Source: Streptomyces sp. HUAS MG91 | GTDB lineage: Bacteria; Actinomycetota; Actinomycetes; Streptomycetales; Streptomycetaceae | Direction of reading: 5' to 3' | NCBI RefSeq assembly: GCF_040529335.1 | Contig: NZ_CP159534.1 | Span: forward strand, 4,464,001 to 4,528,000 | Length of the DNA: 64,000 bases | Shown: piece after piece, positions 1 to 64,000 of the stretch | Position numbering within the stretch: position 1 is the first letter of the stretch | Layout: each line of letters opens with the position of its first letter | The notes under the pieces: model-generated | Told to the model about the DNA's origin: nothing | Seen by the model: the letters and a program-made list of their open reading frames with translations, nothing else | Database searches by the model: none | Made by a program: the position numbers and the translations under genes

Positions 1-2
1 GC

Positions 3-89
3 TGGGAGGACGACGGCGACGCGGGCGGCGGCACGCAGATGTGCCGGGGCGGCGTGTACGACAAGAAGACGGTGGTCCCGGCCTTCTGA
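3..89 (+). CDS. C-terminal fragment of an unidentified protein
   Basis: The window opens inside a reading frame that runs to a TGA at 87-89. The visible tail is 28 residues with an acidic, Gly-rich stretch (WEDDGDAGGGTQ), one Cys and the ending KKTVVPAF. No domain is recognisable in so short a piece. Codon use has the expected G/C third positions, so it is probably a real gene entering from the left. The chaplin gene downstream is a separate unit with its own ribosome-binding site. Confidence 0.45.
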   Translation, partial: WEDDGDAGGGTQMCRGGVYDKKTVVPAF

Positions 90-237
90 CGCACGGATCG
101 CGGAACGGGTGCCGCCGGATTCCCGCCCTTTTCAGGATGTATCCACGTAAAAGCCGTTACTGCTGATGGGGCGTGGCCGTTGAACAGGCCGACGGCTGCG
201 ACCACGCGGCCGCACTGCCAAGCAAAAGGAGAACGTG

Positions 238-504
238 ATGTCTCGCATCGCGAAGGCAGCCGCTGTCGCCCTCGGCACGGGTGCCGTGGTGATCAGCGGC
301 GCCGGTCTGGCCATGGCCGACGCGGGTGCCCAGGGCGCTGCCGCCAACTCGCCGGGCGTCCTGTCGGGCAACCTGCTCCAGGTCCCCGTCCACGTTCCGG
401 TCAACGCCTGCGGCAACACCGTGGACGTCATCGGCCTGCTGAACCCGGCGTTCGGCAACACCTGCGTGAACAGCGACGGCGGCGACGCCGGCTACGGCGG
501 CTGA
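238..504 (+). CDS. chpG: Short chaplin (ChpG-like), secreted amyloid-forming surface protein
   Basis: Chaplins are secreted, self-assembling hydrophobic proteins that coat aerial hyphae and spores and lower surface tension. This 88-residue protein has a signal peptide of about 27 residues ending near AMA, then one chaplin domain: SPGVLSGNLLQVPVHVPVN, the NACGNTVDVIGLLNPAFG core and NTCVN. The two conserved cysteines form the usual intradomain disulfide. The ATG at 238 is preferred over the in-frame GTG at 235 because AGGAG (227-231) is then spaced 6 nt. The C-terminus carries a Gly/Asp/Tyr extension (DGGDAGYGG) beyond the usual end. The symbol rests on its position next to melC, as chpG lies in S. 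coelicolor (from memory), and on length; identity as a chaplin is certain, the letter is not. Confidence 0.93.
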   Translation: MSRIAKAAAVALGTGAVVISGAGLAMADAGAQGAAANSPGVLSGNLLQVPVHVPVNACGNTVDVIGLLNPAFGNTCVNSDGGDAGYGG

Positions 505-527
505 CGCATCGCAGCGTACGCGGACCG

Positions 528-564
528 ACGAGGGCCCCCGGCACACGGTGCCGGGGGCCCTCGT
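528..564. terminator. Bidirectional hairpin terminator between chpG and melC2
   Basis: A perfect 17-bp inverted repeat with a 3-nt loop: arms 528-544 and 548-564, beginning ACGAGGGCCCCCGGC. It sits between the convergent chaplin and tyrosinase genes and lacks a long T run, as is common for Streptomyces terminators. Confidence 0.85.
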
Positions 565-578
565 GCGTCCCGCGACGG

Positions 579-1448
579 TCACACGTACCGGTACAGGCTC
601 TTGTGTTCGAGCATGTCGCGGATCGGTGTGTTCCAGGGCGTCATGGTGTCGCCCGCGATCAGGATCTTCTTGCGCTGCGCGTCACCGAGGCCGGGGCGCT
701 CGGCGGGCAGATAGGGCGCCGCGTCGGGGTGCCGCTCGTGCCACCGCGACCAGCACAGGTCGACGAAGGCGTGGTGCAGCCAGAACACGGGGTCGTTCAC
801 CGAACCGGCGCCCAGCATGTGGCCGCTCACCCAGCGGTGCACCCGGTTGTGGTTGTACCAGGTGCGGTCCCCGAGGCGGCTGGGCCAGCCCTCGAACGCG
901 TTGCGGAACCCGCTGGACGCCGTGGAGTTCCAGGGACTCGCGTCGTACGCGGACTCCCGCATCGCCGACTCCAGCTCGGCCTTGTCCGGCAGCTCGAGCG
1001 GGGCCTGCGGCCGCCCGAAGTCCCGCATCAGGAAGTCGCCGTCGGTCACGGCCACCGTGACGGTCCAGTGGCCGTGCGCGCGGGCGAACGGCCCGGTCGT
1101 CACCCGCCGGTCTCCGCCGCGGCCGTTGCCGCCGAGGAAGTCCTCGCCCCACAGCGAGGCGGCCGGCGTCCGGTCCGCCGTCCAGTCCCAGTACGGGACC
1201 GTGACCCCCGCGTCCACCTTCTGCAGGGCCCGTTCGAACTCCAGCAGGAACTTGCGGTGCCAGGGGAAGAACGACGGCGTCATGTGCGCGACGCGCAGAC
1301 CGCCGTCACCGTCCCCCTGGTAGAAGTCGATGTGCGTGCGCACGAAGTCGTCGTAGCGGCCGCTCTTCTTGACCGCAAGCACGGCGTCCACGAAGCGCCG
1401 CTTCTGCGCCTTGGTGAGCGTGTTCTGGTTCTGCCGGGTGTGCACCAT
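579..1448 (-). CDS. melC2: Tyrosinase MelC2 (type 3 copper monophenol oxidase)
   Basis: Tyrosinase oxidises tyrosine to dopaquinone, the first step to melanin. The 289-residue protein matches Streptomyces MelC2 along its whole length. CuA ligands are visible as H39 (RTHIDF), H55 (VAHMTPSF) and H64 (PWHRKF). CuB ligands lie in HNRVH (H200, H204) and in DPVFWLHHAFVD (H226). It has no signal peptide, which fits the known mechanism: MelC2 is exported bound to its Tat-signal partner MelC1, encoded 6 nt upstream. It is slightly longer than typical MelC2 proteins (about 273 residues) because of insertions around residues 105-130 and 190-197. Together with melC1 it forms an operon ending at the hairpin at 528-564. 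Confidence 0.96.
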   Translation of the reverse strand: MVHTRQNQNTLTKAQKRRFVDAVLAVKKSGRYDDFVRTHIDFYQGDGDGGLRVAHMTPSFFPWHRKFLLEFERALQKVDAGVTVPYWDWTADRTPAASLWGEDFLGGNGRGGDRRVTTGPFARAHGHWTVTVAVTDGDFLMRDFGRPQAPLELPDKAELESAMRESAYDASPWNSTASSGFRNAFEGWPSRLGDRTWYNHNRVHRWVSGHMLGAGSVNDPVFWLHHAFVDLCWSRWHERHPDAAPYLPAERPGLGDAQRKKILIAGDTMTPWNTPIRDMLEHKSLYRYV

Positions 1449-1454
1449 CGGCGC

Positions 1455-1874
1455 TCACACCTCCCCGGCGTGGTCGCGCAGCTCCTGGCCGCCGAGCTCG
1501 GCGACGGCCCCCCTCGCCGCGGCGAGAGGGGTGGCGTACGAGTCGTAGTGGTCGACCATGCTCAGGTACGAGCCGTCGGCCCGGCGCATGAGGTGCAGCG
1601 GCCGGCCGTCCACCATGACCTGCCAGGCGCCGCCCGCCCCGGCGGCCCGGCTGCCCGTGATCCGCCGCCCCCGGTACATCTCGTCGAACACCTCGGGCGC
1701 CGCGGCCGCTCCGGCCCGTGGGTCGGAGCGCTGCGGGCGGGGACGCATCCGTACGACGGCGACGGCGGTGGAGAGCGCCCCCAGAAGGACCAGGCCCGCG
1801 CCGCGCCGGGTCAGCAGTGCTCTCGCACCCGGCGCCCGGCCCGTGGGCAGGGGAAGTTGGGGATTCACGACCAT
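1455..1874 (-). CDS. melC1: Tyrosinase cofactor/caddie protein MelC1
   Basis: MelC1 chaperones apotyrosinase, delivers copper, and carries the Tat signal for export of the complex. The 139-residue protein starts at ATG 1874 behind a strong AGGAGG on the minus strand. Residues about 18-43 form a signal with a twin-arginine-like LTRRGAG segment and a hydrophobic core. The body carries the recognisable MelC1 pattern: FDEMYRGRRI, then VMVDGRPLHLMRRADGSYLS, MVDHYDSYATP and AARGAVAELGG. It has the Met and His residues implicated in copper handling. The stop lies 6 nt before the melC2 start, so the two are translationally linked. A frame that extends far upstream is not coding; codon bias and the ribosome-binding site both favour this start. 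Confidence 0.93.
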   Translation of the reverse strand: MVVNPQLPLPTGRAPGARALLTRRGAGLVLLGALSTAVAVVRMRPRPQRSDPRAGAAAAPEVFDEMYRGRRITGSRAAGAGGAWQVMVDGRPLHLMRRADGSYLSMVDHYDSYATPLAAARGAVAELGGQELRDHAGEV

Positions 1875-1918
1875 GTCCTCCTGGAGGTCTGGGGGCCGGG
1901 GACCGGCCCCTCGGGGGA

Positions 1919-2422
1919 TCAGCCCAGGGCCAGGTCGGCCCCCGGCTCGGCCTGGACGTCGGGGGTGCCGAGCGCGGCCTGCGGCGCCGACACCTCGGGC
2001 AGCCCGAGCCGTTCGGGCCGCGGGCCGCTCAGCGGCGGGTTCACGGAGGCGCCCGGCGTCAGGGTGTGCACGGGGGTGCCCTCGGTGCTCAGCCCGAGCC
2101 GGTCGGTCCGCTCGGAGGGCAGCAGCTGAGGCACCGGCACATCGGCGTCGGTGGCGGGCAGTTCGCTGCTCACCGGCAGCCGCGGCAGCGCGTGCTGCGG
2201 CAGGACGTGGTCCTGCGAGTACCGGGGCCCTTCGGGCGCCCCCGGCATCGGGACCGGCACCGCGGTGCTCAACTCCGGTACGTCCATGTGCAGTGCGCTC
2301 TCCACGCCGCCGAGGGGCACCTCGACGGGCACGTTCGCCGACGCGACGGCGGGGGTGGCCCCGGCCGCGGCGGCGATGCAGCCGGCCAGCACAGCGATCG
2401 TTCCTCGTACCTTGATGCTCAT
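1919..2422 (-). CDS. Secreted proline/leucine-rich protein of unknown function, upstream of melC1
   Basis: A 167-residue protein with a clear Sec signal: MSIKVRG followed by a hydrophobic AVLAGCIAAAAGATPAVASA core, cleaved near residue 29. The rest is low-complexity and rich in Pro, Val, Leu and Glu, with repeated short hydrophobic patches such as VPVEVPLGGV, LPQHALPRLP and LGLPEVSAP. There are no cysteines after the signal and no known domain. It lies 44 nt upstream of melC1 on the same strand, so it probably heads the same transcript. Function is not recognised; a role at the surface or as an export partner is only inference. A rich ribosome-binding signal is not obvious (GGAAAGAGACAG upstream). 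Confidence 0.75.
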   Translation of the reverse strand: MSIKVRGTIAVLAGCIAAAAGATPAVASANVPVEVPLGGVESALHMDVPELSTAVPVPMPGAPEGPRYSQDHVLPQHALPRLPVSSELPATDADVPVPQLLPSERTDRLGLSTEGTPVHTLTPGASVNPPLSGPRPERLGLPEVSAPQAALGTPDVQAEPGADLALG

Positions 2423-2600
2423 TTCGGATGCTGTCTCTTTCCATTCGGGATTGATGACGCATCAGGGGTAACGAACCTTCTTGCGTATCAGTGCAGAATT
2501 CCCTCGGCGGGACTAATCCGCAGATAGTGCACCTCCCGGACCGCCGATCTGAAGGACAATCAATCTGTCGGCGCGGGGGAGAAGATCGAGGTCTTCCAAG

Positions 2601-3002
2601 GTGAAAATTCTGCTGATCGATGAATGCGCCTGGGGCATCAAGGCGTTGGAGGCGGCGCTCGTCCCGCTGGACGTCCCGACCGCCGGCGTCTCCTCCAACG
2701 ACGCGGCGCTGAAGACGCTGATACGGGGCGGTGTGGGCCTGGTCGTGCTGGTGCTCGGGCGGCCCGGAGCGGACCGGCTGGAGGTCGTCCGGTACATGCG
2801 GCGGATCGGCCCGATGCGCTGCATCCCGGTCATCACGGTGTCCGACCGCCGGTATCTGGCCGGATTCGTGGTCGAGGCGGCCGAGCTGGAGGTCGCGGAC
2901 GTGCTGACGACGCCGCTGGACCCGCAGGCGCTGCGGTTCAAGGCCCGCTACCTCCTCACGGTCCACGGACGCTGCGGAACCGATCACCCGTCGTGTTCCT
3001 GA
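2601..3002 (+). CDS. Stand-alone degenerate receiver-domain protein (pseudo-response regulator)
   Basis: A 133-residue protein that begins with MKILLIDECAWGIKALEAAL and has the alternating beta/alpha pattern of a CheY-like receiver, with no output domain. The acidic pair after strand 1 is reduced to DE. The expected phosphoacceptor Asp after strand 3 is replaced: GLVVLVLGRPG where most receivers have a LxDxxMPG pattern. The conserved Lys near strand 5 is replaced by Thr (VLTTPLDP, normally TKP). The strand-4 Thr/Ser region (VITVSD) is retained. It is therefore probably not phosphorylated and may act by protein binding. GTG start at 2601. The gene stands alone between oppositely oriented surface-protein units. 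Fold assignment is by pattern only. Confidence 0.7.
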   Translation: MKILLIDECAWGIKALEAALVPLDVPTAGVSSNDAALKTLIRGGVGLVVLVLGRPGADRLEVVRYMRRIGPMRCIPVITVSDRRYLAGFVVEAAELEVADVLTTPLDPQALRFKARYLLTVHGRCGTDHPSCS

Positions 3003-3126
3003 TCCGGGCAGGGGGCGACCAGGGGAAATCACGGAGAGTGACGAAATGTGACGCTCGGCGCGACAAGTGCGGAGTGCGGCATTAGCGTCGTTCGTGTCCC
3101 GAAGTACCACAGATTGGACTTCCCCC

Positions 3127-3339
3127 ATGAAGCAGATCGTCCGGCGGACCTCCGTGGCCGCCCTGATCGCCGCCGCCGCCCTCGTGCCCCTCTCGGGCGC
3201 CGCGCAGGCCGCCACGACCCAGGCCCCCGCCCGGTCGGTGGCCGCCGCCCACCCGTGCGGTGACGACTGGGAGTGCCACCACCACTGGCACCACCACGGT
3301 CTCGACCTCGGTCTCGGCCTCGGTCTGGGCCTCGGCTGA
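3127..3339 (+). CDS. Tiny secreted histidine-rich protein with Gly-Leu repeat tail
   Basis: A 70-residue protein with a textbook Sec signal (KQIVRRTSVAALIAAAALVP, cleavage near AQA-AT at about residue 28). The mature part is about 40 residues: a spacer, then PCGDDWECHHHWHHHG holding two Cys and six His in 14 residues, then an alternating LDLGLGLGLGLG end. The His/Cys cluster looks like a metal-binding patch and the GL tail like a membrane- or self-associating segment. No family is recognised. The ATG at 3127 is chosen because the signal starts there; the longer in-frame start at 3067 lacks coding character. The nearby copper-dependent tyrosinase operon makes copper a plausible ligand, but this is inference. 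Confidence 0.65.
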   Translation: MKQIVRRTSVAALIAAAALVPLSGAAQAATTQAPARSVAAAHPCGDDWECHHHWHHHGLDLGLGLGLGLG

Positions 3340-3362
3340 CCGAGCCACAGGGAAGCAGTGCG

Positions 3363-3415
3363 CCGCGGTGCGGCGGGGCGGGCCGTCGACACGGCCGGCC
3401 ACCGCCGCACCGCGG
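3363..3415. terminator. Hairpin terminator between convergent genes
   Basis: A 14-bp perfect inverted repeat (3363-3376 with 3402-3415, CCGCGGTGCGGCGG) enclosing a second stem formed by GGGCCGT and ACGGCC. It lies between the histidine-rich protein gene and the next convergent gene. Confidence 0.75.
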
Positions 3416-3446
3416 TCGCGTGTGTGCGGTCCGGACCGGTCGGTGC

Positions 3447-3950
3447 TCAGCCGCGGATGCGGCGGATGGGCAGAATGCAGTGGGCGGCCGCCGTCAGGGT
3501 CTCTTCGGCACCCGCGAACTTCTCCAGCTCGCCCTCGGCGACCGGCTGTCCGGGGGGAGCGGTGGGCCAGGGGCGGGTGGTGAAGACGAAGTACGCGCTG
3601 CCCCGCGCGTCGGCGGCCTCCAGCCACTCGGGGGGCACCTGGCACTGGGCGTTCAGCATCGGCATCGTGACGACGGCCTGGCCCGCCTCGACGAGCAGCG
3701 AGACCGGGAAGCTGGGATGCCGGGAACCGTCGTGGACCGTGGTGCCCAGGGTCAGCCCGTTGTTGAGCAGGAGCGCCCGCACGGCCGTCTCCGCGCCCTC
3801 GGGGCCCGCCGGGGAATCCCCCATGGAGTAGGCGAGGAGGAAAGGCATGTCGTCTTCCTCACCGACGTGTTCCCCACTCCAGGCGATGACAGCGAGGGTT
3901 CCCAGATCCGCTGCCCGAAACGTGGTGTCAATACTCGACGTTGAAGTCAC
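3447..3950 (-). CDS. Conserved actinobacterial protein of unknown function (DUF5949-like)
   Basis: A 167-residue soluble protein without a signal peptide. It has a hydrophobic strand-rich start (AADLGTLAVIAWSGEH), then DMPFLLAYSMGDSPAGPEGAE, and a C-terminal part with AGQAVVTMPMLNAQC and YFVFTTRPWP. The composition suggests a small alpha/beta protein. I associate it, from memory, with a Streptomyces family of unknown function (DUF5949). The start is ambiguous: the GTG at 3950 gives the full conserved N-terminus but has no good ribosome-binding site. ATG 3849 (MPFLLAY) is preceded by GAGGA at good spacing and would give 134 residues. It is convergent with the histidine-rich gene. Confidence 0.6.
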   Translation of the reverse strand: MTSTSSIDTTFRAADLGTLAVIAWSGEHVGEEDDMPFLLAYSMGDSPAGPEGAETAVRALLLNNGLTLGTTVHDGSRHPSFPVSLLVEAGQAVVTMPMLNAQCQVPPEWLEAADARGSAYFVFTTRPWPTAPPGQPVAEGELEKFAGAEETLTAAAHCILPIRRIRG

Positions 3951-4041
3951 CGAGGAAGCCTAGCGAGACAACGGCCGTCCATTGCGGCGCTGTCACTCCA
4001 TTGGTGGAACGCGGGGCACTCGAATTGATGTCGGAGAACGC

Positions 4042-4084
4042 CGAAGGCTGGTCCGGGAACACCTGAGTTCCGAACCAGCCTTCG
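4042..4084 (-). terminator. Hairpin terminator downstream of the Cys-less chaplin
   Basis: An 11-bp inverted repeat, CGAAGGCTGGT at 4042-4052 with its complement at 4074-4084, enclosing a second stem (GGAAC/GTTCC). It follows the stop of the minus-strand chaplin at 4125. Confidence 0.7.
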
Positions 4085-4124
4085 ATACATGGCTCGACGT
4101 GCGCGGGGAAAACGCGGCGTCGTG

Positions 4125-4364
4125 TCAGTTGTTGACGGCGGTGTTGCCGAAAGCCGGGTTCAGGCCGGCGATGCCGTTGACCGTGTTGCCGGAGACGTTG
4201 ACCGGAACGTGCACCGGAACCTGGCCGACGTTGCCCGAGGCGACGCCCGGCGAGCCCACCGCGGCACCCTCGGCGCCGGCGTCGGCGAAGGCGGCACCGG
4301 AAGCGGCACCCGCCGCGAGGCCGGCGGTGGCAAGGACAAGAGCGGCCTTCTTGGCAGTGTTCAT
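4125..4364 (-). CDS. chpE: Cysteine-less short chaplin (ChpE-type)
   Basis: A 79-residue chaplin: signal peptide of about 27 residues (MNTAKKAALVLATAGLAAG up to AAFA), then DAGAEGAAVGSPGVASGNVG, the VPVHVPVN motif and the core NVSGNTVNGIAGLNPAFGNTAVNN. Both cysteines of the chaplin domain are replaced (Ser and Ala), as in S. coelicolor ChpE, so this protein cannot make the intradomain disulfide. Start ATG 4364 is placed by the GGAAGG at good spacing; an upstream frame extension reads into non-coding sequence. It is followed by a hairpin at 4042-4084. From memory chpE is not next to chpF in S. coelicolor, so its position here is a difference. The symbol is based on the missing cysteines, not on alignment. 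Confidence 0.9.
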   Translation of the reverse strand: MNTAKKAALVLATAGLAAGAASGAAFADAGAEGAAVGSPGVASGNVGQVPVHVPVNVSGNTVNGIAGLNPAFGNTAVNN

Positions 4365-4481
4365 TTTCACGAACCTTCCGTCGGGGGGTTTCCGGGATCG
4401 TATGGGCGTGCTTCGCGGGAGACGCCGGAAAGACACACCCTCGTAAACCCTTCGCCTGTTCGGATCAACGGACCAGGGGCA

Positions 4482-4760
4482 TTACTTGCCGAGCGGAAGA
4501 CCGCCGAGCAGGTCGGTGGGGGCCGCGGCGCCGCCCGGGTTCAGCTGGTCGGTGGCGCCCGTCACGGTGTCCACCGCGCCGCCCTTCGGGTCGAGCAGGT
4601 TGCTGCTGACCGGCTGGGCGTCGAGCGTCGGCTGGCTGGCGATGGTGTCCAGGGCGCCGTTCAGGCTCGTGGGGGCGAGGTCCGAGGCAAAGGCGGGCGC
4701 GGCGGCACCGGCGATGACGAGGGAACCGGCGACAACGGCAGCGGCCTTCAAAGACTTCAT
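4482..4760 (-). CDS. Small secreted protein of unknown function
   Basis: A 92-residue protein beginning MKSLKAAAVVAGSLVIAGAA with cleavage near AFA-SD (residue 25). The mature part of about 67 residues is polar and uncharged-rich (LAPTSLNGALDTIASQPTLD, NLLDPKGGAVDTVTG, LGGLPLGK) with no Cys. It resembles the small secreted proteins often found beside chaplin genes, but no family or function is recognised. Good ATG start with AAAGGATAA upstream on the minus strand. About 120 nt separate it from the chaplin downstream, so the two may have separate promoters. Confidence 0.72.
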   Translation of the reverse strand: MKSLKAAAVVAGSLVIAGAAAPAFASDLAPTSLNGALDTIASQPTLDAQPVSSNLLDPKGGAVDTVTGATDQLNPGGAAAPTDLLGGLPLGK

Positions 4761-4961
4761 TGTTTATCCTTTCCTCGATGACTATTCCGTCATCGGCATG
4801 GAATATTCACCGCGGGGCATTCTGAATGTGCGGTGTTCGGCTTCTTCTTGCTCAACGACCGTCTTCGCCGACGGAAACTCCGGAATGCGCCGGTTCATTG
4901 ATCCCCACTCGAAAGAACGGTTCCTCGGCGTAAATATGAATTAACGTGCGCAGCTCGAAAA

Positions 4962-4999
4962 CCCGCCCGGGGCAGGTCGTGGGACCTGCCCCGGGCGGG
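4962..4999 (-). terminator. Strong hairpin terminator
   Basis: A perfect 17-bp inverted repeat with a 4-nt loop: arms 4962-4978 and 4983-4999, CCCGCCCGGGGCAGGTC and complement. It lies just after the stop of the minus-strand gene at 5018. The remainder of 4761-4961 is a comparatively AT-rich intergenic stretch that probably carries the promoter of the gene at 4482. Confidence 0.85.
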
Positions 5000-5017
5000 C
5001 TGCGAACGCGGGTGCGG

Positions 5018-5731
5018 TTACGAGGTGGCGGGGGTCTGGGGGAGAGCCGGCGCCTGCGGGAGGGCCGGGGTCTGAGGAACGGCCGGGGCCTGGGGGACGG
5101 ACGGGGTCGCCGGGAGCGACGGCGTGGTCGCGGCGGGCAGCTGCGGCAGCGCGGGCAGGCCCGGCAGGTCGGGGGCCGGGAGCGCGCCGCTCAGGAGCGT
5201 GGCCGCGAGGACGTTGACCAGGCCGGTCACGACGGCGGGCGCCTGCGTGGGGAGCGCCTTGACGTCGCCGGACGTCGCGGACTTCACCAGCGCGTCGACC
5301 GCGGCCTGGAGCGCGGTCAGGGCCTCCGCCTGGACGTCCTTGACGGCGGGCGGTGCTTTCGCGTCGTCAGGAACCGCCGCGTCGGGAGCCTTCGGCACCG
5401 GAACCGCGGCGGCCTGCTCCTTCGCGGTGTCGATGGCGGACTTGACCGCGTCGGCGTGCTTCTGGGCCTCGTCCGCGGGCAGCTTGCCGTCCTTCGTCTT
5501 GAGGACGGCGTCGAGCAGGCCGGTGACCGGGGTCATGACGCCGGCGGTGTCCTGGAGGGTCTTGACCTGGTTGAGCAGGGTGGCGGCGTCGGGAGCGGCG
5601 GTGGATGACACAACCGTGCGGCTGGCGCGCTCGTCGGCGGAGTCCGCGGCGAACACGGGTGCCGCCGCACCGATCAGGAGGGACGCGCAGAGAGCGGAGG
5701 TCGCGATGCGCCGTACGGGCAGAGCAGGCAT
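5018..5731 (-). CDS. Secreted Ala/Pro-rich helical protein of unknown function
   Basis: A 237-residue protein. The signal peptide is MPALPVRRIATSALCASLLIG to about residue 29 (PVFA-AD). Residues about 45-165 are helical and Ala/Lys/Asp-rich (TLLNQVKTLQDTAGVMTPVT, DAQKHADAVKSAIDTAKEQA-like segments). The last 35 residues are a short Pro repeat, with alternating VPQAP, VPQTP, LPQAP and LPQTP units. This layout suggests a surface or wall-spanning stalk followed by a Pro-rich tail, but there is no sorting signal and no known domain. The start at ATG 5731 is supported by GAAGGGGAAAG upstream. It is flanked by chaplin genes and terminated at 4962-4999. Confidence 0.75.
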   Translation of the reverse strand: MPALPVRRIATSALCASLLIGAAAPVFAADSADERASRTVVSSTAAPDAATLLNQVKTLQDTAGVMTPVTGLLDAVLKTKDGKLPADEAQKHADAVKSAIDTAKEQAAAVPVPKAPDAAVPDDAKAPPAVKDVQAEALTALQAAVDALVKSATSGDVKALPTQAPAVVTGLVNVLAATLLSGALPAPDLPGLPALPQLPAATTPSLPATPSVPQAPAVPQTPALPQAPALPQTPATS

Positions 5732-5909
5732 TTCTTTCCCCTTCGAGGGCGTGTTGGTGCTTGAGATCACCGTGAGATGCCTCACGACAACCCGCAACCG
5801 AGTGACCGCCCTGCGTGACGGGATCGCCCCGTGTCGGTGCCGTTCTCCCTGGTCGGGCCCCTGCGGCCGCCTGCGGGCCGCTGCGTCCGAATGGGGCAGA
5901 CAACGAAGC

Positions 5910-5934
5910 AGCCGCCCCTGGAGAAGGGGCGGCT
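5910..5934 (-). terminator. Hairpin terminator downstream of chpF
   Basis: A 10-bp perfect inverted repeat (AGCCGCCCCT, 5910-5919 with 5925-5934) with a 5-nt loop, about 24 nt past the chaplin stop. Confidence 0.75.
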
Positions 5935-5957
5935 GAGGAAGAGTCAGGCTCCGTGGG

Positions 5958-6197
5958 TCAGCTGTTGACGCAGCTGTTGCCGAACGCCGGGTTCAGCAGA
6001 CCGATGACGTTCACGGTGTTGCCGCAGACGTTGACCGGCACGTGCACGGGCACCTGCACGACGTTGCCCGACACGACGCCGGGGGAGTTGGTGGCGGCAC
6101 CCTGCGCGCCGCTGTCGGCGGCGGCGATGCCGGCGGTGCCGGCCACGGCGGCGGCGGCCATGGCGGAGAAGACGACTGCCTTCGCGGTACGCGACAT
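5958..6197 (-). CDS. chpF: Short chaplin (ChpF-like)
   Basis: A 79-residue chaplin with signal peptide [20 protein letters not shown] to about IAAA, then DSGAQGAATNSPGVVSGNVV, the QVPVHVPVN motif and the core NVCGNTVNVIGLLNPAFG followed by NSCVNS, with both cysteines. The start is ATG 6197: AAGGAG is 7 nt upstream, whereas the other in-frame ATG at 6203 is too close to it. The symbol follows its position between melC and the polysaccharide genes, as chpF in S. coelicolor (from memory). It is transcribed away from the gene at 6523, with a shared control region between them. Confidence 0.93.
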   Translation of the reverse strand: MSRTAKAVVFSAMAAAAVAGTAGIAAADSGAQGAATNSPGVVSGNVVQVPVHVPVNVCGNTVNVIGLLNPAFGNSCVNS

Positions 6198-6522
6198 GAA
6201 CATGCTCCTTGGGTCGTTCCGTACGGCCGGGACAGGCGCCCGGCTCGTGTGCAACGGACGACGCGCCAGAGAGTTTCGGCTCCGAAAGAGTGAATACCGA
6301 TTGGTTCGTTGAAGTGGATCGCGGAGTGTCGACACCGGGGGACCGGTAATTTCACAACTCCAACACACATCGTGTATGAAGTGGAACTCACTTTCTGGCC
6401 GCTATTGTGGGCCGCCCCCTGTGCAAGGGGTCTGGCCTCCGTGCCGCGGTTGGATAAGTGTGACTTTCTTATTTCCCGGGTGTTGTAGAGCGTCTGCCTC
6501 ATTCCTGAAAGGGACGCCGGCC
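6198..6522. promoter_or_regulatory. Divergent intergenic region between chpF and the polysaccharide locus
   Basis: About 325 bp with no convincing gene. Base composition is less GC-rich than the flanks, with AT-richer patches near 6280-6380 and 6450-6490 where promoters for the two divergent genes should lie. The in-frame extension of the downstream gene back to 6376 lacks codon bias and is probably untranslated leader. I could not assign a sigma-factor consensus by eye. Confidence 0.5.
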
Positions 6523-7629
6523 ATGCGTAATTCGAAAGGTTGTTTCCTGCGTCGCCTGACGGTGGGACTGCTGTCGCTGGCGGTGTTGCCCCCGCTGTGC
6601 CAGACGGCGTCGGCGAGCCCCTCGGCACCACCGGAGCCCGCGGCGGAGAAGCCCGCCCTCCCGTTCACCAGCCGCTACGACGCGGTGCTGCACGGCGGTT
6701 TCGTGCGCGCGGCGAACTCCGCCATCACGTGCCGGGGCGCGGCGTCGGCCAAGAACGTCGGCTGCGCCGAGGCGCGGGCGGGCGCGACGGCGGCCAACGG
6801 CGACTTCGACATGTTCTACACGGACGTCGACCGCGACCCGAACACCTACAACTCGACCCGCGCGGAGGTCCGCGTCCCCGAGGGGGCGCGGGTCACCTAC
6901 GCGCGCCTGTACTGGGGCGGCAACCTCCGCGTCGGTGAGCAGAAGCCCCCGCGCGACAACGGCCGTGTCCTGGTCTCGGAGCCCGGCGGCGAGTACAAGC
7001 AGGTGCTCGCCGACACCGTGGTCGGCCACCGGGTCGCCAACGGCGCGGACGCCTACCAGGCCTCGGCGGACGTCACCGATCTGGTGCGCTCCAGCGGGTC
7101 CGGCCTCTACACCGTGGCGCAGCTGAACGTCGCCATGGGGCGGACCGCCGCCGGGGCCTGGGGCGGGTGGACGCTCGTGGCCGCGTACGAGAAGCCGTCC
7201 GAGCCGCTGCGCCATCTGTTCCTGCGGGACGGCTTCGACACGTTCACCCGTGCCGCCTCCGCCCAGAAGGTGCACGTACCGGCCGCGTTCCCCGAGGGGG
7301 CGCGCGGCTACGCGGGCCTGGTCGCCTACAACGGCGACCGCGGCCGGACCGGTGACTCCCTGACCGTCTCGGCCGGCCGGGGCCGCCCGGTGGCGCTGTC
7401 CGACGGGGCCAACCCGGCGGACGACGTCCTCAACTCGACCATCGGCCAGCCGGGGACGCAGCCGGAGCGCGTCCCGGCCCACGACAACACCCTCGGCTAC
7501 GACTCCGACGTGTTCCCGCTCGACCGGGCCGTGGCCCGCGGCGGCGACGCGCTGGACTTCCGGCTGGCGTCGACCGGGGACCCGGCCTGGGCCGGGGTGC
7601 TCTTCGGCGCGGTCGACGCCCGGTCCTAG
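6523..7629 (+). CDS. Secreted beta-sandwich protein resembling the N-terminal domain of DUF11-type surface proteins
   Basis: A 368-residue secreted protein (signal RNSKGCFLRRLTVGLLSLAV to about residue 32, TASA-SP). The body contains FDMFYTDVDRDPNTYNSTRA, then VTYARLYWGGNL and SADVTDLVRSSGSGLYTVAQ. This is a pattern I know from the N-terminal beta-rich region of large actinobacterial proteins with DUF11 or prealbumin-like repeats. Here the domain stands alone, without repeats, sorting signal or membrane anchor. One Cys pair (CRGA and GCAE) could be a disulfide. ATG 6523 precedes the signal peptide directly. It is the first gene of the polysaccharide run; the next gene begins 47 nt on. Function unknown; a matrix or adhesion role is inference. 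Confidence 0.75.
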   Translation: MRNSKGCFLRRLTVGLLSLAVLPPLCQTASASPSAPPEPAAEKPALPFTSRYDAVLHGGFVRAANSAITCRGAASAKNVGCAEARAGATAANGDFDMFYTDVDRDPNTYNSTRAEVRVPEGARVTYARLYWGGNLRVGEQKPPRDNGRVLVSEPGGEYKQVLADTVVGHRVANGADAYQASADVTDLVRSSGSGLYTVAQLNVAMGRTAAGAWGGWTLVAAYEKPSEPLRHLFLRDGFDTFTRAASAQKVHVPAAFPEGARGYAGLVAYNGDRGRTGDSLTVSAGRGRPVALSDGANPADDVLNSTIGQPGTQPERVPAHDNTLGYDSDVFPLDRAVARGGDALDFRLASTGDPAWAGVLFGAVDARS

Positions 7630-7676
7630 GCCGGACCCGACCCAGCCGCTCTCTCTCAGTTCTGCCAAAAGAGGCG

Positions 7677-8819
7677 ATGCATGTGACGTCCGCACCCTTG
7701 CCGCCGCACGTTCTGCACGTGACCCAACCGGTCGACGGCGGAGTGGCGCGTGTGGTGGCCGACCTGGTGCGCATGCAGCGCGCCGCGGGGATGCAGGTGT
7801 CGGTGGCCTGCCCCGCCTCGGGCGAGCTTCCCGGCCGGCTCGCGGCCCTCGGCTGCGAGGTCCTGGAGTGGGAGGCCTCGCGCGCGCCGGGCAGGCAGGT
7901 GCCGGGCGAGTGCCGCCGGCTGGCCCGGCTCGTGCGCCGCGTTCGGCCGCAGCTCATCCACGCGCACAGTGCCAAGGCGGGCCTGGTCAGCCGGCTCGTC
8001 GTACGGGGCCGGATCCCCACCGTCTTCCAGCCGCACGCCTGGTCGTTCGAGGCGGTCGGCGGGCTCGGCGCCCGGCTGGCCCTGACCTGGGAGCGGCGCG
8101 GGGCGCGCTGGGCGTCCCGGCTGATCTGCGTCAGCGGCGCCGAACAGCGCACCGGGAGCAGCCACGGCATCGAGGCGCCGTGGCGGCTCGTCCCGAACGG
8201 CGTCGACCTGGAGCGGTTCCGCCCCGAGGGGCCCGCCGCGGAGGCCGGGGCCGGCGCGGGCCCGCTCGTCGTGTGCGTGGGACGGCTGTGCCGGCAGAAG
8301 GGCCAGGACGTCCTCGTCGAGGCATGGCCGGACGTGCTCGCCACGGTGCCGGGGGCGCGGCTTGTCCTGGTCGGCGACGGCCCCGACCTGGACCCGCTGC
8401 GGGCCGCGGCACCGCCGTCGGTCCGCTTCGCCGGGGCGGTCGCCGATCCCGCCCCCTGGTACCGGGCCGCGGACCTGGTCGTCCTGCCCTCGCGGTGGGA
8501 GGGCATAGCGCTGGCTCCGCTGGAAGCCATGGCCTGCGGGAAGCCGGTGCTGCTCACGGACGTGGACGGAGCCCGCGAGAGCCTGCCGCCCCCACTGGCC
8601 CGCCGGTGCCTGGCCCCGCCGGACGACCCCGCGGCCCTCGCCGGCGCCCTGACCGGGCTGCTGCGCGACGCCGACGCGCTGCGCGACCTGGGCCGGCAGG
8701 CCCAGGGCCATGTGCACGCGCACCACGACGTACGGCGGACGGCCGGAGCCGTCACGGACGTCTATCGCGAACTTCTGGGTCTGGAGACCTCCGAGTGCAG
8801 AGAGCCGATCGCGACGTGA
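7677..8819 (+). CDS. Family 4 glycosyltransferase
   Basis: A 380-residue GT-B fold glycosyltransferase. The N-terminal Rossmann half starts LPPHVLHVTQPVDGGVARVV and carries HAHSAKAGLVSRL. The C-terminal half has LVVCVGRLCRQKGQDVLVEA, LVLVGDGPDL and the nucleotide-sugar binding segment LPSRWEGIALAPLEAMACGKPVL in two parts, with the E-x7-E motif typical of GT4 enzymes. It likely adds a sugar from a nucleotide donor to a lipid-linked intermediate on the cytoplasmic face. Its 3' end overlaps the sugar transferase gene, so the two are translationally coupled. Donor sugar cannot be told from sequence. Confidence 0.92.
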   Translation: MHVTSAPLPPHVLHVTQPVDGGVARVVADLVRMQRAAGMQVSVACPASGELPGRLAALGCEVLEWEASRAPGRQVPGECRRLARLVRRVRPQLIHAHSAKAGLVSRLVVRGRIPTVFQPHAWSFEAVGGLGARLALTWERRGARWASRLICVSGAEQRTGSSHGIEAPWRLVPNGVDLERFRPEGPAAEAGAGAGPLVVCVGRLCRQKGQDVLVEAWPDVLATVPGARLVLVGDGPDLDPLRAAAPPSVRFAGAVADPAPWYRAADLVVLPSRWEGIALAPLEAMACGKPVLLTDVDGARESLPPPLARRCLAPPDDPAALAGALTGLLRDADALRDLGRQAQGHVHAHHDVRRTAGAVTDVYRELLGLETSECREPIAT

Positions 8820-10285
8820 CCCAGGAACGAACCGTGGCCTCCTCGGCCGCCCAGCGGCACGCCGTGGACGACACCGGCCCGCTCGCCACCGTCATCGCGC
8901 AGCGCACCGCGAACAGCAACCGCATCACCTTCATCGGCGGCCCCGCGCAGGGGCACTCCTCGCGGGCCTTCCTGTTCGCGACGGACGCCACCGCCGCACT
9001 GCTCGGCACCCTCGTCCTGACGCCCGTACAGCGCCACCCGCTGCTGGTGGCCGGGTTCGTCGTGCTCGTCCTGGCCCTGTACCGCAACGCCGGTCTGTAC
9101 CGCCGCTTCGACGAGCGGTACATGCTCGACGACCTGCCCGCCGTCGCCGGACGGCTCGCGGTCGCGTGGTGCGTGCTGACGGCCCTGGCGACGCTGCCGC
9201 CGCTGGAGCGGGTCTCCCCGCACGCGGTGCTCACCGGCTTCGCCGCGCAGGGCGTCCTCACCTTCCTGGGGCGCTCCCTCGTCTACTGGCGGCGGCGCGT
9301 GACCCTCGTCCGGCGGCCCTGCACCACGCTCCTGGTGGGGCCGGAGCAGACCGCCGCGCGGGTCGCGGCCGCGCTCCAGCGCAGCCCGCGCAGCGGCGTC
9401 AATCTCGTGGGCGTCGTCAGCGACAGCGCGGCCGAACCGCGCGCCGACGACCCGGCGGCGCCGCTGCCGGTGCTGACGACCGTCGGCGACATGCGGCGCG
9501 CGGTCATCCAGAACGGCGTCCGGCGCGCGATCGTCCTCGGCAGCGCCGGCGCGCCGGAACACCTGCCCTGGCTGCGCGGCCTGAGCGAACTGCGCTGCGA
9601 GATCTGGGAGTTGGACCCCGAGCCGTCGCCGTACGTCGCGCAGTACCGCGCCCCGGGCCGGCAGCTGGCGGGCTTCCCCGTCCGGCCGCTCGTGGCGCCG
9701 CCCTTCCCGCGGCACCCCGGAAAGCGCGCGCTCGACCTGGCGATCTCCTCGCTGCTGCTGGTGCTGGCCAGCCCGGTGCTGCTGACCTGCGCCGTCTGGC
9801 TGCGGCTGAGCGAGGGGCCCGGCGTGGTGTTCCGGCAGGAGCGCATCGGCAAGGACGGCCGCCCGTTCACGCTGCTGAAGTTCCGCACCCACCGCCCGGC
9901 CGACCCGCTGGAGTCCGCGACCCGGTGGAGCGTCGCCAACGAGCACCGGATGCCGTGGTTCTGCCGGTTCCTGCGGCGCACCTCGCTGGACGAGCTGCTC
10001 CAGCTGTGGAACGTGTTCCGCGGCGACATGAGCCTGGTCGGGCCGCGGCCCGAACGCCCCTACTTCGTGGTGCAGTTCAGCGAGACGCACCCCGGCTACA
10101 GCGAGCGGCACCGGATGCCGACCGGCATCACCGGGCTCGCCCAGATCAACGGGCTGCGCGGGGACACCTCCATCGAGGACCGCTGCCGCTTCGACAACGC
10201 GTACATCGACAACTGGTCGCTGTGGCGGGACATCAGCATCCTCCTGCGCACGGCGTCCGAGTTCTTCCGCCCGACGGGAAGCTGA
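8795..10285 (+). CDS. Polyprenyl glycosylphosphotransferase (initiating sugar transferase)
   Basis: This enzyme transfers a sugar-1-phosphate to undecaprenyl phosphate and so starts repeat-unit assembly. The 496-residue protein has membrane segments at about 55-150, a central Rossmann-like domain (TTLLVGPEQTAARVAAALQR), and a C-terminal bacterial sugar transferase domain from about 308. That domain contains KRALDLAISSLLLVLASPVL, VVFRQERIGKDGRPFTLLKF, SLDELLQLWNVFRGDMSLVG and PRPERPYFV. This is the WbaP/WcaJ-like layout. The GTG at 8795 has GGAG 8 nt upstream; a GTG at 8816 overlapping the previous stop is the alternative. Eight genes from here and the preceding GT are packed with overlaps or gaps of a few bases. 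Confidence 0.93.
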   Translation: MQRADRDVTQERTVASSAAQRHAVDDTGPLATVIAQRTANSNRITFIGGPAQGHSSRAFLFATDATAALLGTLVLTPVQRHPLLVAGFVVLVLALYRNAGLYRRFDERYMLDDLPAVAGRLAVAWCVLTALATLPPLERVSPHAVLTGFAAQGVLTFLGRSLVYWRRRVTLVRRPCTTLLVGPEQTAARVAAALQRSPRSGVNLVGVVSDSAAEPRADDPAAPLPVLTTVGDMRRAVIQNGVRRAIVLGSAGAPEHLPWLRGLSELRCEIWELDPEPSPYVAQYRAPGRQLAGFPVRPLVAPPFPRHPGKRALDLAISSLLLVLASPVLLTCAVWLRLSEGPGVVFRQERIGKDGRPFTLLKFRTHRPADPLESATRWSVANEHRMPWFCRFLRRTSLDELLQLWNVFRGDMSLVGPRPERPYFVVQFSETHPGYSERHRMPTGITGLAQINGLRGDTSIEDRCRFDNAYIDNWSLWRDISILLRTASEFFRPTGS

Positions 10286-10288
10286 TCC

Positions 10289-11671
10289 GTGACCGTCCTC
10301 CCCGCCGTCACCGGCCCGCGCGCCGGTGCCGGAGCGCCCGTCCACCCGATCGGCAGGACGCTGCGCCGATACGGGCCGGTGCTCCCGGTCCTGCTGCTCA
10401 TCGCGATGCTCGCGCTGCCTCTCGGGGCGGGCGCGGAACAGGAGGGCAGCGGAGGCACCGGCACCCTCGCCGACGCCGTCTCCGGGCTCGTCGTGATCTT
10501 CTGCGCGGTCCGTGCCGTGCGGCACCGGCAGCGCCCGCTGACCCGCACCGCCCTCGTCGTGCTCGGGCTGCCCGTGGTCGCCGTCGCGGTGGCCGCGCTC
10601 GGCGCCGACTCGGTCTCCAACGCCCTGGTGGGGATGGCGCGTTACTACCAGATCCTGGTGCTCGTCCCGGCCGCCGTGCTGATCCTCGTACGCGACCGGG
10701 ACGACTTCCGGCTCGTCGCCTGGGGCCTGGTGGCGCTCGGGCTGTGGCAGGGCGCGCTCGGCGTCTACCAGTACCTGACCGGGACCGGCGCCAGCTACGC
10801 GGGCGAGGACATCCGGGCCGTCGGCACCTTCGGCGCCACCGACGTGATGGGCATGTCCACGGTCGTCGCGTACGGGCTCGTGTGCGCGGTCGCCCTGGCG
10901 CTCGGCGGCGCCACGGCCCGGGTGCGGCTCACCGCGCTGGCCTGCGCCGCCGGGCTCGTGGTGCCGCTCGCGCTCTCCTTCAGCCGGGGCGCCTGGATCG
11001 CGACGGCCGTCGTCTGCGTGGCGCAGATCGTCTGCGCCGGACTGCGCCGCGCCGTCCGCCTGCTGGCGATCGGGGTCGCGGCGGCGGTCGTCCTCGTCGG
11101 CGGTCTCGGCGTGGGCACCTCGATGCTGGAGGAGCGCCTCAGCAGCATCACGCAGGTCACCGCGGCGCCGGACCAGTCCGTGACGGACCGGTACACCATG
11201 TGGGCCGCGGCGATCGACATGTGGGAGGAGCACCCGGCCACCGGTGTGGGGCTGAAGAACTTCCCCGCCTACCGCGACAGCCACGCCTCCCTCGCGCTGT
11301 CCGCGGGCAGCGACGTGGCCGGCGCCGGCGCCTCCTTCCGCCGCCAGCCGCTGCTCTCGCCGCACAACATGTACCTGCTGGTCCTCAGCGAGCAGGGGCT
11401 GCTCAGCCTGTGCGCCATCGTCGGGGCGTGGGCCGCGATGCTGGTGTGCGGGGTGCGGCGGCTGGTGACGGCGCACCGGCGCCGGGCGGGCGGGCTCGAC
11501 TGCGCGCTGATCGCCTGCGGGCTGCTCGTCTGGCAGCTGATCGACTTCGTGTACGCGGACATCGGCGGGCCCTCCACGGTGCTCACCTCCGTGGTGTTCG
11601 GCCTGGCCGCGTGGTGGGCGCTGGCGCCCGCCGCCGACGGTGCCTCCCGCGAGGCGGCGGCCCGGCGATGA
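10289..11671 (+). CDS. O-antigen ligase/polymerase-like membrane protein (Wzy/RfaL type)
   Basis: A 460-residue polytopic protein with about 10-12 hydrophobic segments (for example LPVLLLIAMLALPLGAG, LVVLGLPVVAVAVAAL, LLAIGVAAAVVLVGGLGVG). It carries the long external loop of the Wzy_C family, here with WAAAIDMWEEHPATGVGLKN near 310-330 and LSPHNMYLLVLSEQGLLSLC. It would polymerise or ligate lipid-linked units on the outside of the membrane. GTG start 3 nt after the previous stop. The 3' end overlaps the flippase start as ATGA. Confidence 0.88.
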   Translation: MTVLPAVTGPRAGAGAPVHPIGRTLRRYGPVLPVLLLIAMLALPLGAGAEQEGSGGTGTLADAVSGLVVIFCAVRAVRHRQRPLTRTALVVLGLPVVAVAVAALGADSVSNALVGMARYYQILVLVPAAVLILVRDRDDFRLVAWGLVALGLWQGALGVYQYLTGTGASYAGEDIRAVGTFGATDVMGMSTVVAYGLVCAVALALGGATARVRLTALACAAGLVVPLALSFSRGAWIATAVVCVAQIVCAGLRRAVRLLAIGVAAAVVLVGGLGVGTSMLEERLSSITQVTAAPDQSVTDRYTMWAAAIDMWEEHPATGVGLKNFPAYRDSHASLALSAGSDVAGAGASFRRQPLLSPHNMYLLVLSEQGLLSLCAIVGAWAAMLVCGVRRLVTAHRRRAGGLDCALIACGLLVWQLIDFVYADIGGPSTVLTSVVFGLAAWWALAPAADGASREAAARR

Positions 11672-13347
11672 AACCGACCCTTCCCGCCGGCGGCGACGAG
11701 ACCGTACGCCCGCGCGCGGTCCCGGCCCAGCCGACGGCCCCGGCCCCGCCCGACCCGGGCCGCGACACCCACGGCTCGTCGAGCACCTTCCTGGCCAGGG
11801 CCGCGCTCCTGACCGCCGTGCTCTCCGCCGCCGGATCGCTGCTCGGCCTCGTGCGCGACCAGACACTGGCCCATCTCTTCGGAGCGGGCAGCGAGACGGA
11901 CGCCTTCCTGGTGGCGTGGACCGTGCCCGAGGTGGCCGCGACCCTCCTCATCGAGGACGGCCTGGCCTTCATGCTGGTGCCCGCCTTCAGCGCGGCGATC
12001 GCCCTGCGCGGCAGCCGCGCCGCGCACGGGCAGGACCCGGTGCGGGCCCTGGTGGCCGCCTCGCTGCCCCGGCTGACCCTCGCCTTCCTCGCCTCCGGCC
12101 TTGCCCTGATCGCCGGAGCGCCCCAGCTGGTGGAGCTCCTCGCGCCGGGCCTGCCCGATCCGCAACTGGCCGTCGACTGCACCCGGCTGACCGCGACCTG
12201 CATGCTGACCTTCGGGCTCACCGGGTACTGCAGCGCCGCGCTGCGCGCCCACAGCAGCTATCTCGCCCCGGCCGCCATCTACGTCGCGTACAACACCGGC
12301 ATCATCGCCACCCTGCTGCTGCTCGCCGACCGCTGGGGCGTGCGCGCCGCGGCGGCCGGGGTCGCGGTGGGCGGCTGCCTGATGGTGCTGGTGCAGGCGC
12401 CGGTGCTGCGCCGCCGGCTGACCCGCGCCGAGCCCGGGACGCAGGTCCTCCAGGGGGCGTCCGGCGACGGCGGACCGGCGCAGAAGCAGTCGCTGAACAT
12501 GATGCTGATCTCCACCGTGCTGCTGTTCGCGCTGTGCCGTCAGTCGCAGGTCTTCATCGAGCGCTTCCTCGCCTCGTCCCTGCCGTCGGGCGCCATCTCG
12601 CACCTCAACTACGCCCAGAAGGTGGCGCAGTTGCCAATGGTGCTGTCCCTGATGCTGTGCACGGTCACCTTCCCGGTGGTGGCGAAGGCGCTGGCGCGCG
12701 GCGACACCGAGCGGGCCCGCGACCGGGTCGAGCGCGACATCGCGCTCGCCGCCTGCATCGTGCTGTCCGGCGCCGCCGTGGTGTTCGCGTGCGCGCCGCA
12801 GATCATCCAACTGCTTTTCCAGCGGGGCGCGTTCACCGCCGAGGACACCGCCGCCACCGCGTCCATCATGCGCATCTACTCGCTGGGTCTCCTCGGGCAC
12901 TGCCTCGTCGGCGCGCTCGTCCGCTCCTACTTCTCCGCGGGCCGGCCCACCTGGTACCCGGTGGTCTCGATGGCGTTCGGGATGACGCTCACGGCCGGGG
13001 TGGGCACCCTGACCGTCGGCACCTGGGGAGTGGCCGGGATCGCCGCGGCCAACGCCCTCGGCATCACCTTCACCGCCGTCCTGCTGCTGACGGCGATGGA
13101 CCGGCGCAGCGTCCCCGTCCGGCTGCCCAAGGTGCTCCTCGAACTCGGCAAGACGCTGTTCGCCGCCGTGGCCGCCACGGCCGCCGGCCTGGTGTGCGCG
13201 GCGCGGGTCGGGCAGCCGCTGGGATCCCTCGCCGTCGGGTGCCTGGCCGTCGCGACCGTCTTCGGCCTCCTCCTGTGGGCCCTGAACGTCCAGGCGTTCG
13301 TACCCGCCGTCCGCTTCGCGACCAGAAAGCTCCGCCATGTCCGCTGA
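11668..13347 (+). CDS. MurJ/MviN-type lipid-linked oligosaccharide flippase
   Basis: A 559-residue MOP-superfamily transporter with about 14 membrane segments. The N-terminal region has STFLARAALLTAVLSAAGSL, GLVRDQTLAHLFGAGSETDA and FLVAWTVPEVAATLL, the hallmark MurJ/MviN beginning. Also visible are FMLVPAFSAAI and, later, QLLFQRGAFTAEDTAATAS. In this setting it most likely flips the undecaprenyl-linked repeat unit (the Wzx role), although sequence alone groups it with MurJ. ATG 11668 overlaps the preceding stop (ATGA). The 3' end overlaps the deacetylase by 11 nt. Confidence 0.92.
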   Translation: MKPTLPAGGDETVRPRAVPAQPTAPAPPDPGRDTHGSSSTFLARAALLTAVLSAAGSLLGLVRDQTLAHLFGAGSETDAFLVAWTVPEVAATLLIEDGLAFMLVPAFSAAIALRGSRAAHGQDPVRALVAASLPRLTLAFLASGLALIAGAPQLVELLAPGLPDPQLAVDCTRLTATCMLTFGLTGYCSAALRAHSSYLAPAAIYVAYNTGIIATLLLLADRWGVRAAAAGVAVGGCLMVLVQAPVLRRRLTRAEPGTQVLQGASGDGGPAQKQSLNMMLISTVLLFALCRQSQVFIERFLASSLPSGAISHLNYAQKVAQLPMVLSLMLCTVTFPVVAKALARGDTERARDRVERDIALAACIVLSGAAVVFACAPQIIQLLFQRGAFTAEDTAATASIMRIYSLGLLGHCLVGALVRSYFSAGRPTWYPVVSMAFGMTLTAGVGTLTVGTWGVAGIAAANALGITFTAVLLLTAMDRRSVPVRLPKVLLELGKTLFAAVAATAAGLVCAARVGQPLGSLAVGCLAVATVFGLLLWALNVQAFVPAVRFATRKLRHVR

Positions 13348-14119
13348 AACAGCCCTGAAGGAAACCCCGGGACTCAGATCGAGAGAACTGCTGCCCGGCC
13401 GCTCCCCCTGGGTGGCGATGTACCACTCGGTGGACGACTGCGCCGACGACCCGTACAACGTCACCGTCACCCCCGACCGGCTCCAGCAGCAGCTGCGCTG
13501 GCTGCGCTCGCGCGGGCTGCGCGGCGTCAGCGTCGCCGAACTCCTGCGGGCGCGCGGCCGGGGCGCCGGGCGCGGCCTGGTCGGCCTCACCTTCGACGAC
13601 GGGTACGGCGACTTCGTCGAGAACGCGCTGCCGCTGCTGCGGCACTACGAGTGCTCCGCCACCGTCTTCGTCCTCGCGGGCCGGCTCGGCGGCGAGAACG
13701 CCTGGGACAGCGAGGGCCCGCGCAAACCGCTGCTGACCCCGCAGGGCATCAGGAAGGCCGCCGCGGCCGGCATGGAGATCGGCTCCCACGGCCTGATGCA
13801 CGTCGACCTCACCCACGCCGACGAGGACCAGCGCCGGGCCGAGGTCCAGCGCAGCAAGGCGCAGATCGAGGAGATCACCGGCGGCGAGGTCCTCGGCTTC
13901 TGCTACCCGTACGGGTATGTGGACTCCGCGACGGTCGAGGCGGTCCGCCGGGCCGGGTACCGCTACGGCTGCGCCATCTCCCCGGGCCCGCTGACCAGCG
14001 TGCACGCCATGCCGCGCGTCTACGTGGGGCAGCGGGACACCCCGTGGCGGCTCGAACTCAAGCGCCGGGCCCACCGGGTGCTGCGGCGTCCCTGGCAGGT
14101 CGGGGAGTGCGCGCGGTGA
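13337..14119 (+). CDS. Polysaccharide deacetylase (NodB homology)
   Basis: A 260-residue CE4-family deacetylase. Motif 1 is TFDDG (85-89, the catalytic base and metal Asp), motif 2 is SHGLMH (metal ligands H151 and H155), and motif 3 is the CYPYGYVDSATVEAVRRAGY segment. There is no signal peptide or membrane segment, so it may act in the cytoplasm on a precursor, or be exported otherwise. It would remove N-acetyl groups from a GlcNAc-type residue of the polymer or its precursor. It overlaps the flippase by 11 nt and the next glycosyltransferase by 4 nt. Confidence 0.92.
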   Translation: MSAETALKETPGLRSRELLPGRSPWVAMYHSVDDCADDPYNVTVTPDRLQQQLRWLRSRGLRGVSVAELLRARGRGAGRGLVGLTFDDGYGDFVENALPLLRHYECSATVFVLAGRLGGENAWDSEGPRKPLLTPQGIRKAAAAGMEIGSHGLMHVDLTHADEDQRRAEVQRSKAQIEEITGGEVLGFCYPYGYVDSATVEAVRRAGYRYGCAISPGPLTSVHAMPRVYVGQRDTPWRLELKRRAHRVLRRPWQVGECAR

Positions 14120-15255
14120 AGGTGCTGCACGTCATCACCGGTCTGGGCGCGGGCGGCGCCGAGCAGCAACTGCGGCTGCTGCTGCGGCACGTGCCGGGCA
14201 CCCACGACGTCGTGACGCTGACCAATCCGGGCCAGGTCGCCGAGGGGCTGCGCCGCGACGGGGTGCGCGTCGTCCACCTCGGCATGGCCGGGAACCGCGA
14301 CGGCCGCGCGCTGCCCCGCCTGGTGCGGCTGATCCGCGCCGGACGCTACGACCTTGTCCACACCCATCTCTACCGGGCCTGTCTGTACGGCCGGATCGCG
14401 GCCCGGCTGGCCGGGGTGCGGGCGGTCGTCGCCACCGAGCACTCGCTCGGCGACACCCAGATCGAGGGCCGCCCGCTGACCCGCTCGGTGCGCGCCCTGT
14501 ACCGGACGGGGGAGCGGCTGGGCCGCACGACCATCGCCGTGTCGCCCGCGGTGGCCGAACGGCTTGCCGCGTGGGGCGTGGCCCGGGACCGGGTGGCGAT
14601 CGTCCCCAACGGCGTGGACGTGGACCGGTTCGCCCACGACCCCGAGGCGCGCGTCGCCGCCCGGGACGCCCTCGGGCTGCCCGCCGACGCCTTCGTCGTG
14701 GGCGGGGTGGGACGGCTTGTCGAGGGCAAGCGGTTCGACGTCCTGGTCGAGGCGCTGCGCGAACTGCCCGACGACGTCCGCCTGCTGCTGGTCGGCACCG
14801 GCCCGCGGGAGGAGGCCCTGCGGGCGGCGGCCGGGCGCGCCGGGGTCCTCGGCCGCCTCGTCCTCGCCGGGGAGCGCCCGCACCTGTCGCCGGAGCGCAC
14901 CGGCGCGCTCGACCTGCCCGCGCTGCTGTCCGCGATGGACCTGCTGGCCTCGCCCTCCGCCGACGAGGCGTTCGGCCTGGCCGTGGTGGAGGCGCAGGCC
15001 AGCGGGCTGCCGGTGCTCTATGCGACCTGCCCCGCGATCGACGACCTGCCGCCGGGTACCGAGGCCCGCGCCGTCCGTGTCCCGGGTGACACCGCCTCGT
15101 TCGTCCGTGAGATCCGAAGAGTCCGCGAGGAGCCGGGCGGCGTCAGACAGCCGTCGCGGGCCGCTCTCCACTACAGCATCGCCCGGAGCGCCGCACTGCA
15201 CCACGACGTGTACGTGACGGCCGCGGGCGCCCCGACGTCAGGAGTGAGTACGTGA
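14116..15255 (+). CDS. Family 4 glycosyltransferase
   Basis: A 379-residue GT-B enzyme starting KVLHVITGLGAGGAEQQLRL, a classic GT4 N-terminus. It continues with DLVHTHLYRACLYGRIAARL, AIVPNGVDVDRF, GGVGRLVEGKRFDVLVEALR, LLLVGTGPREEALRAAA, and the donor-site segment ASPSADEAFGLAVVEAQASG. The second enzyme of the cluster therefore adds a further sugar. The GTG at 14116 overlaps the previous stop (GTGA), and the 3' end overlaps the Wzz-like gene by 4 nt. Specificity is unknown. Confidence 0.92.
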   Translation: MKVLHVITGLGAGGAEQQLRLLLRHVPGTHDVVTLTNPGQVAEGLRRDGVRVVHLGMAGNRDGRALPRLVRLIRAGRYDLVHTHLYRACLYGRIAARLAGVRAVVATEHSLGDTQIEGRPLTRSVRALYRTGERLGRTTIAVSPAVAERLAAWGVARDRVAIVPNGVDVDRFAHDPEARVAARDALGLPADAFVVGGVGRLVEGKRFDVLVEALRELPDDVRLLLVGTGPREEALRAAAGRAGVLGRLVLAGERPHLSPERTGALDLPALLSAMDLLASPSADEAFGLAVVEAQASGLPVLYATCPAIDDLPPGTEARAVRVPGDTASFVREIRRVREEPGGVRQPSRAALHYSIARSAALHHDVYVTAAGAPTSGVST

Positions 15256-15923
15256 TGACCGAAACCGCCCAGGCCCAGGACAGGAGTGCCCCGCGCGCCC
15301 CGCTCGCCCGCGCCGCCGCCCGCACCAGGAGGCTGCCCCGGTGGTGGCCGCTGCCCGTGGGCCTCGTGGCCGGCGCGCTGGCCGGCGGGGTGTACGGCGC
15401 GGTCAGCACCCCGCAGTACACGGCGACCAGCTATGTGATCGCCGTGCCGACCGGGGAGTCCGACTCGATGTCCGCGCTCGGCTTCGCCCAGGCGTACAGC
15501 CGGGTCGCCACCCAGGTCGCGGTGCTCAGCGACGCCCAGGTCGCGGCGGGCGTGCCCATCAGCACGCTCCAGTCGAACGTGCGGGCGGAGACCTCCCCGG
15601 ACGCGCCCATGGTCGCCATCTCGGCGTCCTCGGCCCGGCCCGCGCAGGCGATGGAGATGGCCAACGCGGTCGCCCGCGCGCTCACCGTCAACGCCGGCCA
15701 CACCAAGGACGACACCCACGTGGAGCTGCTGCGCTTCACCCGGGCCGTCAAGCCGACCGATCCGTCCTCGCCGTCCGCCGCGCTGACCACCCTCGTCGGC
15801 GCCAGCGCGGGCGGCCTGCTCGGCGGGCTCGCGCTGCTGGCCAGGCCGCGCAGGACCGCGGCACCGGCCACCGCCACGGTGCCCGCGCCCGCGGTCGCCG
15901 ACGCGGTGCGGGGCGGCGCCTGA
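15252..15923 (+). CDS. Wzz-like chain-length/polysaccharide co-polymerase protein
   Basis: A 223-residue membrane protein with two transmembrane helices (about 35-55, WPLPVGLVAGALAGGVYGAV; about 175-195, LTTLVGASAGGLLGGLALLA). They enclose a mainly helical external loop containing TATSYVIAVPTGESDSMSAL and repeated Ala-rich stretches. The Pro-rich segment ahead of the second helix (KPTDPSSPSA) matches the Wzz/YveK pattern. No kinase domain is attached. It probably sets polymer length. GTG 15252 or ATG 15255 are both possible; GGAG at 15241 favours the GTG. The stop overlaps the start of the next gene by one base. Confidence 0.85.
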   Translation: MMTETAQAQDRSAPRAPLARAAARTRRLPRWWPLPVGLVAGALAGGVYGAVSTPQYTATSYVIAVPTGESDSMSALGFAQAYSRVATQVAVLSDAQVAAGVPISTLQSNVRAETSPDAPMVAISASSARPAQAMEMANAVARALTVNAGHTKDDTHVELLRFTRAVKPTDPSSPSAALTTLVGASAGGLLGGLALLARPRRTAAPATATVPAPAVADAVRGGA

Positions 15924-17053
15924 TGCCGAGCGGCGCGGCGGCCCCCGTCGTCTCGGTGTGCGCGGACACCGCCGGGTTCGGGGCGCTGCGCGAGGAGTGG
16001 AACCGGCTGCACCGCGCCTGCGCGACCGCGACCCCGTTCCAGAGCCACGCCTGGCTCCACTCGTGGTGGCTGTCCTACGGCAGCGCGGGCCGGCTGCGCG
16101 TCGTCCTCGTACGCCAGGACGGGCGGCTCGTGGCGGCCGCGCCCCTCATGCGGCGGCTGCGCCCGTTCCCGACGCTGACCCCGCTCGGCACCGACATCTC
16201 CGACTTCAGCGACGTCCTGGTCGACGCCGACCCGCCCGGCCCGGCCGACGCCGTGCTCGACGCGCTCGGCGCCGGACTGTGGCGGCTGGCCAGGACCTCC
16301 GTCATCGACTTCCGCGAGGTGCGGCCCGGCTCCACGGTCGAGGCCCTGCACGACCGGTGGCGCGGGCCGCGGCGCCGGCTCGACGACTCGGCGTGCCTGG
16401 AACTGCCCGCGCTGCCCATGGACGACCTGGTGCAGCGGCTGCCCCGGCCGCGCGCGCAGCGGGCCCGCGCCAAGATGCGCAAGCTGGACGCCACCGGCAT
16501 CGAGCGCCGGGTGGTGCCCCCGGCCGAGGTCGGCGCCTCCGTACGACGCCTGCTCGAACTGCACCAATTGCAGTGGCAGGAGCGCAAGGTGACGACGGAG
16601 CACGTCAAGCCGCGGTTCGCCGAGCACCTGAGCCGGTCGGCCACGCTGATGGCCGAGACCGGTGACGCCGTTGTCACGGAGTTCACCCTGGACGGCACCG
16701 TCGTCGCCGCCGACCTGACCTTCGTCTCGCCGCGGCTCGCGGGCGGCTATCTCTACGGCGCGCACCCGGAGCTGCGGGAGCGGAAGATCGACGTCGCCAC
16801 GATGCTGCTGCGCAGTTGCGCCCAGCACCTCCAGGACGGCTCCCCGGCCGGGGTGCTGAGCCTGCTGCGCGGCACCGAGCCCTACAAGCTCCACTGGCGG
16901 CCCGAGCGGCTGGTCAACCAGCGGCTGCTGCTGGCCCGCGCCGGTTCGGCACCGCAGCTCGCGGCGCTGCTCGCCGATGTGCGCGCCCGGTCGCTGGCCA
17001 GAGCCGCGCGGCGGGCATGGAAGGAGCGCGGTGGCGACCGGCCCTCGACGTAG
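15923..17053 (+). CDS. GNAT/FemAB-like (CelD/BcsL family) acyltransferase
   Basis: A 376-residue protein with the two-lobe GNAT layout of the CelD/BcsL family. The first lobe includes LREEWNRLHRACATATPFQS followed by HAWLHSWWLSYG, and VVLVRQDGRLVAAAPLMRRL. The second lobe has RRLLELHQLQWQERK, VVTEFTLDGTVVAADLTFVS, and the C-terminal LRGTEPYKLHWRPERLVNQ signature. Such proteins accompany cellulose and other exopolysaccharide genes and probably acylate or aminoacylate the glycan or lipid. ATG overlaps the preceding TGA. It is the last gene of the coupled run. A hairpin covers its stop codon (17024-17075). Confidence 0.85.
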   Translation: MPSGAAAPVVSVCADTAGFGALREEWNRLHRACATATPFQSHAWLHSWWLSYGSAGRLRVVLVRQDGRLVAAAPLMRRLRPFPTLTPLGTDISDFSDVLVDADPPGPADAVLDALGAGLWRLARTSVIDFREVRPGSTVEALHDRWRGPRRRLDDSACLELPALPMDDLVQRLPRPRAQRARAKMRKLDATGIERRVVPPAEVGASVRRLLELHQLQWQERKVTTEHVKPRFAEHLSRSATLMAETGDAVVTEFTLDGTVVAADLTFVSPRLAGGYLYGAHPELRERKIDVATMLLRSCAQHLQDGSPAGVLSLLRGTEPYKLHWRPERLVNQRLLLARAGSAPQLAALLADVRARSLARAARRAWKERGGDRPST

Positions 17054-17075
17054 AGGACCGGCCGCCACCGCGCTC
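17024..17075. terminator. Bidirectional hairpin terminator overlapping a stop codon
   Basis: GAGCGCGGTGGCG at 17024-17036 pairs with 17063-17075, and inner bases (CCGG, CCTC with GAGG) extend the stem. It includes the stop of the acyltransferase gene and precedes the convergent hydrolase stop. Confidence 0.75.
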
Positions 17076-17090
17076 AGTGGTTCCGGCGGC

Positions 17091-18458
17091 TCAGGAGCGG
17101 CGCTGGAACCAGTCGAACCGCAGGCACAGCTTGCCGCCGAGCCAGTGCTCGATCCAGTCGCCGAGGTCGACCGGCGAACACTGCGGGGGCTGCGTCGGGT
17201 TGGTGGGCTCGGTCGGGTTGACGGGCGTGTCCGGCTTGTCGCGGCCGCTCAGCGCCGCCCGGTAGACCGCCGACGCCTTCGGGTTCTTGTCGCACTGCCA
17301 CACGCCGTGCGGGCAGTAGTCCGTCAGCGTGTTGTAGAGCGGCTTGTGCTCGTCCATCCAGGCGAGCATGCGCCGCATGTACTCGGCGTTGTCGCCGTTG
17401 CGGAACAGACCCCACTCCGGGTACGAGATCGGCTTCTTGTGCTCCGCCGCGAAGTCGACCTGGGCCTGGAGCCCGTACGGCTCGGACACCTGCTCGTCGA
17501 AGGACTTGTTCTCCGGCTGGTCGTACGAGTCCATGCCGACGATGTCGACGACGTCGTCACCGGGGTAGCACTCGGTCCACGGCACGGCGTCCCGGCCCCG
17601 GCTGGGCGTGAAGTCGAAGCGGAACTTCTGTCCCGGCACCGACCGCATCACCGTCACGATCCGTTTCCAGTACGTCTTCCAGGACTCGGGATCGGGACCG
17701 CACCGGTGGGTGTACGTGGTGCCGTTCATCTCCCAGCCGAGCACCACCACGGTGTCCGGCACGTCCAGGTCGACCAGGTGCTCGGCCAGGGCGCGGTAGT
17801 GCTGGTCGAAGTCGCCCCGCGCGCCCTGTTCGAGCAGCTTGCGCACCTCGGCGTCCGGGACGCCCTCCTCGTTGCGCTCCAGCATCGGCACGTTGAGGAC
17901 GAAGAGCCGGTCGTCGCGCTCCTTGCGCCACTCGGCCCAGCTCTCCAGGAACGACTGGTCGCCCTCGATGTTGCTCCACCGGTCGCCGGGCAGATAGGTG
18001 TGCCCGACCCGCAGATCGGCTCCGCCGAGCCACTGCGACAGCTGAGCCATCCGGGTCACGCCCCGGGGCCCGTAGTCCAGGTAGGCGCCGAACGCGGGGA
18101 ACTTGGGCGTGCCCTTGCCGGGCTCCTCGCTGGGCGACGCGGACGTGGTCGGTGTGCCGGTCGGGGGGCCGGTCGGCGTGGCGGACGGCACCGGGTCCTG
18201 ACTGCCTGACACGCTCGGCTCCGGCGCGGGCTGTTCGCTCGCGCCGGCCGGGTCCGGGGCCGTGGGGCTCGGCTCGTCCGAGCCGGACGGCCACCACGGG
18301 ACGGGGTTCGTTCCGGTGGTCGGGGTCGGGTCGGGGCGCGGACTGGCGTCCGCCGATTCCGTGGTCACGGATCCTGACGCGACCATCAGCGAGACCAGGA
18401 CCCCCGCGGTGATCAGCGGAAGTCGTCTGTTCTTCGTCCAACGGCGTTCTGCGGCCAT
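17091..18458 (-). CDS. Secreted glycoside hydrolase, GH26 (beta-mannanase)-like
   Basis: A 455-residue exported protein. Residues 1-40 form an N-terminal signal or anchor (RRLPLITAGVLVSLMVASGS). Residues about 40-115 are a Pro/Ser/Thr-rich linker. The catalytic TIM-barrel runs from about 120 to 400. The general acid is E243 in VVLGWEMNG and the nucleophile is E348 in ISYPEWG, both placed as in GH26. The end carries two Cys (QCSPVDLG, KLCLRF) and a short Thr/Pro spacer. It could trim or remodel the polymer made by the flanking genes. It is transcribed towards the biosynthetic run and away from the ATP-grasp gene, sharing a 132-bp control region with the latter. Confidence 0.85.
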   Translation of the reverse strand: MAAERRWTKNRRLPLITAGVLVSLMVASGSVTTESADASPRPDPTPTTGTNPVPWWPSGSDEPSPTAPDPAGASEQPAPEPSVSGSQDPVPSATPTGPPTGTPTTSASPSEEPGKGTPKFPAFGAYLDYGPRGVTRMAQLSQWLGGADLRVGHTYLPGDRWSNIEGDQSFLESWAEWRKERDDRLFVLNVPMLERNEEGVPDAEVRKLLEQGARGDFDQHYRALAEHLVDLDVPDTVVVLGWEMNGTTYTHRCGPDPESWKTYWKRIVTVMRSVPGQKFRFDFTPSRGRDAVPWTECYPGDDVVDIVGMDSYDQPENKSFDEQVSEPYGLQAQVDFAAEHKKPISYPEWGLFRNGDNAEYMRRMLAWMDEHKPLYNTLTDYCPHGVWQCDKNPKASAVYRAALSGRDKPDTPVNPTEPTNPTQPPQCSPVDLGDWIEHWLGGKLCLRFDWFQRRS

Positions 18459-18590
18459 GCCTTGCTCCTCGTGCGCGATCGCTCCATTTCTGACAATCAG
18501 TCATATATATGCCCAATGCGCCAATCGTGGACCGTCCGATGGCCGCTCTTCGTCACCCTCGCGGGTTAGTCCGCGGAAAGGAATCGACAC

Positions 18591-19868
18591 ATGCTCGACC
18601 CCTGTGTCCCGGTGGTGCTGCTGAGGATCGACCCCAACCCCTTCCACCACGGAACCCTGGGAGCGGTGCGGTCCCTTGGGCGCTGCGGCGTCGAGGTCCA
18701 CGTGGCGGCCGAGGCGGACCGCAGCCCGGTCGCCCGCTCGCGCTTCGTCAGCCAGATGCATCCGCCACCGCCGCCGGGGGCCCCGCTGAGCGAGATCGCC
18801 GGAGCCCTGCGGCGGACCGCGGCCCGGATCGTCCGCCCGGCGGTGCTGATCCCGATGGACGACGCCGGGGCCGTCGCCGTGAGCCGGCTGGGCGAGGAGC
18901 TGTCCGGGACGTTCCTCCTGCCGGACCAGCCGGGGCACCTGGCCGAACGCGTCGCCGACAAGGCGCTGCTGCCCGAGCTGTGCCGCGAAGCGGGCATCGC
19001 CCACCCGGCTACCGTGGAGCCGCGCGACGAGTCGGAGGCGGCCGCCGCGGTCGGCGACCTCGGCGCGCCCGTCGTGGCCAAGTGGAGCCGCCCGTGGCTG
19101 CTGCCCCCGGACGCCGGGCTGCGCAGCACCTGCCTGATCAGCACCCCGCACGAGGCCAGGAGCCTGTACCGCAGGGGCCTGGGCACCGGCAGCGCGCTGC
19201 TGCTCCAGAAGCGTCTGGCACCCGGCGGCGGTGACTGGTTCTGCCACGGGTACGTCGACGGGCGCGGCCGGCTGCACGGGGGCGGCGCGGGCAGCAAGCA
19301 CCAGGCGTGGCCGCGCGGCGCCGGCCTGACCGCCGTGGGCCGCTGGGCCCCGGTCGCCGAACTCCAGTCCATGGTCGAGCGTCTGATCGCCGGGCTGCGC
19401 TACCGGGGCATCTTCGACATCGACTTCCGCGTCGACCCGGAGACCGGCCGGTACTGCCTGCTGGACTTCAACCCCCGGCCTGGGGCGCAGTTCCGGCTGT
19501 TCGCGGACGGCGCCGGCCTGGACGTCGTACGGGCCCAGTACCTCGACCTGACGCACCAGCGGCTGCCCGCCGGACACGCCCTGCCGGGGCGCACCTTCGT
19601 CGTGGAGAACTACGCGCCGCTGTCCGCGCTCCGGGCCCTGGTGTCCGCCGCGCTGCCCGCCCAGCGCAGCTCCCCGCTGCGCGAACTGGCCTGGCACGCC
19701 GCGGACGACCCGGCCCCCGCGCGGCACATGGCCGCCGAGTGGTCCCGGCACGCGGCGCGCCGTCTGCTGCGCCGGTCCGCGCCACCGTCCGCGGCCCTCC
19801 CCGACCACCGCACCGAACCTCCTGTCGCCGCACGCACCACCGAGGCCGAACGAAAGGCGAGCTGCTGA
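18591..19868 (+). CDS. ATP-grasp ligase family protein
   Basis: A 425-residue ATP-grasp enzyme. The pre-ATP-grasp domain begins VPVVLLRIDPNPFHHGTLGA. The ATP-binding part includes DKALLPELCREAGIAHPATV, APVVAKWSRPWL and ALLLQKRLAPGGGDWF. The metal-binding segment is GIFDIDFRVDPETGRYCLLD followed by FNPRPGAQF, the expected Asp/Asn pair of the family. It resembles the carbamoyl-phosphate-synthase-like ligases of actinomycete surface clusters; it should join a carboxylate to an amine or similar acceptor with ATP. It overlaps the flavoprotein gene by one base, so the two probably act on one substrate. Substrate unknown. Confidence 0.82.
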   Translation: MLDPCVPVVLLRIDPNPFHHGTLGAVRSLGRCGVEVHVAAEADRSPVARSRFVSQMHPPPPPGAPLSEIAGALRRTAARIVRPAVLIPMDDAGAVAVSRLGEELSGTFLLPDQPGHLAERVADKALLPELCREAGIAHPATVEPRDESEAAAAVGDLGAPVVAKWSRPWLLPPDAGLRSTCLISTPHEARSLYRRGLGTGSALLLQKRLAPGGGDWFCHGYVDGRGRLHGGGAGSKHQAWPRGAGLTAVGRWAPVAELQSMVERLIAGLRYRGIFDIDFRVDPETGRYCLLDFNPRPGAQFRLFADGAGLDVVRAQYLDLTHQRLPAGHALPGRTFVVENYAPLSALRALVSAALPAQRSSPLRELAWHAADDPAPARHMAAEWSRHAARRLLRRSAPPSAALPDHRTEPPVAARTTEAERKASC

Positions 19869-21178
19869 TGTACGACCTGCTGATCGTGGGGGCGGGCCCG
19901 TACGGCTTGTCCATCGCCGCGCACGCCGAGGCCAGAGGGCTGCGCACCGCGGTCTTCGGCAAGCCGATGGAGTCGTGGCGGTACGCCATGCCCCGCGGCA
20001 TGTTCCTCAAGTCGGAGCCGTGGGCGTCCAACCTCTCCGCGCCCGGCGCGGCCTTCCGCCTGGAGCAGTACTGCGCCGGCCTCGGCACGACCGCCCGGCA
20101 CGGACACCCCATCCCCGTGGAGACGTTCGCGGAGTACGGGCTGTGGTTCGCGCGCCAGGCGGTGACACACCGGGACGAGCGGATGATCAGGCGGATCGAC
20201 GCGGCGCCCGAGGGCTTCACGCTGGAGACCGAGGACGGCGAACCCCTGCGCGCCAGGGCCGTCGCGCTGGCCACCGGAGTGCTGCCGTACCTGAACCTCC
20301 CCGAAGCCCTGCGCGGGCTGACGGAGGATCACGTCACGCACAGCAGCGGCCACAGCGACCTGGACCGCTTCGCCGGGGGCGACGTCACCGTGGTCGGCGG
20401 CGGGCAGGCGGCCCTGGAGACCGCGGCGCTGCTCGCCGAGCAGTCGACCCGGGTACGGCTCGTCGCCCGCGCCCCCGCACTGGCCTGGAACAGCGTCCCG
20501 CCGCCCTGGGAGCGCCCCTGGTGGAAACGGCTGCGCGCACCGCACAGCGGCCTCGGCTGCGGCTGGCGCAACTGGTTCTACGCGGAGCGGCCGGGTGTCT
20601 TCCGCCGACTGCCCGACCGCACCCGGGCCGGCATCTCGGAGACCGCGCTGGGCCCCGCGGGCGCCTGGTGGATCAGGGACCGGGTGGCGGCGGCCGGCAT
20701 CGACATCCGGCTCGGGCGCACGGTCGTGGAGGCCCGGCTCGCGTCCGGGCGGGTGCGGGTGCGCACCGCGGGGCCGGGGGCGGACGCGGAGGAGTTCACG
20801 ACCGATCACGTCATCGCGGCCACCGGATTCGAGGCGAGCTGCGCCCGGATGACGGTCCTCGCCCCACGGCTGCGGAACCTGCTCGCGCCGCACCCCGAGG
20901 GCCCGCCTCGGGTGGGCCGGGGCTTCGCGTCCGCCTATCCCGGGCTCTTCCTCGCCGGTCTGGTCACGGCCGCCGACTTCGGTCCCGCGATGCGGTTCGT
21001 CCACGGGGCGTCCTACACCGCGCCCGCGCTGGTCGACGGGGTCGAGCGGCATCTCGGGCGGCAGCCGGTGCGGGGCGGCCCGGTGGTTCCCGGGGGCAGG
21101 CGGCACGCGCCGGAGGCGGTCGCCGTGGCGGCGGTGGCCGACGTCGGGCGGCCGGGGGCCGGTGGCCCGTTGGGGTGA
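19868..21178 (+). CDS. FAD/NAD(P)-binding flavoprotein, monooxygenase-like
   Basis: A 436-residue two-dinucleotide-fold flavoprotein. The FAD motif is at the N-terminus (YDLLIVGAGPYGLSIAAHAE, GxGxxG). The NAD(P) motif is near residue 175 (VTVVGGGQAALETAALLAEQ). A late ATG motif reads HVIAATGFEAS. This is the layout of lysine/ornithine N-hydroxylase-like and related monooxygenases, but substrate residues cannot be read by eye. It is translationally coupled to the ATP-grasp gene. The last 40 residues are low-complexity Gly/Arg/Ala-rich. A role in modifying a small building block of the surface polymer is inference. Confidence 0.82.
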   Translation: MYDLLIVGAGPYGLSIAAHAEARGLRTAVFGKPMESWRYAMPRGMFLKSEPWASNLSAPGAAFRLEQYCAGLGTTARHGHPIPVETFAEYGLWFARQAVTHRDERMIRRIDAAPEGFTLETEDGEPLRARAVALATGVLPYLNLPEALRGLTEDHVTHSSGHSDLDRFAGGDVTVVGGGQAALETAALLAEQSTRVRLVARAPALAWNSVPPPWERPWWKRLRAPHSGLGCGWRNWFYAERPGVFRRLPDRTRAGISETALGPAGAWWIRDRVAAAGIDIRLGRTVVEARLASGRVRVRTAGPGADAEEFTTDHVIAATGFEASCARMTVLAPRLRNLLAPHPEGPPRVGRGFASAYPGLFLAGLVTAADFGPAMRFVHGASYTAPALVDGVERHLGRQPVRGGPVVPGGRRHAPEAVAVAAVADVGRPGAGGPLG

Positions 21179-21262
21179 CGCCGCGTGCGAACGGGTGAAC
21201 CGGTTCTTCAGGGGGGAACCGGCGGTGATCCACTGGTCGCCGTCATGAGAAGCGCCGCGTCG

Positions 21263-21364
21263 CTGCCTTCCTCCCAGCCGTCGGCGTCACGCCGTGGGAA
21301 GGCAGCCTTCTTCCGCGGCTTCCTCTGAGGGTCGGGAAGAGCTTCGCGGAGTTCTTCCCGACCC
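21263..21364. terminator. Two consecutive hairpin terminators between convergent genes
   Basis: First hairpin: CTGCCTTCC at 21263-21271 with 21297-21305, enclosing a small CGGCGT/ACGCCG stem. Second hairpin: perfect 12-bp arms 21329-21340 and 21353-21364 (GGGTCGGGAAGA). They separate the flavoprotein gene from the convergent chaplin gene. Confidence 0.8.
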
Positions 21365-21385
21365 GACACGCGCCCCTCGCGGCAC

Positions 21386-22066
21386 TCAGCGCCTCGGGGC
21401 GCTCGACCTGCGGTACAGGATGCCGCCCCCGACGAGCAGCCCGGCGCTGGTGGCCGCGGCGGCCAGCAGGTTCGGGTCGGCCCCGGTGTCGGCGAGCCGT
21501 TCGCGCGCCTCGGGCACCCGTACCTCGGCCGGTGCCGCCGCCGGTGACAGCACGTCACGTCCTGGACCCGGCACGACGGTCTGCGGCGCGGGGGGCACGG
21601 CCCGGTCGGTGGGCGGCTGCGCGGGGGTGCTGGGAGTCGTGGGCGGCGTGGCCGGGGTGGGAGTCGTGGGCGTGGCCGGGGTGCCCGGGGGCAGGTGCGG
21701 CGCGGGCGGCAGGTGCTCCTCGACGGGTGCCGGGGCGGCCGACGCGTCACCGGAGCCCGCGCACGCGTTGCCCGTCGACGGGTTGAGCGCGCCGACCACG
21801 TCGGCGGTGTTCCCGCAGAGGTTCAGGCCGATGTCCACGGGCGCCTGCACCGAGTTCCCCGACAGCAGACCCGGGGAGTGCGCGGTGGTCTCGGACCGGG
21901 GCGTGTCGCCGTAACCCTGCGCCTCGTGCGACGGGGCGTCGGCCGCCGACGCGGACGCGCCCGCGTCCCCCTCGTCACCGGTCAGGGCCGCGGCGGCGCC
22001 GGGCATGGAGAGCATGCCCGTCGCTGCCGCGGCGGCCATGACACCGATCTTCAGTGCCTGCCTCAA
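21386..22066 (-). CDS. Long, wall-anchored chaplin with a single chaplin domain and LAXTG sorting signal
   Basis: A 226-residue protein. The signal peptide covers about 1-27 (MRQALKIGVMAAAAATGMLS and onward). One chaplin domain follows at about 60-105: HSPGLLSGNSVQAPVDIGLN, then LCGNTADVVGALNPSTGNAC with both cysteines. A Pro/Thr-rich wall-spanning linker (PATPTTPTPATPPTTPSTPA) follows. The C-terminus has LADTG, a hydrophobic segment (AAAATSAGLLVGGGILY) and RRSSAPRR. LAXTG is the motif of class E sortases, which attach long chaplins to peptidoglycan in Streptomyces. The long chaplins of S. coelicolor (ChpA-C) have two chaplin domains; this one has only one. Neighbours are a short chaplin and rodlins. 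Confidence 0.92.
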   Translation of the reverse strand: MRQALKIGVMAAAAATGMLSMPGAAAALTGDEGDAGASASAADAPSHEAQGYGDTPRSETTAHSPGLLSGNSVQAPVDIGLNLCGNTADVVGALNPSTGNACAGSGDASAAPAPVEEHLPPAPHLPPGTPATPTTPTPATPPTTPSTPAQPPTDRAVPPAPQTVVPGPGRDVLSPAAAPAEVRVPEARERLADTGADPNLLAAAATSAGLLVGGGILYRRSSAPRR

Positions 22067-22116
22067 AGCGTTTCCCTTCCTGCTGGGGCGTCGTGCTCGA
22101 AAGTGCTCGAAAGCGC

Positions 22117-22153
22117 GGCCGACCCTGGAACCCGAGGGTGTCCAGGGTCGGCC
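22117..22153 (-). terminator. Hairpin terminator downstream of the short chaplin
   Basis: A perfect 13-bp inverted repeat, GGCCGACCCTGGA at 22117-22129 with 22141-22153, directly after the chaplin stop at 22176 on the minus strand. Confidence 0.8.
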
Positions 22154-22175
22154 GGTGGCTGAGCGCCGGGGTATT

Positions 22176-22409
22176 TCAGACGTTGGCGCAGGTGTTGCCG
22201 AAGGCCGGGTTCAGCAGCGCGATGACGTTGACGCTGTTGCCGCAGACGTTGACCGGCACGTGGACCGGGACCTGCACGACGTTGCCGGACAGGACGCCCG
22301 GGGAGCCCACGGCCGCACCCTCGGCGCCGGCGTCGGCGAACGCGGGGGCGGCCATGCCGAGGGCCATGATGACGCCGGCGACGACGGTGGCGCTCTTCTT
22401 CAGAGACAT
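22176..22409 (-). CDS. chpD: Short chaplin (ChpD-like)
   Basis: A 77-residue chaplin. The signal peptide runs MSLKKSATVVAGVIMALGMA to about AFA, followed by DAGAEGAAVGSPGVLSGNVV, the VPVHVPVN motif and NVCGNSVNVIALLNPAFG with NTCANV; both cysteines are present. Start ATG 22409 has AAGGAG 6 nt upstream. It lies between the long chaplin and a rodlin, the arrangement of chpA-chpD-rdlA in S. coelicolor (from memory), which is the only basis for the letter. It carries its own terminator at 22117-22153. Confidence 0.93.
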   Translation of the reverse strand: MSLKKSATVVAGVIMALGMAAPAFADAGAEGAAVGSPGVLSGNVVQVPVHVPVNVCGNSVNVIALLNPAFGNTCANV

Positions 22410-22561
22410 GTCTCTCTCCTTATTTCCGAGAAATATGAATGAGGTGCCAGTTCGAAAGGGGATCACTTTCTCGTCCGGCCCTCGGGAAGGAAAACGAGGC
22501 AACCGCGGGCGAGGAAACTGTGTGCCCGCTTAATTGATGAAACCGTGCGGCCATTCGGGCA

Positions 22562-22610
22562 CAAAAAAGCTCGGACCGCCCGCGATCCGAGGAAGCGGGC
22601 GGCCCGAGCT
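22562..22610 (-). terminator. Intrinsic terminator with T run for the first rodlin gene
   Basis: Arms 22568-22583 and 22595-22610 (GC-rich stem with one mismatch) followed on the minus strand by six T. This is one of the few terminators here with a clear T tract. Confidence 0.88.
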
Positions 22611-22627
22611 CTGCGTGCGGCGGCCGG

Positions 22628-23038
22628 TCAGCCGTTCGCGACGCCGTTGCCGGAGAGGACCGGGATGTCGCTCAGGATGTGCGACAGCGGCTCGTCGCCC
22701 TTGGCCTGCGTCGAGTTCTCCGTGCACTGCTGGTTCTGCGGGGCCGACAGGATCGGGATGTCCTGGGCGGCGATCGGCACGACACCGATCAGCGAGCCGG
22801 CGTTGGCCTTGACCGGCAGGCCGATGCACGGCTTGTTCAGCGACCCCTGGACCAGGCCGAGCTGCGGGCTCATGTCACCCTCGGTCATGGAGTTGCCGAA
22901 GGCCTGCTTCGCGTCGTTGCCGCTGAGCGAGGTGGTGCCGCCGTCGTCACCGAGGGCGAGGGCCGACGGGGCCGCGGCCGCGGAGACGCCGACGACGGAA
23001 ACGGCGACCGCTGCGGCAGCCATAGCCTTCTTGAGCAT
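22628..23038 (-). CDS. rdlA: Rodlin, secreted fibril-organising surface protein
   Basis: Rodlins organise chaplin fibrils into the paired rodlets of aerial hyphae and spores. The 136-residue protein has a signal peptide ([20 protein letters not shown] to about residue 29, ALA) and a mature part with [56 protein letters not shown] and [18 protein letters not shown]. Two conserved cysteines are present. It is divergent from the second rodlin with 246 bp between the starts. The A/B naming is arbitrary, by position next to the chaplins. Confidence 0.93.
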
Positions 23039-23284
23039 TGATGTGTTCCTTTTCTGACAGGCACCGGTTTGCTGCGAAGGAATCAACTCCAGGGGGTGCG
23101 AATAGTTCTCCAGGTTCACTCGTTTGCCCGTGGAGCGCTCCGCCCTGCCCGGGGTCGGCGACGGGTCGGATAGTCATTTCTTCTGCTCCGGACCGAGGCC
23201 CCGTCCGGGTGAACGTGGACAACCGATCCGAAGAAACGGAGTTGTTCACGGTGCTCCCAGAACGCAAATGAAGGGGAACCTCTC

Positions 23285-23695
23285 ATGATGAAGAAGGCTA
23301 TGGCTGCCGCAGCGGTCGCCGCCTCCGTCGTCGGTGTCTCGGCGGCCGTGGCTGCGCCCGCGATGGCGATCGGCAACGACGGCGGCACCACCTCGCTCAG
23401 CGGCAACGGCGCCGAGCAGGCGTACGGCAACTCCGCCACGTACGGCAACATGAGCCCGCAGATGGCGCTCATCCAGGGCTCGCTGAACAAGCCCTGTGTC
23501 GGCCTGCCGGCCAAGGTCAACGCCGGTTCGCTCATCGGTGTCGTGCCGGTGTCGCTCCAGGACATCCCGGTCCTGTCGGCGCCGCAGAACCAGCAGTGCA
23601 CGGAGAACTCGACCCAGGCCAAGGGCGACGAGCCGCTGTCGCACGTCCTGGACGACATCCCGGTTCTTTCCGGCAACGGCGCCGGCAACAACTGA
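23285..23695 (+). CDS. rdlB: Rodlin, second copy, divergent from the first
   Basis: A 136-residue rodlin closely similar to the divergent neighbour. The signal peptide begins [20 protein letters not shown], and the mature part has [56 protein letters not shown] and [23 protein letters not shown] 23285 or 23288 may be the start; AAGGGGAA lies just upstream. The two divergent genes share the 23039-23284 interval, which should hold back-to-back developmental promoters. It ends at a hairpin at 23713-23741. Confidence 0.93.
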
Positions 23696-23712
23696 CGCAC
23701 CGTGCATTTCCC

Positions 23713-23741
23713 GTTGGGCCGCCGCATTCCGGCGGCCCAAC
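23713..23741 (+). terminator. Hairpin terminator downstream of the second rodlin
   Basis: A perfect 12-bp inverted repeat with a 5-nt loop: GTTGGGCCGCCG at 23713-23724 and its complement at 23730-23741. Confidence 0.82.
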
Positions 23742-23864
23742 GCCTTTTCCGGCCCGTGAGGCGAAAGAGTTATTTTCGCCCCGGCGTGCGCGGGCTGCCC
23801 GGAGGGAAAAAGAAGATGTGCCTACGATCCTCGCGCATCGACCCCTTCGCAGTGGAGAGTCACG

Positions 23865-24944
23865 ATGAGGAAAAGGTTTCTTCAGGGCGGCCGCAAAAGG
23901 CTGGCGATCGGCGCTCTCGCGCTTGGATTTCTGGCCTTTTCCGGTGCCGCGGCCGGACAGGTGGCGGGTGCTCTGCCCGCACAGGTGGATGCCTTCAGCG
24001 GCCTGAAGAATCGTCCCGCCGGAGGCAGCGGCACCAATATTCTCCTGATGGGAACGGACAGCCGCGACACCATCACCCGTGCGGAGAAGGAGAAATTCCA
24101 CGCCGGTGGCGTCGCCTGCAATTGCAGTGACTCGATGATGCTGGTCCACCTGTCGCGGAAGCACGACCGGGTCAGCGTGATCAGCCTGCCGCGGGACTCG
24201 CTCACCGAGATCCCCGCGTACCAGGAGCCCGACGGCACGACCCGTGAGGCGCACCCGGCGAAGATCAACGCCGCGTACGCGGAAGGCGGCGCACCGCTCG
24301 CCGTGGCGACGGTCGAATCCATGACCGGGATGCGCGTCGACCACTTCCTGCAGATCGACTTCCGCCGGTTCATCGACGGCGTCGACGCGGTCGACGGCGT
24401 GACCGTGTGCACCAAGCGCCGGCTCTCGGACTCGGCCACGAAGCTGAACCTCGCCCCCGGGCGCCACCGCCTCGCCGGTGGACCGTCCCTCCAGTACGTG
24501 CGCTCGCGCCATCTGGACACCAGCGCCGACCTGGGACGCGTACAGCGCCAGCAGCGGTTCCTCGTCAACGCCCTGCGCGGCGCCGGGCTGAAGAAGACCC
24601 TCGCCGACCCGGCGAAGGCGGCCGGCCTGGCCAGGACGCTGCTCGGCTCGGCCTCGGTCGACCAGGGCTTCACCGCGTCCGATCTCATCGCCCTCGCCCG
24701 GGAACTGCGGCGCATCCCGCTCAAGGACATGGAGTTCGGGACGGTGCCCATCGCCGGGTTCAACGAGCTGATCCCGGACGTGGGCTCCACGCTGCGCTGG
24801 GACCGGGAGCGCGCCGACCGGCTCTTCGCGACGCTCCGCGAGGACCGCCAGGTGACGAAGCCCGGCTCCCGGACCCAGCCTCTCGACCCGCCGCGCCTCC
24901 AGGACCAGCCCGTCGTGCGCGGGGACAAGTACGCCTGCGCGTGA
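23865..24944 (+). CDS. LytR-CpsA-Psr (LCP) family glycopolymer transferase
   Basis: LCP proteins attach lipid-linked glycopolymers (teichoic acids, polysaccharides) to peptidoglycan. The 359-residue protein has an N-terminal membrane anchor (about 10-32, LAIGALALGFLAFSGAAAGQ). The LCP domain contains NILLMGTDSRDTI, HLSRKHDRVSVISLPRDS (catalytic Arg and Asp region), KINAAYAEGGAPLAVATVES, DHFLQIDFRRFIDGVDAVDG and YVRSRHLDTSADLGRVQRQQ. It lies between the second and third rodlins in the same direction, close to a polysaccharide locus, so it could anchor that polymer to the wall. ATG 23865 with GGAGAG upstream. Confidence 0.93.
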   Translation: MRKRFLQGGRKRLAIGALALGFLAFSGAAAGQVAGALPAQVDAFSGLKNRPAGGSGTNILLMGTDSRDTITRAEKEKFHAGGVACNCSDSMMLVHLSRKHDRVSVISLPRDSLTEIPAYQEPDGTTREAHPAKINAAYAEGGAPLAVATVESMTGMRVDHFLQIDFRRFIDGVDAVDGVTVCTKRRLSDSATKLNLAPGRHRLAGGPSLQYVRSRHLDTSADLGRVQRQQRFLVNALRGAGLKKTLADPAKAAGLARTLLGSASVDQGFTASDLIALARELRRIPLKDMEFGTVPIAGFNELIPDVGSTLRWDRERADRLFATLREDRQVTKPGSRTQPLDPPRLQDQPVVRGDKYACA

Positions 24945-25058
24945 CGTGCGCCCTCGGCGCGCTGGGCCGAACGGGTCGCGCTTCGCAACCGTCCGATTCC
25001 TCATCAGTTGATCAAGTGTGGCTCCGCAACCGGAGTTCGTTCAGTGAAGGGAAAACAC

Positions 25059-25469
25059 ATGAAGCAGAAGCTGTGGGCCTCCGCAACGCTCGCCGTGTCC
25101 GTCGCCGGTCTGTCGGCCGTGGCCGCCCCGCAGGCGCTGGCCATCGGTGACGACGGCGGCACGACGTCCATCAGCGGCAACGGTGCGGAGCAGGCGTACG
25201 GGAACTCCGCGACCCACGGCGACATGAGCCCGCAGCTCGGCCTCGTCCAGGGCTCGCTGAACAAGCCCTGCATCGGTCTGCCGGCCAAGGCCAACCTCGG
25301 TTCGCTCGTCGGCGTCGTGCCGATCGCCGTCCAGGACATCCCGGTCCTGTCGGCGCCGCAGAACCAGCAGTGCACCGAGAACTCCACCCAGGCCAAGGGC
25401 GACGAGCCGCTGTCGCACGTCCTGGACGACATCCCGGTCCTGTCCGGCAACGGTGCCGCGAACCACTGA
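25059..25469 (+). CDS. Rodlin, third copy
   Basis: A 136-residue rodlin with the same length as the other two. The signal begins [20 protein letters not shown] and ends near ALA. The mature part has [56 protein letters not shown] and [20 protein letters not shown]. The mature part resembles both others, while its signal peptide and upstream sequence are different, so it may have its own expression pattern. ATG 25059 has GAAGGGAAAA upstream. It ends at a strong terminator. Confidence 0.93.
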
Positions 25470-25523
25470 ATGACCTGAGGGGAGGGCAGCCGCCGCTGCG
25501 CGGCTGCCCCTCTTCCGGCCCCG

Positions 25524-25572
25524 GGCACGACGACGGCGGCGGATCACTTCGATCCGCCGCCGTCGTCGTGCC
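25524..25572. terminator. Very long perfect hairpin terminator
   Basis: A 22-bp perfect inverted repeat with a 5-nt loop (25524-25545 and 25551-25572), beginning GGCACGACGACGGCGG. A weaker stem (GGGCAGCCG/CGGCTGCCC) precedes it near 25486-25508. Serves the convergent rodlin and secreted-protein genes. Confidence 0.88.
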
Positions 25573-25580
25573 GTGGGGTC

Positions 25581-25868
25581 CTACTGGACCGAGGGGAGCG
25601 CGTTCGTCACCGGCGCCACCAGGTCGGTGAGCTGGTGCAGTTCGTTCAGCCGGTTGAGCCCGCCGAGCTGGGCCGTGGTGCTGGGCACCCCCGCACGCTG
25701 CTCCTCGGGGATCGCCATCGTCGACACCGAGTCGAGCGTCGCGGTCGGGGAGATGGCTTCGCCGTCACCGCCGAGCGGAAGGGGAGCGGCACCGGCCGTC
25801 GGCACCGCGATCGCGGTGGCACCGACGGCGAGCAGGACGGCGGTCATGGCGCGTCGAGTTGAGGTCAT
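25581..25868 (-). CDS. Small secreted protein of unknown function
   Basis: A 95-residue protein with a signal peptide (MTSTRRAMTAVLLAVGATAI, cleavage near AGA-AP at about residue 28). The mature part has PLPLGGDGEAISPTATLDSV, then QLGGLNRLNELHQLTDLVAP and VTNALPSVQ, an amphipathic Leu-rich end without Cys. It resembles other small secreted proteins encoded near chaplins and rodlins, but no family is recognised. ATG 25868 with AGGGG upstream. It closes the surface-protein island. Confidence 0.72.
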   Translation of the reverse strand: MTSTRRAMTAVLLAVGATAIAVPTAGAAPLPLGGDGEAISPTATLDSVSTMAIPEEQRAGVPSTTAQLGGLNRLNELHQLTDLVAPVTNALPSVQ

Positions 25869-26028
25869 GCCCCTACAACGGTGCGCCCGTCCGGGCAGAT
25901 ACGGGGGCCGGAGGGTGCCCACCCGTCAGGTCTAAGCGGCGACCGGCCTGTTCGGTTCCGGTGTCCGCCCGGCTTCGGCGCGGCACAGGGGTGCCGTACG
26001 GGTGTAGGGGCCACGTACGCTCCGCGGC

Positions 26029-26748
26029 ATGGCGGGTGAGGTGGCGCTGGCTCTGGTCGTGGCGGTCGCGGGATGCGTGCAGTGGCTGACGGGGATGGGG
26101 TTCGCGCTGGTCGCCGCGCCCGCCCTGGCGCTGCTGCTCGGGCCCGCCGACGGGGTGCTGCTCGCCATCTGCGCCGGGGGAGTGGTGAGTTGTGCCGGGC
26201 TCGTGGGCGGGTGGCGGCGGGTGCGGCCGCGGGACATGGTGCCGTTCGTGGCGGCGGCCGTGTGCACGGTGCCGGTCGGTACGTGGACGGCGACGCGGCT
26301 GTCCGAACCGGTGCTGATGGTGGTGTTCGGCTCGCTGGTGTGCGTGGCGGTGGGGCTGGTCGCGCGGGGCGCCCGGATGCCGGGGCTCGGCGGGACCGGG
26401 GGCGCGGTGGTCGCCGGGGGAGCGGGCGGGTTCATGAACGCGGCGGCCGGGGTCGGCGGGCCGCCGTTCTCCCTGTACGCCGTGAACGCGGGCTGGCCCA
26501 TGCGGGAGTTCGTGCCGAACGCGCAGTTCTACGGGGTGGTGGTCAACGTCGTGTCGGTCGCCTCCGGAGGGCTGCCGGGGCTGGGGGCGCGGGCGTGGGC
26601 GGTGGCCGGCGGGGCGCTGTTCGTGGGGGCGCTGGTGGGGCGGGGGCTGGCCGGGCGGGTGCCGGAGCGGGGGATGCGGTGGCTTGTTCTGGGGTTGGCC
26701 CTGGTGGGCGGGGTTGTCGCGCTGGGGAAGGGGGTGTGGGGGTTGTAG
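26029..26748 (+). CDS. TSUP (TauE/SafE) family membrane permease
   Basis: A 239-residue polytopic protein with about seven or eight hydrophobic segments. The paired repeats show the TSUP hallmark: a first half starting LALVVAVAGCVQWLTGMGFA, and a second half with GGFMNAAAGVGGPPFSLYAV. The GxGGPP motif is typical. TSUP proteins move sulfite, sulfoacetate or other anions across the membrane. No operon partner is visible, and the next gene is on the same strand after 155 bp. ATG 26029; codon bias is strong from the start. Confidence 0.88.
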   Translation: MAGEVALALVVAVAGCVQWLTGMGFALVAAPALALLLGPADGVLLAICAGGVVSCAGLVGGWRRVRPRDMVPFVAAAVCTVPVGTWTATRLSEPVLMVVFGSLVCVAVGLVARGARMPGLGGTGGAVVAGGAGGFMNAAAGVGGPPFSLYAVNAGWPMREFVPNAQFYGVVVNVVSVASGGLPGLGARAWAVAGGALFVGALVGRGLAGRVPERGMRWLVLGLALVGGVVALGKGVWGL

Positions 26749-26903
26749 TGGGAGTGCGGCTCTCGTCGTGGTTGCTCGCGCAGTTCCCCGCGCCCCTGGA
26801 GACGCGCACTACGCGCGCGATCTCCATCGGCTCAACAGATACTGCGGGCTTGTGGCGCAGGGGTCAGGCTGCCAGTGACCGAATCTGAGGCCGGAGGTAG
26901 GGC

Positions 26904-28124
26904 ATGGCAGCGGCGAGACGCCTTCTTCTGGGGAGCCTGCTCCCCCTCGTCACGATCGTGGCGACGGGCTGCGGCTCGGGCCAGGCGCACGACAGCGGCG
27001 CGCAGGCCGTGGCCGCGCCGCCCCGGGCCGCCGGCGGGGCGTTCACCCACCCCGGCGTGTTCGTCGGCACGGACCAGCTGACGGCCGTCCGCGACCACGT
27101 GGCCCGCAAGGAAGAGCCGTGGCTGTCGGCGTACCGGGAGATGAGCCGCAGCAAGTACGCCGCGCTCGACTACGAGCCCAAGGCGTACGAGACCGTGGAG
27201 TGCCCGCCCGACACCCGCCCGGGGCAGGGCTGCGTCGAGGAGCGCGAGGACGCCATCGCCGCGTACACCCAGGCCCTGCTGTGGAACATCACCCGGGACA
27301 AGGCCCACGCCGAGAAGGCCGTGGAGATCATGGACGCCTGGTCGGACAAGGTGAAGCGGCACACCGAGGGCAACGCCGGGCTCCAGACCGCCTGGGCCGG
27401 AAGCTCCTGGGCCAAGGCCGCCGAGCTGACGCAGTACACGTACGACGGCTGGCCGGACGGGCAGGAGCTGAAGTTCCAGCGGATGCTGCGCGAGGTGTAC
27501 CTGCCCGTGGTGCAGCCCGGATCCGCCGACTTCAACGGCAACTGGGACCTCGTCATGGCCGACGCCACCATGAACATCGCCGTCCACCTCAACGACCACA
27601 AGGCCTTCGACAAGGCCGTGCACCACTTCCGCTCGCGCGTGCCCGCCTACTTCTACCTCTCCTCGGACGGACCGCTGCCGGTCAAGCCCGAGGGCAGCGG
27701 CATCGACACCCCGGCGAAGCTGCACACGTACTGGTTCGGGCAGACCACCTTCAAGGACGGCCTCTCCCAGGAGACCTGCCGCAACTTCAAGCACGCCAGC
27801 TACTCGCTCGCCGCCACCTCGCACATCGCCGAGACCGCCTGGCACCAGGGCGTCGACCTGTACGGCGAGGTGAAGGACCGGCTCAGGGCGGCCCTGGAGT
27901 TCCACTCCAAGTACCAGCTCGGCGCCGCCGCCCCGTCCTGGCTGTGCGGCGGCAAGGTGCAGCGGGACATGGGGCCCGACACCGAGGTCGGCCTCAGCCA
28001 CCTGCGCGGCCGCCTGAAGATGGACCTTCCGCAGACCGAGAGGCTGACCCGCAAGGAGCGGCCCGAGGGCACGGACGACCTGTTCGTGGCCTGGGAGACC
28101 CTGACCCACGCGACCGCCGCCTGA
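26904..28124 (+). CDS. Alginate-lyase-family lipoprotein
   Basis: A 406-residue exported protein with a lipoprotein signal: hydrophobic LLLGSLLPLVTIVATGCGSG with the lipobox Cys at about residue 23. The rest matches the alpha-helical toroid of the alginate lyase family: TYDGWPDGQELKFQRMLREV, NWDLVMADATMNIAVHLND, and TYWFGQTTFKDGLSQETCRN followed by KHASYSLAATSHIAETAW. The conserved Asn/Trp, His and Tyr patches are in the expected order. It probably cleaves or binds an acidic polysaccharide outside the cell; alginate itself is not assured. It lies 5 kb from the polysaccharide genes and could act on their product, which is inference. Confidence 0.85.
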   Translation: MAAARRLLLGSLLPLVTIVATGCGSGQAHDSGAQAVAAPPRAAGGAFTHPGVFVGTDQLTAVRDHVARKEEPWLSAYREMSRSKYAALDYEPKAYETVECPPDTRPGQGCVEEREDAIAAYTQALLWNITRDKAHAEKAVEIMDAWSDKVKRHTEGNAGLQTAWAGSSWAKAAELTQYTYDGWPDGQELKFQRMLREVYLPVVQPGSADFNGNWDLVMADATMNIAVHLNDHKAFDKAVHHFRSRVPAYFYLSSDGPLPVKPEGSGIDTPAKLHTYWFGQTTFKDGLSQETCRNFKHASYSLAATSHIAETAWHQGVDLYGEVKDRLRAALEFHSKYQLGAAAPSWLCGGKVQRDMGPDTEVGLSHLRGRLKMDLPQTERLTRKERPEGTDDLFVAWETLTHATAA

Positions 28125-28171
28125 CGGATTCGCGTTCTGCCGCCCTCATGACGTAGAGTCGGGTTCACCGA

Positions 28172-28245
28172 CGCGGGGTGGAGCAGCTCGGTAGCTCGCT
28201 GGGCTCATAACCCAGAGGTCGCAGGTTCAAATCCTGTCCCCGCTA
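28172..28245 (+). tRNA. tRNA-fMet (initiator, anticodon CAT)
   Basis: A 74-nt cloverleaf with anticodon CAT in the loop CTCATAA. Three consecutive G-C pairs in the anticodon stem (GGG/CCC) and a non-paired first position (C1 opposite T72) identify the initiator. The D loop has AGCTCGGTAGCT and the T loop GGTTCAAATCC. The CCA end is not encoded. Confidence 0.95.
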
Positions 28246-28250
28246 CTGAC

Positions 28251-28293
28251 AGCCGAGGCCGGAATCTCATCGAGATTCCGGCCTCGGCTCTTT
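28251..28293 (+). terminator. Intrinsic terminator downstream of tRNA-fMet
   Basis: A perfect 18-bp stem with a 3-nt loop (28251-28268 and 28272-28289, AGCCGAGGCCGGAATCTC) followed by TTTC. One of the strongest hairpins in the window. Confidence 0.92.
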
Positions 28294-28401
28294 CGTGTGC
28301 TCGTCCCCCGTACGGCCCACACCAGGTCGCCGCCGCCGCGCTCCCCGGGAAACCTTGACAAGACGCCGGAAACCGGGCGCGGACGTGGCAGGAGACGAGC
28401 G

Positions 28402-29511
28402 GTGGGGAAGCGCGGAGGACGGCACAGATCGGTGGCGGACAGCAGGGGGACCCGGTGGTTCCTGCGGGTGCTGCCCGTCCTGCTGATCCTGGGCGGCGCC
28501 TGCTACGAGTACGTCACCCCCTCCGGCTTCTCCGGGGCCCCGCTGTTCAGCGCGGCGCCGCTGGTCACCGCCCCGTTCTTCTCGCTGCGCAGCACGATCC
28601 TGGCCGGACTCGGATCGGTCCTCGCCATCCTCGTCGTCCACTTCAGATACACGCAGCGGGTCGGCACCGACATCGTCACCGAGATGGCGACCGTGGCCAC
28701 CGTCTGCGTGCTCGCCTGCTTCATCAACCAGATCGTGCGGCGCGGCAACGAACAGCTGGACTCCGCGCGGCGGATCGCCCAGGCCGCCCAGTTCGCCGTG
28801 CTGCCCGAACCGGCCGACCGGATCGGCGGCCTCGCCATCGCCGCGCGCTACGAGGCCGCGCAGGCCGGCGCCTTCATCGGCGGTGACCTGTACGCCGTCC
28901 AGGACACCCCGCACGGGGTGCGCATCGTCGTCGGGGACGTGCGCGGCAAGGGCATGGGCGCGGTCTCCGCCGTCGCCGTCGTCATCGGGGCGTTCCGGGA
29001 GGCCGCCGAGCAGGAGGGCAGCCTGGAGGCGGTCGCCCTGCGCCTGGAGCGGGCGCTGGCCCGCGAGGGCACCCGGCGCGACGGCATCGACGACTTCGAG
29101 GGCTTCACCACCGCCGTGCTCGCCGAGATCCCGCACGGCGAGCAGCGCGTCCGCATCGTCAACCGCGGCCATCCCGAGCCGATCCTGCTGCTCGGCGACG
29201 GCACCGTCCGGATGATCCCGATCGTCGACGGCGTGGGGGCGCTGCCGCTCGGCATGGGCGAGCTCGGCTCCTGGCCGGACCGGGTCGCCGAGGCCGAGTT
29301 CCCCGCCGGGGCCACACTGCTGCTCTACACCGACGGGCTATCCGAGGCGCGCGACGCGGAGGGCGTCTTCTACGACCCGGCGGCCCGCCTCGCCGGGCGG
29401 ATCTTCCCCGGTCCCGACGAACTGCTCCTCTCGCTCGCGGCGGAGGTGCGCGCGCACACCGGGGGCGGCGCGACGGACGACATGGCGCTGCTCGCGGTGC
29501 GAAGGCCGTGA
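28402..29511 (+). CDS. Membrane-bound PP2C-type (SpoIIE/RsbU) serine/threonine phosphatase
   Basis: A 369-residue protein. Three to four membrane segments lie at about 20-110 (FLRVLPVLLILGGACYEYVT, STILAGLGSVLAILVV, VATVCVLACFINQIV). The SpoIIE-type PP2C domain follows: FIGGDLYAV (metal Asp), VVGDVRGKGMGAVSAVAVVI, GFTTAVLAEIPHGEQRVRIV, NRGHPEPILLL, LLLYTDGLSEARD and GGATDDMALLAVRR. Such phosphatases act on anti-sigma-factor antagonists. The start GTG 28402 has GGAG 7 nt upstream; a frame extension to 28297 overlaps nothing but lacks such a site. No sensor domain other than the membrane part is attached. Confidence 0.9.
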   Translation: MGKRGGRHRSVADSRGTRWFLRVLPVLLILGGACYEYVTPSGFSGAPLFSAAPLVTAPFFSLRSTILAGLGSVLAILVVHFRYTQRVGTDIVTEMATVATVCVLACFINQIVRRGNEQLDSARRIAQAAQFAVLPEPADRIGGLAIAARYEAAQAGAFIGGDLYAVQDTPHGVRIVVGDVRGKGMGAVSAVAVVIGAFREAAEQEGSLEAVALRLERALAREGTRRDGIDDFEGFTTAVLAEIPHGEQRVRIVNRGHPEPILLLGDGTVRMIPIVDGVGALPLGMGELGSWPDRVAEAEFPAGATLLLYTDGLSEARDAEGVFYDPAARLAGRIFPGPDELLLSLAAEVRAHTGGGATDDMALLAVRRP

Positions 29512-29689
29512 CTCTCCGCAGATGCCGCGGATAACAATTGACGAACCGTCAGTTTTCTGGCCGGTTCACGCCCTCGGTCAAGTCGACCCGTTCCGACCGG
29601 CCTTGACCCGTTAAATCCTGGCCAAAGTCGTGAACGATCAGTAGGAACAGCTTGGAATTACTGTCGGCTGTCTATTAACGTTCGATAAC

Positions 29690-29855
29690 GCAGCGCGGTC
29701 GTCCCAGCCGTCACCAGCGACGGCTCCGCGCGCACGCGCTTAATCCCGCAAGGGAGCCGGGGAACCACCAACTTGGGGTGAATCGGGCATCTTTGGGTGC
29801 TCGTAGGAGACCTTCCTGCTCCGAACCCGTCAGCTAACCCGGTAGGCGAGAAGGA
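29690..29855 (+). promoter_or_regulatory. c-di-AMP (ydaO/yuaA) riboswitch in the leader of the M23 peptidase gene
   Basis: The leader has the conserved blocks of the ydaO class: TTAATCCCGCAAGGGAGCCG with GGGAACCACCAACTTGGGGT and GAATC, then CCGAACCCGTCAGCTAACCC and GGTAGGCGAG. The aptamer ends about 10 nt before the ribosome-binding site (AAGGAG at 29859-29864). In Streptomyces this class represses cell-wall hydrolase genes when c-di-AMP is high. The exact 5' boundary is uncertain. The rest of 29512-29689 holds AT-richer sequence likely to include the promoter, with no gene seen. Confidence 0.93.
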
Positions 29856-29874
29856 AGGAAAGGAGAGCGCCCCC

Positions 29875-30909
29875 GTGGCGTCGAACCGGCCTGCCCCCGA
29901 GTTCTCCTCACTGAATGACCCGTCGAACGACGCGTTCGGCCCCCAGCCCGAGAGCTGGGAGGAGTGGAACCCCACCGAGGAGTCCGTCCGCCCCGTCCGC
30001 GGCAGGCACCGCGTGGCCCGGCAGCGCGGAGGTCTCGCGCGCAGCTCCACCGTTCTGGGCGTCGGCGTGATCGCCGCCGTCGGCGCGGGCGGCATCGCCA
30101 CCGCGCAGGGCGGCAAGCCCCCCGTGCACATCTCCATGCCCGACCTGTCCTCCGTCAAGGACTCGCTGCCCGAGGCCAAGTCGCTGCCCGGCGTCGGCGC
30201 GCTCATATCCGACGGCTCCGACAGCTCCGACGCCACCGCCGCCGCCCCGCTCACCACGGTCGGCAACGGCACGTCGGACGCGGGCGAGGCGCTGCGCACC
30301 CGGATCCTGGCCCAGGCCGAGACCCAGCAGGACGCCGCCGACGCCGCCGCCAAGCAGGCCGCTGAGGAAGCCGCCGCGCAGCAGGCCGCCGACGAGGCCG
30401 TCGCCAAGAAGGAGGCGGCCGACAAGAAGGCCGCCGCCGAGAAGAAGAAGGCGGCGGAGGAGGCCAAGAAGAAGGCCGAGGCCGAGCGCCTCGCCAAGCT
30501 GGCCAAGAGCTACAAGCTCCCCGTCGCCTCCTACACGGTCACCGGCACCTTCGGGCAGCCCGGCGCCATGTGGTCCTCCGGCTATCACACGGGCCTGGAC
30601 TTCGCCGCTTCCACGGGTACCCCGATCTACGCGATCCACTCCGGCACCGTCACCGAGGCCGGCTGGGCGGGCGCGTACGGCTACCGCACGGTCATCACCC
30701 TCGACGACGGCACCGAGCTGTGGTTCTGCCACCAGTCGTCGATCAACGTCAGCGCCGGCCAGAAGGTCACCACCGGCGATGTCATCGGCCGCGTGGGCGC
30801 CACCGGCAATGTCACCGGACCCCACCTCCACCTGGAGGTCCACCCGGGCGGGGACGCCACCGGCATCGACCCCGCCGCGTGGCTGCGCGACCGGGGCCTG
30901 ACCCCCTGA
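29875..30909 (+). CDS. Secreted M23 family peptidoglycan endopeptidase
   Basis: A 344-residue protein. A cytoplasmic head of about 60 residues precedes a membrane or signal segment (STVLGVGVIAAVGAGGIATA). A long Ala/Lys/Glu-rich coiled-coil follows at about 145-210 (AADAAAKQAAEEAAAQQAAD, then KKAAAEKKKAAEEAKKKAEA). The M23 (LytM) domain occupies the C-terminal 125 residues: YHTGLDFAA (zinc His and Asp), ELWFCHQSS and PHLHLEVHP (catalytic and zinc His). It should cut peptidoglycan cross-bridges during growth or germination. GTG 29875 lies behind AAGGAG. Expression is likely governed by the c-di-AMP riboswitch upstream. Confidence 0.93.
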   Translation: MASNRPAPEFSSLNDPSNDAFGPQPESWEEWNPTEESVRPVRGRHRVARQRGGLARSSTVLGVGVIAAVGAGGIATAQGGKPPVHISMPDLSSVKDSLPEAKSLPGVGALISDGSDSSDATAAAPLTTVGNGTSDAGEALRTRILAQAETQQDAADAAAKQAAEEAAAQQAADEAVAKKEAADKKAAAEKKKAAEEAKKKAEAERLAKLAKSYKLPVASYTVTGTFGQPGAMWSSGYHTGLDFAASTGTPIYAIHSGTVTEAGWAGAYGYRTVITLDDGTELWFCHQSSINVSAGQKVTTGDVIGRVGATGNVTGPHLHLEVHPGGDATGIDPAAWLRDRGLTP

Positions 30910-30941
30910 GCGGCCGGTCCGCCGGAATCCTCTGATGCTCC

Positions 30942-30985
30942 GGCGGTCCTGGCGGCAACCCCCCGACGCCAGGGCCGCCGGTTTT
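30942..30985 (+). terminator. Intrinsic terminator downstream of the M23 peptidase
   Basis: Arms 30942-30954 (GGCGGTCCTGGCG) and 30967-30979 pair with one wobble, followed by GGTTTT. A smaller stem (CCGCCGGA/TCCGGCGG, 30919-30946) overlaps its 5' side. Confidence 0.82.
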
Positions 30986-31054
30986 GCCTGCCCTTGAGAC
31001 GCGTACCGCCGGATCCATGGAATGCCGCGCTCCGGAAGGGCGTTGAAACAGAGC

Positions 31055-32008
31055 ATGACTTCTTCTGTGCTTCGCCCCCTGGGCTCTTCCGGTCTCGACG
31101 TCTTCCCGCTCTGCCTCGGCGGCAATGTCTTCGGCTTCACCGCCGACGAGGCCGCGAGCTTCGAGGTGCTCGACGCCTATGTCGCGGGCGGCGGCAACTT
31201 CATCGACACCGCCGACTCCTACTCGTCCTGGGCGCCGGGCAACAAGGGCGGCGAGTCCGAGACCCTCATCGGCCGGTGGGCCAAGGCGCGCGGGCGGCGC
31301 GACGACGTGGTCATCGCCACCAAGGTCGGCCGCCACCCGGACTTCCCCGGCCTGCGCGGCGACAACATCAAGGCCGCCGCCGACGCCTCGCTGCGCCGCC
31401 TCGACACCGACTACATCGACCTCTACTACACGCACTTCGACGACGACGAGACGATCCCGGTCGAGGAGATCATCGGCGCGCTCGACGAGCTGGTGAAGGC
31501 CGGCAAGGTCCGCCACATCGCCGTCTCCAACATCTCGCCGGAGCGGCTCCAGGAGTCCCTGGACTTCTCCGACCGCGAGGGCCTGGCCCGCTATGTGGCC
31601 ATCCAGCCGCACTACAACCTCGTCTCGCGCGACACCTACGAGGGCGCGCGGCAGGACATCGCCTCGCGCGCGGGCCTGGGCGCCGCCCCGTACTGGTCGC
31701 TGGCCTCGGGCTTCCTGACGGGCAAGTACCGGCCGGGCGTCAGCGTCGACAGCGTCCGCGCCGACAAGGCGGGCGGGTACCTGGAGACCGAGCGCGGGCA
31801 GAAGGTCCTCACCGCGCTCGACGAGGTCGCGCAGGCGCACGGCGCCGAGGTCGCCACCGTCGCCCTGGCCTGGCTCGCCTCCCGGCCCACCGTCACCGCG
31901 CCGATCGCCTCCGCGCGCACCGCCGCGCAGCTCCCGGCGCTGATGGCCGTCGCCGAACTGGAACTGACCGAGGCCGAGCTGGCCCGGCTGACCGAGGCCT
32001 CCGCCTGA
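31055..32008 (+). CDS. Aldo/keto reductase
   Basis: A 317-residue (alpha/beta)8 NADPH-dependent oxidoreductase. It shows FIDTADSYSSWAPGNKGGES (catalytic Asp and Tyr), DDVVIATKVGRHPDFPG (catalytic Lys), DLYYTHFDDDETIPVEEIIG (catalytic His), VRHIAVSNISPERLQ and the C-terminal cofactor-binding loop VTAPIASART. It resembles the general stress/YghZ-like subgroup. Substrate unknown. ATG 31055 gives the usual N-terminus (SSVLRPLGSSGLDVFPLCLG); an ATG at 31022 is also possible. A palindromic element begins 9 nt after the stop. Confidence 0.92.
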   Translation: MTSSVLRPLGSSGLDVFPLCLGGNVFGFTADEAASFEVLDAYVAGGGNFIDTADSYSSWAPGNKGGESETLIGRWAKARGRRDDVVIATKVGRHPDFPGLRGDNIKAAADASLRRLDTDYIDLYYTHFDDDETIPVEEIIGALDELVKAGKVRHIAVSNISPERLQESLDFSDREGLARYVAIQPHYNLVSRDTYEGARQDIASRAGLGAAPYWSLASGFLTGKYRPGVSVDSVRADKAGGYLETERGQKVLTALDEVAQAHGAEVATVALAWLASRPTVTAPIASARTAAQLPALMAVAELELTEAELARLTEASA

Positions 32009-32016
32009 GCGGTGTC

Positions 32017-32196
32017 CTAGGGCGTGTGTCGAAAGTCCCGTCTGCCTCGCGGGGTCTGGCACGCACGCTCGCGGCGTTGCCGAAACGCCCTCATAGCTCC
32101 GCTATGAGGACGCCCCGGCGCCTTGCGATCGCACGCACCAGACCCCGCGAGGCCCGCCCTTCGGGCGAACGACGGGACTTTCGACACACGCCCTAG
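32017..32196. mobile_element. MITE-like palindromic element bounded by CTAG (copy 1)
   Basis: A 180-bp element with perfect 26-bp terminal inverted repeats (32017-32042 and 32171-32196), each ending in CTAG and followed inward by GGCGTGTGTCGAAAGT. The interior is also largely self-complementary, with a central CTCATAGC/GCTATGAG stem. A related element lies at 60965-61145. It encodes nothing. The right CTAG contains the TAG stop of the minus-strand PrsW gene. The short palindromic target suggests mobilisation by a transposase that cuts at CTAG-like sites; this is inference. Confidence 0.8.
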
Positions 32197-33500
32197 TACC
32201 GGTACGGGTTGTACGCGGGGCCCTGCGTCATCTGCGGGCCCGCGTACACCGGCGGACGCCAGACCGGGGCCGCGGACCGCGAGCCGTACGCGAGGGCGGG
32301 CCGGGCGGCGGCGCGCCGCTCCCACAGCGCGTCGAGCAGCTCCCGCTCCCGTACGACGAAGTCGGCGCCGGCCCTGCCTCTGCTTCCCCGGCGCCGCAGC
32401 AGGGCCAGCGACGTCGCGTACGCCTCGTACGCCGCGACGGACTCCGCGGCCTGCCGGCCGCCGTAGTGCGCGGCGAACTCCCGTGCCAGGCGCCGCGCCT
32501 TCAGCGAGCCGAGCGCGAATGGTTCGGGCAGGGTGACCCAGCCCGCCGCGACGTACGCGGGCAGTTCCTCGCGCACGATGCGCAGTTCGCGCTGGCGCAG
32601 ATAGACCGCGAGCCAGGTGACCAGGCCGAACACCGGCACCATGAAAGCCGCGTAGACGGCGAAGAAGCCGTACTCGCCGAGCGACGACGAGCCGTTCCAG
32701 AAGGCGTGCATGCCCATCGCGCAGAGCAGGCCCGTCAGCGGCACCAGGAGGCGGCGGAACCGGCCCCGGTCGCGGGCGGTGACCGCCGCGACGCCGAAGC
32801 CGATGCCGGTCAGCACGGTGAAGAGCGGATGCGCGAACGGGGACATCACGACCCGCACGAAGAAGGTGGCGGCGGTGACCGAGCTGAGGCCCGGGCCGGT
32901 GCCCGCCAGCTGGTCGGTCCCGAAGGCGTTCCCGAGGTACAGGATGTTCTCGGTGAACGCGAAGCCGGTCGCGGTGATCCCGGCGATCACGATGCCGTCG
33001 ACGACGGAGTCGAAGTCCCGTCTGCGGAAGAGGAAGACCAGCAGCACGGCGGCGGCCTTCGCGGACTCCTCGACGATCGGGGCGATGACGGTGGCGCCGA
33101 GGGTGTCGGCGCCGGTCGGGTCGGCGGTGGCGGTCTCTATCCAGCGCGTCGCGAAGCTGTTCGCGACGATGGCTATCAGGGCCGCGGCGCAGGCACCCCA
33201 GGCGAACGCGAAGATCATGTTCCGCCAGGGGCCGGGCCGTACCCGGTCAAGCCAGCGGAACGCCGCCGTCAGCAGCGGGACGGGGACGACGGCGAGGCCG
33301 AGCCCGACCAGGAACCCTTGGGTGCCGGTCTGCTCGCGGACGAGCGCCGCGATGACCACTCCGGACACCGCGAGCAGCGTCGCGAGCGCCGTCGCCCGTA
33401 CACCTTTCCGCTCCCACCAGCGCGGGTGCCGGACCGTGCCGCCCTGGGCCGTGCCGAGGGCGTCGTCCTGGTGGTGCGGGTAGGCGGGATACGGATCCAC
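32193..33500 (-). CDS. PrsW-family intramembrane metalloprotease
   Basis: A 435-residue membrane protein with about eight hydrophobic segments in the first 310 residues and a cytoplasmic tail. PrsW hallmarks are present: IVEESAKAAAVLLV (EExxK), GFAFTENILYLGNAFG (FxxxE), FAHPLFTVLTG (metal His) and CAMGMHAFWNGSS. PrsW proteases cut anti-sigma factors or other membrane proteins. The C-terminal 130 residues hold a helical region and a Pro/Tyr-rich end (GPQMTQGPAYNPYRY). GTG start at 33500. The TAG stop is supplied by the end of the palindromic element at 32017-32196, so the natural C-terminus may have been changed by its insertion. Confidence 0.9.
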   Translation of the reverse strand: MDPYPAYPHHQDDALGTAQGGTVRHPRWWERKGVRATALATLLAVSGVVIAALVREQTGTQGFLVGLGLAVVPVPLLTAAFRWLDRVRPGPWRNMIFAFAWGACAAALIAIVANSFATRWIETATADPTGADTLGATVIAPIVEESAKAAAVLLVFLFRRRDFDSVVDGIVIAGITATGFAFTENILYLGNAFGTDQLAGTGPGLSSVTAATFFVRVVMSPFAHPLFTVLTGIGFGVAAVTARDRGRFRRLLVPLTGLLCAMGMHAFWNGSSSLGEYGFFAVYAAFMVPVFGLVTWLAVYLRQRELRIVREELPAYVAAGWVTLPEPFALGSLKARRLAREFAAHYGGRQAAESVAAYEAYATSLALLRRRGSRGRAGADFVVRERELLDALWERRAAARPALAYGSRSAAPVWRPPVYAGPQMTQGPAYNPYRY

Positions 33501-33555
33501 ACGTTGACCCTAACGAGGGATGACGGTCCGCGCGACGGGGTCCTCGGACAGGGTG

Positions 33556-34380
33556 CTACTTCCGGCGGAACAGCAGGTCGTGCACCACATGGCTCTTGTC
33601 CAGGCCCTTGCCCTCGAACCGGGTGAGCGGGCGGAAGGAGGGGCGCGGGGCGTAGCCGCCGTCGGGCACCGTGTTCTCGAAGTCGGGGTGGGCGCCGAGC
33701 ACGTCGAGCATCTGCTCGGCGTAGTCCTCCCAGTCCGTCGCGCAGTGCAGGAGCGCCCCGGGCTTCATCGGGCCCGCGACGAGGGAGAGGAACTCGGGCT
33801 GGATCAGCCGCCGTTTGACGTGGCGCTTCTTAGGCCAGGGGTCGGGGAAGTAGACGCGCACCCCGTCCAGGGCGGCGGCGGGCAGCATCGAGCGCAGCAG
33901 GATGATCGCGTCGCCGTTGGCCACCCGGACGTTCGTGAGGCCGTTCTTGTCCGCCAGGTTGAGCAGATTGCCCTGGCCCGGGGTGTGCACGTCGACGGCG
34001 AGGATGCCGGTCGTCGGGTCCTCCGCGGCCATCTGGGCCGTGGCCTCGCCCATGCCGAAGCCGATCTCCAGGACGATCCGGTCGACCGCGGGGCCGGACT
34101 CCTGTGCGAAGAGCGCCGGGAGGTCGAGCACGCGCTGTCCGTCGACGTCCAGGCCCCACTGCGGCCAGAGCCGCTGGAGCGCGTCGCCCTGCGCGGTGGT
34201 GACCCGGCCGCGGCGCGGCTGGAAGCTGCGGATGCGCCGCTCGTGGTGCGAGTCGGCCGGATCGGGCTTGGGGCCGTCGGGGAACCGGGGCTCGTTCGGG
34301 CGCGCGGACGGCGCCGGGGGCTCGGCCGGCTCCGACGGCTCGGGCGTCACGGACGTGGGGTGCTCAACAGACTCAGACAC
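33556..34380 (-). CDS. trmB: tRNA (guanine-N7-)-methyltransferase TrmB
   Basis: TrmB makes m7G46 in tRNA. The 274-residue protein has the AdoMet-binding motif VLEIGFGMGEATAQMA near residue 104, NVRVANGDAIILL, the family signature YFPDPWPKKRHVKRRLIQPE and the C-terminal TRFEGKGLDKSHVVHDLLFR. The first 45 residues are a Pro/Glu-rich extension (TPEPSEPAEPPAPSARPNEP) not needed for the fold. GTG start at 34380, about 28 nt after the stop of the upstream lhgO gene, so the two may be co-transcribed. Confidence 0.94.
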   Translation of the reverse strand: MSESVEHPTSVTPEPSEPAEPPAPSARPNEPRFPDGPKPDPADSHHERRIRSFQPRRGRVTTAQGDALQRLWPQWGLDVDGQRVLDLPALFAQESGPAVDRIVLEIGFGMGEATAQMAAEDPTTGILAVDVHTPGQGNLLNLADKNGLTNVRVANGDAIILLRSMLPAAALDGVRVYFPDPWPKKRHVKRRLIQPEFLSLVAGPMKPGALLHCATDWEDYAEQMLDVLGAHPDFENTVPDGGYAPRPSFRPLTRFEGKGLDKSHVVHDLLFRRK

Positions 34381-34408
34381 AGTGGGGAGATTTTACGCGT
34401 CCGGCCGG

Positions 34409-35617
34409 TCACGGCGCGGCGAGCGCGGCCAGGGCCCGGCGGGCCACCTCCCGGCCGATGGGGAGGGAGGCGGTGGCGGCCGGCGACGGCGCGTTCAGCA
34501 CATGGACCGTGCGGGGGGCCTCGCGGATCAGGAAGTCGTCGACGAGGGTGCCGTCGCGCAGCACGGCCTGGGCGCGCACCCCGGCCGGGGCAGGCGTCAG
34601 ATCGTCCGCGCGGACGGCCGGGACGAGACGGCGCACGGCGGCGGCGAAGGCGGACCGGGACGCGGAGCGCCGCAGCTCCCCGGCCCCGTACCGCCAGTGC
34701 CGGCGGGCGATGTGCCAGGAGCCGGGCCAGGCCAGCGTCCCCGCGAGCTCGCGGGGCCGGACGACGCCCCAGCCGTAACCCTCGCGGGCCAGCGCGGGCA
34801 CGGCGTTCGGCCCGACGTGGACGGTGCCGTCGATGCCGCGGGTCAGGTGCACGCCGAGGAACGGGAACGCCGGGTCCGGCACGGGATAGACCAGGCCGCG
34901 CACCAGCTCGGGCCGGGCCAGCTCGAAGTACTCGCCCCGGAACGGCACGATGCGCATCTCCGGGTCGTCCCCGGCGAGGCGGGCCACCTGGTCGCACTGG
35001 AGTCCCGCGCAGTTCACCAGGACGCGGCCGCGCACGATGTCCCCGGCGCGGGTGCGCACCGCGACGCCGCGGTCGGGGCGCCGGTCGATCCGCTCGACGT
35101 CGGCGCCGAAGCGGATGTCGGCGCCGGAGGCCTCGGCGAGCCGCTCGGCGACCGCGCGGTAGTCGGCGATGCCGGTGGTGCCGACGTGGATGGCGGCGAG
35201 GCCGCGCACCTCGGGCTCGTACTCCTGTATCTGGGCGGGGCCCAGCTCGCGCACCGGGATCCCGTTCTCCCTGCCGCGCTGGACCAGGGCGTGCAGGCGG
35301 GGGAGCTCGGCGCGGCCGGTGGCGACGATCAGCTTTCCGGTGACCTCGTGCGCGATCCCGTACTCCGCGCAGAACTTGACCATCTCGGCGGCGCCGCGCA
35401 CCGCGAACTCCGCCTTGAGCGAGCCGGGGCGGTAGTAGATCCCGCTGTGGATCACTCCGCTGTTGCGCCCCGTCTGGTGGCGGGCCGGGCCCGGCTCCTT
35501 CTCCAGCACGACGACCCGGGTCCCCGGCGCGATCCGGGACACGGCGTAAGCGGTGGACAGCCCGACGATCCCGCCGCCGACCACCACCACGTCCCCGTCA
35601 TACGCGACCGTCCCCAC
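34409..35617 (-). CDS. lhgO: L-2-hydroxyglutarate oxidase
   Basis: A 402-residue FAD-dependent oxidoreductase of the DAO superfamily. The N-terminal FAD motif is VVVVGGGIVGLSTAYAVSR. The family pattern ARHQTGRNSGVIHSGIYYRP is very characteristic of LhgO, followed by LVNCAGLQCDQVARLAG, RGEYFELARPELVRGLVYPV and LGVHLTRGIDGTVHVGPNAV. It converts L-2-hydroxyglutarate to 2-oxoglutarate, passing electrons to quinone. GTG start at 35617 by frame and codon use. Confidence 0.93.
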   Translation of the reverse strand: MGTVAYDGDVVVVGGGIVGLSTAYAVSRIAPGTRVVVLEKEPGPARHQTGRNSGVIHSGIYYRPGSLKAEFAVRGAAEMVKFCAEYGIAHEVTGKLIVATGRAELPRLHALVQRGRENGIPVRELGPAQIQEYEPEVRGLAAIHVGTTGIADYRAVAERLAEASGADIRFGADVERIDRRPDRGVAVRTRAGDIVRGRVLVNCAGLQCDQVARLAGDDPEMRIVPFRGEYFELARPELVRGLVYPVPDPAFPFLGVHLTRGIDGTVHVGPNAVPALAREGYGWGVVRPRELAGTLAWPGSWHIARRHWRYGAGELRRSASRSAFAAAVRRLVPAVRADDLTPAPAGVRAQAVLRDGTLVDDFLIREAPRTVHVLNAPSPAATASLPIGREVARRALAALAAP

Positions 35618-35707
35618 CGGGCCTCACCTCCACTGCCAGCATCTTGCCCGACGCCACTGACAACGCGGCCGGCCGCCCGCCCCCGGCCGGTCCGCCGCCG
35701 GGCACCC

Positions 35708-37150
35708 TTACGCCGGCGCGACCAGCAAGGGGCGTGCCCGCTCGCGCAGTTCGGCGACCCGGGGCTCGTCGCCGTAGGGCTCCAGGCGGTGCAGCAGATC
35801 CCGTACGTACTCGGTGGTCCGCGCCGAGGAAATCCGTCCGGCCACCTCCAGGGCGCGGGTGCCCTGCTCGCAGGCGGCGTCCAGATTGCCGGACTCCAGC
35901 TCCGCGACGGCCGACACCACGAGGCGCAGCCCGTGCGAGCGTACGAACTCCTCCGTCGGACGCGAGAGCGCCTGCTCCGTGAATCTGCGTACCTGCCGGG
36001 GGGCCTTCAGGTCCCGGTAGCACTCGGCGGCGTCCGCGGCGAAGCGGTCGTACGAGTAGAAGCCCAGCCACGAGGGATCGCTGTCGCCCTCCCGGGCCCG
36101 CTCCAGCCACCCCTCGGCGGCCCGCAGCGCGGTGGCGGCCGCCTGCGCGTCCCCGGCGCGCGCGTGCGCGCGTGCCTCGACGAGCCGGAAGAAGCTCATG
36201 GTCCGCGCGGTGGAGAGCCCGCGATTGCGCTCCAGGGCGGCCTGCGCCAGGTCCACGCCCTCGTCCCCGAACCCCCGGTAGGTCGCCTGGAGCGACATGG
36301 AGGCGAGCACATAGCCGCCGAGCGGCACGTCGGCGGCGGCCCGCGCGAGCCGCAGCGCCTGGATGTAGTACCGCTGGGCCGCCTCCTGCTGCCCGGTGTC
36401 GAACGCCATCCAGCCGGCGAGCCGGGTCAGCTCGGCCGCGGCCCCGAACAGCGAGCGCCCCACCTCGTCCGAGTACGAGCCGAGCAGCAGCGGCGCCGCC
36501 TCGACCCGCAGACACTCCGGCACCATCGACGAACGCCAGTCCCCGCCGCCGTACTTGGAGTCCCAGCGCCGCGCGTCCTCCGCGGCCTCACGCAATTTCT
36601 GTACGTCGCTGTGGCCGACCTTCTGGACCTTGGAGCCGTCCTCGGCGCTCTCCGCCCCGGCGGCCACGTGCGGCTCGCGCGCGACCGACGAGTCGGCCGG
36701 TGTTATCAGCCACCGGGACGCGGGCGTCGCGTAGGCGCTCACCGCGAACGATCCGGCCAGCGACTGCCAGATCCCGCCGCCGCCGGCCCGCCGCCCGGCG
36801 AGGTCGAGGCGGTACAGCTCGGTCGCGGACTTCACCGCCGCGCGCACGTCGCGCGGGAAGGCCAGGCCCACTTCGGGCGCGGGGTCGGCGTCGGCGAGGC
36901 CGATCTCGTGCAGGGGCACGGGCCGGCCCAGCTTCTGTCCGATGGCGGCGGCGATCAGATGCGGGGCGGCGCCCTGCGGCACCATGCCCTTCGACACCCA
37001 GCGCGCCACCGACGTCTTGTCGTAGCGAAGTGTCAGACCGCGCTGGCTCCCGAGGTCGTTCACGCGCCGCGCGAGTCCGGCGTTGCTGATCCCCGCGAGG
37101 GCGAGAACGGCGCCGAGTTTCTCGTTCGGCCCGCGTTGCTCCCTGGACAT
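35708..37150 (-). CDS. HTH/TPR regulator of the NsdA-like, sporulation-associated type
   Basis: A 480-residue cytoplasmic protein. Residues about 5-75 resemble a helix-turn-helix domain ([20 protein letters not shown], then [20 protein letters not shown]). Residues about 190-470 are helical TPR-like repeats ([40 protein letters not shown]). This layout matches Streptomyces regulators such as NsdA that repress differentiation and antibiotic production. From memory the corresponding S. coelicolor locus is annotated as sporulation-associated. Start ATG 37150 is placed by GAGGGG 6 nt upstream; earlier in-frame starts read into the long intergenic region. DNA target unknown. Confidence 0.8.
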
Positions 37151-37791
37151 GCGCCACCCCTCGACACAGACGGCTGCCGCGTCAGGCGTCATCCAGACTG
37201 ATACAGACCACTTCGGTGTGGCATAACCGCGCGGCATTCGTACACCCAGCGTAGTTCGCCGAATCCCAAGCGTTAAGGGCCGCTGTTCCGGATGGCGGGA
37301 TTGTTGTCCGTACTCAAGTACGGCGCAGGCCACGCCGTGTGACCGTGTGCTCCGTGCGTGGTGCCGTGCGCCTGTGCGTGCGCTCTTACTCGGACACCCG
37401 TGGACGGCTTCCATGGAACCTGCGTGGGTCGGCCCGCTGTACTGGATCCAGCGGGCTGGGGGACACCGCCGCCTTCATCCCCGCGGGCGGCGGACCGGTC
37501 CGGGAGGCGGTGTGCGCCTCCCGGACTGTGCGTTGCACTCTGGGTTGCGCGCTGTGGCCGAAGCGGGGTGTCCACCTCCGGCCATCCCGGGCCGATTTGG
37601 CCGAAAGTCGCCCCTGTCGCCCTGTGTGGGCCGGGTAGTGCCACGGTTCAACCACGGCTCAAACAGGGCGCATTGGGGGGAGCGTACGCCATCTCGCGCT
37701 CCGCACTTGCCCCTTCACTTGGGCCCTCCTGGGCGCCTCCTTCGTGGCAGCATGGGGACCTCTTGGTTGTCCACAGCTTGTGGAGGCGGCG
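37151..37791. other. 641-bp intergenic region with a strong hairpin
   Basis: No gene is supported: the short frames here lack codon bias, and they overlap one another. The stretch 37320-37400 is rich in GTG/TGC. A 12-bp perfect hairpin (GTCCGGGAGGCG at 37498-37509, loop GTGTG, complement at 37515-37526) is preceded by a weaker CCCGCTG/CAGCGGG stem near 37431-37455. Divergent promoters for the flanking genes must lie here; a small RNA is possible but unproven. Confidence 0.5.
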
Positions 37792-39888
37792 ATGCGGTGG
37801 TTGGTGGGGTGGAGCAGCACCACCCCTGGAGCCGTTGCCTTCGACTCCGCGGGGGCCACGGGCAAGGACGGCGAAACGGTCCATCCGGTGGGCTCCCAAC
37901 TCCTGTGGGGCGACCCGGATCCGCTGTGGGCGGTCGGTGACTGGCGCTCCGACGAGGTGCGCATCGTCAAGGCCGACGACCGTACGCGGATCGCGGTGCT
38001 CGGCGTGTGCGGCGCGAGCGACCAACAACTGAAGGTGGGCCTCCACGCCGCGCGGGGCGGCGCCCTGCGCCACCTGACGGCCTGGCCCGGCAGTTACACC
38101 GCCGTCGTCCAGGTGGGCCGCCGCGTCATGGTCGCCGGCGACCTCGCGGGTGCCCGCCCGGTCTTCTACACCCCCTGGGCGGGCGGCACCGCCTACGCCA
38201 CCGCCGCGCTCCCGCTCGCCGACCTCATCGAGGCCCACCTCGACGTGGGGCACCTGGCCGCGCTGCTCGCCGCCCCCGACGTCCCGGAGGCGCTGCACGA
38301 CTCGACGCCGTACCAGGGCGTGCGCCGCATCCCGCCGGGGCACGCGCTGATCCTGCGCGCGGGCGCACGGGAGATCGCCGGCTACGAGCCCGTGGCGTCC
38401 CTCGCGGTGGCCGCGGCGCCCGCCGACCCGGACCGCGCCGTGGACGCCGTCCGGGAGGCCCTGGTGGACGCCGTACGGGCCCGCCTCGGCGCGCCCCGGC
38501 ACATCCCCGGCACCGACCTGGACCCCGGGCCGGTGCCCGGCATGGGGCCCGCCGAGCGCCGCGCCGCCCGCGGCATGCCGGTGCCCGGCATCGGCGCCGA
38601 CCTCTCCGGCGGCCCGGCGTCCGGCACCCTCGCCCTGCTCGCCGCGGGCCTGCCCGGGATGCCCGGCACCGTCCTCGGCCACGGCACGGGCGCGGGCGAG
38701 CGCCTGCTGGCGGTCACCTTCAACGACCTGTCGACCACGACGATCCACCGCGAGGCCGAACTCGAACGCGCGGGGGCGATCGCCTCCAACCCGCGCCTGC
38801 ACCACGTGGTGGTCACCGGCGGCGAGGAGACGCTGCCCTACGCGGACCTGGAGGGCCCGCTCACCGACGAGCCCAGCGCCGTCCTCGTCTCCGCCTCCCG
38901 GCACCGCGCGCGCCTCGCCTCCGGCAGCGCCGACCACTTCACCGGCTACGGGGCACGGCAGGTTCTCGACGCCCATCCGGCCCGGCTCGCCGACCTCCTG
39001 ATGGACCGCAGGCGCCGCCACATGGTGCGTCCCGTGGCCGCGCTCACCAAGGCCGAGGGCGGCTCGCTGCGCGTTCCGGCGCGGGTCTACGGAGCGGCCA
39101 GAAAACTCGCCCGCACGCCCTACACGACGGGCCTCGACCACCTGGCCGACCGGCTGCTCCAGCGCAGCTTCGACGAACCGGGCGGCGCCGTCGGCGCCTC
39201 GCTCGCCGCGCTCGCGTGGGCCAGACCCGGGCCCGCCGCCCGCTGGCTGACCGGCGAGGCACTCGCAGAAGTATCGGTTCGCCTGCAAGAGGGCCGGGTC
39301 CGCCCCGGGACCGGCCCGGGGCAGCGCCCCGGCGCGTTCCGGGCCCGCTCCGCCCTCGCCCGGCACGCGGCGGACCTGCGCATCCTGGAACAGGCCGCGG
39401 AGGTCCGCTCCCAGCGCCTGCACGCGCCCTTCCTCGACAACGAGGTGGTCCGCGCCTGCCAGGCCCTCCCCGAGGCGCTGCGCGTCCAGCCCGGCGCCCG
39501 CGCGGTGATCCTGCGCACGGTGCTCGAAGGCGCGGGCGTCCACGAGCTGCCGCCCGGCTGGGGCGCCCCCTCGCACGCCACCGCGGCGGCCGCCGCCCGC
39601 ACCGGCCTGCGCGTCTCCGCCGACCACCTCATCGCCCTCTTCGACACGCCCCTGCTGGCCCAGACCGGCCTGATCGAGGCACGCGTGGTCCGCAAGGCGC
39701 TGCGCGCGGCGGCCGACGGCGAAGCCCTCCCGCTGGACGGCCTCGCCGACCTCGTCGGCCTGGAACTGTGGCTCCGCCGCCTCATGGCCCGCCGGGGCAC
39801 CTGCTGGACGGGCACCCCGGCACGCGCGCGTGCGGTCCCGACGGGCAGCGTCGTCCCGGAACGAGCCTTGGGAGCGGGCCCCCGCTGA
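37792..39888 (+). CDS. Asparagine-synthetase-like protein with degenerate active sites
   Basis: A 698-residue protein with the AsnB layout: N-terminal glutaminase-like half (about 1-210) with VQVGRRVMVAGDLAGARPVF, YTPWAGG and VRRIPPGHALILR, then a C-terminal synthetase half. The catalytic Cys2 of the glutaminase is missing (MRWLVGW instead of MCGI). The pyrophosphatase loop reads DLSGGPASGTLA, where SGGxDS is expected, so the Asp is lost. The C-terminal LHAPFLDNEVVRACQALPEA segment is kept. It may be a scaffold or use different chemistry, as lasso-peptide cyclases do. ATG 37792 follows TGGAGG. It is on the same strand as the AfsR-like gene, 184 bp upstream. Confidence 0.82.
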   Translation: MRWLVGWSSTTPGAVAFDSAGATGKDGETVHPVGSQLLWGDPDPLWAVGDWRSDEVRIVKADDRTRIAVLGVCGASDQQLKVGLHAARGGALRHLTAWPGSYTAVVQVGRRVMVAGDLAGARPVFYTPWAGGTAYATAALPLADLIEAHLDVGHLAALLAAPDVPEALHDSTPYQGVRRIPPGHALILRAGAREIAGYEPVASLAVAAAPADPDRAVDAVREALVDAVRARLGAPRHIPGTDLDPGPVPGMGPAERRAARGMPVPGIGADLSGGPASGTLALLAAGLPGMPGTVLGHGTGAGERLLAVTFNDLSTTTIHREAELERAGAIASNPRLHHVVVTGGEETLPYADLEGPLTDEPSAVLVSASRHRARLASGSADHFTGYGARQVLDAHPARLADLLMDRRRRHMVRPVAALTKAEGGSLRVPARVYGAARKLARTPYTTGLDHLADRLLQRSFDEPGGAVGASLAALAWARPGPAARWLTGEALAEVSVRLQEGRVRPGTGPGQRPGAFRARSALARHAADLRILEQAAEVRSQRLHAPFLDNEVVRACQALPEALRVQPGARAVILRTVLEGAGVHELPPGWGAPSHATAAAAARTGLRVSADHLIALFDTPLLAQTGLIEARVVRKALRAAADGEALPLDGLADLVGLELWLRRLMARRGTCWTGTPARARAVPTGSVVPERALGAGPR

Positions 39889-40072
39889 CGTCCCCCGCCG
39901 GCTTGGGCAATCTGCCGCCAGGGGCGGCAGGGTGGGCAAGGCGTCCCCCCAGCGCGGGGCGAGCGCTGATCAGGCCCGAGCCCCGGCCCCGCCCGACCGG
40001 CCCACGGCCCCCGCCCCGCCGAACACCACCAACCCCGGGCCTTCGTCCCCCCGCCCCGGAGACAATGTCCCG

Positions 40073-43000
40073 GTGCGGTACACGATCCTGGGAACCACCA
40101 AGGCCTACGACGACGACGGCGCCCCCGTCACCGTGGGCGGCCCGCGCCTGCGCGCCCTCCTCACCTCCCTGGCCCTGCACACCCCCCGTCCGGCCCCCGT
40201 GCCCACCCTCATCGACGACGTCTGGGAGGACGCCCCGCCCGCCGACGCCCCGGCCGCCCTCCAGGCCCTGGTGGGCCGTCTGCGCCGCGCCCTCGGCAAG
40301 GACGCCGTCACCTCCGGACCGGGCGGCTACCGCCTCACCGCGACCCGCGACGACATCGACCTGTACGTCTTCGAACGCCTCGCCCACCAGGGCACCGCGG
40401 CCCTCGCCGCCCACGACCCCGGGGCCGCCGCCCGCACCCTGCGCGAAGCCCTCGCCCTGTGGCACGGCCCGGCCCTGGCCGACCTGCCCGGCCACACCGC
40501 GGCCACCCGCCCGGAGGCCCAGCGCCTGGAGACCACCCGCGCGCGCGTCCAGGCCGACCTGGAGCTGGGCCGCGCCCCCGACCTCGTACCGGAACTGCGC
40601 GAACTCACCACGGCCCACCCCTACGACGAGCCGCTGCACGCGCTGCTCATCCGGGCCCTGCGCGCGACCGGCCGGCGGGCGGACGCGCTGGCGGCGTACG
40701 AGACGGCCCGCCGCACCCTGGCGGACGGCCTCGGCACCGACCCGGGATCCGAACTGACCCATCTGCACGCCGAATTGCTGACGGAACCAACCGCCCCGCC
40801 CGCACCCGCCGCCACAGAGCCCGCTCCCCCCACCCCGGCCCGCAGCGGCAATCTCCGCCCCCGGCTGAATTCCTTCGTCGGCCGGGAACCCGAACTCGAC
40901 GCGATCCGTTCCGACTTGCGAGGAGCACGCCTGGTCACGCTCACGGGCCCGGGCGGCTCCGGCAAGACCCGCCTGGCCGAGGAGGCAGCGGCCCCCGAGC
41001 CCCGGGCCTGGCTGGTCGAGCTGGCGCGGCTGGACGACCCGAGGGCGGTCCCGGGCGCGGTCGTCAGCGCGCTGGGCCTGCGCGAGACGGTCCTGATGAC
41101 GACCGAGCTCTCGGGCCTGCACGACGACCCGACCAGGCTCCTCGTCGAGCACTGCGCCCACCGTGCCGAGCTCCTGATCCTTGACAACTGCGAGCATGTG
41201 ATCGACGCGGCGGCGGAGCTCGCCGAGACCCTGCTGACGCACTGCCCGGGTCTCACGATCCTCGCCACCAGCCGTGAACCCCTGGGCGTGCCGGGGGAGT
41301 CGGTGCGCCCCGTCGAGCCGCTGCCCCCGGACCCCGCGCACCGCCTGTTCGCCGAGCGGGCCGCCGCGGTCCGCCCCGGCTTCGATCCCGCGCGGGACGC
41401 CGAGGCCGTCGCCGAGATCTGCCGCCGCCTGGACGGCCTGCCGCTCGCCATCGAGCTGGCGGCGGCCCGCCTGCGGCTGCTCACCCCGCGCCAGATCGCC
41501 GACCGCCTCGACGACCGGTTCCGCCTGCTGACCAGCGGCAGCCGCACCGTTCTGCCCCGCCAGCAGACCCTGCGCGCCGTCGTCGACTGGTCCTGGGACC
41601 TGCTCGACGACAGCGAGCGCACCGCCCTGTGCGAGCTGTCGGTCTTCGCGGGCGGCTGGACCCTGGAGGCCGCCGAGGCCGTCTGCTCCCCGCCCGGCGG
41701 CGCCGACGCCGTCGGCTCCCTCGTGGACAAGTCCCTGCTGATCGCGACCCCGAGCGGCGGCGGACTGCCCGGGATGCGCTACCGCATGCTGGAGACCATC
41801 CACGAGTACGCCATGGAGCGCGCCGCCGAGAAGCCCGAGCTGCGGCTGGCCGCCGAGCGCCGGCACCTCGCGCACATACGCGCCCTGGTCGAGGAGGCCG
41901 ACCCCAAGCTGCGCTCGGAGGAGCAGCTGCCGTGGATCCAGCGCCTCGAGACGGAGCTGGACAACATCAGGGCGGCCCTGACCCGGGTCACGACCGCGCC
42001 CGGCCTCGTCGACGAGGAGGCCGCGATCGACCTGGCGCTGCACATGGGCTGGTTCTGGTGGCTGCGCAACTACCGTACCGAGGGCGGCGACTGGGTCCAC
42101 GCCATCAGCCGGCTGCTGCCGGACGACACCGAACAGGGCGACCCCGACGACCCGCTCCACTGGCCGCGGATGAAGCTGCGCCTGCTGGCGCTCTTCCTCG
42201 TCACCGAGTCCACCCCGCAGGAAGTCATCCGCAGCGAGGCCGACCGGGCGTACATGGTGCGGGTGCGCACCGCCTTCGAGCCGCCGAACCCGCAGGGCGC
42301 CACCTTCCCCGGAATCATCTGGCCGTTCACGCTCTTCGTCCTGGACGGAGTGGGAGACGTGCGCGAGGCGCTGGACCGCGCCGTCGCCAACTGCCGCCGG
42401 TTCGGCGGGGAATGGGAGATCGGCGTCACGCTGATGTTCCGTACCCACACGGTGGTGGACATGGCGGGCCGCATGGAGGGCGTCGACGAGGACATCGCCG
42501 AGCTGCGGGAGATCAGCCGCCGGGTGGGCGACCGCTGGATGCGCGCCCAGGTGTGCAGCGCGGCGGCCGAGGTCGCCATGGGGCGCGGCAGCTACCCGGA
42601 GGCGAAGGTCGAACTGGAGGAAGGGATCCGGCTCGCCCAGGAGGTGGGGGCGTACGCGGAGACGCCGTTCCTGCTGGCACGGATCGCCGAGATCGCCTAC
42701 CGCGAGGGCGACCGGGAAGCCGCCCGCACGTCCCTCGACAGGGCGAACGAGGAGGCGGAGCGGTACGGGATCGCCGACACCGCCGCCTTCATCGGACTGC
42801 TCTACGCGCATCTGGCCCTGGCCGAAGGGGAGGTGGCCCGCGCGCGCGAGCTGTGCGACCGCTCCCGCGCCGTGGCCGAGGGCGGCACACCGCCCCCGCA
42901 GTTCCACGCCTCCCTCGGGCTGATCGACTCCCGCATCACGGCGGCCGAGTCGGGCGCCGCGGCCGGTCTGGCGCTGCTCACCGACACCCTGCGCGACGCG

Positions 43001-43288
43001 ATGGCGGGGCGCTGCGCGGAGACCGTCGTCGCGGGCCTGGTCGACGTCGGGGCCGAACTGCACGCCCGCCGCGACGACCTGGCCCGCGCGGTCCGGCTGT
43101 TCGCGGCGTCGGACGCGCTGCGCGACGGCCGGCCCCGGCCGCTGCCGGAGCGCGACGAGTGCGCGGCGGTGGACACCCGCGCGCGGGTTGCCCTCGGCGA
43201 CACCCGGTACGAGACCGAGCGCGCGACGGGCGCGGCGCTCACCCCCGACCAGCTCCTGGCCGACCTGGCGGGACCCACGGGCAACTGA
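40073..43288 (+). CDS. AfsR/SARP-family regulator with NB-ARC ATPase and TPR-like domains
   Basis: A 1071-residue regulator. It begins VRYTILGTTKAYDDDGAPVT and has an N-terminal winged-helix DNA-binding domain (to about 90). A bacterial transcriptional activation (BTAD) domain follows at about 95-240 (DIDLYVFERLAHQGTAALAA, RTLADGLGTDPGSELTHLHA). The NB-ARC ATPase has a P-loop near 292 (LTGPGGSGKTRLAEEA), LLILDNCEHVID and the DGLPLAIELAAARLRLLTPR motif. A C-terminal TPR-like region follows from about 620. Such proteins switch on antibiotic or developmental genes after ATP/ligand sensing. GTG 40073 is chosen from the conserved start; upstream frame lacks homology. No biosynthetic cluster is adjacent, so the target is not evident. 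Confidence 0.88.
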   Translation: MRYTILGTTKAYDDDGAPVTVGGPRLRALLTSLALHTPRPAPVPTLIDDVWEDAPPADAPAALQALVGRLRRALGKDAVTSGPGGYRLTATRDDIDLYVFERLAHQGTAALAAHDPGAAARTLREALALWHGPALADLPGHTAATRPEAQRLETTRARVQADLELGRAPDLVPELRELTTAHPYDEPLHALLIRALRATGRRADALAAYETARRTLADGLGTDPGSELTHLHAELLTEPTAPPAPAATEPAPPTPARSGNLRPRLNSFVGREPELDAIRSDLRGARLVTLTGPGGSGKTRLAEEAAAPEPRAWLVELARLDDPRAVPGAVVSALGLRETVLMTTELSGLHDDPTRLLVEHCAHRAELLILDNCEHVIDAAAELAETLLTHCPGLTILATSREPLGVPGESVRPVEPLPPDPAHRLFAERAAAVRPGFDPARDAEAVAEICRRLDGLPLAIELAAARLRLLTPRQIADRLDDRFRLLTSGSRTVLPRQQTLRAVVDWSWDLLDDSERTALCELSVFAGGWTLEAAEAVCSPPGGADAVGSLVDKSLLIATPSGGGLPGMRYRMLETIHEYAMERAAEKPELRLAAERRHLAHIRALVEEADPKLRSEEQLPWIQRLETELDNIRAALTRVTTAPGLVDEEAAIDLALHMGWFWWLRNYRTEGGDWVHAISRLLPDDTEQGDPDDPLHWPRMKLRLLALFLVTESTPQEVIRSEADRAYMVRVRTAFEPPNPQGATFPGIIWPFTLFVLDGVGDVREALDRAVANCRRFGGEWEIGVTLMFRTHTVVDMAGRMEGVDEDIAELREISRRVGDRWMRAQVCSAAAEVAMGRGSYPEAKVELEEGIRLAQEVGAYAETPFLLARIAEIAYREGDREAARTSLDRANEEAERYGIADTAAFIGLLYAHLALAEGEVARARELCDRSRAVAEGGTPPPQFHASLGLIDSRITAAESGAAAGLALLTDTLRDAMAGRCAETVVAGLVDVGAELHARRDDLARAVRLFAASDALRDGRPRPLPERDECAAVDTRARVALGDTRYETERATGAALTPDQLLADLAGPTGN

Positions 43289-43343
43289 CCCGCCACGCCC
43301 CGCGCGGCCCCGGCCCGGCCAGCCGCAGTTGAAGCCTCCGGCC

Positions 43344-43463
43344 CGTCAGCCGCAGTCGATCCTCGGCTCTGCCCGTCAGCCGCAGCTGAATCGCGACTCC
43401 GTCCGTCAGCCGCAGCCGACCCTCGACTCCGTCCGTCAGCCGCAGCTGAACCGTGACTCCGCC
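43344..43463. repeat. Tandem direct repeat, four 30-bp units, at the 3' end of the ECF gene
   Basis: Units start at 43344, 43374, 43404 and 43434, each beginning CGTCAGCCGCAG and ending GACTCCGTC-like; a degenerate fifth unit precedes them near 43317. The last unit contains the final codons and stop of the minus-strand ECF gene (FSCG then TGA), so the repeat is a serial duplication of the gene's 3' end. Confidence 0.85.
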
Positions 43464-45373
43464 CAGTCGGCGACCGCCACCGTGCCACCCGGCCCCTCCG
43501 GCTCCACCACGAGCCGGATCGTCCTGTGCCCGGCCAGGTTCACATGCACCGGGACCGCCGGGTCGTGGCCCCGGACCACCCGCGACTGCCAGGCGCGCGC
43601 CCCGTCGACGTAGACGGAGAACCGGACGGCGCCCAGACCCAGCGTCATGTCGTCGACACCGGCGAAGGCGTCGTACGCGGTGCAGGAGCGGTTCAGATCG
43701 ATGGTGACCGAGGACCGGGAGTGCACCGAGACGCCGTGCGCGTACCGCTTGTCGGCGATCGACATGCCGTACCGCTGCCAGACCCAGCTGCTCTCGGCGA
43801 GCCGGATCTCCGGCTTGCTGCCGTCGCCCGCGACGCTGTAGTCGAGCGTGCTCAGCTGGTAGACGGCCGGGGCGGGCGGGGGAGTGGGCGTCGGGGTGGG
43901 CCTGGGCGGGGTGGGCTTCGGCGTCGGTTTCGGCGTGGGCCTGGGCTTCGGCTTCGGGGTCGGCTCGGGCGCCGGTTTCACCGACGGCTTGGGCTTCGGC
44001 TTCGGCGTCGGGGTGGGCGTCGGGGTGGGGGTCGGCTTCGGCTCGGGCGGGGTCGGCTTCGGTGTCGGCTTCTGCGGTGCCGGTGTGATCGGCTGCGAGA
44101 CCGGCGGCTTCTCCTTCCGCGCCTCCGGCTCCTGCTTCGGCTCGCCGCCGGTCAGCGCGATGGCCAGCGCGGCGGCGGTCGCGGCCGCCACCACTCCGGC
44201 GGCGATCCCGGCCTTCGCGGGCGCGCCGAGCCCCTCCGACGCGGCGGCGCCTGCCGCGCCGCCCCCGGACGTACCGCCGCTCGCCGCGGCAGCCGCACCG
44301 GCGCCCGCCGCACTCGCCGCGCCACCGCCGATGAAGGCGGCCGCCTTCGCGTACCCGGCGGCGCCGAACCAGCCGATGACCGCGACCGGCACGACCCCCG
44401 GGATGCCGCTGGCGACTTCCTTGATCTGCCCGGCCGCGAGCCGGCACTTGGCGCACTCCTCCAGGTGCTTGCGCAGGCCCCGCTCGGCCCGCGTACGCAG
44501 GCTGCCGCGCGCGTACGCGCCGAGCCGGTCCGCGTACCGGGAGCACTCCTCGGACTCGGTGAGGGTGGCCGAGACGTGCGCCTGGAGATAGGCCTCCTTC
44601 AGGCCCTCGCGGGCGCGCTTGGCGAGCACCCGCGTGCCGTTGGCGTCCAGGCCGAACAGGGCGGCGACATCGCTGGGCGACTCGTCCTCGACCTCGGTGT
44701 GCCACAGCACGGCCTGCCAGCGCTCGGGCAGCGAGCGGAAGGCCTGCACGGCCATCGACTGCTCGGCCTCCTGCATGGCCCGTACGTCCGCGCCGAGTTC
44801 GAGCGTGTCGTCGTCCAGGGCCTCGGTCGAGCGGGCGGCCTGGTCGGCGAAGACGGCGAAGTCGTCGACCAGTTGCTCGCGCCTGGCCGACTTCGTCCAT
44901 GACGCGGCGACCCGCCGCACGGTGGTCAGCAGATAGGCGCGGACCGCGTGCTCGGGCCCGCTGCCGCCGCGCACGGCCTGGAGCATGCGGGCGAAGACCT
45001 CGGCCGTCAGGTCGTCGGCGGTGTGACCGTCGCGGCAGCAGGTGCGGGCGTAGCGGCGCACGGCGGCGGCGTGCCGGCGGTACAGCTCCTCGTACGCGCC
45101 GTCGTCGCCCGCGCGCATCCGCTCGATCAGATCGGCGTCGGACGGCGGCCGGTCTCCGCTGTCGGCGGCGGGCGCCACCTCGCGCTGGGCCGGTACGGAC
45201 GCCTCGGCGTCGGGCACGGGGGCCGGGGCGGGTCTGCCGGAGGTCCGGTCGGGGCCGCCCTGGCTCGGTACGTGCCGCGCGGTGAGGTCCTCCGCGCCCG
45301 TCCCCCCACCGCCGGGCCGCTGCTCGCCCTGCCCGTCAACGCTCATCGCGGAAGCCCCCGCCTGCCCACTCAC
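43436..45373 (-). CDS. Membrane-anchored ECF sigma factor fused to zinc finger and extracellular NPCBM domain (ECF52-like)
   Basis: A 645-residue multidomain protein. Sigma-70 region 2 lies at about 80-150 (YEELYRRHAAAVRRYARTCC, DDLTAEVFARMLQAV) and region 4 at about 210-270 (LPERWQAVLWHTEVEDESPS, FGLDANGTRVLAKRAREGL). An anti-sigma-type zinc finger HLEEC-AKC (HxxxCxxC) is near 303. Ala/Gly-rich hydrophobic stretches follow, with a membrane helix at about 385-408 (AGIAAGVVAAATAAALAIAL). An outside Pro/Lys/Thr linker (PTPTPTPTPTPKPKPKP) leads to an NPCBM carbohydrate-binding domain (about 505-645: DKRYAHGVSVHSRSSVTIDL). Sigma factor, inhibitor-like domain and sensor thus share one chain. GTG 45373 or ATG 45346 may be the start. 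The Streptomyces ECF52 class has this layout. Confidence 0.9.
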   Translation of the reverse strand: MSGQAGASAMSVDGQGEQRPGGGGTGAEDLTARHVPSQGGPDRTSGRPAPAPVPDAEASVPAQREVAPAADSGDRPPSDADLIERMRAGDDGAYEELYRRHAAAVRRYARTCCRDGHTADDLTAEVFARMLQAVRGGSGPEHAVRAYLLTTVRRVAASWTKSARREQLVDDFAVFADQAARSTEALDDDTLELGADVRAMQEAEQSMAVQAFRSLPERWQAVLWHTEVEDESPSDVAALFGLDANGTRVLAKRAREGLKEAYLQAHVSATLTESEECSRYADRLGAYARGSLRTRAERGLRKHLEECAKCRLAAGQIKEVASGIPGVVPVAVIGWFGAAGYAKAAAFIGGGAASAAGAGAAAAASGGTSGGGAAGAAASEGLGAPAKAGIAAGVVAAATAAALAIALTGGEPKQEPEARKEKPPVSQPITPAPQKPTPKPTPPEPKPTPTPTPTPTPKPKPKPSVKPAPEPTPKPKPRPTPKPTPKPTPPRPTPTPTPPPAPAVYQLSTLDYSVAGDGSKPEIRLAESSWVWQRYGMSIADKRYAHGVSVHSRSSVTIDLNRSCTAYDAFAGVDDMTLGLGAVRFSVYVDGARAWQSRVVRGHDPAVPVHVNLAGHRTIRLVVEPEGPGGTVAVADWAESRFSCG

Positions 45374-45611
45374 GGCCGATCACCGGGAAAGCGTGCCACA
45401 CGGGGAGCGCACGGCGGCCGCCTCTGCACGGCAACCACTCATCCGTGGAGATTTCCCGCACCGAAGCACATCCGTCACCCGGCCGGGGAGGTCACAACGG
45501 ACCGATCACGCACATGAGTTGACCGCGGGCGACCGGTTCCGATCGCCCGCGGTCAGGCCGTCCCGGAGTGCGGAGCGCGGCCTCGGCCGGCCCGCGACGG
45601 GACGGGACGCG

Positions 45612-46391
45612 CTATGCGGGCCGCGACCGCAGCCCTTCGAGCAGGATGTCGAGCAGCCGGGCCGAGGCCGCCGCCTGCTGCGCGGCGTCCGGCAGTGACG
45701 GCGCCGCCGTCGCGATGACGAGCAGGACGTCCGACACGGTCACGTCCGTGCGGAGCTCACCGGCCTCCCGGGCCCGGTCCACGAGCCGCCCCACGACCTC
45801 GAGCAGCGCCGCGGCCCCCGAGTCGTCGGGGCCCAGGGCGTCCGCCACCGGGTCGCCCGGCGTCGCCCGCTGCTCCACGAGCCGCAGGTCGGGCACACCG
45901 CTGCGCTGTTCAGGAACCCGCGCCTCGTCCCGTACGGCATCGCGCGCGGGCTCGTCGGCCACGCTCACCCGCAGCACCTGCGGCGGCAGCAGCCGGCCCG
46001 CGCCGGAGGCGACCGAGGTCCGCAGGAAGCGCGAGAGCGCCGACCACGGCTCGTCCTCCTGACCGAGCGCCGTGCGGGCCTGGTCGGTCAGCCGGGAGGT
46101 CTCCTCCTCGGCTATCCGTCGCACCAGTACGTCCTTGCTGGGGAAGCGCCGGTAGACCGTGCCCACGCCGACGCGGGCGCGCCGCGCCACGTCCTCCATG
46201 GGTGCCCCGTACCCCAGCTCGCCGAAGACCTCGCGGGCCGCGCGCAGCACATGCTCCAGATTGCGCTGGGCATCCACCCGCAGCGGTGTCGAGCGCGAAC
46301 TGTCGCCCGCCGCCCGTCCGTTGGCCCCACCCGAGGCGCCCGACGGCGCGACGGCTGACGCAGAGGTCCAATGAGTGTCCTGAATGTGCAT
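45612..46391 (-). CDS. TetR-family transcriptional regulator
   Basis: A 259-residue regulator. Residues 1-35 are a loose leader. The helix-turn-helix domain is at about 40-90 (NLEHVLRAAREVFGELGYGA, then PMEDVARRARVGVGTVYRRF and PSKDVLV). The remainder is a helical ligand-binding domain (LTDQARTALGQEDEPWSALS, DVLLVIATAAPSLPDAAQQA). ATG 46391 is preferred over the longer frame because GGGGGAA precedes it. It is divergent from the NDH-2 gene across about 350-390 bp and may regulate itself or ndh. No ligand can be inferred. Confidence 0.9.
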   Translation of the reverse strand: MHIQDTHWTSASAVAPSGASGGANGRAAGDSSRSTPLRVDAQRNLEHVLRAAREVFGELGYGAPMEDVARRARVGVGTVYRRFPSKDVLVRRIAEEETSRLTDQARTALGQEDEPWSALSRFLRTSVASGAGRLLPPQVLRVSVADEPARDAVRDEARVPEQRSGVPDLRLVEQRATPGDPVADALGPDDSGAAALLEVVGRLVDRAREAGELRTDVTVSDVLLVIATAAPSLPDAAQQAAASARLLDILLEGLRSRPA

Positions 46392-46785
46392 ATGTGTTCC
46401 CCCGGTAATGACGTCTCCCCCCGGAGACACTCCCCGCCATTGTCCGCCGGAGCGTGAGGAACAGACAGTGATTTCCGGGCCCGACCCTGCGGGCCCGTCA
46501 GTGCATCCCCCGACACCCCGACTGCACACGAACATAGTTGAGCCGGAGTCAATTCAGAAGGGGCAGGTTCCGCACGGAGCGCCCCCCGAACGGAGTACGC
46601 GCCGATTCCGCCCCGATTGCACCTCTCGCGCCCACCCCCGCACCCCGCGCTGACCTGCGGTTCTTCCCCGCACCCCGAGCGCGCGCCGGAACGATGGGGG
46701 CGCTTTCGGCCGCCTTTCACCGGCCACACAATTTGCCGGGGCTGTGGACAAAATCAAGGCTCCGATGCGTCATGGGACGGTGACG
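46392..46785. promoter_or_regulatory. Divergent intergenic region between tetR and ndh
   Basis: About 390 bp with no supported gene. An imperfect inverted repeat TTGAGCCGGAGTCAA near 46539-46553 is a candidate regulator site. AT-richer sequence around 46725-46760 (CACAATTTGCCGGGGCTG and onward) may hold the ndh promoter. Confidence 0.4.
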
Positions 46786-48195
46786 ATGCCAAGGACGCCA
46801 TCCCCGGAGCCGAAGCAAGAACCCGCCCGCATCCTGGTCGTCGGCGGCGGTTATGTCGGGATGTACACCGCCCTGCGCCTGCAGAAAAGGCTCAAACACG
46901 AACTGCGCGGCGGCACGGTGGAGATCGTCGTCGTCACCCCCGACCCGTACATGACCTACCAGCCGTTCCTGCCGGAGGCGGCGGCCGGATCCATCTCCCC
47001 GCGCCATGTGGTCGTCCCGCTGCGCCGGGTCCTCGGCCACTGCCGGGTGATCGTCGGCGAGGTCGTCTCCGTCGACCACGCCGGGCGCACGGCGATGTAC
47101 ACCACCCTCGCCAGCGACGAGGAGGGCACCGGCCCGGCCCCGCTGCGCTACGACGAACTGGTCCTGGCCCCCGGCTCGATCTCCCGCACCCTGCCGATCC
47201 CCGGCCTCGCCGACCACGGCATCGGCTTCAAGACGGTCGAGGAGGCCGTCGGCCTGCGCAACCACGTCGTCGAGCAGCTCGACATCGCCTCCTCCACCCG
47301 CGACCCGGCGGTCCGCGACGCCGCGCTGACCTTCGTCTTCGTCGGCGGCGGCTACGCGGGCGTGGAGGCGCTCGGCGAGCTGGAGGACATGGCCCGGTAC
47401 GCGGCGAAGCACTACCACAACGTCAAACCCGAGGACCTGAGGTGGATCCTGGTCGAGGCCAGTGACCGGATCCTGCCGGAGGTCGGCCCGGAGATGGGGC
47501 AGTACACGATCCGCGAACTGCGCGGCCGGAACATCGACGTACGCCTGGAAACCCGCCTGGAGTCCTGCGAGAACCGGGTCGCGGTCCTCTCCGACGGCTC
47601 ACGCCTTCCCACCCGTACGGTCGTGTGGACGGCCGGGGTGAAACCGAGCCCCCTGCTGGCCGCGACCGACCTGCCGCTGACCGACCGGGGCCGGCTCCGC
47701 TGCACCCCCGCCCTGGCCGTCGACGGCGCGCCGCACGCCTGGGGCGCCGGCGACGCCGCGGCGGTCCCGGACGTCACCGCGCCGGGCAAGGAGTGCGCGC
47801 CCAACGCCCAGCACGCGGTCCGCCAGGCCAGGACGCTCGCCGACAACATCACGGCGTCCCTGCGCGGCGCGCCGCTGACCGAATACCGGCACGCGTACGC
47901 GGGTTCCGTGGCCTCGCTCGGGCTGCACAAAGGTGTCGCACACGTCTACGGACGGAAGGTGAAGGGCTACCCTGCCTGGTTCATGCACCGCGTCTATCAC
48001 CTCAGCAGGGTGCCCACCGCCAACCGGAAGGCTCGCGTCCTGACCGAATGGTCCCTTTCCGGCCTGTTCAAACGGGAGATCGTCTCCCTCGGCTCGCTGG
48101 AACGACCGCGCGCCGAGTTCGAACTGGCGGCCGGTGACGTCCCCCCTGAGAACCCTTCCGCTCCGCCCGCCGGAGGGCCGAAAGGCTCTCCCTGA
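46786..48195 (+). CDS. ndh: Type II NADH dehydrogenase (NDH-2)
   Basis: NDH-2 passes electrons from NADH to menaquinone without pumping protons. The 469-residue protein has the FAD motif ILVVGGGYVGMYTALRLQ, the NADH motif FVFVGGGYAGVEALGELE, VVTPDPYMTYQPFLPEAAAG (typical of the family), TRTVVWTAGVKPSPLLAATD and APHAWGAGDAAAVPD. The C-terminal hydrophobic/amphipathic part (GYPAWFMHRVYHL) allows membrane docking. The start is uncertain: ATG 46786, ATG 46765 (AAGG upstream) and GTG 46744 are in frame. It diverges from the TetR gene. Confidence 0.92.
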   Translation: MPRTPSPEPKQEPARILVVGGGYVGMYTALRLQKRLKHELRGGTVEIVVVTPDPYMTYQPFLPEAAAGSISPRHVVVPLRRVLGHCRVIVGEVVSVDHAGRTAMYTTLASDEEGTGPAPLRYDELVLAPGSISRTLPIPGLADHGIGFKTVEEAVGLRNHVVEQLDIASSTRDPAVRDAALTFVFVGGGYAGVEALGELEDMARYAAKHYHNVKPEDLRWILVEASDRILPEVGPEMGQYTIRELRGRNIDVRLETRLESCENRVAVLSDGSRLPTRTVVWTAGVKPSPLLAATDLPLTDRGRLRCTPALAVDGAPHAWGAGDAAAVPDVTAPGKECAPNAQHAVRQARTLADNITASLRGAPLTEYRHAYAGSVASLGLHKGVAHVYGRKVKGYPAWFMHRVYHLSRVPTANRKARVLTEWSLSGLFKREIVSLGSLERPRAEFELAAGDVPPENPSAPPAGGPKGSP

Positions 48196-48349
48196 TCTCA
48201 GCCGCCCCTCGCACGACGTCCTGCTGACCGGAGCGCGGAACTCCCGCCCGCACACCGGCGTCTGACGTTTGTCAGTACGGTCGGCCAGACTGGTCCACGA
48301 CCATGGGCGGGCCCGGTGCCCTCCCTCGACCCCACGAGGCTTTCCCCAA

Positions 48350-50032
48350 GTGAACTTCACGCGCTGGAGCGCCCGACTTCCCGGAACGCAGCGCCGCGCC
48401 GCAGCGCGGGCCGACCACGGCGTACCCCAGCGGGGCGACGGCGCGGTGCCGCCCGCCCGCGCCGAGCACCTTCCCGACGACGAACAGCCGTCCGCGCAGG
48501 GCCCCGAGGGCTCCGCGGGCGCCGAGAGCGCGGGCGGCGCGGGGGTGGACGGGCTGCCGGTCCGTGCCGTCCTCGACCGCATCCCGGGCCTCGTCGCCCT
48601 CGTGCACGGACCGGAGCACCGCGTCGCGTACGTCAACGACGCCTATGTCGCCGCCTTCGGCGACCGCCCGCCCGGCGCACCGGCCCGCGAGGCCCTGCCC
48701 GAACTGGACGAGCTGAGCCTGCTCCCGCTCCTCGACCAGGTCCTGCGCAGCGCCAAGCCCCGTACGGTCAAGTCCCGCAAGACCTCCGGCGGCCGCTCCT
48801 ACACGGTGACCTGCACCCCGCTGGAGACCGCCGAGGGCCCCGGCGTCCTGGTCTTCGCGGCCGACGTCACCGACCACGCCGAGGCCGCCGAGCGCCTGCG
48901 CACCAGCGAGCGCCGCCAGCGCGAGACCGCGGTGACCCTCCAGCGCTCCCTGCTGCCCCAGGAGCTGGAGGAGCCCGACGACCTGCGCATCGCCGCCACC
49001 TACCAGCCCGGCGGCACCGAGGCCGCGGTCGGCGGCGACTGGTACGACGTCATCACCCTCGGCGGCGGCCGCACCGCGCTCGTCATCGGCGACGTGATGG
49101 GCCGCGGCGTGCGCGCGGCGGCGGTGATGGGCCAGCTCCGCACGGCCGTGCGGGCCTACGCGCGCCTGGACCTGCCGCCGCACGAGGTACTGCAACTCCT
49201 GGACGGGCTGGCTACGGAGATCGACCCGCAGCAGATCGCCACCTGCGTCTACGCCGTCCACGACCCGAACGAGGGCCGGCTCGTCTACGCGTCGGCGGGC
49301 CATCTCCCCATCCTCGTACGGGACGAGAACGGCACGATCCACCGCGGCGACGAGCCGACCGGCCCGCCGCTGGGCACCGGCGGCTGGCTGCACGCGTCCG
49401 GCTCGGTGCCGCTCGGCCCCGGCTCGACCGCGGTCCTCTACACCGACGGCCTGGTCGAGCGCAGGGACGAGGACATCGACGAGGGCGTGGCCGCGCTGGA
49501 GAACGCGCTGGCCGGCGCGACGGGCACCCCGCAGGTGATCTGCGACCGGCTGATCCGCGCCGCGGGCGTCACCGCCGACCACGACGACGACGTGGCGGTC
49601 CTGGTCCTCCAGCACCCGGCCCGCAAGGGCACCGACGGCGAGCTGTTCCGCAACGCCGCGCTCGAACTCCTCGGCGGCATCGAGGCCGCCCCGCGCGCGC
49701 GTGCCTTCGCGTCCGGCGTCCTGACCAGCTGGCGCTTCGCCCCCGACCTGCACGACCTGGGCGTCCTGGCGGCCAGCGAGCTCGTGGCGAACTCGCTCCA
49801 GCACGGCATCCCGCCGATGCGCCTGCGGCTGCGCCGCACCGACCGCCGCCTGATCGTCGAGGTCACCGACGGCGACGACCACCTCCCGCGCCGCCGTCGC
49901 GCGGAACCGGCGGACGAGACGGGCCGCGGCATCGCCATCGTCGCCACCATCGCCTCGAACTGGGGCTCGCGCCGCACACCGGGCGGCGGAAAGGCGGTGT
50001 GGTGCGAGTTCGTGCTGCCGGACAGACCGTAG
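48350..50032 (+). CDS. PAS-SpoIIE phosphatase-HATPase regulatory protein
   Basis: A 560-residue cytoplasmic three-module protein. A PAS-like sensor is at about 65-180 (LPVRAVLDRIPGLVALVHGP, RVAYVNDAYVAAFGD). The SpoIIE PP2C domain is at about 200-420 (VGGDWYDVITLGGGRTALVI, GDVMGRGVRAAAVMG, ATCVYAVHDPNEGRLVYASA, VLYTDGLVERRDEDIDEGV). A C-terminal histidine-kinase-like ATPase (anti-sigma type) runs from about 430 (VLAASELVANSLQHGIPPM, DETGRGIAIVATIASNWG). Such fusions combine phosphatase and kinase arms of partner switching. GTG 48350 with GAGG upstream starts before the first domain. It lies 155 nt after ndh. Targets unknown. Confidence 0.9.
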   Translation: MNFTRWSARLPGTQRRAAARADHGVPQRGDGAVPPARAEHLPDDEQPSAQGPEGSAGAESAGGAGVDGLPVRAVLDRIPGLVALVHGPEHRVAYVNDAYVAAFGDRPPGAPAREALPELDELSLLPLLDQVLRSAKPRTVKSRKTSGGRSYTVTCTPLETAEGPGVLVFAADVTDHAEAAERLRTSERRQRETAVTLQRSLLPQELEEPDDLRIAATYQPGGTEAAVGGDWYDVITLGGGRTALVIGDVMGRGVRAAAVMGQLRTAVRAYARLDLPPHEVLQLLDGLATEIDPQQIATCVYAVHDPNEGRLVYASAGHLPILVRDENGTIHRGDEPTGPPLGTGGWLHASGSVPLGPGSTAVLYTDGLVERRDEDIDEGVAALENALAGATGTPQVICDRLIRAAGVTADHDDDVAVLVLQHPARKGTDGELFRNAALELLGGIEAAPRARAFASGVLTSWRFAPDLHDLGVLAASELVANSLQHGIPPMRLRLRRTDRRLIVEVTDGDDHLPRRRRAEPADETGRGIAIVATIASNWGSRRTPGGGKAVWCEFVLPDRP

Positions 50033-50084
50033 GCGCGCCGCGAGCACCCTGGGCAAGGCGGCCCGGGGCTGCTATCAGCTCCGT

Positions 50085-50906
50085 ATGACAGACGCAGCAG
50101 ATGCCGCACCCGTCCCAGGTTTCCGTCCCACCGGCAGCGCCCCCGAGCGCTACGAGGACTACGTCGCCCCGCTGATGGCGCCCTTCGTCACCGCACTCGT
50201 GGACGCCGCCGCGCTGTGCCCCGGCGACACGGTCCTCGACCTGGCCTGCGGTACGGGGTTCACGGCCCGGCTCGCGGCGGCCCGGGTCGGCCCGGCGGGC
50301 CGCGTCCACGGCACCGACGTCAGCCCCGGGATGCTGCGGGTGGCGGTGGCGCACCGGCCGCACCTCTACCCCGACATCGAGTTCGCCGAGGCCCCGGCCG
50401 ACCGGCTGCCGCACGAGGACGGCACGTTCGACGCGGTCCTGTGCCAGCAGGGAGCCCAGTTCTTCCCGGACCTGACGGCCGCGTGCGCGGAAGCGGCCCG
50501 GGTGACCGCGCCGGGCGGCCGGTTCGCCGCCACGACCTGGAGCCACCTGGACCGCTCCCCGTACTTCCTCGCCCAGCGCGAGACCCTCGCCGAACACGCG
50601 GGCGAACCGGCGGCGGCCGATTTCACCCGCGCCTTCGCCGTCACCGGCGACGTCCTCGGCGAGGCGCTGCGCCGGGCGGGCTTCCGCGAGGTGGAGTCCC
50701 GCCCGATCACGCTCGACGTGACGCTCCCGCCCCTCGCCGACTACGTGCCCGGCCACTTCTCGGCGCTCCCGTGGAGCGAGCTCGCCGCGCCGGACGCGCT
50801 GCGCGAGGCGGGCGACCGCTTCGCCGCCCGCTTCGCGGACCGGGCGGCGCCCGACGGCTCGGTGACGCTGCCCTTCACGGCGACGGTGACGACGGCGGTC
50901 CGCTGA
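50085..50906 (+). CDS. Class I SAM-dependent methyltransferase
   Basis: A 273-residue protein with motif I VLDLACGTGFTARLAAARVG at about residue 47, a following acidic turn VHGTDVSPGMLRVAVAH, motif II-like FDAVLCQQGAQFFPDLTAAC and AARVTAPGGRFAATTWSH. This is the ubiquinone/menaquinone or small-molecule methyltransferase layout. Substrate not evident. ATG 50085, 52 nt after the phosphatase stop; the next gene is convergent with 12 nt between stops. Confidence 0.88.
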   Translation: MTDAADAAPVPGFRPTGSAPERYEDYVAPLMAPFVTALVDAAALCPGDTVLDLACGTGFTARLAAARVGPAGRVHGTDVSPGMLRVAVAHRPHLYPDIEFAEAPADRLPHEDGTFDAVLCQQGAQFFPDLTAACAEAARVTAPGGRFAATTWSHLDRSPYFLAQRETLAEHAGEPAAADFTRAFAVTGDVLGEALRRAGFREVESRPITLDVTLPPLADYVPGHFSALPWSELAAPDALREAGDRFAARFADRAAPDGSVTLPFTATVTTAVR

Positions 50907-50918
50907 GGCCCGCCCCGC

Positions 50919-52220
50919 TCAGGCGTCGGCCGCCGCCGGCTCCGGCTTGCTGACCATGACCACACGGGTCCCGGCGAGCGACGGCTGGTCCTGCAGCGGG
51001 GTGAGCCGCTTGCCGAGCCGCAGCGCGAGCACGGTGATGCCCAGCGAGAACAGCAGGAACGTCACGATGTACGGGCCGTGCAGCGCGGCGCCCATGGGCC
51101 CGCCGACGGCCGGCCCGACCGCGAGCGCGAGCTGCTTCACCAGCGCGAAGGCCGAGTTGTAGGAGCCGACCCGGCCCGCGGGGGCGAGGTCGGCGACCAG
51201 CGGCGCCACGGTCGGCGACAGCATCGCCTCACCGAGCCCGAAGAGCGCGTAGGTGGAGACGAACGCGGTGGTGGCGACGGCCTGGCTCGCGTGGCCCAGC
51301 CCCGCGTAGCCCGCGGCGATCCACGCGACGGCCCAGATGAGCCCGACACCGGCGATGACCCGCGACCGCTTGCGCCGCTCGACGAACTTCAGCACGGCGA
51401 ACTGCGCGACGACGATCATCGCCGTGTTGGCGGCGAGCGCGATGCCGAGCGTGGACGCCGAGATCCCGGCGGCCTCGACGCCGTACGCGCTGAGTCCCGA
51501 CTCGAACTGCCCGTAGCAGGCGAAGAACAGCACGAACCCGAGCCCGCACAGCTGCACCATCGCCCGGTGCCCGAGCAGCGTCCGCAGCCCGCCCTTGGCC
51601 GCGTCCTTCGGCGCGGCCTCACCGAGCACGGCGCCCTGCGGCATCCGCACGGTCCACACGATCGCGGCGAGCACCAGGAACATCACGGCCTCGATGGCGA
51701 ACAGCCGCAGGAAGCTCTCCGGCCGGCTCTCGTCGACGATCTGACCGCCGATGAGCCCGCCGATGCCGAGCCCGAGGTTCTGCAGGAAGAACTGCGTGGC
51801 GAAGGACCGCGTCCGCGTCTCCGGCGTCGAGCACCACACGATCATGGTGGCGAGCGCCGGCTGCAGCACCGCGGTACCGGCGCCGAGGACGGCGGCGGCC
51901 GCGATGGCGGCGGCCTCCGTGCTCGCGAGCCCGAGCCCGAGCGCCCCGACGGCCGCGACCCCGGACGCCACGAGCAGTACGGGCATGGGGCCCCGTCGGT
52001 CGATGGCACGGCCGGTGAAGGGCAGGACGACCAGGGCCGCCATCGCGAACGCGGCGAGCACGATCCCCGCCGCACTGGCACCCAGATCCCGCACTTCCGC
52101 CACGTAGACGTAGAGGAACGGAACCGTGAAGCCCACGCCGAACGAACTCAGCGCGCTACCCACCTGCACACGCCGCATCGCGGCGCCCATCGCCCTGGTC
52201 ACTTTCACCTGCCCTTTCAC
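50919..52220 (-). CDS. Major facilitator superfamily transporter
   Basis: A 433-residue protein with 12 predicted membrane segments. It shows the A-like motif between segments 2 and 3 (GRAIDRRGPMPVLLVASGVA), an internal loop around residue 205 and the second-half equivalent near KFVERRKRSRVIAGVG. It belongs to the drug/metabolite efflux type. It is divergent from a MarR regulator with a palindrome-rich interval, a usual layout for an efflux pump and its repressor. The start is uncertain among GTG 52220, 52208 and 52202. Substrate unknown. Confidence 0.88.
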   Translation of the reverse strand: MKGQVKVTRAMGAAMRRVQVGSALSSFGVGFTVPFLYVYVAEVRDLGASAAGIVLAAFAMAALVVLPFTGRAIDRRGPMPVLLVASGVAAVGALGLGLASTEAAAIAAAAVLGAGTAVLQPALATMIVWCSTPETRTRSFATQFFLQNLGLGIGGLIGGQIVDESRPESFLRLFAIEAVMFLVLAAIVWTVRMPQGAVLGEAAPKDAAKGGLRTLLGHRAMVQLCGLGFVLFFACYGQFESGLSAYGVEAAGISASTLGIALAANTAMIVVAQFAVLKFVERRKRSRVIAGVGLIWAVAWIAAGYAGLGHASQAVATTAFVSTYALFGLGEAMLSPTVAPLVADLAPAGRVGSYNSAFALVKQLALAVGPAVGGPMGAALHGPYIVTFLLFSLGITVLALRLGKRLTPLQDQPSLAGTRVVMVSKPEPAAADA

Positions 52221-52267
52221 ACAACGAAGAAGCCCCCAGGGGATGCGTCAGCACTCAACCCTGAAGA

Positions 52268-52293
52268 CTTCGAAGCTAAAGTTAGAAGCTAAA
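52268..52293. promoter_or_regulatory. Candidate MarR operator between MFS and marR
   Basis: The palindrome CTTCGAAG (52268-52275), a direct repeat GAAGCTAAA (52272-52280 and 52285-52293) and overlapping TTAG/CTAA arms lie in an AT-rich island between the divergent genes. The 13-bp spacing and TTAG/CTAA arms suit a MarR dimer. Binding is not shown. Confidence 0.6.
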
Positions 52294-52347
52294 CAATACA
52301 TCTCGAAGGACTTCAACGCCAACCGCCGCCGTGCCATACTTCGCCGC

Positions 52348-52881
52348 ATGGCAGCCGAGCCGACCATCGAAGAACAGATCGCCGCGTACCAGCGGGAGTT
52401 CCAGGACCTCGACCCCCAGGTCGAGCAGATCGTCTCGGCGCTGGGCAGACTCAACCGCCGCATGAACGTCGCGTACGGCCGGCAGACCTCCGAGATCGGC
52501 ATCAGCAACACCGAGTGGGAGGTCCTCAAGGCCCTGGTCCTCTCCGGAGCCCCCTACCGCCTGGGCCCCGGCGACCTGGCGAAGCGGCTCGGCCTCACGC
52601 CCGCCGCGATGACCCACCGCATCGACCGCATGGTCCAGGAGGGCCTGGTCACTCGGGACCGGGACGAGAACAACCGGGTCCGCGTCATCGTGGAGCTGAC
52701 GACGGAGGGCCGCGGGAAGTGGCTCGACGCCATGCGGCTGGCCTCGGTCTTCGAGGAGGACCTCCTCCAGGACCTCTCCCCGGCGGAGCGCACGGCCCTC
52801 GGTGAGGTCCTGACCCGCCTCCTGCGCCGCGTCGAGCACGCCCAGCCGGACGCCGGCGGCCGGCTCAACGACCTCGACTGA
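52348..52881 (+). CDS. MarR-family transcriptional regulator
   Basis: A 177-residue regulator. The winged-helix core is at about 55-125 (SNTEWEVLKALVLSGAPYRL, PGDLAKRLGLTPAAMTHRID, RMVQEGLVTRDRDENNRVRV), flanked by dimerisation helices (FEEDLLQDLSPAERTALGEV). The wing DRDENNRVRVIVELTTEGR matches the MarR consensus. It probably represses the divergent MFS gene and itself through the operator at 52268-52293. ATG 52348 is chosen since the family begins just after; the upstream frame runs through the operator. Confidence 0.9.
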   Translation: MAAEPTIEEQIAAYQREFQDLDPQVEQIVSALGRLNRRMNVAYGRQTSEIGISNTEWEVLKALVLSGAPYRLGPGDLAKRLGLTPAAMTHRIDRMVQEGLVTRDRDENNRVRVIVELTTEGRGKWLDAMRLASVFEEDLLQDLSPAERTALGEVLTRLLRRVEHAQPDAGGRLNDLD

Positions 52882-52898
52882 GGAGACCTGGGCGGGGG

Positions 52899-53272
52899 TT
52901 GACACGACCTCGCCGGATCCGTAAAGTTCTTCGGGTTGCCGCGGAGCCGTAACGGTTCTCCGACAGCACCTCCAGCCGCTGAAGCGGCACTCAAACACCA
53001 GCACGATCTCCCAGAGCGGGATTGTTTTCGGCATGTCCGAATTCAATTCCAAATTGGGTTGCGAACGTCCCGATCACCTCGATTAGGAACTGCCGCAGGG
53101 ATCCGCTAAAGTTTGAGACGTCGGAACGGCCCAACAGGCCGGGAAGACAAGCCCCCTGACTGGGAATCAGGCCCGAAAGGATCTGATAGAGTCGGACTCG
53201 CCGGAAAGCCGAAAGGCCGGAAAGCGAAGCAAGACCCCGAGGAAATCGGCCGGTGAAACGGTCTGATAGAGT
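52899..53272 (+). promoter_or_regulatory. Multiple rrn promoters and leader
   Basis: Upstream of 16S are several promoter-like elements. The first is TTGACA (52899) 17 nt before TAAAGT (52922). A second TAAAGT is at 53107. The repeated TCTGATAGAGTCGGA block appears at about 53182 and 53262 with TAGAGT as likely -10. A processed leader follows to 53521, with GTTCCTTGAGAACTCAAC near 53352. Streptomyces rrn operons usually have three to four promoters. There is no gene between 52882 and 53521. Confidence 0.75.
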
Positions 53273-53521
53273 CGGAAACGCAAGAACAAAAGAAACACCG
53301 AAGGGAAGCGCCCGGAGGAAAGCCCGAGAGGGTGAGTACAAAGGAAGCGTCCGTTCCTTGAGAACTCAACAGCGTGCCAAAAATCAACGCCAGATATGTT
53401 GATACCCCGTCTCTCTGAGACGAGGTTCCTTTGTAAAAACACAGCGAGGACGCTGTGAACCGGAAGATTATTCCTCTTCCGGTTCCGCTCTCGTGGTGTC
53501 ACCCCGATTACGGGGAAACAT

Positions 53522-58474
<4,953 letters not shown>

Positions 58475-58565
58475 CCTCAGTTGCTCGCGTCCACTGTGTT
58501 GGTTCTGAAACCACGAACAACCGTCGTAGCCTTTTGGTCACGGCTCCGGTTGACAGTTTCATAGT

Positions 58566-58684
58566 GTTTCGGTGGTCATAGCGTGAGGGAAACGCCCGGT
58601 TACATTCCGAACCCGGAAGCTAAGCCTTACAGCGCCGATGGTACTGCAGGGGGGACCCTGTGGGAGAGTAGGACGCCGCCGAAC
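58566..58684 (+). rRNA. rrf: 5S ribosomal RNA
   Basis: GTTTCGGTGGTCATAGCG at the 5' end pairs with CCGCCGAAC at the 3' end. The core has CCGAACCCGGAAGCTAAG and CGCCGATGGTACTGCA. About 119 nt; ends estimated. Confidence 0.95.
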
Positions 58685-58694
58685 AAATTTTGAG

Positions 58695-58726
58695 AAAACC
58701 CCCGTGCCATTCGGCACGGGGGTTTT
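58695..58726. terminator. rrn operon terminator
   Basis: Perfect stem AAAACCCCCGTGCC with its complement, loop ATTC, ending in TTTT on the plus strand; also works for the minus-strand gene at 58733. Confidence 0.93.
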
Positions 58727-58732
58727 CTGCGT

Positions 58733-59881
58733 TTACAGGGCGGAATTCAGGCGGGCCGCCTGGCGGGTCAGATGATTGCGTTCCGCCAGTGTCGGGGCTT
58801 GTTGTGCGGCCTTCGCGTAGAGGCGGGCGGCTGTGGTGAGGTCGCCGGCGCGTTCGTGGAAGTAGGCCGCCACCGCTGTGTGCCGGGGCAGGGAATCGTC
58901 CAGCTCCGCCAGCGCGGCCAGGCCCGCGTGGGGGCCGTCGGCCTCGCCCAGGGCCACCGCGCGGTTCAGGCGGACGACCGGGCTGTCCGTGAGGGCGGCG
59001 AGTTCGTCGTACCACTCGACGATCTGCACCCAGTCCGTCTCCTCGGCCGTGAAGGCGTCCGCGTGGAGGGCCGCGATGGCTGCCTGGGCCTGGAATTCGC
59101 CGAGGCGGTCGCGGGCCAGAGCCGTCTGGAGGATGCCGATGCCCTCCGCGATCATCGACGTGTCCCAGCGGGTGCGGTCCTGCTCGGCCAGCGGGACCAG
59201 GCTGCCGTCGTCCGTGGTGCGGGCCGGGCGCCGGGCGTGATGCAGCAGCATCAGCGCCAGCAGGCCCGCCACCTCCGGGTGGTCGATCGTGGACGCGAGC
59301 TGCCGGGTCAGGCGGATGGCCTCCGCGGCGAGGTCGACATCGCCGGAGTAGCCCTCGTTGAAGACCAGGTACAGGGTGCGCAGGACCGTCGACACATCGC
59401 CGGGGCTGTCGAAGCGGGCTGCTGAGACCGTGCGTTTCGCGCGGCTGATGCGTTGCGCCATCGTCGGTTCCGGGACCAGGTAGGCCCCGGCGATCTGGCG
59501 GGTCGTGAGGCCGCCCACCGCGCGCAGGGTGAGTGCTACCGCCGACGACGGTGTCAGGGAGGGGTGCGCGCAGAGGAAGTAGAGCTGGAGGGTGTCGTCG
59601 GTGGTGGGGGACGGGCCCGGAGGCGGTTCCTCGTCGACGCGGTCCTCCCGGCGGCGCCGTGCGGCGTCCGCGCGGGCCGCGTCGACGAAGCGGCGCCAGG
59701 CCACGGTGATCAGCCAGCCCCGGGGGTCCCGGGGCGGCTCGGTGGGCCAGGTGCGGACCGCCTCCACCAGGGCGTCCTGCACCGCGTCCTCGGCCGCCGC
59801 GAAATCTGCTCCGCGGCGGACGAGGACGGCCAGCACACCCGGGGTGAGAGCGCGCAGTCGCGCCTCGTCCAGTGCGTCCAT
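58733..59881 (-). CDS. ECF42-type RNA polymerase sigma factor with C-terminal extension
   Basis: A 382-residue sigma factor. Region 2 is near 10-75 (AAAEDAVQDALVEAVRTWPT, DPRGWLITVAWRRFVDAARA). Region 4 is near 100-160 (LQLYFLCAHPSLTPSSAVAL, GGLTTRQIAGAYLVPEPTMA, QRISRAKR). A long helical extension of about 200 residues follows (STVLRTLYLVFNEGYSGDVD, LARDRLGEFQAQAAIAALHA, PVVRLNRAVALGEADGPHAG). The extension and the adjacent YCII/DGPF gene are hallmarks of ECF42, which has no anti-sigma factor. ATG 59881 lies 7 nt after the YCII stop. The targets usually include the partner gene. Confidence 0.93.
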   Translation of the reverse strand: MDALDEARLRALTPGVLAVLVRRGADFAAAEDAVQDALVEAVRTWPTEPPRDPRGWLITVAWRRFVDAARADAARRRREDRVDEEPPPGPSPTTDDTLQLYFLCAHPSLTPSSAVALTLRAVGGLTTRQIAGAYLVPEPTMAQRISRAKRTVSAARFDSPGDVSTVLRTLYLVFNEGYSGDVDLAAEAIRLTRQLASTIDHPEVAGLLALMLLHHARRPARTTDDGSLVPLAEQDRTRWDTSMIAEGIGILQTALARDRLGEFQAQAAIAALHADAFTAEETDWVQIVEWYDELAALTDSPVVRLNRAVALGEADGPHAGLAALAELDDSLPRHTAVAAYFHERAGDLTTAARLYAKAAQQAPTLAERNHLTRQAARLNSAL

Positions 59882-59888
59882 GAGCGGG

Positions 59889-60296
59889 CTACTCCGTGAT
59901 GGTGGGCGGGGCGTGCAGGAACGGGCGGAGCTCCAGCCACTCGTGGATCGGCTTCCCGCCCGCGCCCGGCGCCGCCGACAGCTCCCCGGCCAGCTCGACG
60001 GCACGCTCGTACGTGTCGACGTCGATGATCATCCAGCCGGCGATGAGGTCCTTGGTCTCGGCGAACGGGCCGTCGGTGACGGGCGGGCGGCCCTCACCGT
60101 CGTAGCGGACCCAGGCGCCCTCCGGGGCGAGGGCCTGGCCGTCGACGAACTCGCCGGACTTCTCCAGACGGGCCGCGAAGTCCTGCATGTACTGGATGTG
60201 GGCCGTGACCTCCTCGGGCGTCCACTGGTCCATGGGCGCGCAGTTCACGGGTTCCGGGGCGCCCCGGTAGTGCTTCAGGAGCAGATACTTGGCCAT
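59889..60296 (-). CDS. YCII-related (DGPF domain) protein, ECF42 partner
   Basis: A 135-residue protein starting MAKYLLLKHYRGAPEPVNCA with the DGPF motif in GRPPVTDGPFAETKDLIAGW and a C-terminal HEWLELRPF. YCII/DGPF proteins are regularly encoded beside ECF42 sigma factors and are likely their regulatory output or input. Enzymatic activity is not established. It precedes the sigma gene by 7 nt in one operon. ATG 60296 with AAGGAGACC upstream. Confidence 0.92.
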   Translation of the reverse strand: MAKYLLLKHYRGAPEPVNCAPMDQWTPEEVTAHIQYMQDFAARLEKSGEFVDGQALAPEGAWVRYDGEGRPPVTDGPFAETKDLIAGWMIIDVDTYERAVELAGELSAAPGAGGKPIHEWLELRPFLHAPPTITE

Positions 60297-60422
60297 GACG
60301 GTCTCCTTGGTGCCGGTGCGGTTCGCTTGCGTTCATAGCAGGGACGGAGCCGGGCGCGGGTTCTCGACATCGGCGCGGAAATTCTTTTCTCCGGTGGTGT
60401 CCGGCGACTCTAGAGTGCCGCC

Positions 60423-60968
60423 ATGGACTTCGTGGTGCGAGCGGTGCGGGCCGACGAATGGGCGGCCGTGAAGGAACTGCGGCTGGAGGCGCTGCGGGAC
60501 GAGGCGGCACCGATCGCGTTCCTGGAGACGTACGAGGCGGCGCTCGGGAGGCCGGACTCGTTCTGGCGCGACCGGGCGGCCGGCGCCTCGCACGGCGGGG
60601 CGGCACGGCAGTTCGTGGCCGTCGCGGAGAGCGGGCGGTGGCTGGGGACCTTGGTCGCGCTGGTCGAGGAGGCCGGGACCGAGGACTTCTTCGGGCACGC
60701 CGTCGAGGAGCGGCAGGCGCAGCTCGTGGGCGTCTACGTGCGTCCCGAGGCCCGGGGCGGCCGGGTGACCTCCGAGCTGTTCTCGGCGGCGTGCGCGTGG
60801 GCGTACGGGCTGGAGGGGCTCGGGCGGGTGCGGCTCCACTTCCACCAGGACAACGCGCGGGCCGAGGGCTTCTACCGCAAGTTCGGCTTCGTACGCACCG
60901 GAAGGGCCGTCCCCCACCCTGACGACCCTTCCGAGGTCGAGTACGAGATGGTGCTCGACAGGCCCTAG
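60423..60968 (+). CDS. GNAT family N-acetyltransferase
   Basis: A 181-residue acetyltransferase. The acetyl-CoA site is seen in AQLVGVYVRPEARGGRVTSE (R-x-x-G-x-G/A-like). The fold follows the GNAT order: AVKELRLEALRDEAAPIAFL, VAVAESGRWLGTLVALVEEA, LHFHQDNARAEGFYRKFGFV, RTGRAVPHPDDP. Acceptor unknown. The TAG stop lies within the CTAG end of the palindromic element at 60965-61145. Confidence 0.9.
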   Translation: MDFVVRAVRADEWAAVKELRLEALRDEAAPIAFLETYEAALGRPDSFWRDRAAGASHGGAARQFVAVAESGRWLGTLVALVEEAGTEDFFGHAVEERQAQLVGVYVRPEARGGRVTSELFSAACAWAYGLEGLGRVRLHFHQDNARAEGFYRKFGFVRTGRAVPHPDDPSEVEYEMVLDRP

Positions 60969-61145
60969 GTCGTGTCCGCAAAGTCCCTCCTGCCCCGCGA
61001 CGCCTGGCACGCGCTCTCGCCGCACCGGGCGTAAGGCCAAGTACGTCCAGTACGAGGCCTTGCACCCGGCACGCCGAGAGCACGCACCAGACGCCGCGAG
61101 GCCCGCCCTCCGGGCGGACGGAGGGACTTTGCGGACACGACCTAG
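60965..61145. mobile_element. MITE-like palindromic element bounded by CTAG (copy 2)
   Basis: A 181-bp element with perfect 26-bp terminal inverted repeats (60965-60990 and 61120-61145), starting CTAGGTCGTGTCCGCAAAGT. It is related to the copy at 32017-32196: same length and plan, shared interior segments such as GCACGCACCAGAC and CCGCGAGGCCCGCCCT, and CTAG borders. The left CTAG holds the TAG stop of the GNAT gene and the right CTAG the TAG stop of the FMN reductase gene, so both flanking genes end inside it. Divergence from copy 1 is greatest in the outer arms, which co-vary. Confidence 0.8.
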
Positions 61146-61744
61146 CGGTACGGGCGTTCGGCGCGGGCCGTCCGCAGGGCGTGGGCCCACCAGTCGAGTT
61201 GGTCGAGCAGGACCTTCGCCGCGCCGGGGGCGCCCTCGGGGTCGTGAGCCGGGCCGTCCGCGGCGAAGTGGTCGGGGGTCACCTTGTGGAAGCTGACGCT
61301 GTCGCGGACCGTGACGCAGTGCAACTCGGCGAAGACCAGGCGGAGTTGTTCGACCGCGCGCAGGCCGCCGGCGACACCTCCGTACGAGACGAAGCCGACG
61401 GGCTTGGCCCGCCACTCCGTGTAGTGGAGGTCGATCAGGTGCTTCAGGTGGGCCGGGAAGCTGTGGTTGTACTCGGGCGTGATGATCACGTAGGCGTCGG
61501 CGTGCTGGATGCGGGCGGCCAGTTCGGCCTGTTCCGGGGTGCGTTCGTGGGACCAGGACGGGTGGATCTCCGGGAGGTTCAGGGTTGCCACGTCGATGAT
61601 GTCGAAGTGGGTGGTGGGGGCGTGTTCGGTGGCCTGGGTCGTGAACCAGTCGGCCACCGTGGGGGCGATGCGGCCCTCTCGGAGTGAGCCGATGATGACG
61701 GCCACTCGGAGCGGGGGCTGGGGCTGGGGCTTTGGGGCGGTCAC
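61142..61744 (-). CDS. NADPH-dependent FMN reductase family protein
   Basis: A 200-residue flavodoxin-like protein. The FMN phosphate loop is IIGSLREGRIAPTVADW, and PEYNHSFPAHLKHLIDLHY followed by VGFVSYGGVAGGLRAVEQLR are the family signatures. It reduces FMN or quinones or azo compounds. GTG 61744 is chosen because GGGAG lies 8 nt before it; a longer frame begins at 61774. The stop lies in the palindromic element. It ends 27 nt downstream of the MFS gene stop on the same strand and may be co-transcribed. Confidence 0.9.
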   Translation of the reverse strand: MTAPKPQPQPPLRVAVIIGSLREGRIAPTVADWFTTQATEHAPTTHFDIIDVATLNLPEIHPSWSHERTPEQAELAARIQHADAYVIITPEYNHSFPAHLKHLIDLHYTEWRAKPVGFVSYGGVAGGLRAVEQLRLVFAELHCVTVRDSVSFHKVTPDHFAADGPAHDPEGAPGAAKVLLDQLDWWAHALRTARAERPYR

Positions 61745-61770
61745 TTTTCTGTCTCCCTGGGGTCGGGTTC

Positions 61771-63255
61771 TCACGGGGTTGTCGTGGGGGTTGCTTCAGT
61801 GGTGCTCTGGGCCGAGGGCTGTGCCCACCCGTTCCGCCGTGCGGAACGCCTGCCCACAGCGGTGGAAGGGCGGGGGAGCAGGAGGTGGGTGGTCAGGGTC
61901 AGGGCTGTCATGAGTGCCGTTACCGACCAGAGCGCTGTGTGCCAGGCACTGGTGAGTTCTGTGGTGAGGAGGAGGGCGCCGAAGATCGTCAGGGTCAGGG
62001 CGCCGGTCGCGCCGCGGACCGTGTTGAGGAAGCCGGAGGCCATGCCGACCTCGGACGGGGGCACCAGCGACATGGCCTGGGCGTCGATGATGCCGATGGA
62101 CAGGCCCTGACCGGCGCCGATCGTCAGCAGTGGGCCGGCCAGCGCGGGCACGGGGATGCCGGGGTGGAGCGTGGTCAGCCAGGCGTTGCCCGCCGCGATC
62201 AGCAGCAGGGACAGCACAAGGAGCCGGCGGGCCGGGACGCCGCGGTTGACCAGACGGGCGCCGAGCGGGGGCAGCACCAGGACCGGGACCGTCATCAGGA
62301 GCAGGGTCAGGCCGGCGGCGCCGGCCGAGGTGCCGTTCACACCCTGGAGGTACGTCGGCAGGAAGGTCAGCACGCCCGTGGTGCCCGCGCCGAGCGCGAA
62401 GGAGCCGACGGCCCAGCCGGCGAAGGCCGGGTTCCGGGCCAGCCGCGGATCCAGGATCGGGCGGCCGCGGCCGGAGCGGGCCAGCCCCTGTTCGACCCGT
62501 ACGAAAGTGATCAGCAGGGCCGCGGCGGCCGCCGCGGGGAGCAGCGTCCACGGTGAGTTCCAGCCCGCCTTCGAGCCCTGGGTGACGGCGAACAGGGCCA
62601 GGGCGAAGCCCGCGATGAACGTGGCCGCGCCCGCCCGGTCGACCCGTGGCCGCGCCTCGGCGCGGGACTCGCCCAGCAGGCGGGTGCCGGTGAGGATGAC
62701 GGCGCCCACGGCCGCGTACGACAGGAACGTGGCGCGCCAGCCGAGGGCGTCCACCAGCCAGCCCGAGAAGGTCGGGCCGAGGGCGAGGCCGAGGCCCGCC
62801 GTGGTGCCCAGTGAGGCGAAGACACGGGTGCGGGCCGGGCCCGTGAAGGTCGCCGCGAGGAGCGAACCGCCGCTCGCCATCACCCCGGCCGCGCCGATGC
62901 CGGACAGGATCCGGGCCGCGTCCAGGAGCAGGATGTGCTGGGCGGTGGCCGAGGCCAGGGTGCCCGCCGTGTAGAGCGCGGCGCCCGCCGTGAGGATCCG
63001 GCGGCGGCCGTACAGGTCGCCGAGCGAGCCGGCGACGAGCATGCACGCGGACGCGGCGAGGAAGTAGCCGACGACGACCCATTGCAGCGCCGCGCCGGAC
63101 GCGTCCAGGGCGGTGCCGATGCGCGGGAGCGCCACCGTCGTGCCGGACATCGCCATCGGGAGGGTGAGCATGCCGAGGAGGACGACGAGGAGGGTCGGGA
63201 CGGGGCGGCCGGCGCCGGATGTGCGGACCGCCCGGGATCGGGGTTCGGTTGCCAT
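61771..63255 (-). CDS. MFS exporter, DHA2 (EmrB/QacA-like) family
   Basis: A 494-residue protein with about 14 membrane segments. It has LTLPMAMSGTTVALPRIGTA (early DHA2 pattern), the motif GSLGDLYGRRRILTAGAALY, and motif C-like GLGLALGPTFSGWLVDALG in segment 5. It is likely a drug or metabolite exporter. ATG 63255 is followed directly by the N-terminus of the family; a start at 63291 lies within the operator. It is divergent from a TetR gene with two palindromic operators between them. The C-terminal 35 residues are hydrophilic. Confidence 0.92.
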   Translation of the reverse strand: MATEPRSRAVRTSGAGRPVPTLLVVLLGMLTLPMAMSGTTVALPRIGTALDASGAALQWVVVGYFLAASACMLVAGSLGDLYGRRRILTAGAALYTAGTLASATAQHILLLDAARILSGIGAAGVMASGGSLLAATFTGPARTRVFASLGTTAGLGLALGPTFSGWLVDALGWRATFLSYAAVGAVILTGTRLLGESRAEARPRVDRAGAATFIAGFALALFAVTQGSKAGWNSPWTLLPAAAAAALLITFVRVEQGLARSGRGRPILDPRLARNPAFAGWAVGSFALGAGTTGVLTFLPTYLQGVNGTSAGAAGLTLLLMTVPVLVLPPLGARLVNRGVPARRLLVLSLLLIAAGNAWLTTLHPGIPVPALAGPLLTIGAGQGLSIGIIDAQAMSLVPPSEVGMASGFLNTVRGATGALTLTIFGALLLTTELTSAWHTALWSVTALMTALTLTTHLLLPRPSTAVGRRSARRNGWAQPSAQSTTEATPTTTP

Positions 63256-63265
63256 GACCGTAAAG

Positions 63266-63302
63266 TACAACCGTGGTTGTAGTAACTGCAACGGTCGTTG
63301 TA
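63266..63302. promoter_or_regulatory. Two adjacent TetR-type palindromic operators
   Basis: Site 1, TACAACCGTGGTTGTA (63266-63281), is a perfect 16-bp palindrome. Site 2, TGCAACGGTCGTTGTA (63287-63302), differs by one arm base. Their centres are 21 bp apart, about two helical turns. Together they form a larger inverted repeat (AAGTACAAC/GTTGTACTT). They overlap the likely promoter of the MFS gene and lie 61 bp before the tetR start. Confidence 0.82.
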
Positions 63303-63363
63303 CTTAGGACGGTCGGCCTAGGCCGGATACGGCCTAGGGTGGAGGTGAGCGGAGGAGCGGAGC

Positions 63364-64000
63364 ATGGCGGAACAGGCGGCTGGAGTGCGCAGGGGCACGC
63401 TCGAGAAGCGGCGGGCGCTGCTGCGCGGCGCCCGTACCGTGTTCGGGCGCGAGGGCTACTCGCGGGCGGGTATCGACGAGATCGCCGCCGAGGCCGGAGT
63501 CTCCACGCGCACCCTCTACAACCACTTCGGCGGCAAGGAGAACCTCTTCCGCGAGACGCTGCTGGACAGCGCCGCGGCCGTCACCGCCGCCCATGTCGCC
63601 CTCATCGAACGGCACTTGAACAAGGTCACGGACATCGAGGCGGACCTGCGCGCCCTCGCGCGGGAGTGGATGGGGCGGCGCGGTGAGCACGCCGACCACG
63701 GGCTGCTCGTCCGGCAGGTCATCGCCGAGGGCACGCATCTGCCCGGCGACGTCGTCGAGGAGTGGCAGAGGACCGGGCCGCTGGCCGTGCGCGAGGCGGT
63801 GCGGGACGCGTTCGTGCGGCTGGGCGGGGACGGGCTGCTGACCGTGGACGAGGGCAACTCCGCCGAAGCCGCTCGGTACTTCACCCTGCTGATCGCCGGG
63901 TCCGTCACCGTGGACACGTTCTTCGGGGCCGTGCCGATGAGCAGCGCCGAGGTCGATGAACGGGTCGAGAGCGGGGTGCGGGTCTTCCTGCGGCTCTTCG
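63364..64000 (+). CDS. TetR-family regulator, truncated by window end
   Basis: At least 212 residues are visible; the stop lies beyond the window. The HTH domain is at about 18-62 (LLRGARTVFGREGYSRAGID, EIAAEAGVSTRTLYNHFGGK, ENLFRETLL), followed by a helical ligand domain with EADLRALAREWMGRRGEHAD and FTLLIAGSVTVDTFFG. ATG 63364 with GGAGGAGCGGAG upstream. It probably represses the divergent DHA2 exporter through the operator pair at 63266-63302. Confidence 0.92.
   Translation, partial: MAEQAAGVRRGTLEKRRALLRGARTVFGREGYSRAGIDEIAAEAGVSTRTLYNHFGGKENLFRETLLDSAAAVTAAHVALIERHLNKVTDIEADLRALAREWMGRRGEHADHGLLVRQVIAEGTHLPGDVVEEWQRTGPLAVREAVRDAFVRLGGDGLLTVDEGNSAEAARYFTLLIAGSVTVDTFFGAVPMSSAEVDERVESGVRVFLRLF

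Follow-up and report, generated by a model that had tools for sequence, protein, structure and literature searches.

A conserved, predicted Wzx/Wzy exopolysaccharide locus linked to chaplin and rodlin genes in Streptomyces

Positions 238 to 25469 of the window, the whole stretch of 64,000 nucleotides that was analysed, contain four chaplin genes, three rodlin genes and the melanin genes melC1 and melC2. Twelve further genes lie between the second and third chaplins, from a DUF3344 protein to a flavoprotein, one of which (a GH26-like hydrolase) is encoded on the opposite strand. The features of the region, with their profile matches, are:

238..504, +, short chaplin (PF03777, 7.7e-30)
579..1448, -, tyrosinase MelC2 (PF00264, 5.8e-40)
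1455..1868, -, tyrosinase cofactor MelC1 (PF06236, 4.7e-33)
3447..3950, -, DUF5949 protein (PF19374, 2e-74)
4482..4760, -, small secreted protein of 92 aa, sec92 (no family match; present in 53/89 loci)
5018..5731, -, Ala/Pro-rich secreted protein of 237 aa, sec237 (no Pfam match; present in 44/89 loci)
5958..6203, -, short chaplin (PF03777, 5.3e-29 on ORF 5958-6368; start inferred from translation)
6523..7629, +, secreted DUF3344 protein (PF11824, 9.3e-10)
7677..8819, +, GT4 glycosyltransferase a, GT4a (PF13692, 6.5e-36)
8795..10285, +, polyprenyl glycosylphosphotransferase, initiating transferase (PF02397, 1.9e-58; TIGR03025, 335.4 bits, cut-off 295.6)
10289..11671, +, Wzy-type polymerase, Wzy_C (PF04932, 4.6e-18)
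11668..13347, +, MurJ/MviN-type flippase (PF03023, 1.8e-62)
13337..14119, +, CE4 polysaccharide deacetylase (PF01522, 3.9e-29)
14116..15255, +, GT4 glycosyltransferase b, GT4b (PF13439, 1.7e-26)
15252..15923, +, Wzz-like chain-length protein (PF02706, 20.0 bits, cut-off 25.5; TIGR01006, 9.9e-07, below cut-off)
15923..17053, +, tandem-GNAT acyltransferase, FemX fold (Acetyltransf_6 match; predicted fold)
17091..18458, -, secreted GH26-like glycoside hydrolase (PF02156, 3.7e-07, over cut-off)
18591..19868, +, ATP-grasp ligase-like protein (no Pfam match; fold resemblance)
19868..21178, +, FAD/NAD(P) oxidoreductase or monooxygenase-like flavoprotein (PF07992, 8.7e-18; PF13434, 1.2e-14)
21386..22066, -, long chaplin (PF03777, 1.1e-18; C-terminal sortase-like signal LADTG read in the sequence)
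22176..22409, -, short chaplin (PF03777, 2.1e-29 on ORF 22176-22502)
22628..23038, -, rodlin (NF041022, 220.6 bits, over cut-off)
23285..23695, +, rodlin (NF041022, 224.8 bits, over cut-off)
23865..24944, +, LCP-family transferase between two rodlins (PF03816, 1.4e-40)
25059..25469, +, rodlin (NF041022, 216 bits on ORF 25008-25469, over cut-off)

The initial annotation had counted five chaplins; only four match PF03777 among the scanned proteins, and four is also the number given by a motif scan over all six frames of the window. Its three rodlins, its melanin genes and its nearby LCP transferase are all borne out by the matches above. The order chpG-melC-chpF-[SCO2706-2715]-chpA-chpD-rdlAB, which we take to be that of Streptomyces coelicolor, is the same as in the window, and from gene order we presume SCO2704 to be the orthologue of sec237 or sec92. 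Loss of ArgR raises the transcripts of chaplins, rodlins and SCO2704, according to PMC5839063. In several relatives the DUF5949 gene adjoins the chaplin cluster, and sec92 adjoins chaplins even where the glycan genes are absent.

The eight genes from GT4a to the acyltransferase (the run) bring together the full parts list of a Wzx/Wzy pathway, namely an initiating transferase, flippase, Wzy protein, chain-length protein and glycosyltransferases. The complete Wzy-like locus first proposed therefore stands, with each enzyme confirmed by profile and the Wzz-like protein matched only weakly. Tight overlaps had also been noted, and in the window these genes do overlap or almost abut. Between GT4a and the acyltransferase, the median gaps across related loci are -14 to +3 bases, as a single operon would show; the fraction of gaps under 30 bases ranges from 56/88 (Wzy-flippase) to 89/90 (deacetylase-GT4b). 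A sigma-70 and terminator scan of positions 5900-22600 revealed no promoter-like site and two terminator-like sites, no more than in shuffles.

Two enzymes in the run bear on the predicted modification of the glycan. The deacetylase, in which no signal peptide is seen by eye, belongs to the CE4 (NodB) family by its metal motifs, TFDDG and SHxxxH, which are conserved in 91/91 and 89/91 relatives, respectively. For the acyltransferase, a sequence profile matched no PDB chain at E 0.1 and a fold search was needed; a structure search with the predicted model gives a tandem GNAT fold of the FemX type. The model thus places the enzyme in the FemABX fold class, a fold from which the acyl donor cannot be read. 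The suggestion of a deacetylated, acylated glycan is compatible with this evidence and is sharpened by the FemX fold, while the chemistry of the glycan remains a prediction.

The GH26-like, ATP-grasp, flavoprotein and DUF3344 genes, which lie between the same chaplins and recur in relatives, did not figure in the initial annotation. The hydrolase can be assigned to GH26 by its family match and by two motifs, W[EQ][MF]NG (84/85 relatives) and PEWG (83/85), whose glutamates we take to be the two catalytic glutamates of the family. The predicted model of the ATP-grasp protein (pLDDT 78.8) resembles PurK, biotin carboxylase and amino-acid ligase folds. On sequence grounds, the run and the facing hydrolase form one conserved Wzx/Wzy exopolysaccharide locus, with a secreted polymer as the predicted product.

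The locus is widespread in the genus. Of 150 same-genus genomes searched with the polymerase at E<=1e-20, 110 contain it, at a single place per genome; named species that carry it include S. antibioticus, S. canus and S. ipomoeae. The best initiating-transferase locus was taken from 100 genomes, comprising 99 of the 110 positives and one genome (G010) whose locus, L118, is without the polymerase; the positives outside this set are the window's own and ten others. Eleven of the 100 loci did not reach 17 kb and were excluded (a short chaplin is seen in 5 of them); the counts below rest on the other 89. Each core gene occurs in 84-89 of these, and the GH26-like, ATP-grasp, flavoprotein and DUF3344 genes in 85, 55, 45 and 47, respectively. 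It seems to us very improbable that the Wzy_C protein, instead of polymerising, acts as an oligosaccharide ligase in the glycosylation of secreted coat proteins. Its best NCBIfam match is indeed TIGR03097, the model of a putative exosortase A-associated O-glycosylation ligase, but at 43.8 bits this is far under the cut-off of 188, and a Wzz-like partner is kept in 87/89 loci, which fits polymerisation. The GT4 enzymes likewise match an XrtA/PEP-CTERM model best (TIGR03088), again below cut-off, and no exosortase or PEP-CTERM model matches at E 0.01 among the 20 proteins scanned, which argues against membership of that system.

The run is physically linked to coat genes in most of these loci. 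A short chaplin lies near it in 69/89, a rodlin in 44 and either in 70, and a comparison of gene order in other Streptomyces thus supports the linkage. The 55 genomes in which PF03777 chaplins were counted (37 from the genus itself, 14 from further genera in the family and 4 from another family, f17) carry 3-16 each, from which we estimate that a random 20-kb stretch would contain a chaplin with a chance of ~2%, at most ~5%, well below the observed linkage. A scan of named genomes confirmed at least 574 stretches; among the best 80 kept, which are biased to close relatives, 59 are at least 21 kb long and 55 of these carry a short chaplin. The arrangement varies: short chaplins flank the run on both sides in 37 of the 89 loci (with rodlins downstream in 31), chaplins and rodlins lie upstream only in 10, a chaplin sits between the acyltransferase and the GH26-like gene in 14, chaplins lie upstream only in 6, and 3 are otherwise arranged. 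Neither a short chaplin nor a rodlin is near the run in the remaining 19, one of which (L053) has a long chaplin with two repeats. Chaplins were first detected by tblastn with the window chaplins only. In a six-frame scan for chaplin repeats, these are found in 68/69 linked loci, in 1/19 unlinked loci (L053) and in 4/4 loci of a related genus, g7, with one spurious-looking match (L154) in the other 16 outgroup loci.

Outside the genus, 16 loci were obtained from five other genera of the family (g3, g7, g10, g11 and g14). All four loci of g7 have chaplins and rodlins nearby, and in the other twelve no chaplin or rodlin was seen near the run, within ~20 kb. Four loci from family f17 retain seven of the eight core genes in slightly different order, together with the GH26-like, ATP-grasp and flavoprotein genes; the acyltransferase is matched in 1/4. 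No chaplin was seen within ~20 kb of the run in f17, where nearby chaplins may be missed because the motif derives from chaplins of Streptomyces and those of f17 are divergent (best E 1.6e-24 to 3.8e-6). PF03777 chaplins occur somewhere in all 55 genomes tested, outgroups included.

On a tree of the Wzy, deacetylase and GT4b proteins (110 rows, FastTree, local support), the linked/unlinked label changes at least 8 times, against 29.8 in shuffles, and still 8 times when L053 is counted as linked. With the unlinked outgroups at the root, we read the tree as one gain of linkage and about seven losses. A single gain is what would be expected if an ordinary exopolysaccharide locus had landed beside the chaplins once and stayed there by descent, with no functional tie to the aerial coat. 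We consider such hitchhiking a credible but rather unlikely account. The retention of the run in other genera with no chaplin seen nearby is consistent with it, as is the persistence of other neighbours (sec92 and DUF5949) in the area; against it, chaplins remain close although their side and order vary, and 75/94 rows of the genus and g7 (76 with L053) keep the link.

The presence of the run does not track that of the coat genes. In the 150 genomes, polymerase and rodlins are both present in 80, the polymerase alone in 30, rodlins alone in 32 and neither in 8, a distribution compatible with independence (Fisher p=0.40, uncorrected for descent). Co-occurrence was accordingly rejected as proof of coupling, and the independence is a further point for hitchhiking. 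The full locus occurs without rodlins in 21 genomes, 16 of which also have no short chaplin near it. Conversely, 12 coat-gene stretches were taken from genomes without the polymerase. Two of these (L240 and L243) carry DUF5949, sec92, chaplins and rodlins in the order of the window with none of the run between them, three (L239, L241 and L249) likewise group sec92 with chaplins and rodlins and have no run, and four (L244, L247, L248 and L250) keep chaplins and rodlins without it. Of the others, L242 retains an isolated GT4a match, L246 has a chaplin only, and in L245 GT4a and DUF3344 sit where a 5-kb contig ends, which makes loss of the run there uncertain. It thus appears that coat clusters have persisted after losing the run, and such genomes presumably still form a sheath, judging from their coat genes.

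These observations bear on the initial proposal of a glycan assembled together with the chaplin-rodlin sheath or anchoring it. In its strongest form, the glycan would be an obligate anchor or scaffold of the sheath, which the nearby LCP enzyme would join to the wall. The position of the run between chaplins favours this idea, as does the CslA glycan, which PMC5972031 reports to work with chaplins in attachment and to help anchor fimbriae. We nevertheless regard it as improbable, given the chaplin-rodlin clusters without the run and the independence of rodlins and polymerase. In addition, the LCP gene is found in only 3/10 loci with room to see it; it is probably not a core member of the locus and was dropped as a ligase for the glycan. 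Of the proposal, then, the physical linkage stands, and the sheath's dependence on the glycan is not supported by these results, by the runs with no chaplin nearby in four genera and f17, or by the rarity of a rodlin/chaplin promoter motif before the glycan genes.

This motif, CAACC-N16-GTTGA, was derived from regions upstream of rodlins and chaplins, the same regions on which it is scored here, with thresholds set at 1% and 5% of shuffles that kept single-base content only. At the 1% threshold it precedes 68% of rodlins (n=82) and 23% of chaplins (n=169), against 5% of GT4a (n=98), 2% of DUF3344 (n=52), 6% of GH26 (n=85) and 0/55 ATP-grasp genes. At 5% the figures are 85% and 40% for rodlins and chaplins and 10%, 19%, 18% and 4% for GT4a, DUF3344, GH26 and ATP-grasp, part of the DUF3344 figure looking like the site of a divergent chaplin read backwards. 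The rarity of the motif before the glycan genes led us to reject shared regulation through it, and fits hitchhiking; its absence is weak evidence, since three of the four window chaplins lack it as well. The best scores in the window precede the rodlins at 25059 and 23285, and melC1 (n=25) is preceded by the motif in 36% of cases at 1% and 52% at 5%. Our guess is that it is a sigma-BldN promoter.

The locus is thus real and conserved, and its link to the coat genes is striking yet not obligate. A coat role is the likeliest reading: on balance we favour a product that covers aerial hyphae or spores next to the chaplin-rodlin layer, which would itself be independent of the glycan. Counting against this reading are the rarity of the motif before the glycan genes, the coat clusters without the run, the 19/89 loci with neither a short chaplin nor a rodlin nearby, and the deletion of the similar wps-3 cluster of Actinoplanes missouriensis, which had no effect on sporangia. 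Because some relatives keep coat genes without the run and others keep the run elsewhere, the two may be partners rather than parts of one machine. We infer this surface role, like the sugars, the acyl donor and the timing, from gene content, order, conservation, linkage and predicted fold, which are shown here. In the proposed pathway, the initiating transferase would load a sugar-1-phosphate onto undecaprenyl phosphate and the two GT4 enzymes would extend it. The cytoplasmic deacetylase would then free an amine on an N-acetyl sugar, to which the FemX-fold enzyme may add an acyl or aminoacyl group; the unit would be flipped and polymerised, and the polymer trimmed by the secreted GH26-like enzyme. 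The DUF3344, ATP-grasp and flavoprotein genes may constitute an accessory module. Such a polymer would tune cohesion, in a manner resembling the action of HfsH and HfsK on the Caulobacter holdfast. A bolder version, which we hold to be doubtful, is that this is a further Streptomyces surface glycan in addition to those of MatAB and CslA, a holdfast-like polymer whose amino sugars are deacetylated and then capped with amino acids by the FemX-type enzyme, the ATP-grasp protein and flavoprotein supplying or altering the cap; it would serve as a matrix for chaplins and rodlins on aerial hyphae, making the coat cluster a protein-plus-glycan composite.

The holdfast (Hfs) system shares with the locus an initiating transferase, a deacetylase, a FemX-like tandem-GNAT acyltransferase and an exported, lipid-linked oligomer. 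PMC5362036 describes holdfast precursors as the presumed substrates of both HfsH and HfsK. An acyltransferase with a predicted FemX-like fold lies near a CE4 deacetylase here too, but the HfsE and HfsH NCBIfam models score far below cut-off (136.9/750 and 45.3/400 bits), and the GH26-like, ATP-grasp and flavoprotein genes are additions. The wps-3 cluster of Actinoplanes missouriensis (AMIS_58080-58180) resembles the locus in its parts list, with Wzx/Wzy/Wzz, GT4, a polysaccharide deacetylase, a BioF2-like acetyltransferase and an FAD monooxygenase; it differs in a longer Wzz, an aminotransferase, a dioxygenase and another flavoprotein family. PMC13390465 describes wps-3 as transcribed during sporangium formation, with no sporangium phenotype on deletion; the word chaplin is absent from the text of that paper.

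The locus may be undescribed, at least within open-licence literature of limited years: SCO2706-2710 are unnamed there since 2014, and of SCO2711-2715 SCO2713 alone is named since 2006, as a control RNA. The MatAB (PNAG-like) and CslA/GlxA (beta-1,4) glycans of Streptomyces are also surface glycans; their makers are synthase-type enzymes encoded elsewhere in the genome (SCO2962/2963 and SCO2836), unlike the lipid-linked Wzx/Wzy pathway of the window. In the literature covered here the chaplin-rodlin sheath is described mainly as a protein layer, and yet the polymerase occurs in 110/150 genomes and 70/89 loci lie among coat genes. If the product does coat aerial hyphae, the rodlet and hydrophobicity phenotypes of model strains may partly reflect an overlooked glycan, and natural species with and without the run offer a ready comparison.

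A bipartite promoter-like motif, GTTTCC-N13..15-TCGTT[AG], lies upstream of sec92, the gene for a small secreted protein of 92 aa, in 54 of 59 loci. The same motif was found in none of the regions upstream of GT4a, DUF3344, ATP-grasp, GH26, sec237 (an Ala/Pro-rich secreted protein), the rodlin genes rdl1 and rdl2 or the initiating transferase, and it precedes chaplins in 1/76 and 9/78 upstream regions. It looks like an ECF-type promoter.

4482-4760 (-), upstream to about 4880: sec92 with promoter-like motif
about 18459-18590: GH26/ATP-grasp intergenic stretch
26904-28124: alginate-lyase-family protein (PF05426, 1.1e-13)

An element around TATGACTGAGTGTCAGT, the inverted repeat ACTGA-CAC-TCAGT, recurs in other loci between the divergent genes for the GH26-like hydrolase and the ATP-grasp ligase-like protein, and TATGACTG occurs in this stretch in 27/85 other loci; the repeat is a possible operator. 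The ATP-grasp gene, together with those for the secreted DUF3344 protein and the flavoprotein, is part of an accessory module of the glycan locus (window 6523-7629 and 18591-21178). The presence of these three genes co-varies among the 89 loci.

The alginate-lyase-family gene lies directly past the rodlins in the window, and its product could target a surface glycan. The matched stretch of the polymerase Wzy contains a single TGA in nine relatives' genomes (G084, G136, G132, G124, G097, G133, G085, G127 and G120), which may reflect gene decay, a frameshift or an error in sequencing. Tyrosinase genes adjoin the glycan locus repeatedly in differing layouts (L107-L111 group; window 579-1868), with melC1 beside it in 29 of the 89 loci.
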